The notes under the pieces: model-generated
Told to the model about the DNA's origin: nothing
Databases searched by the model: none
What the model saw: only the letters and a program-made list of their open reading frames with translations
Translations under genes and position numbers: made by a program
Virus record (IMG/VR): IMGVR_UViG_3300035698_034795
Span: 1-23,519 of that record
DNA from: a virus
Strand: one strand, 5' to 3'
DNA: 23,519 bases
Part shown: piece by piece, positions 1-23,519 of the stretch
Numbering within the stretch: position 1 is the first letter of the stretch
How the letters are laid out: each line of letters opens with the position of its first letter

Positions 1-74
1 CTGTCTGGATATGGTAATACCGGAGCTGCTCCTAATGGATTAGGAGCAGCTCCGGTATTACCATATCCAGACAG
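1..74. repeat. Perfect 35-bp inverted repeat with 4-nt loop
   Basis: Positions 1-35 are the exact reverse complement of 40-74, with TGGA as the loop (36-39). The palindrome starts at the first base of the window, so it may extend further left. A perfect stem of this length at a sequence end can be a real hairpin or a fold-back assembly artefact. No T-run follows on either strand, so it does not look like an ordinary terminator. Confidence 0.9.
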
Positions 75-164
75 GTCTTGCGTGGTATTAGCGACCGTAT
101 CGGAACAAGCCAATCCAAGCGGATAATACGCTACACATCCTGCTATATCCGCCGGTGTCCGATT

Positions 165-201
165 ACAATCCGATGACCGTCCCCAGGGAGCATCGGATTG
201 T
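165..201. repeat. 11-bp inverted repeat in the gene-free left end
   Basis: ACAATCCGATG (165-175) is matched by its reverse complement at 191-201 around a 15-nt loop. It lies in the 1-274 stretch, which holds no credible gene on either strand: the short open frames there lack ribosome binding sites and recognisable protein features. The stretch contains only this hairpin and the two others at 1-74 and 261-294. Confidence 0.6.
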
Positions 202-260
202 CCCCATGGATGCGACCATCCAACCAATATTATGAACGCAAGTAACCACAGTCCGATCTG

Positions 261-294
261 TCTGGAAGGGACGATCATGGTCGTCCCTTCCAGA
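261..294 (-). repeat. 14-bp hairpin spanning a stop codon
   Basis: TCTGGAAGGGACGA (261-274) pairs perfectly with 281-294 around a 6-nt loop. The TGA stop of the upstream leftward gene (275-277) lies in the loop, and its last codons form the stem. No T-run follows on the minus strand, so this is a weak terminator candidate at best. It may act on mRNA stability at the end of the transcript. Confidence 0.55.
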
Positions 295-868
295 GAATCG
301 CACGCACGCTGGTCGTGTCCCGCATCGTCGTATATGACCGCCCGAAGACATACAGCACACCCCGTCCGCGATACACTCGAAGCGGGTACGTATACCAGAA
401 TTTTGAATCGGTCAACGTCGCTCCTTGCCAGTCATCGTCAGTCGGCGTTGCCGTGATGAAAGTCGAACTTCCGATGCCGTTGATCATCGGTCCATTACCG
501 TCCTCGTCGTAAAAGTGCCACCAAGCAGAGTCTATCGCGGCAGAATCACCGGCTCCGAAACAAGCAATTTTTAACGCCAGTGTAAAAACCGTCGCACCGA
601 CGAGGTGCCCCTCTTGACTCGTGTCAATCGCCGCGACTAATAGCGTATCCGTCGCGGATGTATCCAGTCCGACCGAATCGCTGTGAAGCATTGCGCGTCG
701 TCCGAAGTAATCGTACATCTGCGGCGACTCCGGAATCGGCTCGGCGTTTGCTGGTTCGTATCCACATTGCCAGAATCCAACCGTCACAATTAAACCAAAT
801 ACTACTCCGACGATAAACATCCTGACTGTCTTGGCATTTTTGCTTTCTACCCGTTTATGAGTGTTCAT
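275..868 (-). CDS. Membrane-anchored exported protein of unknown function
   Basis: This 197-residue protein is not recognised. A basic N-terminus (MNTHKRVESKNAK) is followed by a hydrophobic segment at about residues 17-33, a signal anchor or signal peptide. A Cys follows it (context FWQCG), but this is a poor lipobox. The rest is Asp/Thr/Ser-rich with aromatic patches and no catalytic motif I can name. ATG at 868 is preferred over an in-frame GTG at 874, because AGAGGG sits 5 nt before the ATG. It is the last gene seen in the leftward late operon, 79 nt after the portal fusion, with a dispersed repeat in that gap. Mu-like phages usually have protease/scaffold and capsid genes here, so this may be an inserted accessory gene or an unrecognised structural one. 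The stop codon sits in a hairpin. Confidence 0.65.
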   Translation of the reverse strand: MNTHKRVESKNAKTVRMFIVGVVFGLIVTVGFWQCGYEPANAEPIPESPQMYDYFGRRAMLHSDSVGLDTSATDTLLVAAIDTSQEGHLVGATVFTLALKIACFGAGDSAAIDSAWWHFYDEDGNGPMINGIGSSTFITATPTDDDWQGATLTDSKFWYTYPLRVYRGRGVLYVFGRSYTTMRDTTSVRAILWKGRP

Positions 869-916
869 AAACACCCTCTCTTTTCTTTATTAACGTTTGA
901 TACATCTAACTGTTCG

Positions 917-941
917 GTGGTGTCATGCGTCCCCGCTTGAC
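917..941 (+). repeat. Dispersed repeat family F, copy 1
   Basis: The 25-nt sequence beginning GTGGTGTCATGCGTCCCC is identical to 1921-1945. It fills most of the gap between the portal fusion and the membrane protein gene. Confidence 0.8.
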
Positions 942-947
942 ACTTTA

Positions 948-3371
948 TCAAACCACAGCAACGATTCTACATTTACAGCGAGTGTGAAGTGGAGGTTTCT
1001 TTCCATTGTGATCCAACTCGTATTTTACCTCGTCAGGGTTAAGCCCCGGGTTAATCCGTTGTGACGGCAATTGAGCCTCGTATTCTTCCGGTGTCATGGC
1101 GATCTCCTTGTCCATCTGAGCGAGGCTACCGGCGATCTCCCATTCCATACCGTCGAAAGGACTGCATATATCGCACGCTCCGTCCATCGTCACCCACCTT
1201 GCTTTCTTGACGTCCGCTTCACGCATCTGGTTCAACTGCCCATAAGACCGCATCCGGACGACGGACGTGTTCACGATCGCTTGTGCTTGATATGTTTGGA
1301 TTGTTTTCACTTTACTTGAGAGCAAATCCTTGAACGCATCGAGGACGGTTGGGTCTGTCCGTCCAAATAAACCGGCGCCTTTTTCGAGGAACTGTTCTTG
1401 AAGAAAATTCGTTGCCGTCTTTTCAACGGCTTCATTTCTGACAAACTTCCCAAGATAGAACCGATCTAATTTCTTCAATGCTGATATCGCACGTGTATCC
1501 GGGCCGCTGAAGCTGAACGTCGCAGGTGCACTCACAGCTTCCCATGCTGACCGATCTACGATCCGGTAATACTTGTACGTATCTTCAACAGCTTCCGAAA
1601 CGATGTCCGTCACTGCCTCTCCGCTCATCGCATCGCCGACGTGCTTCTGGATGATCCGCCAGATCATTTGCCCGAACGTGTCTTCCGCCATATCCCGAAA
1701 CTGCGAGTTCGCGAGGAAATCCTCAACCGCTTGGATCGCACTCTTGCGAGCGTCATCCGACACCGGTTGAAGAGCGTTCAAGTAATTTCGCATCCGCTTA
1801 CCCACTTCCTGCTCGGTAGGACTATCGGCAAGTTCAGTTGTTCCCCCTCTACTTGTAGGGGAACCGACATCATTTCCCCCCTTACTTGTAGGGGGGGAGT
1901 AAGGGGGGGTCAACTCGCCTGTGGTGTCATGCGTCCCCGCTTGACGACCTATTCTAACGATAGGTCGTTCGTACTGATACAGCCCGTTCTTCCGGGTCAA
2001 CTCGATTGACTTTGTAGCGCTTAGTCCACCTCCGAACCCAATCCCTCCGAATCCACCATAAGCAAGGTCCGGATTGTCCGCCGACGCATAACCCATCTCA
2101 CGCGCCCCCTCGTCCGCTGAAATGTATCCCGCCGTAACATTTGACCGGATACGGGCGTGATCCTGAGCTTTCGCTTGACTCACAGCCAACGGATCGGCTT
2201 CAAAGTTCTCGTTGAATTCCACAGACACACCCGCCGGATCAATACCTTTGAGCGCAAGATGCAACCGGAACAGGAACCGTAACGCCTCCGCAACACGCCT
2301 TTGATACGGACGCACCTTACGTGTCTCCATCCGCCACAGGATCTGCATCGCCGCGAGTACAGGCTTATATGCCCGACCAATAAACGCGCCTTCAATTCCC
2401 ATCCCACTTAGAGTGTCTTCTGTTATTGAGTGTAAGAAATCAATAGATCCTGTCGCGTTCGCAACCGGATTGAAATGTTTAAGCTCTATGTCGTCGAAGG
2501 TTACGACAAGTCCTTTATTAAGGTTGCCGGCAAGCGACTCCGCGTACCGATTAAGTATCGCATTTAGTTGAATAAGGTCGTCCGGATTTGCGGGATCAAG
2601 GTCCTCCGGCGGGTGAATCGCCGCATTAACAAGCCCGACACCTCCGAACTTCTTGAAGAAATACTTGACGTTCGTATTGATGTCATCCAATAAAAGGAGC
2701 GACGGAATTGATGACATAAACGGCGGGATCGGATAAGGGCTGTTGTCCTGAAAATCGAGGATGGAGAACTTGTAAGTCTTCGGATCCAGTTGTATCAGAT
2801 CCCCTCGGTTCGTCAATTGATGCGGCACGAATTGCCCGTCGGTCAGTTCGAACCGAATCTGGCGAACCGGTACAAGGGCGACTTCCAGTACGCCGTCACG
2901 CATCTTCGTCAGTATTGTTTCAAAGCTCAGAGCTCCGTAGATCGCCAAATCCTGCAGGCAGTGATCAATGAGTCCTTCGATCCCTCCTGCCATCGGAAGA
3001 ATAGCACCGGACAGGTTGTTGATCTCTTCATTGATCCGTTCTATATCACTTTCTTTCCTGTCCGTGATAACAATCTTGTGCCCCGATGATGCCAACGACC
3101 GAAAGTACCGCCACCCTTCGTTGACAAGAGGATTAATATGGGCTGCACGACTGAGAAAATCCAATATCTGTGCAGGTGCCCAAGGGCTGATCCCACGCCA
3201 GCTTTCCAGCATGGAGCTCATCCCGCCGGCGAGAGTTGTATGTTCAGCGATGGACTTACGTTGACCGCTGTCACCTGCCGCCAGACCGATCGATCTCGTC
3301 TTCTGTGGCTTGTTCGGTTTCGGTGGTTCAACAACCTTCTTTCGACCGAATATGTTTTCCCACACACTCAT
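948..3371 (-). CDS. Phage portal protein fused to a Mu F-like head morphogenesis domain
   Basis: This 807-residue protein combines two head proteins that are separate in Mu (gp29 portal and gp30/F). Residues about 1-450 look like a portal: N-terminal arm, mixed alpha/beta core, and a long helical region with the segment RKVRPYQRRVAEALRFLF, ending in a Gly-rich stretch (YGGFGGIGFGGG). The portal forms the dodecameric DNA channel at the capsid vertex. Residues about 640-807 are Mu F-like (PF04233): the end carries C733-x2-C736 (ACDICSPFDG) and H796-x2-C-x-C (HTRCKCRI), a typical metal-binding signature of that family. The two are joined by a low-complexity linker at about 476-512 that is encoded by dispersed repeats (1841-1945). 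ATG at 3371 has only a weak GGGAT-type site. The gene is 116 nt from the terminase gene, a gap filled by repeats B and C. Portal identity rests on overall pattern and context; the F domain is clearer. Confidence 0.85.
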   Translation of the reverse strand: MSVWENIFGRKKVVEPPKPNKPQKTRSIGLAAGDSGQRKSIAEHTTLAGGMSSMLESWRGISPWAPAQILDFLSRAAHINPLVNEGWRYFRSLASSGHKIVITDRKESDIERINEEINNLSGAILPMAGGIEGLIDHCLQDLAIYGALSFETILTKMRDGVLEVALVPVRQIRFELTDGQFVPHQLTNRGDLIQLDPKTYKFSILDFQDNSPYPIPPFMSSIPSLLLLDDINTNVKYFFKKFGGVGLVNAAIHPPEDLDPANPDDLIQLNAILNRYAESLAGNLNKGLVVTFDDIELKHFNPVANATGSIDFLHSITEDTLSGMGIEGAFIGRAYKPVLAAMQILWRMETRKVRPYQRRVAEALRFLFRLHLALKGIDPAGVSVEFNENFEADPLAVSQAKAQDHARIRSNVTAGYISADEGAREMGYASADNPDLAYGGFGGIGFGGGLSATKSIELTRKNGLYQYERPIVRIGRQAGTHDTTGELTPPYSPPTSKGGNDVGSPTSRGGTTELADSPTEQEVGKRMRNYLNALQPVSDDARKSAIQAVEDFLANSQFRDMAEDTFGQMIWRIIQKHVGDAMSGEAVTDIVSEAVEDTYKYYRIVDRSAWEAVSAPATFSFSGPDTRAISALKKLDRFYLGKFVRNEAVEKTATNFLQEQFLEKGAGLFGRTDPTVLDAFKDLLSSKVKTIQTYQAQAIVNTSVVRMRSYGQLNQMREADVKKARWVTMDGACDICSPFDGMEWEIAGSLAQMDKEIAMTPEEYEAQLPSQRINPGLNPDEVKYELDHNGKKPPLHTRCKCRIVAVV
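1841..1861 (+). repeat. Dispersed repeat family A, truncated copy inside the portal gene
   Basis: This is the core palindrome of family A (CCCCCTCTACTTGTAGGGG) without its trailing AGTAAGGG arm. It is read on the minus strand as the portal linker residues SPTSRGG. The reading frame is intact. Confidence 0.85.
1874..1911 (+). repeat. Dispersed repeat family A, full copy inside the portal gene
   Basis: The copy has C-run, TTACTTGTA, G7, AGTAA, G7, TC. Here CCCCCCTTACT (1876-1886) can pair perfectly with AGTAAGGGGGG (1898-1908), which competes with the inner CCCC/GGGG stem. It encodes TPPYSPPTSKGG on the minus strand. Confidence 0.9.
1921..1945 (+). repeat. Dispersed repeat family F, copy 2, inside the portal gene
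   Basis: This is a 25/25 identical second copy of 917-941. On the minus strand it is translated in frame as part of the linker (QAGTHDTTG). Together with the two family A copies it forms a repeat block of about 105 nt joining the portal and F domains. Confidence 0.9.
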
Positions 3372-3393
3372 TAATATCTATCCCGCAAAATAA

Positions 3394-3412
3394 TTGTCAT
3401 TCCCGCGAAAAC
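3394..3412 (+). repeat. Dispersed repeat family B, truncated copy
   Basis: The left half of family B (TGTCATTCCCGCGAAA) lies in the terminase-portal gap, directly followed by a family C copy. The right arm is missing. Confidence 0.7.
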
Positions 3413-3415
3413 GTC

Positions 3416-3457
3416 GGGTGGCACGGGCTACTTGTTGCCCGTGTTTCTTTACTCATT
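3416..3457 (+). repeat. Dispersed repeat family C, copy 1
   Basis: The hairpin CACGGGC/GCCCGTG has an 8-nt loop (TACTTGTT) and a GTTTCTTTACTCATT tail. It is nearly identical to 10755-10797 and close to 7644-7677. It separates terminase from portal, genes that usually abut in phage packaging operons. Confidence 0.9.
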
Positions 3458-3487
3458 CATTACTATAAGGAGCAAATATGCCGACCG

Positions 3488-4981
3488 TCAACCTGCTTTC
3501 ACTTCCATCGGATTAGCATACGCCGGCAACACGCCGGTGTAACGCTTTGCTCTCGCGCCTCGGATCGTCTGGACGAGCATTTCCAAACAATCAACAGCGT
3601 CGTCGTGTGACCCTTTCGGCCATGTCAATAGCTCGTCAATCAACCATTTCAGGTTTCGGCTTATTCGGATTGCCCGCTGTTCCAACAGTGGAACGAGTCC
3701 CATAATCCGCAAATCCTTCGGTGCCGCGCCTTTGGCATTCAGTTCCTTGACGGCGATGTATCTGCCCGACTCCTTTCCGACTTCGCGGATCGTCTGTGCC
3801 ATCGCCGCTTGATAGGCGACGGATTCAATCCCTGCCCGTAGCGTATTGAATCTGTCATGTGAATCGAGGATCACCTCTGCTTGACGGGAGAACCCGAACC
3901 GTCCGCGAACGCCGTGTCCAACCCAGATCGTTCCGTCCGGTGCCTTCCACCCAACCAAATTTATAAAGTAGTCCGCTGTTTTCTTCTGGCTGATCGCCAG
4001 ATCGCTGGCTTGATAGGCGGGCCATGACGTATCCACCTCACCGTCGAACAGACACGCTTCAACCACTTCCGGTTTGAACGGTTGCGTTTCCGGATCAACC
4101 GGATTATTCTGATATTCCTGCTCGAACGCAACCGAACCGATTTCTTTCTTCTTCGCCGTCAGCTTTTCCGGTGTCCAATACTCCGGCCACAAGGTCTTGA
4201 TCGGATTGCCACCCGCGTCAAATTCCTCAACGGCGCGGTAAATCTTACTCCAATAGCTCTCATTGTTTAATAGATATGACAGCAAGGCATCATGATGCAA
4301 AATTGTGCCGACCACAAAAATCTTACCACCTTCCGCACCCAACAAATTTGAGGCAGCTCTTTTCCACCATCGTTTTAGCTTAGCACACCCGGAACGACTT
4401 TCCGCCATCTCATCACCATCAATATCATCGCCTAAGATCTGATCGGGACGTATACCTTTCTTGACCATTCCACGCATCGACGCACCGGCTCCCAACGCCA
4501 CAATCCGAACACCATTAGAAAGTTGCAACTTCTTCTGTGACCACTTACCACCCCTCGAAAGATCACCATAATCCTGGCGCAACATTTCGTTCTCATCAAG
4601 CTCATTGCTAATATCCTCGAGTAGATCCTCTGCCATCGTTGCCGTAGCTTGGATGATAACGATATACATGCTTCGCTTATTGACTGCCTGATAAAGTGCC
4701 GCTGCAATCGTGACCACCTGCGTCTTGGCGTGTCCGCGTGGTGCGGCGATGGCAACCCGATCACGTTCTTCTAATGCCTCAACAAGCTCATAATGAAACG
4801 GGGGACTCGGAGCACGGAAGATATGAGGCAAATAAGTTCTACCGAACTCGATGACGTGACTGCCGTCAGCTCGCGGTTCACACCGTGCCCTCCGCACTTC
4901 AGACGTTTCACCGGCTGTCCCGGTCGGTTGCCTGAGGACATCACCGGCGATCTTGCCGACGTTTTTCTTAGGACGAGGCAA
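3488..4981 (-). CDS. Terminase large subunit (DNA packaging ATPase/nuclease)
   Basis: This is the packaging motor: an N-terminal ATPase pumps DNA into the prohead and a C-terminal RNase H-fold nuclease cuts it. Numbered from an upstream in-frame TTG at 5014, the Walker A-like motif is APRGHAKT (91-98), Walker B is QILGDD (192-197), and nuclease acidic residues appear at D338 (QASDLA), E397 (GIESVA) and D471/D472 (SHDDAVD). That frame is 508 residues, normal for TerL. I place the start at TTG 4981, because GGAGG lies 6 nt upstream of it while TTG 5014 has no clear site. The shorter form begins PRPKKNVGK and is 497 residues. Either way it overlaps the end of the small subunit gene (14 or 47 nt), implying translational coupling. 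Mu packages by a headful mechanism, and the same is expected here. Confidence 0.9.
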   Translation of the reverse strand: MPRPKKNVGKIAGDVLRQPTGTAGETSEVRRARCEPRADGSHVIEFGRTYLPHIFRAPSPPFHYELVEALEERDRVAIAAPRGHAKTQVVTIAAALYQAVNKRSMYIVIIQATATMAEDLLEDISNELDENEMLRQDYGDLSRGGKWSQKKLQLSNGVRIVALGAGASMRGMVKKGIRPDQILGDDIDGDEMAESRSGCAKLKRWWKRAASNLLGAEGGKIFVVGTILHHDALLSYLLNNESYWSKIYRAVEEFDAGGNPIKTLWPEYWTPEKLTAKKKEIGSVAFEQEYQNNPVDPETQPFKPEVVEACLFDGEVDTSWPAYQASDLAISQKKTADYFINLVGWKAPDGTIWVGHGVRGRFGFSRQAEVILDSHDRFNTLRAGIESVAYQAAMAQTIREVGKESGRYIAVKELNAKGAAPKDLRIMGLVPLLEQRAIRISRNLKWLIDELLTWPKGSHDDAVDCLEMLVQTIRGARAKRYTGVLPAYANPMEVKAG

Positions 4982-5492
4982 ATTCAGCCTCCGCCGCCGA
5001 TGCAAGTTGCTCAAGAACTTCTGGAGTCAAAGCCTGCTCCAGCGCAGGCACACTGATCATTGCACGACGGAGCTTCTCCATCACACCCCGCAGTTGTGCC
5101 GGTCTCAGTTCACCGCCGGATTCACCCATGCCGGTCAATTTTATATAAGTTTTCATCGTAGCATTCATTGCGAATACCGTAGACGCAAAGCTGCTCGGTT
5201 CAAGATCTGCGATGAGATAATCAAGACACTGATCAAGAAGTTCACGCAGACGACCAGTGAAATATTCATAATACTCTGCACGTTTTTTGTCTGCTTGATC
5301 ACGTTTCTCGCTTTGGATATTCGCGATCCGCTCCGTCCAGTTGTCCTCTTTCGCGAACCGTTGGATCGTTTTCCGGTCAATCGTGGAACAGTCCACCCGC
5401 TCGGATCGTAGCCGTCTCACAACAGCTTCATACGAACCCAATGCCATATAATAGGTGAGTGCCAACTCTCGCACATCCGGATGATAAGCCAT
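4968..5492 (-). CDS. Terminase small subunit (Mu gp27-type)
   Basis: This 174-residue protein has an N-terminal helix-turn-helix region of the terminase small subunit kind (DVRELALTYYMALGSYEAVV, then TIDRKTIQRFAKEDNW), a charged central helical part and a helical C-terminus. The small subunit recognises the packaging start and loads the large subunit. The start is ATG 5492, which overlaps the preceding stop as TAATG and has GGGGG upstream. A longer open frame to 5606 only duplicates the previous gene in another frame. It is immediately followed by the large subunit gene with overlapping ends. The family call rests on the fold pattern and position. Confidence 0.75.
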   Translation of the reverse strand: MAYHPDVRELALTYYMALGSYEAVVRRLRSERVDCSTIDRKTIQRFAKEDNWTERIANIQSEKRDQADKKRAEYYEYFTGRLRELLDQCLDYLIADLEPSSFASTVFAMNATMKTYIKLTGMGESGGELRPAQLRGVMEKLRRAMISVPALEQALTPEVLEQLASAAEAEFASS

Positions 5493-5782
5493 TAGAACGC
5501 CCCCTTCACAAGCGAACTGAGCACTTTGAACCATCCCAGCTTTTCGCCTATTACGATTGAAGTCAGCCCCAACAGCCAAAATAATCCGACCCGCAAATAT
5601 AGCCAATGGAAAGCGAACTTGCGGCTTCCTTCATCCAATCGGCGGTTGAGCAGTTCACGTCTTTCTATCTCATTCTCTCGATCTTCCTTTAGTTGTGAGG
5701 TCAAGCCATCCACTGATTTTGTTAGATTGCTGACGCCTTGCATCAACTGCCCAAATTTCACTGGATCAATTTCAGCTGGCAT
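5492..5782 (-). CDS. Small coiled-coil protein with C-terminal membrane segment
   Basis: This 96-residue protein has a charged helical N-terminal two-thirds (heptad-like KSVDGLTSQLKEDRENEIER) and a hydrophobic segment at about 61-80 (LYLRVGLFWLLGLTSIVIG), then a short basic/hydrophobic tail. It sits between lysis-type genes and terminase, where Mu carries small gp24-gp26 proteins including a coiled-coil/TM protein of the DUF2730 type. Equivalence to that family is a guess from position. A role at the inner membrane, such as a holin accessory, is possible. ATG 5782 has GAAGGGG upstream and lies 4 nt after the previous stop. Its own stop overlaps the terminase small subunit start. Confidence 0.7.
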   Translation of the reverse strand: MPAEIDPVKFGQLMQGVSNLTKSVDGLTSQLKEDRENEIERRELLNRRLDEGSRKFAFHWLYLRVGLFWLLGLTSIVIGEKLGWFKVLSSLVKGAF

Positions 5783-5786
5783 ATCA

Positions 5787-6083
5787 TTACCCCTTCAGGT
5801 AGTTCTTTATGGCATCAAGTTTGCCTTTTTCCAATGCGATGCTTGCTTCGTCAATACGGGTCTTGGACAGAATGATCGCCGCGAGCATACTATCCAGATC
5901 GGCGTTGATCCGTTCAGCCGTTTCCGCCGCAAGTGCTTGTTTTTCCTTCAGCAATTGCGTGTTGGCTTTGATTGTTTCCAGTGTATCCTTGCGTAATTCC
6001 GTCTCCTCAGGCGGGATAGTTTGATACACTTCAAGCAGGTCGCTGATAGATTTTTTCAATCCATCAAGAGTCTCTTGGCTCAT
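5787..6083 (-). CDS. Small helical (coiled-coil) protein, unknown function
   Basis: This 98-residue soluble protein is predicted to be almost entirely alpha-helical, with long charged heptads (TLETIKANTQLLKEKQALAA) and no Cys, signal or membrane segment. The start is ATG 6083, where ATGA overlaps the upstream stop and GAGGAGAAGAA provides a strong ribosome site. An open frame reaching back to 6161 is upstream-gene sequence in another frame. It belongs to the cassette of small genes between endolysin and terminase and could be a minor head or lysis accessory factor. I do not recognise it. Confidence 0.7.
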   Translation of the reverse strand: MSQETLDGLKKSISDLLEVYQTIPPEETELRKDTLETIKANTQLLKEKQALAAETAERINADLDSMLAAIILSKTRIDEASIALEKGKLDAIKNYLKG

Positions 6084-6307
6084 TTCTTCTCCTCTCGCTT
6101 TTGAGGGATGACCTTTTCGGCAACGTTCGCGCCCAGGTAGGCTGTGCAAATAATCATCCATCCGCTAAGCACATGCCGAGCCAGATCCAACGCTTCGCGG
6201 TTGCCCGCGTGGAAGCTCAACACATACAGGACCACCGCAAATGCCAACACCGCCGCCGCAAGGACTACGGTGAACTTCCGCCCGCCTGGTTTGTCGAGCA
6301 GTTTCAT
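6080..6307 (-). CDS. Holin candidate, two transmembrane segments
   Basis: This 75-residue protein has two hydrophobic helices: about residues 12-31 (FTVVLAAAVLAFAVVLYVL) and about 47-63 (LSGWMIICTAYLGANVA). The ends are charged and the C-terminus is basic (PQKREEKK). Size, two TM segments and the charged tail fit class II-like holins, which permeabilise the inner membrane so that a cytosolic endolysin can reach the wall. The nearby amidase has no signal peptide and so needs such a partner. ATG 6307 is chosen because it overlaps the preceding stop as ATGA, the pattern used in this operon; ATG 6316 is the alternative. No sequence family was recognised, so the holin call rests on topology and context. 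Confidence 0.65.
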   Translation of the reverse strand: MKLLDKPGGRKFTVVLAAAVLAFAVVLYVLSFHAGNREALDLARHVLSGWMIICTAYLGANVAEKVIPQKREEKK

Positions 6308-6690
6308 TGTTTCCATACTCGGTTCATGGCGCTAACCGCTTGGCTGATCAGAAGGTCAATCGCTTTCTTGAGTGCCCATCCGTCAAACGCCTCCAACCAG
6401 AACGGCAACCGGATCGCGTTGTCAATCTCGTCGAGCAGATTGTACTTGCTGTCAAAATGATCAAACACATCACAGACCAGTTTGTGTTTGATCTCACCTT
6501 TCTTCGCACCCTTGACGACCGTTTCAGCGGATTCCACCAGTGTGGTGATCAGGTCGAGAACGTCCAGCACTTCGATGTTTCCGTCGTGGATTTTCTTCCA
6601 ATTGGCGATAACGGTTTCACCCGTTTGGATCAGGGTTTCTTTCATCGTGTCCTTTTTCGGTGTGCCCTTTTTTTTCGTATTTTTTTTCAC
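6304..6690 (-). CDS. Lysine-rich helical protein, unknown function
   Basis: This protein has up to 128 residues. The first 15 are Lys/Thr-rich (MKKNTKKKGTPKKDT). The rest is mainly helical with alternating charged and hydrophobic stretches (VLDVLDLITTLVESAETVVK) but no clear membrane segment. Start GTG 6690 has AGAGGA 8 nt upstream. An internal ATG at 6645 with AAAGGA 4-5 nt upstream is an equally good alternative and would drop the basic tail. Its stop overlaps the holin candidate start. It is the second gene of the late operon, after the endolysin and a repeat-filled gap. Function not recognised. Confidence 0.6.
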   Translation of the reverse strand: MKKNTKKKGTPKKDTMKETLIQTGETVIANWKKIHDGNIEVLDVLDLITTLVESAETVVKGAKKGEIKHKLVCDVFDHFDSKYNLLDEIDNAIRLPFWLEAFDGWALKKAIDLLISQAVSAMNRVWKQ

Positions 6691-6721
6691 AGCTTCATTC
6701 CTCTTGAAATTTTATATTCCA

Positions 6722-6748
6722 GTGCTGGCAGAACCCCTCGTCTGCCGG
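6722..6748 (+). repeat. Dispersed repeat family D, partial copy
   Basis: Only the first hairpin of family D is present (GGCAGA...TCTGCC, loop around ACCCCTCG). It sits just before a family A copy in the endolysin-downstream gap. Confidence 0.7.
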
Positions 6749-6756
6749 TTATAAGT

Positions 6757-6794
6757 TTCCCCCCCTACTTGTAGGGGGGGAGTAAGGGGGGGTC
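6757..6794 (+). repeat. Dispersed repeat family A
   Basis: Full copy: C7, TACTTGTA, G7, AGTAA, G7, TC. It is intergenic, between the endolysin stop and the next late gene. Confidence 0.9.
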
Positions 6795-6800
6795 TCTATT

Positions 6801-6828
6801 TGTCATTCCCGCGAAAGCGGGAATCCAG
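6801..6828 (+). repeat. Dispersed repeat family B
   Basis: Full copy with the hairpin TTCCCGC-GAAA-GCGGGAA and flanks TGTCA/TCCAG. The endolysin stop codon (6834-6836) lies 6 nt beyond it. Confidence 0.9.
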
Positions 6829-6833
6829 TTTGT

Positions 6834-7412
6834 CTATTCGGTTTCTTTTGATGTTGAAAAATTGAGGTAGTCAAAAATCCCCGTGGCGATCGCCTGGGCA
6901 ATTTTCTCGTGAATGGCATCCTTCCCCTTCAGCAGTGCCGCATCCTCCGGGTTCGATAGGAACAGAGGTTCAACGATCACCGCTGCTGTTGGAGGCTTGA
7001 TTTTGCGGAGCCAAGCCACAAGTTTATTCTCCTTGTCACCGCGATAGTAGCCCATCTTGATCCCGCGATCTTTCACCCCGCAGCATTCGACGATCTGTTT
7101 TTGGATCATTGTCGCCAAGGTTTGGGATGTCGCAAGAGTTCCGTGCAGGGTTTCGGCGCCGGAGGCTTGTCCAGAGGCTTCGGCGTTGAAGTGCAGTTCA
7201 ACGGCGATGTCCGGTTGATCCTGATTGATGCGTCCGATCTTACTACTCAGCCTGACGTTATTGATGACGGTCACGTCGAGACCGGCGTCTTCCAACAGTG
7301 GACGCAACAGTTCGATCACCTTGACCGCTTCAGGATATTCGGACATACCGTGATAGGATGCGCCCGGTTTGGACTTCGTATGTCCGGCGGATATGACTAC
7401 TTTGAATCTCAT
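6834..7412 (-). CDS. N-acetylmuramoyl-L-alanine amidase (phage endolysin)
   Basis: This 192-residue single-domain Amidase_3-type zinc enzyme cleaves the bond between N-acetylmuramic acid and the stem peptide L-Ala. Expected zinc and catalytic residues are visible: H11 (SAGHT), E28 (EYPEAV), H74 (ELHFNA) and E148 (VEPLFLSN). There is no signal peptide or wall-binding domain, so it is probably released through a holin (candidate at 6080-6307). ATG 7412 has AGAGGA upstream. It is the first gene of the leftward late operon, directly behind a good promoter at 7442-7470. Lysis genes before terminase is the Mu/BcepMu order. Confidence 0.92.
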   Translation of the reverse strand: MRFKVVISAGHTKSKPGASYHGMSEYPEAVKVIELLRPLLEDAGLDVTVINNVRLSSKIGRINQDQPDIAVELHFNAEASGQASGAETLHGTLATSQTLATMIQKQIVECCGVKDRGIKMGYYRGDKENKLVAWLRKIKPPTAAVIVEPLFLSNPEDAALLKGKDAIHEKIAQAIATGIFDYLNFSTSKETE

Positions 7413-7436
7413 CGGTTCCTCTGAATTATCTCTTAC

Positions 7437-7452
7437 TACCCAATATATGGTA
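7437..7452. promoter_or_regulatory. Operator-like site overlapping the late promoter
   Basis: TACCCAATATATGGTA has TACC/GGTA ends around an AT core. Its first 12 bases (TACCCAATATAT) recur exactly at 8982-8993 in the repressor control region. It covers the -10 of the late promoter, the position of a repressor operator. The assignment to the 8519-8959 repressor is inference. Confidence 0.5.
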
Positions 7453-7470
7453 TAAATATGATAAGGTCAA
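7442..7470 (-). promoter_or_regulatory. Sigma70-type promoter of the lysis/packaging operon
   Basis: On the minus strand, TTGACC (7470-7465), a 17-nt spacer and TATATT (7447-7442) point toward the endolysin gene, with transcription expected from about 7435. Mu late promoters depend on an activator and have poor -35 boxes. Here both boxes are good, so late transcription may be held off by repression instead. Confidence 0.65.
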
Positions 7471-7506
7471 GGGAATAACACAAGATATAGTGTGTTAAAT
7501 TTAGAC

Positions 7507-7540
7507 AAAAAAATACCCCCAGCCCGAAGGCTGAGGGTAT
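7507..7540 (-). terminator. Intrinsic terminator of the repressor operon
   Basis: On the minus strand a 12-bp stem with one mismatch (7540-7529 with 7524-7513) is closed by a TTCG loop in C(UUCG)G context and followed by seven T residues (7513-7507). It lies downstream of the lipoprotein gene and upstream of the late promoter, separating the two leftward transcription units. The rest of the 7413-7748 gene-free stretch holds the late promoter and repeats A, B and C. Confidence 0.85.
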
Positions 7541-7547
7541 CAATTGT

Positions 7548-7586
7548 TTCCCCCCCCTACTTGTAGGGGGGGAGTAAGGGGGGGTC
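7548..7586 (+). repeat. Dispersed repeat family A
   Basis: Full copy, immediately upstream (minus strand) of the repressor operon terminator. It is the first of five repeats stacked between 7548 and 7706. Confidence 0.9.
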
Positions 7587-7592
7587 TCTATT

Positions 7593-7604
7593 CGTCATTC
7601 CCGC
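7593..7604 (+). repeat. Dispersed repeat family B fragment
   Basis: CGTCATTCCCGC only. This is the left arm of family B without its partner. Confidence 0.5.
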
Positions 7605-7612
7605 ATTCACCT

Positions 7613-7640
7613 TGTCATTCTGGCGAAAGCCGGAATCCAG
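7613..7640 (+). repeat. Dispersed repeat family B, compensated variant
   Basis: The stem reads TTCTGGC-GAAA-GCCGGAA instead of TTCCCGC/GCGGGAA. One changed pair is compensated on both arms (Watson-Crick) and another becomes T-G, so hairpin pairing is preserved despite sequence change. Confidence 0.85.
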
Positions 7641-7643
7641 ATT

Positions 7644-7677
7644 GGGTGGCAAGGGCTACTTGTTGCCCGTGTTTCTA
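7644..7677 (+). repeat. Dispersed repeat family C, copy 2
   Basis: GGGTGGCAAGGGCTACTTG and following bases match 3416 and 10755 with few changes. It is abutted on both sides by family B copies. Confidence 0.85.
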
Positions 7678-7679
7678 TT

Positions 7680-7706
7680 CGTCATTCCAGCGAAAACGGG
7701 AATCCA
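7680..7706 (+). repeat. Dispersed repeat family B
   Basis: CGTCATTCCAGCGAAAACGG and following bases are a diverged copy with an imperfect stem. It lies 42 nt downstream of the lipoprotein stop on the minus strand. Confidence 0.75.
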
Positions 7707-7748
7707 TCTGTTAATTTGTGCACCGCCTGCACAAGTTAACTCATCAGG

Positions 7749-8210
7749 CTATTCTGTCAGTGGATTATCATAACCTCTACTGTTCAACTCGCGACGAAAA
7801 GCGTTAAAATACGCAGTATAATTTTCCTGCGTCATTTGATCCTTGGTAAGGATAATAGTTCCCGCGCGGTCATACATAAGTCCTCTACCAGTCATCCGCA
7901 CTTGCGTGGTGTCCTCACTGATTCTTTCCAGAGAGATTTGGAGGTCAATTCGCGACCGACTTGCTCCGCCTATCGCTTGCATCAATAAATGGGGCTCCGC
8001 TTCCTTATACCCATGGATAAGCCCCGTCTGCATATCTGCATTGTCAATGACGACGTAGTTACTTTGCAACACACTTGTGACTGATTTGAATATCTGCTCG
8101 TATGATCCGTGCAGTTTTTGGGTTTGCATTTGTCGTTGATTCCTGACGAATACGCGCGTTGCACACCCAACCATTAACAGGCAAAAGACCAATATAGTTA
8201 ATCGCTTCAT
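7749..8210 (-). CDS. Lipoprotein, probable lysogen-expressed accessory gene
   Basis: This 153-residue protein has a classical lipoprotein signal: MKRLTILVFCLLMVGC, with lipobox LMVGC and lipidated Cys16. The mature part has a helix-strand pattern (YEQIFKSVTSVLQSNYVVID, then beta-rich segments), reminiscent of small helix-grip lipoproteins, but no family is certain. The start overlaps the previous gene as ATGA (8207-8210), and the unit ends in a strong terminator. It is the third gene of an operon headed by the phage repressor, so it should be expressed in the lysogen. A surface lipoprotein plus a membrane protein in this position suggests superinfection exclusion or another change to the host envelope. 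That function is inference. Confidence 0.8.
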   Translation of the reverse strand: MKRLTILVFCLLMVGCATRVFVRNQRQMQTQKLHGSYEQIFKSVTSVLQSNYVVIDNADMQTGLIHGYKEAEPHLLMQAIGGASRSRIDLQISLERISEDTTQVRMTGRGLMYDRAGTIILTKDQMTQENYTAYFNAFRRELNSRGYDNPLTE

Positions 8211-8512
8211 TTCCCATTCTCCGTTATGTCTGTCTTTTCTTTCACCATATTGACGGTTAATTGACCGATGTTCTCAGCCATATCGACGAACAATACTATC
8301 CCTTCTCCGATAGCGTAAAGCGTAACCCCAAGTATTGCACTTCCAAGAAAGAACAAAAATCTCACTGGAATTCCCATTGTATTTTGATAATTCCCCAGTG
8401 AGAATTCATTAACTAATGAGCTCACCAAAGGAAGAAAAGAAACTATCCCCGCGAGTATCCCAAGCACTTTGAACAATCCTGAGCAAAATACTAACGCATT
8501 GTATGGTCGCAT
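8207..8512 (-). CDS. Membrane protein with two to three hydrophobic segments
   Basis: This 101-residue protein has a hydrophobic N-terminal region (about 7-35, VFCSGLFKVLGILAGIVSFL, possibly one or two helices) and a second membrane helix at about 50-75 (FLFFLGSAILGVTLYAIGEG). A hydrophilic C-terminal tail follows (KEKTDITENGK). ATG 8512 lies 6 nt after the repressor stop, and its own stop overlaps the lipoprotein start, so the three genes form one tight unit. The family is not recognised. With the lipoprotein it is a candidate membrane-level exclusion pair. Confidence 0.75.
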   Translation of the reverse strand: MRPYNALVFCSGLFKVLGILAGIVSFLPLVSSLVNEFSLGNYQNTMGIPVRFLFFLGSAILGVTLYAIGEGIVLFVDMAENIGQLTVNMVKEKTDITENGK

Positions 8513-8518
8513 AAGTCT

Positions 8519-8959
8519 TTATTCCTTCCTCCCTTTTATATCACGCCGGTATATCACCAGCGCTTGTTTATAGAAATTCACGTCCGGTATGAAGAATCCG
8601 CTGAACCGGATATTCTTCAATGCTTTAATCTCTTCTTCCGTCAGTTGAAGCAGAGTCATCTCGTATTCATCGTCAAGAAGCTCCTGCAACGCAGGATACA
8701 CCTCGAACCCCTCTTCGTTGTTCGGCTCATACCGATCCTGATCAGGCTCCTTCCCTGTGATCAACCAGGTTAAATCGCAACAGAGTACCTCAGCGATCTT
8801 CTCAGCATCTGTTGTTGTGGGCACAGTTCGTCCGGACTCGAAATTTTGAATAGTCGTCAAAGATTTACCTATTAATTGAGCCAACCTTGACTGACTTATT
8901 CCCATTTCCGTACGAGCGCTCTTAATACGATACCCGATAAATTTGTTGTTACCCAACAT
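8519..8959 (-). CDS. XRE-family transcription regulator, probable prophage repressor
   Basis: This 146-residue protein has a Cro/C1-type helix-turn-helix at about residues 7-65: IGYRIKSARTEMGISQSRLA, then an IQNFESGRTVP recognition region and AEKIAEVLCCDLTWLITGK. The C-terminal half is acidic and has no S24 peptidase Ser/Lys dyad that I can see, so SOS-type self-cleavage is not expected. It is divergent from the Ner-like gene, with an 82-nt control region between holding overlapping promoters and a palindrome. This is the standard place for a phage repressor. It heads the operon with the membrane protein and lipoprotein genes. ATG 8959 has only a weak ribosome site. Confidence 0.85.
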   Translation of the reverse strand: MLGNNKFIGYRIKSARTEMGISQSRLAQLIGKSLTTIQNFESGRTVPTTTDAEKIAEVLCCDLTWLITGKEPDQDRYEPNNEEGFEVYPALQELLDDEYEMTLLQLTEEEIKALKNIRFSGFFIPDVNFYKQALVIYRRDIKGRKE

Positions 8960-8975
8960 AACAAGCCCATTTCAC

Positions 8976-9005
8976 TTGACATACCCAATATATCACCTAT
9001 ATTAT
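8976..9005 (+). promoter_or_regulatory. Early rightward promoter
   Basis: TTGACA (8976-8981) is a perfect -35. The -10 is TATATT (8998-9003, 16-nt spacer) or TATTAT (9000-9005, 18-nt spacer). It drives the Ner-like gene and the early operon. Confidence 0.75.
8982..8993. promoter_or_regulatory. Operator-like 12-mer within the early promoter spacer
   Basis: TACCCAATATAT is identical to 7437-7448 at the late promoter. It lies between -35 and -10 of the early promoter. It is proposed as a second protein-binding site beside the palindrome at 8995-9009. Confidence 0.45.
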
Positions 9006-9009
9006 AGGT
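8995..9009. promoter_or_regulatory. Perfect 15-bp palindromic operator candidate
   Basis: ACCTATATTATAGGT is two perfect 7-bp half sites about a central T (9002). It covers the -10 elements of both divergent promoters, so one bound dimer could block both. It is the best operator candidate for the repressor or the Ner-like protein. Confidence 0.65.
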
Positions 9010-9030
9010 AAAGTTAATCTACTAACGCAA
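9001..9030 (-). promoter_or_regulatory. Repressor promoter (leftward)
   Basis: On the minus strand there is a perfect TATAAT (9006-9001) with TTGCGT (9030-9025) 18 nt upstream. Its -10 overlaps that of the rightward promoter, so the two cannot be occupied by polymerase together. Confidence 0.65.
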
Positions 9031-9041
9031 TATAATGCATT

Positions 9042-9284
9042 ATGCTTCCAGTTGCAATACGTGTGGCGATGGCTCGTAAAGGATTGTCACAACGTGACAT
9101 AGCCCGCCACCTCGGAATATCCGAGCAGGCAATCAGTTTCATCCTGCACGGACAGCGTCAAGCCCGCCGTTCCAGAAAGTTGATCGGTGAACTTTTGGGC
9201 GTCGATCTCGATGTGCATGTCCCCGTCCGTGTTCCACGAAAGATCGCCTATTCTAAACCTAAACCACAGGAGCCGAACCAATGA
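9042..9284 (+). CDS. Ner/Cro-like helix-turn-helix regulator
   Basis: This 80-residue small DNA-binding protein has its HTH at about 13-40 (KGLSQRDIARHLGISEQAIS, then FILHGQRQARRS). It is first in the rightward early operon and divergent from the repressor, the position of Mu ner or lambda cro, whose products turn down early and repressor transcription. The C-terminal tail is basic and Pro-rich. No Shine-Dalgarno precedes ATG 9042, and the ATG overlaps a 12-bp palindrome, ATAATGCATTAT (9032-9043). ATG 9069 is an alternative that would trim nine residues. The stop overlaps the next start as ATGA. Confidence 0.85.
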   Translation: MLPVAIRVAMARKGLSQRDIARHLGISEQAISFILHGQRQARRSRKLIGELLGVDLDVHVPVRVPRKIAYSKPKPQEPNQ

Positions 9285-9499
9285 AAGAGTGCATGACCGA
9301 ACAAGACCAGGAGTGCGCCACACGCATCACCATAGCGTGGCTCGAATCAATCAGCCAACTCGGTAAACCTATGTCCGCTGGTGATGTCGCTGAAGGTTAC
9401 CAAATCATCGCCGATGCGGTGCTCAGCTATGTTCCGCCTGAGCATCGGAAGGAATCTGATCATCAGACGCCGCCTTCACAGAACGATAAGCCCAGTTGA
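9281..9499 (+). CDS. Small early protein, unknown function
   Basis: This 72-residue acidic, mainly helical protein (ITIAWLESISQLGKPMSAGD) has a polar, disordered-looking tail. Start ATG 9281 overlaps the Ner-like stop (ATGA) and has AGGAG upstream, so translation is coupled. Not recognised. A repeat array of about 200 nt follows. Confidence 0.65.
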   Translation: MKECMTEQDQECATRITIAWLESISQLGKPMSAGDVAEGYQIIADAVLSYVPPEHRKESDHQTPPSQNDKPS

Positions 9500-9508
9500 T
9501 AACATTAT

Positions 9509-9536
9509 TGTCATTCCCGCGAAAGCGGGAATCCAG
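9509..9536 (+). repeat. Dispersed repeat family B
   Basis: Full copy, identical over 28 nt to 6801-6828. It is the first of four different repeats lying side by side (9509-9686). Confidence 0.9.
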
Positions 9537-9542
9537 ATTGAC

Positions 9543-9597
9543 GTGTAGGCAGACGCCCTCGTCTGCCTGCCTTCCGTCACACGAGGGAGTGTGACGA
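9543..9597 (+). repeat. Dispersed repeat family D, twin hairpin
   Basis: Hairpin 1 is GGCAGACG-CCCT-CGTCTGCC. Hairpin 2 is GTCACAC-GAGGGA-GTGTGAC. The CCCT and AGGG loop bases are complementary. Confidence 0.9.
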
Positions 9598-9600
9598 CTC

Positions 9601-9639
9601 TTCCCCCCCTACTTGTAGGGGGGGAGTAAGGGGGGGGTC
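9601..9639 (+). repeat. Dispersed repeat family A
   Basis: Full copy in the gap between two early genes, directly after family D. Confidence 0.9.
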
Positions 9640-9651
9640 AACATTAAATAC

Positions 9652-9686
9652 TGTCATTACGAGGAACGCAGTGACGAAGCAACCTC
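9652..9686 (+). repeat. Dispersed repeat family E, copy 1
   Basis: TGTCATTACGAGGAACGCAG and following bases, ending in CAACCTC. It is followed closely by ACAGGAG and the next start codon, an arrangement repeated at 9963-10020. Confidence 0.9.
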
Positions 9687-9707
9687 ACACAAACAGGAGA
9701 AAAACCA

Positions 9708-9917
9708 ATGAACAACGAAGCACCCGCAGTCAACCCTGAACTCTTCAGGAAAGCCGCATCCGTCATCGAAACCATCAATGACAGCCTGCCTCCAAACATC
9801 CAATTGAAAAGTGCCAAAACGGAAATTGGCACTACCCTCAAAGGTGAGGTCTGTCTGGAGCTGACCGCCACGATATCGATGATCATTTTTCCGGAGGATG
9901 GTCCGTCGCATCAGTAG
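9708..9917 (+). CDS. Small early protein, unknown function
   Basis: This 69-residue protein has a predicted N-terminal helix (ELFRKAASVIETINDSL) then beta-prone segments (LKGEVCLELTATISMIIF). There is no known motif. ACAGGAG lies 9 nt before ATG 9708, and both are part of a near-duplicate of the sequence before the gene at 10018. It is flanked by repeats on both sides. A small DNA- or protein-binding early function is possible but nothing identifies it. Confidence 0.6.
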   Translation: MNNEAPAVNPELFRKAASVIETINDSLPPNIQLKSAKTEIGTTLKGEVCLELTATISMIIFPEDGPSHQ

Positions 9918-9925
9918 CACGATCC

Positions 9926-9953
9926 TTCCCCCTCTACTTGTAGGGGGGGGGTC
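9926..9953 (+). repeat. Dispersed repeat family A, internally deleted
   Basis: The CCCC/GGGG palindrome is present but the second arm AGTAAGGGG is missing; it runs straight into GTC. It lies just after the 9708-9917 stop. Confidence 0.8.
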
Positions 9954-9962
9954 AACCCCTTT

Positions 9963-9997
9963 TGTCATTGCGAGGAACGCAGTGACGAAGCAATCTC
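9963..9997 (+). repeat. Dispersed repeat family E, copy 2
   Basis: TGTCATTGCGAGGAACGCAG and following bases, ending in CAATCTC. It is followed by AACAAACAGGAGTAAAACCA and ATG 10018. Confidence 0.9.
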
Positions 9998-10017
9998 AAC
10001 AAACAGGAGTAAAACCA

Positions 10018-10689
10018 ATGCCTTATGACCCCAGAATCACCCTCAAAGAGTTCCTACGAACCAGGGTGCAAAACACCAACGCCGAAATCGCAAAGTACCT
10101 CGGGATCACACCTGCGTACTTCAGTATGATACTCAACGGCAAACGAAATTTCCAACCGGATCAAAAAGAGAAACTGATCCAACTCATTGGCACAAAGACC
10201 AACCCTGATCAAATCATCTTTCCAGATGAGTTAACTGGGGCAACCGTTGCACCAGTTGCCTCCGATGAAGACGCCGAGTCGGATCGTGCTGTCAGTCCCT
10301 ATCTGCTTGCCTTTCTCAAGGCACGTGGTTGGTCAGTTCGGAAGCTGGCGAAGGCAATCAATCTTGATCGTGATGAGTTGCGACGGATCCTTGCCGGTCG
10401 TCCCGTCCATTCGAACCTCACGGACATGTGTACCATAGGAGCGATCAGCCGCGCTATCGGCGTTGACACCGACCATATTCCATGGTCACATCCCAGTCAA
10501 AAATGGGCGGGTGACTCCGCCGCAAAGTTCGGTCGCGAACATCCCGAGATGACTGTGGAGAGGGCATTCGAGATGCTTCACAAGGACCTCCGCAAAAGCG
10601 GCGTTGATCCTTCCCCCCCTACAAGTAGGGGGGGAGTAAGGGGGGGTCAAAACGACATCATACCTCCTTCCTGCAGGGGAGCCCGATGA
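10018..10689 (+). CDS. Double helix-turn-helix protein with repeat-encoded C-terminus
   Basis: This 223-residue protein has two Cro-like HTH regions. The first is at about 19-45 (NAEIAKYLGITPAYFSMILN, then GKR) and the second at about 98-130 (WSVRKLAKAINLDRDELRRI). It may be an early-operon regulator or DNA-binding partner. ATG 10018 has ACAGGAG upstream; an open frame running back to 9898 only covers repeat DNA. The last residues from about 197 (SPPTSRGGVRGG and on) are encoded by a family A copy (10611-10648) and following sequence, so the native end has probably been replaced. Whether the tail affects activity is unknown. Confidence 0.75.
   Translation: MPYDPRITLKEFLRTRVQNTNAEIAKYLGITPAYFSMILNGKRNFQPDQKEKLIQLIGTKTNPDQIIFPDELTGATVAPVASDEDAESDRAVSPYLLAFLKARGWSVRKLAKAINLDRDELRRILAGRPVHSNLTDMCTIGAISRAIGVDTDHIPWSHPSQKWAGDSAAKFGREHPEMTVERAFEMLHKDLRKSGVDPSPPTSRGGVRGGQNDIIPPSCRGAR
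10611..10648 (+). repeat. Dispersed repeat family A with inverted core, inside a gene
   Basis: Full length, but the core reads TACAAGTA instead of TACTTGTA, as if the inner loop were flipped. It encodes the C-terminal tail of the 10018-10689 protein. Confidence 0.9.
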
Positions 10690-10710
10690 TCCTTCCCTCC
10701 TAATAATGTT

Positions 10711-10744
10711 CCTGTCAGGTTTCAAGCGAAGCGTAACCTGACGG
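10711..10744 (+). repeat. Imperfect palindrome (single copy in window)
   Basis: GTCAGGTT (10714-10721) pairs with AACCTGAC (10735-10742). It looks like a further dispersed palindromic family, but only one copy is visible. It lies between the double-HTH gene and a family C copy. Confidence 0.6.
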
Positions 10745-10754
10745 GGAATACGAC

Positions 10755-10797
10755 GGGTGGCACGGGCTACTTGTTGCCCGTGTTTCTTTACTCATTA
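10755..10797 (+). repeat. Dispersed repeat family C, copy 3
   Basis: Matches 3416-3457 through GTTTCTTTACTCATT. It ends 25 nt before the next start codon. Confidence 0.9.
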
Positions 10798-10822
10798 CAA
10801 CTCATTACAAATAGGATCAGCA

Positions 10823-11044
10823 ATGTTAACCATCAACCTGCCTAACGGCATCATAATTCTCGACAGCCTGAATGCTGAAGACATGACTTCCGATGAACAA
10901 TTCGCGGTCAAAGAAATTACAGCACTGGCTTTACATTCAGTCGAATCCTCCGCCTATACCGGTCGAATTGACAAACTCAGGAAGGCACTTAACAAAGTCA
11001 ACCTACATCCTCCCATCATCGCCACAACTGTCGGAGCTCAATAA
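10823..11044 (+). CDS. Small early protein, unknown function
   Basis: This 73-residue protein has a beta-prone start (MLTINLPNGIIILDSL), then a helical part rich in Glu/Lys (DEQFAVKEITALALHSVESS). Not recognised. ATG 10823 is chosen with AGGA about 7 nt upstream; an open frame from 10757 covers the family C repeat and is not believed. Its TAA overlaps the next ATG (TAATG). Confidence 0.6.
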   Translation: MLTINLPNGIIILDSLNAEDMTSDEQFAVKEITALALHSVESSAYTGRIDKLRKALNKVNLHPPIIATTVGAQ

Positions 11045-11403
11045 TGAAAGATATTTTTTCAATTTCTCACCGCATCGCGGACAACGGACAACATCTGATT
11101 GATAGTGTTCCGATGACGTTGTGCTACGCAATTCAGGTCAAGGTCAGCCATGACGGAAACTATGCTGTGATCATACAACGCTCCGACCCGGAACACCCGG
11201 GACGTATCAGCCTCAGATACATCCCCGTTGACGACGACCCGGACATAGATGTGATCCTTGCATCCGTCCGGCGTGAACTGGAAAGCAAACTGGTTTGTCG
11301 TTGCGAGGAACGCAGTGACGAAGCAATCTCAAAGAACGGTGATCACCCTATTAACTTCCTCCCCCTCATTGAAATGGAGACAGCCAATGTATCACAAAAA
11401 TAG
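11044..11403 (+). CDS. Early protein, paralogue of the next gene, with repeat-derived tail
   Basis: This 119-residue protein has a core at about 27-82 (YAIQVKVSHDGNYAVIIQRS ... GRISLRYIP ... VILASVRREL), matching the pattern of the next gene (V-x-I, G-x-YA, GR, then a helix ending RR). From residue about 85 the sequence is encoded by a family E repeat (CRCEERSDEAIS) and by DNA leading into the next gene. The repeat is 35 nt, not a multiple of three, so the original C-terminus was probably lost. ATG 11044 overlaps the previous stop (TAATG), and the end overlaps the next gene by 17 nt. Function unknown. Confidence 0.65.
   Translation: MKDIFSISHRIADNGQHLIDSVPMTLCYAIQVKVSHDGNYAVIIQRSDPEHPGRISLRYIPVDDDPDIDVILASVRRELESKLVCRCEERSDEAISKNGDHPINFLPLIEMETANVSQK
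11296..11330 (+). repeat. Dispersed repeat family E, copy 3, inside a gene
   Basis: TGTCGTTGCGAGGAACGCAG and following bases, ending in CAATCTC. It is translated as CRCEERSDEAIS within the 11044-11403 gene. Confidence 0.9.
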
Positions 11404-11677
11404 CCTCTACGTCGAGATTGCGCAAAATAACGGTGAATACGCCATCGTATTCGAGCATCAACCGTCTGGTGACGGGCGGTTGGTAGCATGTGCAAAAAAG
11501 CCGGACGAAAAAACTTTGATCGCCGCCTTGCGCCGTGCGATGGTGCAGTTCCCGCCAGTCAGCGAGGTCGTCACAGATCAATCGGCGATCTTCGCACAAC
11601 GGGACTTTTGCGATTTTCTGTTATGGATGCGAGTCCACCACAGCAGACGCCCATTTAGATTTTTAACAGTTCAATAA
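11387..11677 (+). CDS. Early protein, paralogue of the preceding gene
   Basis: This 96-residue protein has a core (SLYVEIAQNNGEYAIVFEHQ ... GRLVACAKKPDEKTLIAALR) that aligns by eye with the preceding protein: beta strands around G-x-YA, a GR step, then a helix ending in RR. The two look like a tandem duplication. Start ATG 11387 has GGAG 7 nt upstream and lies inside the end of the previous frame; an open frame from 11258 is repeat sequence. No known family or catalytic motif. Confidence 0.65.
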   Translation: MYHKNSLYVEIAQNNGEYAIVFEHQPSGDGRLVACAKKPDEKTLIAALRRAMVQFPPVSEVVTDQSAIFAQRDFCDFLLWMRVHHSRRPFRFLTVQ

Positions 11678-11704
11678 AAAGTAGCAATTTCCCCCGGTGA
11701 AAAC

Positions 11705-11729
11705 AAGAGGTTGAACCACTCTTTTTTTT
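11705..11729 (+). terminator. Possible intrinsic terminator or attenuator inside the early operon
   Basis: AAGAGG can pair with CCACTCTT (one bulged A, short loop) and is followed by eight T residues (11722-11729). The stem is short, so it may only partly stop transcription. It lies in the 97-nt gap between the paralogue pair and the next gene block. Confidence 0.4.
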
Positions 11730-11774
11730 GTAATTACGACAACAGAAAATATTTTGAAATGTAAGGACAACGAA

Positions 11775-12290
11775 ATGAACACAGGAAACAAATTGATCCG
11801 ATTGACAAACAAGCTGCGGGAAGCGTGTAGCAAAGCCGCGCGATCCGAAGAGTTCAATTCCGCAGACAAACTGCAATCCTTTGGACGGTTGTTCGGTCTA
11901 TCGGAAGATTCGTTCAACAACCGCCTCTACGGTCGTGTTGACCTGGACGACAGCTTCATCACAGAAGTTTTCCGCGTGATTAGGGAACAAACACCTGACA
12001 TCGCAGAACAGTTCTTAAGGGAATACTTTTTGGATCAAACGATCCGCATCTCGCCAGAACCAGTCATCCCGTTGAACAACGAGCAGATGCAAATTCTTGT
12101 TTTTCGGGCGATGAATCGGCTGGGCAAACTTGCGGACGACCATGCAAACCACATGTCTGACGGGCTGTTAAGCGTGTCCGAAAAAGAAACAGAAATCGGT
12201 CACGCCGAGATTCTGATCGAAATGCTGAAACGGTATGTTGCTGGTTTGCATCTTAGCCTTGACAATGAAACCAGTAGGAATACACAATGA
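11775..12290 (+). CDS. Early regulatory-type protein, possibly CII-like
   Basis: This 171-residue, largely helical protein has a region at about 31-75 (LQSFGRLFGLSEDSFNNRLY, then GRVDLDDSFITEVFRVI) that resembles the HTH layout of phage regulatory CII-type (CP76) proteins, with a helical C-terminal half. This family assignment is tentative. Start ATG 11775 has AAGGA upstream; an in-frame TTG at 11754 is less likely. The stop overlaps the next start (ATGA at 12287), so this gene opens a tightly coupled three-gene block leading to the transposase. Confidence 0.7.
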   Translation: MNTGNKLIRLTNKLREACSKAARSEEFNSADKLQSFGRLFGLSEDSFNNRLYGRVDLDDSFITEVFRVIREQTPDIAEQFLREYFLDQTIRISPEPVIPLNNEQMQILVFRAMNRLGKLADDHANHMSDGLLSVSEKETEIGHAEILIEMLKRYVAGLHLSLDNETSRNTQ

Positions 12291-12676
12291 CGGATGATTT
12301 CCTCCCTACGTTTTTGAAGCCGATGCGGACAGAGAAACCCTACTGTCCGCTTGACGCCACCACAAATAAGGGGGCTCGGACAACCGCTTTCATCCTAAAG
12401 TTTCTATTGGATCATCCGGGACTCCCGCACACCATAGAGAACATCTATGATGCGCTCCAAGCTCATCATCTCGGGGACGACAAATTTAATCTCAAGCATG
12501 TGGATCGGGTGGTCCGAACCCTGGTTTATATGCGGCTCGTCGAACAGTATGAGGGGGGCTTCGTCGCCTGCAGAACCACATTCTATAAGGCGATCAACAA
12601 ACATATTGAATCTCTCCGCGATATCCAAATCAACGCATCCCGGCGAGCCAAACAATTCACACGAGAAAATCAATAA
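12287..12676 (+). CDS. Winged-helix-like early protein
   Basis: This 129-residue protein has a central part reading like a winged helix: TTAFILKFLLDHPGLPHTIE, then NIYDALQAHHLG, HVDRVVRTLVYMRLVEQYEG and a beta wing. A helical basic tail follows. It is probably DNA-binding, possibly regulatory. It has ATGA overlap with the gene before and TAATG overlap with the gene after. Family not assigned. Confidence 0.65.
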   Translation: MTDDFLPTFLKPMRTEKPYCPLDATTNKGARTTAFILKFLLDHPGLPHTIENIYDALQAHHLGDDKFNLKHVDRVVRTLVYMRLVEQYEGGFVACRTTFYKAINKHIESLRDIQINASRRAKQFTRENQ

Positions 12677-13665
12677 TGGCGAAAAAGAAAAATAACCTGC
12701 CGGCTGAAGCTCCCGCCCTACCGCCGGATCATCCATTGAATCAGATTATCCCATCCCACCTTCAGGATAAGGAATACGACGAGGGCTGGGCGTTCGAACA
12801 GGTCAACCGTTATGTGGCTCAAGGGATTGAGTCCTTCGCTCACGCCGCCAGCATATTAAGCTGGATCGGCGCGAACACAGCAAAAAGCCGCTTCTTGTCG
12901 GTGTGCGAAAAACATGGCATTGAACCGGACGTAATGGCGGTTGCGTCGTGGGCGGCGGCTGATTATTACGGACTGGACAAAACCGGCAAACGGACCAGTC
13001 AAAGGAAGCATCAGAAGCGGTTACCTCTTTCGGAACAAATCAGGTTCCCCCTCTTGGATTCTGATCAAACGCCGGATGAGGATTTGGAAGGTGTGCTGAA
13101 AAACACCCGCAGGAAAGTCGGGCGTCTTGAAACAGAGCTCGAGGTCGAAAAACGCCGTCTGGAGCAAGCGGAAGAGACGAACGTCCAGATGCATCACCGA
13201 TTGACGGAACTGGAACAAGCGGGAGAATGGAAGCCAACAACATCTCTTCAGCAACGGCTCAAATCCGATCTGGAGGGACAGATGTCGCGGGTAGAAACGC
13301 TCGCCGCCGCGATCAGTGGAATAGTCCTTCCTGATCCTGTTGATCATGTACTGGCAGGGGTTGTCCTTGATTTTATAGAAGGGACTGAGGCTCGCGTGCG
13401 TGCCGCCACAGGACGTCTCCGACTCCAGCTTGGCAGTGGAGACATTGATATGATAGTGAGGACAGAAGCTGAAGCTGACATCTCTGTCACGTCTTTTGAG
13501 GAAGGGATCAAGCTGATCCTCACAAACAGCGACAATGAACTATCCGCCTGTCATTCCTGCGAAAGCCAGAATCCAGTAGATGACGATTCCCACCCTACTG
13601 GTAGGGGGGGAGTAAGGGGGGGGTCAAAACGAACAAACACCCGACAACAACGTCGTCTACCTTGA
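12676..13665 (+). CDS. Coiled-coil early protein with repeat-encoded C-terminus
   Basis: This 329-residue protein has a basic N-terminus, then a helical domain (about 30-105; RYVAQGIESFAHAASILSWI) and a strong coiled coil at about 137-183 (RRKVGRLETELEVEKRRLEQ). After these comes an alpha/beta part to about 290. Residues 292 onward (CHSCESQNP, HPTGRGGVRGG) are encoded by a family B copy and a family A copy. The protein precedes the transposase by 30 nt and is made from the same transcript; a role in transposition or replication control is possible but unproven. Start ATG 12676 overlaps the previous stop (TAATG). Confidence 0.7.
   Translation: MAKKKNNLPAEAPALPPDHPLNQIIPSHLQDKEYDEGWAFEQVNRYVAQGIESFAHAASILSWIGANTAKSRFLSVCEKHGIEPDVMAVASWAAADYYGLDKTGKRTSQRKHQKRLPLSEQIRFPLLDSDQTPDEDLEGVLKNTRRKVGRLETELEVEKRRLEQAEETNVQMHHRLTELEQAGEWKPTTSLQQRLKSDLEGQMSRVETLAAAISGIVLPDPVDHVLAGVVLDFIEGTEARVRAATGRLRLQLGSGDIDMIVRTEAEADISVTSFEEGIKLILTNSDNELSACHSCESQNPVDDDSHPTGRGGVRGGSKRTNTRQQRRLP
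13549..13576 (+). repeat. Dispersed repeat family B, inside a gene
   Basis: TGTCATTCCTGCGAAAGCCA and following bases. It is read in frame as CHSCESQNP near the C-terminus of the 12676-13665 protein. Confidence 0.85.
13587..13625 (+). repeat. Dispersed repeat family A, inside a gene
   Basis: A copy with core CACCCTACTGGTAGGGGG and an intact AGTAA plus G-run arm. It encodes HPTGRGGVRGGS at the end of the 12676-13665 protein. Confidence 0.85.
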
Positions 13666-13695
13666 TCCGAACTATAAACCGGATCAGGAATAATA

Positions 13696-15363
13696 ATGAC
13701 TACATCCGAGGATATAAAACGGGCGTTTTTAGAGGACGCCCGAAAAGTCACCACCCCAAAAGGACGAGGCGAACTCGTCTCCCAGTGGGCGATCCAATTG
13801 AATGTGAGCAAAGCCACATTGTACCGGTGGCTCGCTGACAGTGGAATCGCGCCAACCCGTATTTCAACAGGGGGACGCAAGCCACGTCACACTATCTCTG
13901 ATGAGGTGATGGAGAAAATTCTCGGATTAATACATAAGACCAAAAGAAAAACCGGCAAAGCAACCTTGTGTTATGAGGATGCTATTCGGGGAGCGGAAGA
14001 CCTGAGGTGGATTAAACCAGGATCATTGACCGTGCCGCAACTCGTCTACTGGGCACGAAAAAACGGGCTACTCCGCAGGGACATCCTCGCAAAAGCACCT
14101 CACTTAGATCTTAGTAGTGATCATCCGAACCAATGTCACCAGCTTGACTGGTCTATCTGCCTTCAATGGGATTTCGGAGACAGAGGACGTCCGATGAAAT
14201 TCTTGTCTTGGACACAACAACTGGAAAAAAACAAGATCGTGGAAGTCGCTAAACGGCGTCAATATACGATCTGGCGCGGGCTCATTGTGGATCATTACTC
14301 CGGTGCATTCTTCCTTCGGTACTTTCTTGTACCGGGGGAATCCGCCAAAATGACGCTCGATTTCCTTGAAGAGGTTTGGTTCGCACACACTAACAGAGCA
14401 CTGATCTTTCACGGATTGCCGGACATCCTACTCACGGATAGAGGTCCTGGACACACATCCAGCTTTGTCAGGAACTTGTGCCGTGCGTATGAGGTCAAGC
14501 TCCAGTTCCACCAACCCGGTGCGCCGAATGTCAAAGGATCAGTTGAAGTACACCATAACATCGTTGAAACTCGCTTCGAGTCAAGACTCCAACTCGCACC
14601 TCCCACCGACATCATCGAACTGAATCGTCGAGCTGACGATTTTCAGGTGGAATGGAATAGCGGTCGCACCTTCAATCGGCACGGGCAACCCCGCTTCCAA
14701 ATGTGGCAACAGAACATCGCCGGACACCTGTATATTCCCAACTCACCTCAGCAATTCCGCGACGCCGCAAGATCGGAACCACAGTCAAGAAAGGTAGACG
14801 CAAACGGTATCATCCATTGGAAAGGGAAACTGTACGAGATTCCCGCTGAATTCAAACGCTTGACCGGCAAGAAAATAGAGGTTGTTGTAATGCCGAGGCG
14901 GCAACCAGCTGTCGCCGTCGGATTTAAGGAAGAGTGGCGATTGGCATATCCGATTCGGCACGACAAAGCCGGATTCCGGGCGGATGCCAAGCCAATTTCA
15001 AAGGTTCACCGTGTTCCGATTGATCGTGCGGAGAGTTTCCGTCGGTCAACGGACAAAACGGAATTGCCACCGGCAAGGGTTCATCGAATGACGGAAGATG
15101 AAAAGCGTTCCGTCGTTCGTCAGTATCCATTACCGACGGCGGTTGTCCGCACTGGTGATCCGTCCGGCGTCATAAAGTATGAACCGAAAGAAGCGATCCG
15201 ATTGGTGATAGAGGCGATTCCGGATATGTCGTTCGACCTCAGAGCAAAGCTATCGGACGAATTGCGTCCTCGTGAGAACATCACCGACGCAGAACTGGAT
15301 GAGATCATCGTCAGATATCATGGTCTCATAGAACCTATTCAAACCGGTTATAGTGCAGGATAA
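13696..15363 (+). CDS. Mu A-type DDE transposase
   Basis: This 555-residue protein carries out strand transfer of the phage genome for integration and replicative transposition. It has an N-terminal helix-turn-helix (about 26-48, VSQWAIQLNVSKATLYRWLA) and a further DNA-binding region to about 135. An RNase H-fold catalytic core follows with D151 (HQLDWS), D248 (LLTDRG) and E284 (KGSVEVHH), giving exactly 35 residues between the second Asp and Glu. A beta-barrel-like region (about 390-440) and a C-terminal tail that may contact the ATPase complete it. Length is between IstA/TniA (about 500-560) and MuA (663), so it is Tn552/BcepMu-like rather than close to MuA. The ATPase gene follows by 7 nt. 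No conspicuous Shine-Dalgarno precedes ATG 13696 beyond AGGA about 10 nt upstream. Confidence 0.93.
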   Translation: MTTSEDIKRAFLEDARKVTTPKGRGELVSQWAIQLNVSKATLYRWLADSGIAPTRISTGGRKPRHTISDEVMEKILGLIHKTKRKTGKATLCYEDAIRGAEDLRWIKPGSLTVPQLVYWARKNGLLRRDILAKAPHLDLSSDHPNQCHQLDWSICLQWDFGDRGRPMKFLSWTQQLEKNKIVEVAKRRQYTIWRGLIVDHYSGAFFLRYFLVPGESAKMTLDFLEEVWFAHTNRALIFHGLPDILLTDRGPGHTSSFVRNLCRAYEVKLQFHQPGAPNVKGSVEVHHNIVETRFESRLQLAPPTDIIELNRRADDFQVEWNSGRTFNRHGQPRFQMWQQNIAGHLYIPNSPQQFRDAARSEPQSRKVDANGIIHWKGKLYEIPAEFKRLTGKKIEVVVMPRRQPAVAVGFKEEWRLAYPIRHDKAGFRADAKPISKVHRVPIDRAESFRRSTDKTELPPARVHRMTEDEKRSVVRQYPLPTAVVRTGDPSGVIKYEPKEAIRLVIEAIPDMSFDLRAKLSDELRPRENITDAELDEIIVRYHGLIEPIQTGYSAG

Positions 15364-15370
15364 AAAAATT

Positions 15371-16465
15371 ATGAATACACAAACACCCTTCCAAACAATG
15401 CTCCAGAAGGCTGGCATTAGCCAGCGCCAATTAGCATTCCGCACCGGTGTCTCACCGGCGGTGATGTCCCAACTGGCTCGTGGCATCTGGATCAAGACAA
15501 ACCGACGCGGTTTCGAGCGAAGATTGAATGCGGAACTGAAACAGATCGGTATCACTGATACCGAAATCCAACAAGTTTTATACGGAGAAGAAAAAATGAA
15601 ACTGGGCATATCAACAGCCTTGAAAATTATGGAAATGGAAGACAATCCGTTCGATCCGGCGATGATCCGGGGCGAGCGTGACATCTACAAAAACGAGGAA
15701 CATACCGACGCCGTATCGCGAATTGAAACCGCCGCTTTGGAAGGCAGGTTCTTCATATTGATTGGGAGACAAGGCACAGGAAAAACCACCGCTCTTGACG
15801 CGGCATCCGTGAAACTGACACAAAGTTCCAGATGTCGGATCATTCGTGTCCCCGCGCCGGATACAGAGCGTCTCAAGATCGGACATATCATTGATTATCT
15901 CGCCGCTCAGCTCGGGACGAAATACCGTGGTTGGAATAACCAGCGAAAGCTGGGGCAGATCAAGGACATCCTCGCTCAGCCGGGTTCCCGTCGTGTCCTA
16001 CTGGTCATTGACGACGGACACGCCTTGCACGGTATGACGCTGATCTCGCTGAAGCGGCTTTATGACATCCTCAAGCCGAACGCAGGATTCGATCACTTGA
16101 TCGGGATCGTCATCTTGGCGCAGGAGCCTATGTTCGATACTCTTGACCGCATTGAGGAAGTCGGTACTCACGTGACGTCATTCCAGATGTGGGGCTTGCA
16201 AGGAGCGAATGAAGTTGCCGCCTACATAACCCAAAAACTCCGTAAAATCGGTAAAACACTCGCCGATTTTTTCGACGGGGATGCGGACGTACCGGCGTTG
16301 ATCTGGAAATACGAGGTCGCCTTGAATCCGCAACGCAAGACGGAACGGTGGATTGAACCTCGCAGACTGCATCAGATATGCAAAGACCTGATGATCGCCG
16401 CCGTCGCTGCCGGTGAAAAGCGCATCGGCAATAATCATGTTGAAATATATTATTCGGTGCTTTGA
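15371..16465 (+). CDS. MuB/TniB-like AAA+ ATPase, transposition target selection
   Basis: This 364-residue protein has an N-terminal XRE-like HTH at about 12-45 (AGISQRQLAFRTGVSPAVMS), also seen in Mu B. The AAA+ domain has Walker A GRQGTGKT (132-139) and Walker B VLLVIDDGH (209-217). By family knowledge it binds DNA with ATP, delivers target DNA to the transposase and gives target immunity. Start ATG 15371 has AGGA upstream; an in-frame GTG at 15353 inside the transposase end is less likely. The transposase-ATPase order is that of MuA-MuB, TniA-TniB and IstA-IstB. Confidence 0.92.
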   Translation: MNTQTPFQTMLQKAGISQRQLAFRTGVSPAVMSQLARGIWIKTNRRGFERRLNAELKQIGITDTEIQQVLYGEEKMKLGISTALKIMEMEDNPFDPAMIRGERDIYKNEEHTDAVSRIETAALEGRFFILIGRQGTGKTTALDAASVKLTQSSRCRIIRVPAPDTERLKIGHIIDYLAAQLGTKYRGWNNQRKLGQIKDILAQPGSRRVLLVIDDGHALHGMTLISLKRLYDILKPNAGFDHLIGIVILAQEPMFDTLDRIEEVGTHVTSFQMWGLQGANEVAAYITQKLRKIGKTLADFFDGDADVPALIWKYEVALNPQRKTERWIEPRRLHQICKDLMIAAVAAGEKRIGNNHVEIYYSVL

Positions 16466-16466
16466 T

Positions 16467-16742
16467 ATGGAGAAACCGGATAATTTTATGTACACATGGC
16501 GGCGGAATATGGAGCATCCAATCCGTATGGAAATCGTCTCTATCTGTTCATGGGACGAAAGATACGGAATAGCGATAATCTGTTATGATAATGGGAATGG
16601 TGATGTCCGGCCCATTAAGAAAATCAGCAGAATCAATAATCCGATTTTGAGAGATATTCTCGGAATTCACCCACTTCACCCAAAACACATAAGGAAAATG
16701 AATGCCACGCAAGAAATCTACTGTCAAACTGCTGACTGCTGA
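16467..16742 (+). CDS. Small early protein, uncertain
   Basis: This possible 91-residue protein begins MEKPDNFMYTWRRNMEHPIR and continues with a beta-prone stretch (RYGIAIICYDNGNG). ATG 16467 follows the ATPase stop by one base but has no clear ribosome site; internal ATGs at 16488 and 16509 are alternatives. It overlaps the Gam-like start by 41 nt. It is kept because it fills an otherwise empty 236-nt gap in a dense operon in frame. No family recognised. Confidence 0.5.
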   Translation: MEKPDNFMYTWRRNMEHPIRMEIVSICSWDERYGIAIICYDNGNGDVRPIKKISRINNPILRDILGIHPLHPKHIRKMNATQEIYCQTADC

Positions 16743-17208
16743 ACAGGTCAATGACGCCATGGCGGAATACGCCTATCTACAAGCGGAATCAGAAAAACTG
16801 GAAGCTGAAACGAGACAAAAAATCATTTTGTTGGACGAGGCACTGGAAGAACAAGTTTTGCCAATCGACCTGAAGATGAAACGGCTCAACGATCAAATCA
16901 TTTATTATGTCACTTTCTACAGAGACCAATTCGCTGACGATCGTACTAAGACAATGAGGCACGGACGGATCGGTATCAGAAAAGTCCGCTCCGACAAGTT
17001 GAACGTAAAATCGCATGTCAAGGGTGTGGCGTCTTTGAAGGAACTCAAACTGTTCTCCTGCATCAGAATGACGGAAAAAGTGGATGTGCGGGAACTCATC
17101 AAACAACCGGAAGACATTATTGAGCAGGTGGAAGGTGTCAACTTCCCGACGGAAAAAGAAACCGCATGGTTCGAAGTGAACCGCGAAGCCGAGTCTGAAA
17201 TTGGCTGA
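16702..17208 (+). CDS. Mu Gam-like host-nuclease inhibitor (DNA-end binding)
   Basis: This 168-residue protein has an N-terminal coiled-coil helix (about 12-55, EKLEAETRQKIILLDEALEE), then the typical Gam C-terminal part: MRHGRIGIRKVRSDKLNVK, a short helix, CIRMTEKVDVRELIKQ and a final acidic/aromatic end. Mu Gam binds double-strand ends like Ku and shields them from RecBCD-type nucleases during infection. ATG 16702 has AAGGAAAA upstream. It lies between transposition and helicase genes, matching Mu, where gam is also early. Recognition is from the domain pattern, not a database search. Confidence 0.8.
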   Translation: MPRKKSTVKLLTAEQVNDAMAEYAYLQAESEKLEAETRQKIILLDEALEEQVLPIDLKMKRLNDQIIYYVTFYRDQFADDRTKTMRHGRIGIRKVRSDKLNVKSHVKGVASLKELKLFSCIRMTEKVDVRELIKQPEDIIEQVEGVNFPTEKETAWFEVNREAESEIG

Positions 17209-17230
17209 TCCGAAAAATACAGGTGGGCGC

Positions 17231-18619
17231 ATGCCTCCACATAATTTGGAGATGGAGAGGGTTGTCTTGGGGGCATGTCTCATCAACCCAAACGGCTTCG
17301 GGCAGGTTGTGAACGTTGTCAAAGCCGATGGTTTCTACAGTCGGCGACATAGATTGATTTTCAAAGCGATGGAAAGGCTGTTCGCGTCCGGCAGTCCGAT
17401 TGATTTCCGGACGGTCAACGAGGAGTTGAGGCATTCGGATGATCTTATCGCCGCTGGTAATTCTGTCTACTTGATCGGGCTGAGCAAGGAGGTCGCCACA
17501 GCGGCTCATGTGGAACATTATGCCACGATCATTGCAGAACAATATGCTCTAAGGCAGTTGATCGTCAGCACGACGAAAGTGGCGTTGGAAGCCTACGAGA
17601 AGACCGCCGACGCCGCTGGTCTTATTGACGAAGCGATGCAGGAGCTGTTCAATATCTATGCGACCAACCAGCGTGGTGGGTTCGAACCAATAGCCCCTAT
17701 TTTGGGTAGACTCCACGAACACCTTGACAAGCTCCACAAACGCGGTGATGAAGGGCTTACCGGTGTCGGATCAGGGTTCGATAGTTTGGATAATATGACG
17801 TCCGGCTTCCAACCGGGAGACCTTGTTATCCTTGCAGGACGACCTTCAATGGGCAAAACCGCACTTGCGCTTGACTTCGCGAGAGCCGCCTGTTTGCAAC
17901 ACAACACTCCGGTCGGTTTTTTCTCTTTGGAAATGGCATCCCTGGCAATTGTGATGCGGTTGGTTGCGGCTGTGACGAAGGTTGAACTCTATAAATTGCG
18001 TTCGGGAAAAGTTCCGGCCAAACAGGTGGCGAATCTATCAAAAGCCACAACAACATTATCACAGATGAAATTTTTTATTGATGACACCGGCAGCCTCGGG
18101 ATGATGGAGCTTCGAGCCAGGGCGCGTATGCTCAAACAGAAGCATAACATCGGCATCCTGTTCATAGACTATCTACAGTTGATGCAACCTCCCAAAGCCG
18201 ACAGTCGTGAGCAGGAAGTAGCTCGGATATCGCGGGGGTTGAAGGCTTTGGCGCGTGAGTTGGAAATTCCGGTCGTGGCATTGTCACAGCTATCGCGTGC
18301 GGTGGAGTCGCGTGGTGGTGAAAAGAAACCTCAGCTGGCTGACCTGCGCGATTCCGGAGCGATTGAGCAGGATGCTGACGTTGTGATGTTCGTCTGGCGA
18401 CCTGCCCAATATAAAGATAAAGAAGAGAAATTTGAGGAGCTTGATCAGTCTACATCGCTTCTGATCCGCAAACAGCGGAACGGACCGACAGGAACGGTGA
18501 ATCTGACCTTCTTGCCGGAGATTGCTTCGTTTGTGGAGCAATCCGACAAACGATCCACTGAAATGGCTGACTCACACACTGAACAGGACACAACCAAAGA
18601 TGATGGAACACCATTCTGA
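17231..18619 (+). CDS. Replicative DnaB-family helicase
   Basis: This 462-residue full-length DnaB-like hexameric 5'-3' helicase has the usual N-terminal domain start (MPPHNLEMERVVLGACLINP). A linker follows, then a RecA-like motor with Walker A GRPSMGKT (203-210), Walker B ILFIDYLQL (309-317) and the C-terminal motif RGGEKKPQLADLRDSGAIEQ (361-380). It should unwind phage DNA at transposition-generated forks. ATG 17231 is chosen because AGGTGG precedes it by 4 nt and the protein then begins as many DnaB proteins do; TTG 17201, overlapping the Gam gene, would add ten residues. Mu itself borrows host DnaB through PriA-dependent restart, so an encoded helicase is a departure from that model. Confidence 0.93.
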   Translation: MPPHNLEMERVVLGACLINPNGFGQVVNVVKADGFYSRRHRLIFKAMERLFASGSPIDFRTVNEELRHSDDLIAAGNSVYLIGLSKEVATAAHVEHYATIIAEQYALRQLIVSTTKVALEAYEKTADAAGLIDEAMQELFNIYATNQRGGFEPIAPILGRLHEHLDKLHKRGDEGLTGVGSGFDSLDNMTSGFQPGDLVILAGRPSMGKTALALDFARAACLQHNTPVGFFSLEMASLAIVMRLVAAVTKVELYKLRSGKVPAKQVANLSKATTTLSQMKFFIDDTGSLGMMELRARARMLKQKHNIGILFIDYLQLMQPPKADSREQEVARISRGLKALARELEIPVVALSQLSRAVESRGGEKKPQLADLRDSGAIEQDADVVMFVWRPAQYKDKEEKFEELDQSTSLLIRKQRNGPTGTVNLTFLPEIASFVEQSDKRSTEMADSHTEQDTTKDDGTPF

Positions 18620-18627
18620 CACCTCTT

Positions 18628-18655
18628 TGTCATTCCCGAGTAAGCGGGAATCCAG
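18628..18655 (+). repeat. Dispersed repeat family B
   Basis: The copy has loop region GAGTAA in place of GCGAAA. It lies between the helicase stop and the ribosome site of the next gene. Confidence 0.85.
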
Positions 18656-18674
18656 TCATTAAGGAGTATACAAA

Positions 18675-19027
18675 ATGAAACAGATGACATCACAAGAATT
18701 ATTCGTTCTGAAGGTCATAGAACGACATCGAGGACGTAACAATCCAATTACAGCAAAGCAGCAGACATTAGCGAGCGCTACGTCCGTGCGATCATTCGGC
18801 GTCTGCGGATGAAATACGCACAACCGATCGGTTCAAAAACGCAACATCCTGCTGGATTCTTCATGGCAGCGAACGCCGAAGAGCTTCGTGAGGTTGCTGA
18901 GGTATGGAGTGATTTCGGTATTCAAGCGCTTGCAATGGCATCCAGGCTGACAAAGACGTCAAAGCGTGATATGATGTCCCAGGTTGATATTGAACTGGGA
19001 GAAGCGTTGGAGGCTTACGATGCTTGA
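18675..19027 (+). pseudogene. Winged-helix early protein, frameshifted near 18755-18761
   Basis: From ATG 18675 (AAGGAG upstream) the frame reads MKQMTSQELFVLKVIERHRG, then RNNPITAKQ, and soon ends out of frame at a TGA at 18807-18809. In the -1 frame, ADISERYVRAIIRRLRMKYA (from 18761) continues the same winged-helix fold and runs to 19027 (PIGS, GFFMAANAEELREVAEVW). Joined, these give about 117 residues with a helix, an HTH and a wing typical of small phage wHTH proteins. A one-base loss or a two-base gain in the GCAAAGCAGCAG tract explains the break. It could be an inactivating mutation, a sequencing error or programmed -1 slippage; no classical slippery heptamer is present. The next gene starts inside its end. 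Confidence 0.7.
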
Positions 19028-19310
19028 CAGGAAGCCCGATCACACGATAATGACACTTGCACCTAATCACCAACTCCGTCTTGGTATCCCAGAGATTGAT
19101 CCTGAAGAAGCATGGATAGAGCTGTGGAATGGATTGGCTGGATGTAATAGGGCTGGCTGCCTAAGGGATGGACTCACAATGGTTTATGATCGCATTGAAA
19201 AGTTTTTTGGTCCCATGATTCCAAATATAAGGTACTTTCGCACGTTGCCTGATTCCGATCAATGGGAACTCGTCGGTGATGTCATGGCGCTTGTTGGGGA
19301 ATGTTACTGA
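19020..19310 (+). CDS. Small early protein, unknown function
   Basis: This 96-residue mixed protein has an acidic/aromatic patch (DPEEAWIELWNGLAGCNRAG) and no known motif. ATG 19020 has GGAGG 6 nt upstream and overlaps the end of the frameshifted wHTH gene by 8 nt. Its stop overlaps the HNH gene start (TGATG). An open frame from 18984 adds residues that belong to the previous gene in another frame. Confidence 0.65.
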   Translation: MLDRKPDHTIMTLAPNHQLRLGIPEIDPEEAWIELWNGLAGCNRAGCLRDGLTMVYDRIEKFFGPMIPNIRYFRTLPDSDQWELVGDVMALVGECY

Positions 19311-19663
19311 TGCCGATTAGGAAATCCGAACGCCATAAATATCCTGCCAACTGGAAGGATATATCAACCGCAATCAAACAACGTGCCGGTTGGCGGTGTG
19401 AATGTGAAGGCGAATGCAGTACTGATCATCAGGGTCGTTGCGAAGAGCGACATGGAAGTCCCGCTCTGCACTTTAGAGGGAAAGTTATCCTTACAACGGA
19501 GCATCTGAACCACGATCCAACTGATAATCGTCCAGAAAACTTAAAAGCAATGTGTCAGCGTTGCCACTTATTATATGATCTAAACGAGCACTTGAAAAAT
19601 GCTCGTGAAACGAGGCATCTAATATATCACAAGGATCAAACTGAGATTTGTTTCTATGAATGA
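19310..19663 (+). CDS. HNH-type zinc protein, probable endonuclease
   Basis: This 117-residue protein has a Cys-rich insert at C30, C32, C36 and C44 (WRCECEGEC ... GRC), then the HNH core: TTEHLNHD (H65, H68), NRPENL (N77) and CQRCH (C82, C85, H86). HNH proteins nick or cut DNA with one metal ion. In phages they act in packaging or as homing or defence-related nucleases. Start ATG 19310 overlaps the previous stop (TGATG) with GGGGA upstream. Here it sits in the early operon beside GemA, not next to terminase, so a packaging role is less likely. Confidence 0.8.
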   Translation: MPIRKSERHKYPANWKDISTAIKQRAGWRCECEGECSTDHQGRCEERHGSPALHFRGKVILTTEHLNHDPTDNRPENLKAMCQRCHLLYDLNEHLKNARETRHLIYHKDQTEICFYE

Positions 19664-20156
19664 TATAATTTCACATCGTCGTCGGCAATGGTTCTATGAG
19701 TGCGGTCAGCTCGGGATCGACGAGGAGAACCAACGCGTCATCGCCGACAGGATCATCCCGGACAATCACCCTCAAAAATGCGACGCCGACGGTCAGGTCA
19801 GCCGTCGGCTTTTGTTTAGTGAGACCAAATTATGGAATCAAGCGATCAAGTATTTGAATGATCTTCAGCAGAAGGCGCCGAAAAGCCGGAAAGATCACCG
19901 AAGACGAGGTAGATCACAGCGTCCGGCTGGTGTGACGTCGTCGCAACTCTCATATTTGCGTCACATGGCGCGTGAACTTGGTTGGGATGATCGTGGTGAG
20001 GATGATATGGATTTTCGTTTAGGCAGGTATGCGAATCGGATATTGCGTGATGCTCCGCGAGTGGAGCGCAACATAGAATGGTTATCATCCAGCCAGGCGA
20101 GTAAAATTATACAGGGCTTAAAAAGTATGGTCACCAGTTACCAATCTCACTCCTAA
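19656..20156 (+). CDS. gemA: GemA / DUF1018 family early regulatory protein
   Basis: This 166-residue protein has an N-terminal region (DIISHRRRQWFYECGQLGI), a basic middle (RKDHRRRGRSQRPAG), then the DUF1018 signature: VTSSQLSYLRHMARELGWDD and a closing RNIEWLSSSQASKIIQGLKS. Mu GemA (gp16) is an early protein reported to affect host gene expression and DNA topology; its mechanism is not settled. ATG 19656 overlaps the HNH stop by 8 nt. In Mu this gene is followed by mor and late genes. Here it is the last gene before the phage end. Confidence 0.82.
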   Translation: MNDIISHRRRQWFYECGQLGIDEENQRVIADRIIPDNHPQKCDADGQVSRRLLFSETKLWNQAIKYLNDLQQKAPKSRKDHRRRGRSQRPAGVTSSQLSYLRHMARELGWDDRGEDDMDFRLGRYANRILRDAPRVERNIEWLSSSQASKIIQGLKSMVTSYQSHS

Positions 20157-20162
20157 TTCCTC

Positions 20163-20286
20163 CATTTTGTTCCGTCTAACATAATCAACACATCAACACT
20201 CTCACCCTCTGAATACCGGGACATTTTCGTCCTCATTTTGTCCCCTTTTCACACTTGAAACTCTATCTGGTTGCATTTTGCTCCCC
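20163..20286 (+). other. Four CATTTTGnnCC-type motifs, probable transposase sites at the prophage right end
   Basis: Four related copies lie in the same orientation: CATTTTGTTCC (20163), CATTTTCGTCC (20222), CATTTTGTCCCC (20234) and CATTTTGCTCCCC (20274). They lie between the last phage gene and a host gene. Mu, Tn552 and Tn7-type ends carry several transposase-binding repeats, so this is the expected place for such sites. The exact terminus is not resolved but should lie about 20286-20316. The gene-free 20157-20476 stretch contains these motifs and then host repeats. Confidence 0.55.
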
Positions 20287-20315
20287 TATTTATTATCATC
20301 TTTCTATACCGGGAG

Positions 20316-20335
20316 GGCGGACATTCCTGTCCGCC
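20316..20335. repeat. 8-bp hairpin, probable host repeat
   Basis: GGCGGACA-TTCC-TGTCCGCC is a perfect stem just outside the proposed phage end. Confidence 0.75.
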
Positions 20336-20350
20336 GATAAGAACGATTTG

Positions 20351-20398
20351 TAAAGAAACACGGGCAACAAGCTGTGCCGGATCATCCGGTAGCCCGTA
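20351..20398 (-). repeat. Dispersed repeat family C, inverted copy with nested hairpin
   Basis: This is the reverse complement of family C: GTTTCTTTA and GCCCGTG arms are present on the minus strand. The loop is enlarged by a nested palindrome, CCGGATCATCCGG. It is the only copy of this family outside the prophage and the only one in opposite orientation. Confidence 0.85.
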
Positions 20399-20410
20399 GT
20401 TTATCCTGTG

Positions 20411-20462
20411 CTGGCAGACGCCCTCGTCTGCCAGCTTTCCGTCACACGAGGGCGTGTGACGG
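20411..20462 (+). repeat. Dispersed repeat family D, perfect twin hairpin
   Basis: Hairpin 1 is CTGGCAGACG/CGTCTGCCAG with loop CCCT (20421-20424). Hairpin 2 is CCGTCACACG/CGTGTGACGG with loop AGGG (20449-20452). The stems are 10 bp and perfect, the spacer is 4 nt, and the loops are exactly complementary. It lies 14 nt after the cyclase gene stop on the minus strand. Confidence 0.95.
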
Positions 20463-20476
20463 CACATTTATAGATA

Positions 20477-23400
20477 TCAATCGGACAACTTCCGTAGCAA
20501 TGCTTCAATCGTCGGAACATCACAATATTGACCGCTTTCCTGTGCCAAATCAAGCGCTGATTCAAGTAGTTCCGATCCATACTCCATCAACAACCGCGCT
20601 AACATCACACGCCCCTTGATGATCACCTCCACATTTCCGATCTTGCTCGCCTGTGCAATCCCTTCCTCAATCAATTCCGCACCGGATCGCTTCCTGCTCC
20701 TCCGTGTTCCCTTGATCTCCGGAGTAAGCGTACCATAAGTTGAACCGATCCCGATTTTCGAAGAAGCGATTTCAGCCTTAGCACCTCGAGCTATAGCGAT
20801 CTTCAATGCCTTCTTGAACTCCTTGAGAGCAAGTTCCATCTCCCCTTGATCGATTAACACAAATCCGAGGTACCGTCTGGCATACTCTTCGACTGGCTTG
20901 CTGTTCCCCTTCACAGCCAACTTCACCGCTTGCTCCAGAGTTTCACGCGCCCTATCAAGTTCACCCAAGTAATGGTAAGTTAATCCCATATTCAACAGAA
21001 CCAACGGTTCTTTCCCACGCTCCTTATTCTTGCGAGTCATGTCGAGTGACTGTTTATAGTACGAGAGAGCTTTTTCAAAATCCCCGTTTTCAAGATGCCA
21101 TGTCCCAATATTGGTCAATGCCTGCCGCATCCCTACTTGATATGCCGCTTGTTTGGAAATACGGAGCAATTCCTCCTGGGTGGTGAGAGCTTGTTTCCGT
21201 TGTCCTTTGGCTTTGTAAATTGTCGCGAGGTTCCCAAGGTAATAAAGCGTAATCTGCTTAGACCCAATACTACGGGCAATTTCCAATGCTTCTTCATAAA
21301 GCCCCAACGCCCTGTCCACTTCTCCTTGCCGATAATACAACACTCCTAAATTACCCAGATTGACCGCTTCCGATTTCCTATCGCTGATGTTCCGCGAATA
21401 ATCAATGGATAAATTGTAGTATTCGATGGCACGATCAAAATTTCCCAATGCCTTGTAAGCCATCGCGCAATTCGTCAATGCAGGCGTTATACCCTTCTCA
21501 TCGTTGATCTCTTCCGCTCTGTCTTTGGATCGTGTCCAAAATTTCAATGCCTCTGCATACTGATTTTGAAGGAAATGCCACGTGCCTTCTTTACTGTCAA
21601 TATTGATCTCACCGAATGGGTAATCCATCTCCTGCAAGATCTCACGGGCTTGATCAATAGTCCGCTTCATTTCATCGAGATCATTGATCCGATAATAGTA
21701 ACGAGCCAAATCGTCCAATGTATTGACCTGTTTGATCGTATCGGACAACTGTTGAGCAATGTCAAGCATACTTTCCAGATCGAGCTTTAGTAATTCTACC
21801 TTCCCGATGATTGCGAACACCATCGACCGCATTTGCAACAGTTGATACCGTTCTGAAAGATAGGTCTCTTCCGAAGCCCGGTCGAGTGAACGAGTATAAA
21901 AATCTTCAGCACTCTCATTGGCGAAGATGTTGAAAGCTTTATCACCGGATTTGCCCAAATATAGGATCGCTCGTCGGCTGTCATCGGACATATAGAAATG
22001 GCGCGCCAACTCTTCGTACCATTCCTTTAAAAAGTCGGTATGCAGATCTTCCAAAACCACACCGATCCGACGATGATATTCCCTACGATGTGCAAACAAA
22101 AGACTATCATAGGCAACATCTTGTGTCAGTAAATTCTTGAAAATGTAGTCGTACAAATCATTGTCAGCGGTGTATTCGATGATCTCACGCTTCTGTAATT
22201 CATCGATGGAACTCTTGATCATCTCATAAGTCATTTCCACTGGATAAGAACTGGTCAACACCTCTTCCTCAAATTGACTGCCGATCACCGAAGCAACTTT
22301 CACCGTGATCCCTGCTTCCGGTCCCAACCGATCCAGTTGGCTCATAATCAAACTCGAAAGCGAATCCGGCACTTCCACTTTGGACAGATCACCCTCCGGA
22401 ACTGCTTTTTGTTTTTTTGTTTCAACGTCGGGCATCAACCTAATTTTGTCCTGAGACCTCATTGTAGCGATGAACTGTTCCGTGAAAGAAGCGTTCCCAC
22501 GAGAAGCATCATAGATGAATTTCATAAGGTCCGGATCAATGATATCCGCTCCCAACTCATTCAAAGTCATCTGTTCGGTCTCTGCAACGGTCAACTCGGA
22601 TAACACAAGCGATGTTGTCATTTCACTGTCCAGAATTTCCTGGACAAATTTGTTGATCTCCGCACGTGTGGCCAATCTTTTCGTCATTAAGAATAAAATC
22701 GGCATATCTTCTGAACATCGCATCAGATACGTTAACAGTTCGATGGATTTCTTGTCGATCCATTGGCAATCTTCAAAATAGAGTAATAGCGGTGATTCTT
22801 TCGTGAGATATTGAAGATATTCCACCATAAAATCGAAGAGATTCTCCTGCCGGAGTTGCGTGTCGAAATGCCGTGTGATGTCGTTTTCCGGAGATTCGAT
22901 CCCCAAAACAGCCGCTATGATCGGTGTGCGGAACGAATGTTCAGGATCGGCTTTGGCGACGATCCGGTTCAATTGCTCCAACACACCTTTCCCACCGCCT
23001 GCAGCAGGAAGTCCCATTAATTTGCGGAGTATGGATATCCAGATAAGGTGAGGCGAACCTTCCGCATAACTGAGAGCCTCACCCGCCGCAAGCACCAATT
23101 CGTTACCCTTGACGATATCCAAGACTTCCTGCGCCAAACGAGTTTTTCCGACCCCAGGCTTGCTCTGAATGACAACAGTCCTCGACTGCCCGTCCACCAC
23201 TTCGTTGATAATATCCTCGATCTGATCCATTTCGTCCGCACGACCGATAAGAGGTTTGCGTTGATCGCTGAACATAGGACGCTCTTCAATCTTAAGCCCC
23301 AAAACCTCATAAACCGCCATCGGCTCCTTCATACCTTTGAACTGTACATAGGTCGCTTCGTCGAACTGAAGCGATCCCTGTGAATGATCATAAGTGGTTT

Positions 23401-23519
23401 GATCAATCAACAGCTGTCCCGGACTACTGTAAGCCATAATACGAGCTGACAAATTGACAGCGTTTCCCATAACGGTGTATTCCTGCCGACTCGCCGCACC
23501 AACCTCTCCGGCGAAAACA
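20477..23519 (-). CDS. Class III nucleotide cyclase / AAA ATPase / TPR signalling protein (5' partial)
   Basis: At least 1013 residues are visible; the frame is open to the window edge, so the N-terminus is missing. The first visible part is the end of a class III adenylate/guanylate cyclase domain (VFAGEVGAASRQEYTVMGNA, then VNLSAR with the Asn and Arg expected for catalysis). An AAA/ORC-like ATPase follows: P-loop SKPGVGKT ends about 126 residues in, with a LLLYFEDCQWIDKKS Walker B region. About ten TPR repeats (for example ALTNCAMAYKALGNFDRAIE) fill the C-terminal half. Such proteins are chromosomal signalling or regulatory proteins in many bacteria. It is not a phage gene and marks the host side of the junction; it appears intact at its 3' end. 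An internal ATG at 23470 is within the cyclase domain and is not the start. Confidence 0.88.
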   Translation of the reverse strand, partial: VFAGEVGAASRQEYTVMGNAVNLSARIMAYSSPGQLLIDQTTYDHSQGSLQFDEATYVQFKGMKEPMAVYEVLGLKIEERPMFSDQRKPLIGRADEMDQIEDIINEVVDGQSRTVVIQSKPGVGKTRLAQEVLDIVKGNELVLAAGEALSYAEGSPHLIWISILRKLMGLPAAGGGKGVLEQLNRIVAKADPEHSFRTPIIAAVLGIESPENDITRHFDTQLRQENLFDFMVEYLQYLTKESPLLLYFEDCQWIDKKSIELLTYLMRCSEDMPILFLMTKRLATRAEINKFVQEILDSEMTTSLVLSELTVAETEQMTLNELGADIIDPDLMKFIYDASRGNASFTEQFIATMRSQDKIRLMPDVETKKQKAVPEGDLSKVEVPDSLSSLIMSQLDRLGPEAGITVKVASVIGSQFEEEVLTSSYPVEMTYEMIKSSIDELQKREIIEYTADNDLYDYIFKNLLTQDVAYDSLLFAHRREYHRRIGVVLEDLHTDFLKEWYEELARHFYMSDDSRRAILYLGKSGDKAFNIFANESAEDFYTRSLDRASEETYLSERYQLLQMRSMVFAIIGKVELLKLDLESMLDIAQQLSDTIKQVNTLDDLARYYYRINDLDEMKRTIDQAREILQEMDYPFGEINIDSKEGTWHFLQNQYAEALKFWTRSKDRAEEINDEKGITPALTNCAMAYKALGNFDRAIEYYNLSIDYSRNISDRKSEAVNLGNLGVLYYRQGEVDRALGLYEEALEIARSIGSKQITLYYLGNLATIYKAKGQRKQALTTQEELLRISKQAAYQVGMRQALTNIGTWHLENGDFEKALSYYKQSLDMTRKNKERGKEPLVLLNMGLTYHYLGELDRARETLEQAVKLAVKGNSKPVEEYARRYLGFVLIDQGEMELALKEFKKALKIAIARGAKAEIASSKIGIGSTYGTLTPEIKGTRRSRKRSGAELIEEGIAQASKIGNVEVIIKGRVMLARLLMEYGSELLESALDLAQESGQYCDVPTIEALLRKLSD

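Follow-up and report, generated by a model that had tools for sequence, protein, structure and literature searches.

In-frame palindromic repeats in genes of a predicted Mu/B3-type prophage and in the portal–MuF linker of further lineages

Palindromic repeats lie in frame inside four genes of a predicted Mu/B3-type transposable prophage. One of these genes encodes a fusion of portal and MuF domains, and the linker between the two domains carries other, unrelated repeats in separate lineages. In-frame palindromic elements are already known from Rickettsia and from REP-rich chromosomes. Judged by the literature searched, their presence in a phage head protein, and the occurrence of unrelated families in one linker across separate lineages, appear to be new. 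The explanation favoured here, and held with fairly good confidence, is that REP-like repeats of the host spread into the integrated prophage and that coding copies were tolerated where extra residues could be absorbed.

The prophage and its repeat families

The window, meaning the whole stretch of DNA analysed, comprises an entire IMG/VR record and is 23,519 bases long. By its predicted gene set it is a Mu/B3-type transposable prophage: transposase A, the ATPase B and Gam follow one another in this order, and a repressor and a Ner-like gene are divergent. Amidase, terminase and portal genes occupy the left part, the repressor and Ner-like gene the middle, and transposase A, B, Gam and DnaB the right. 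The early gene order is common to Microcystis, Leptolyngbya and Pseudomonas phages. At the right end, a cellular-type gene for an adenylate-cyclase/TPR protein is probably host flank. A full-length replicative helicase of the DnaB type (17201–18619) lies within this Mu-type prophage. Beyond it, two neighbouring short ORFs (18675–19027) resemble one small gene with a frameshift, through either decay or sequencing error. At the extreme contig end (1–74), two 36-nt arms form a perfect inverted repeat around a 2-nt centre, as is typical of chimeric ends and assembly fold-backs. Rfam and tRNA searches returned no matches.

Families A to F are multi-copy in the window, and G and H single-copy. The counts are six for A with a full tail, six for full B, three each for C, D and E, and two for F; windows shuffled under a second-order Markov model are expected to hold 0–0.06 copies. 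When folded, nearly all families form much better hairpins than their shuffled versions do; against the shuffles A is the weakest because it is very G+C rich. Several unrelated families in a transposable phage had been predicted from the sequence, and the multi-copy families and the Mu/B3-type genes bear this out. Repeats total 950 nt: 699 are intergenic (of 2013 intergenic nt) and 251 coding. Self-comparison of terL, transposase A, transposase B, DnaB, Gam, amidase and the flanking cyclase gene revealed no repeat. A, B, D, E and F all lie on the plus strand regardless of gene direction, and one half copy of C on the minus strand, as if orientation were linked to the replication strand. The hairpin-forming repeats probably come from a bacterial chromosome; that they also adjoin the flanking cellular gene counts towards this origin. 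The A repeat pattern was not found in the viral contigs and GTDB genome contigs searched.

Table 1. Genes and repeat features of the window.
Feature	Position	Strand	Details
Family F, second copy	917..941	+	7 nt past portal–MuF stop codon; 25/25 identity to 1921–1945
Portal–MuF fusion protein, 807 aa	948..3371	-	Portal domain ~43–436 (phrog_3753 E=2e-52); MuF-like region ~684–807 (phrog_4728 E=7e-8); full-length fused homologues
In-frame linker insertion, residues 476–511, RQAGTHDTTGELTPPYSPPTSKGGNDVGSPTSRGGT	1841..1945	-	A' 1841–1864, A 1874–1911, F 1921–1945
Intergenic family C	3416..3457	+	31 nt from terL stop (3488, minus strand)
Intergenic D-A-B	6720..6832	+	2 nt from amidase stop (6834, minus strand)
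Intergenic A-B-B-C-B	7550..7708	+	41 nt from stop of 7749–8210 (minus strand)
Intergenic cluster B-D-A-E	9508..9686	+	9 nt past stop of 9281–9499
Intergenic A-E	9924..9997	+	7 nt past stop of 9708–9917
HTH regulator, repeat-encoded tail, residues 198–223, PSPPTSRGGVRGGQNDIIPPSCRGAR	10018..10689	+	A 10610–10648, diverged A-like 10660–10685; HTH_3/HTH_31
Intergenic H + C	10711..10796	+	22 nt past HTH gene stop
Small protein, tail residues 85–119 beginning with family E	11044..11403	+	E 11295–11330
Protein upstream of transposase A, tail residues 291–329	12676..13665	+	B 13548–13577, then A 13586–13625
Transposase A and B genes, Mu/B3-type	13696..16465	+	phrog_310 E=3e-50, phrog_296 E=7e-20; repeat-free
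Family B	18626..18656	+	7 nt past DnaB-helicase stop
G, C (half, minus), D beside flanking adenylate-cyclase/TPR gene	20312..20462	+	15 nt from cyclase stop; G matches L060/L061 linker insert

The portal–MuF linker

Searches with the portal or the transposase as a single sequence gave no matches. Profile searches yielded nothing closer than distant transposases but succeeded for the portal, leading to full-length portal–MuF fusions among viral contigs; a profile built from the window and L061 found no additional close relative. The closest portal homologue (L060/L061, 45% identity) has no counterpart of the inserted residues, and the window's linker residues are absent from all fused homologues compared (24–45% identity). 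Since fused homologues exist without these residues, the fusion is older than the repeats, which arrived later as a lineage-specific insertion. The alignment with homologues that the original prediction had called for therefore speaks against ancestral residues in the portal. More distant relatives encode portal and MuF in two neighbouring genes. The idea that the repeats themselves fused once-separate portal and MuF genes is ruled out by the fused homologues without repeats.

The insert measures 105 nt, exactly 35 codons. A linker of about 37 residues had been proposed here; its location and frame were right, and family F had not been told apart. The peptide stretch THDTTGELTPPYSPPTSK is part of the linker. 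The next gene downstream has a homologue in L060/L061 (51% identity), where it overlaps the portal end; in the window the F repeat lies between the two. In an AF2 model of modest quality (16 sequences, mean pLDDT 66.8), residues 470–515 are coil with pLDDT <50; other stretches are also of low confidence. No allele of this prophage with an empty site was found.

Each portal gene was compared with the remainder of its own contig to detect interspersed repeats. Significant repeats were found in four lineages, and all lie in the interdomain linker. The L060/L061 insert (GGCGGACAGGAATGTTCGC.., second copy at L061:10945–10970) has the palindrome of family G, which in the window lies next to the cellular gene. 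L025/L085 carry AACTCACCCCCAGCCCCTCTCTTGAGAAAAGAGGG in several copies, with two weaker matches farther along the linker, and differ little from each other in a population comparison. The L066 linker holds a GAGG-rich repeat of low complexity that is weakly palindromic. The repeats of these three lineages align to about window residues 449–467. Remaining matches in portal ORFs are short self-palindromes and one repeat upstream of the L064 start, and among ten terminase genes used as controls there was a single marginal match of 16 nt. The linker (residues 432–517) is ~11% of the protein; by our own arithmetic, the chance of four out of four lineages falling there is ~1e-4. Tree positions, differing sequences and differing exact positions together establish the insertions as independent.

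The L085 repeat family also lies in frame in four other ORFs: near the N-terminus of two, at both ends of one and inside the fourth. In-frame palindromes at termini and inside are seen in L085 ORFs 1162–1722, 10748–11116, 11221–11541 and 15820–16137, one of which has tandem KMEGE-type units near its N-terminus. The L025/L085 portal–MuF protein continues ~110 residues beyond the MuF end (L025:7900–8274), possibly as an extra C-terminal domain.

Protein ends and intergenic clusters

The other three coding placements are C-terminal tails. Together with the linker they confirm that repeats lie in four ORFs without breaking them, and the mapped residues support insertion between two domains in one case and at the ends of proteins in the others. 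As had been predicted, the tail of the HTH regulator contains family A, and that of the protein upstream of transposase A contains B plus A. Family E, however, encodes only ~12 of the 35 tail residues of the 11044–11403 protein; the remainder is spacer, read through as far as the beginning of the following gene. A weak paralogue of this protein stands in tandem (11387–11677, E value ~0.001), and the similarity stops before the repeat. The 12676–13665 gene occupies the same position as in B3-type phages and has no significant sequence match to them. A search for homologues of the three tail genes found none.

Nine repeat clusters, nearly every intergenic cluster in the window, begin 2–41 nt behind a stop codon (table 1). 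Published REPs likewise prefer sites behind gene 3' ends, and some provide a stop or ORF end (PMC3733652). Because nearly all intergenic clusters sit directly behind stop codons, we infer that the tails are the in-frame version of this default position, the old stop codon having been lost or bypassed. Two gene starts (9650–9710 and 9961–10020) have in common, besides family E, the spacer after it, the ribosome-binding site and the ATG (AACAAACAGGAGNAAAACCAATG, exactly or nearly). Taking the longest ORF would give two proteins an N-terminus encoded by repeats (9898–10017 and 10757–10822); ribosome-binding sites favour the later ATG.

Origin of the coding copies and relation to known elements

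The repeats are most likely tolerated insertions of host repeats. REP-like palindromes of the host chromosome would enter the integrated prophage, usually landing directly behind stop codons. (i) Copies in coding sequence would persist only where the protein absorbs the residues and the repeat is met in an open frame; the frames open, out of six, are three for A, five for B and three for E. (ii) At C-termini, repeat and spacer would substitute for the old protein end. (iii) In portal–MuF, the insertion would be absorbed by the unstructured linker between the domains. Within this scheme we infer that every family stems from the host and that the copies are selectively neutral, as well as how the three tails arose and the mechanism, whether transposition or copying.

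An effect of annotation or decay would reduce the tails to reading frames that run on into intergenic repeats, with no product of interest, in a prophage for which these genes have become dispensable. The frameshift-like break at 18675–18809, the small share of E in the 11044–11403 tail and the artificial lengthening by repeats of the longest ORFs (9898 and 10757) are consistent with it. This account is unlikely: the portal is intact over all 807 residues, with its 45% identity to L061, and the other major genes are open.

A second possibility is that insertion is directed to some feature of the DNA at the portal–MuF border, for instance a former gene end or an older palindrome, in which case targeting acts and not tolerance alone. 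Four lineages have been struck in one linker, repeats elsewhere prefer gene 3' ends, and relatives with separate portal and MuF genes have their border here. The exact positions nevertheless vary by lineage, the split-gene relatives have no strong repeat at the border, and tolerance alone predicts the same pattern. Such targeting is distinctly unlikely.

Recruitment, as proposed for some Rickettsia elements, would mean that the repeat-encoded residues serve as a useful spacer or tail and that selection on the peptide maintains them. All four ORFs remain open, the insert sits at the functional portal/MuF border, and several lineages lengthen this linker. Against these points stand the unrelated sequences at one site and the differing frames. 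Family A is translated in two frames within the window (TPPYSPPTSRGG and SPPTCRGGVRGG), and the L085 repeat in three; that one repeat is read in differing frames fits tolerated insertion better than recruitment of a peptide. L023, L024 and L065, moreover, manage with a linker ~45 residues shorter. That the DNA palindromes are still nearly perfect suggests that they were inserted recently, not that the peptide is under selection. Recruitment is therefore very doubtful. The original prediction spoke of repeats used as coding sequence: their placement in translated frames holds, whereas functional use is unsupported, given the differing frames and the position of most copies behind stops. There is likewise only a slim chance that the linker is a genuine recurrent target across transposable phages and, in addition, that the added peptides alter a spacing important for head assembly. 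That tails and linker are ancestral coding sequence merely resembling repeats is almost certainly wrong, as homologues without the linker residues contradict it for the portal, where nothing in its favour was found, and identical DNA is present between genes; homologues of the three tail genes were searched for and not found.

With tolerated insertion of host repeats as the preferred reading, the portal–MuF linker would be a natural insertion-tolerance map, in which repeats mark where a phage protein accepts extra residues. It is also a clear setting for asking whether such elements contribute to new protein sequence or are only tolerated. The fusions compared (L019–L025, L060–L068, L085, L089) share domain order and full-length homology with that of the window, but a repeat-lengthened linker occurs in four lineages only. 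No phage case of in-frame palindromic elements was found in the literature searched, which included few subscription journals.

Rickettsia palindromic elements form several families that lie in frame in unrelated genes; they are reported to be ~150 bp long and to have a conserved peptide (PMC10969869, PMC3733652). The likeness to them that had been suggested is supported. Interspersed palindromes in frame in unrelated genes are common to both, as are homologues without the insert, seen here for the portal. Family B, moreover, fits the published sequence and fold features of CGTC-1 REPs within the 23.5-kb record, and this group includes R. conorii RPE-6 and Neisseria dRS3 (PMC3733652). Its copies have TGTC or CGTC at the 5' end, where the group has unpaired CGTC, TGTC or CCTC. 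The computed fold gives an 8-bp stem beginning AT with a 4-nt loop (ATTCCCGC-GAAA-GCGGGAAT), followed by a short unpaired CCA tail (..GGGAATCCAG). All seven B copies seen are in one orientation; head–head dimers are a tendency of CGTC-1 REPs, not a strict definition. In contrast to the Rickettsia elements, no conserved peptide is encoded, A being read in two frames, and the elements are only 25–55 nt long, or at most 105 nt as the portal cluster. Nor is there any pointer to a Rickettsia host for the window prophage. The idea that family A is a GTAG REP, of the RAYT-mobilised kind, was considered and rejected: such REPs have an unpaired GTAG at one end, whereas that of A pairs within the palindrome CCCCCCCTAC-TT-GTAGGGGGGG.

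GTAG and CGTC REPs (Di Nocera et al. 2013) are short palindromes found mostly behind gene 3' ends, with some in frame in genes or at ORF ends; clusters encode 20–82 residues, and different REPs occupy approximately the same recB site in two Xanthomonas species (PMC3733652). The repeats described here resemble those of REP-decorated genes in being short palindromes with a 3'-end bias and some in-frame copies. They differ in setting, a Mu-like prophage and a structural protein, in the presence of several unrelated families in one small region, and in the insertion of different families into one linker across several lineages.
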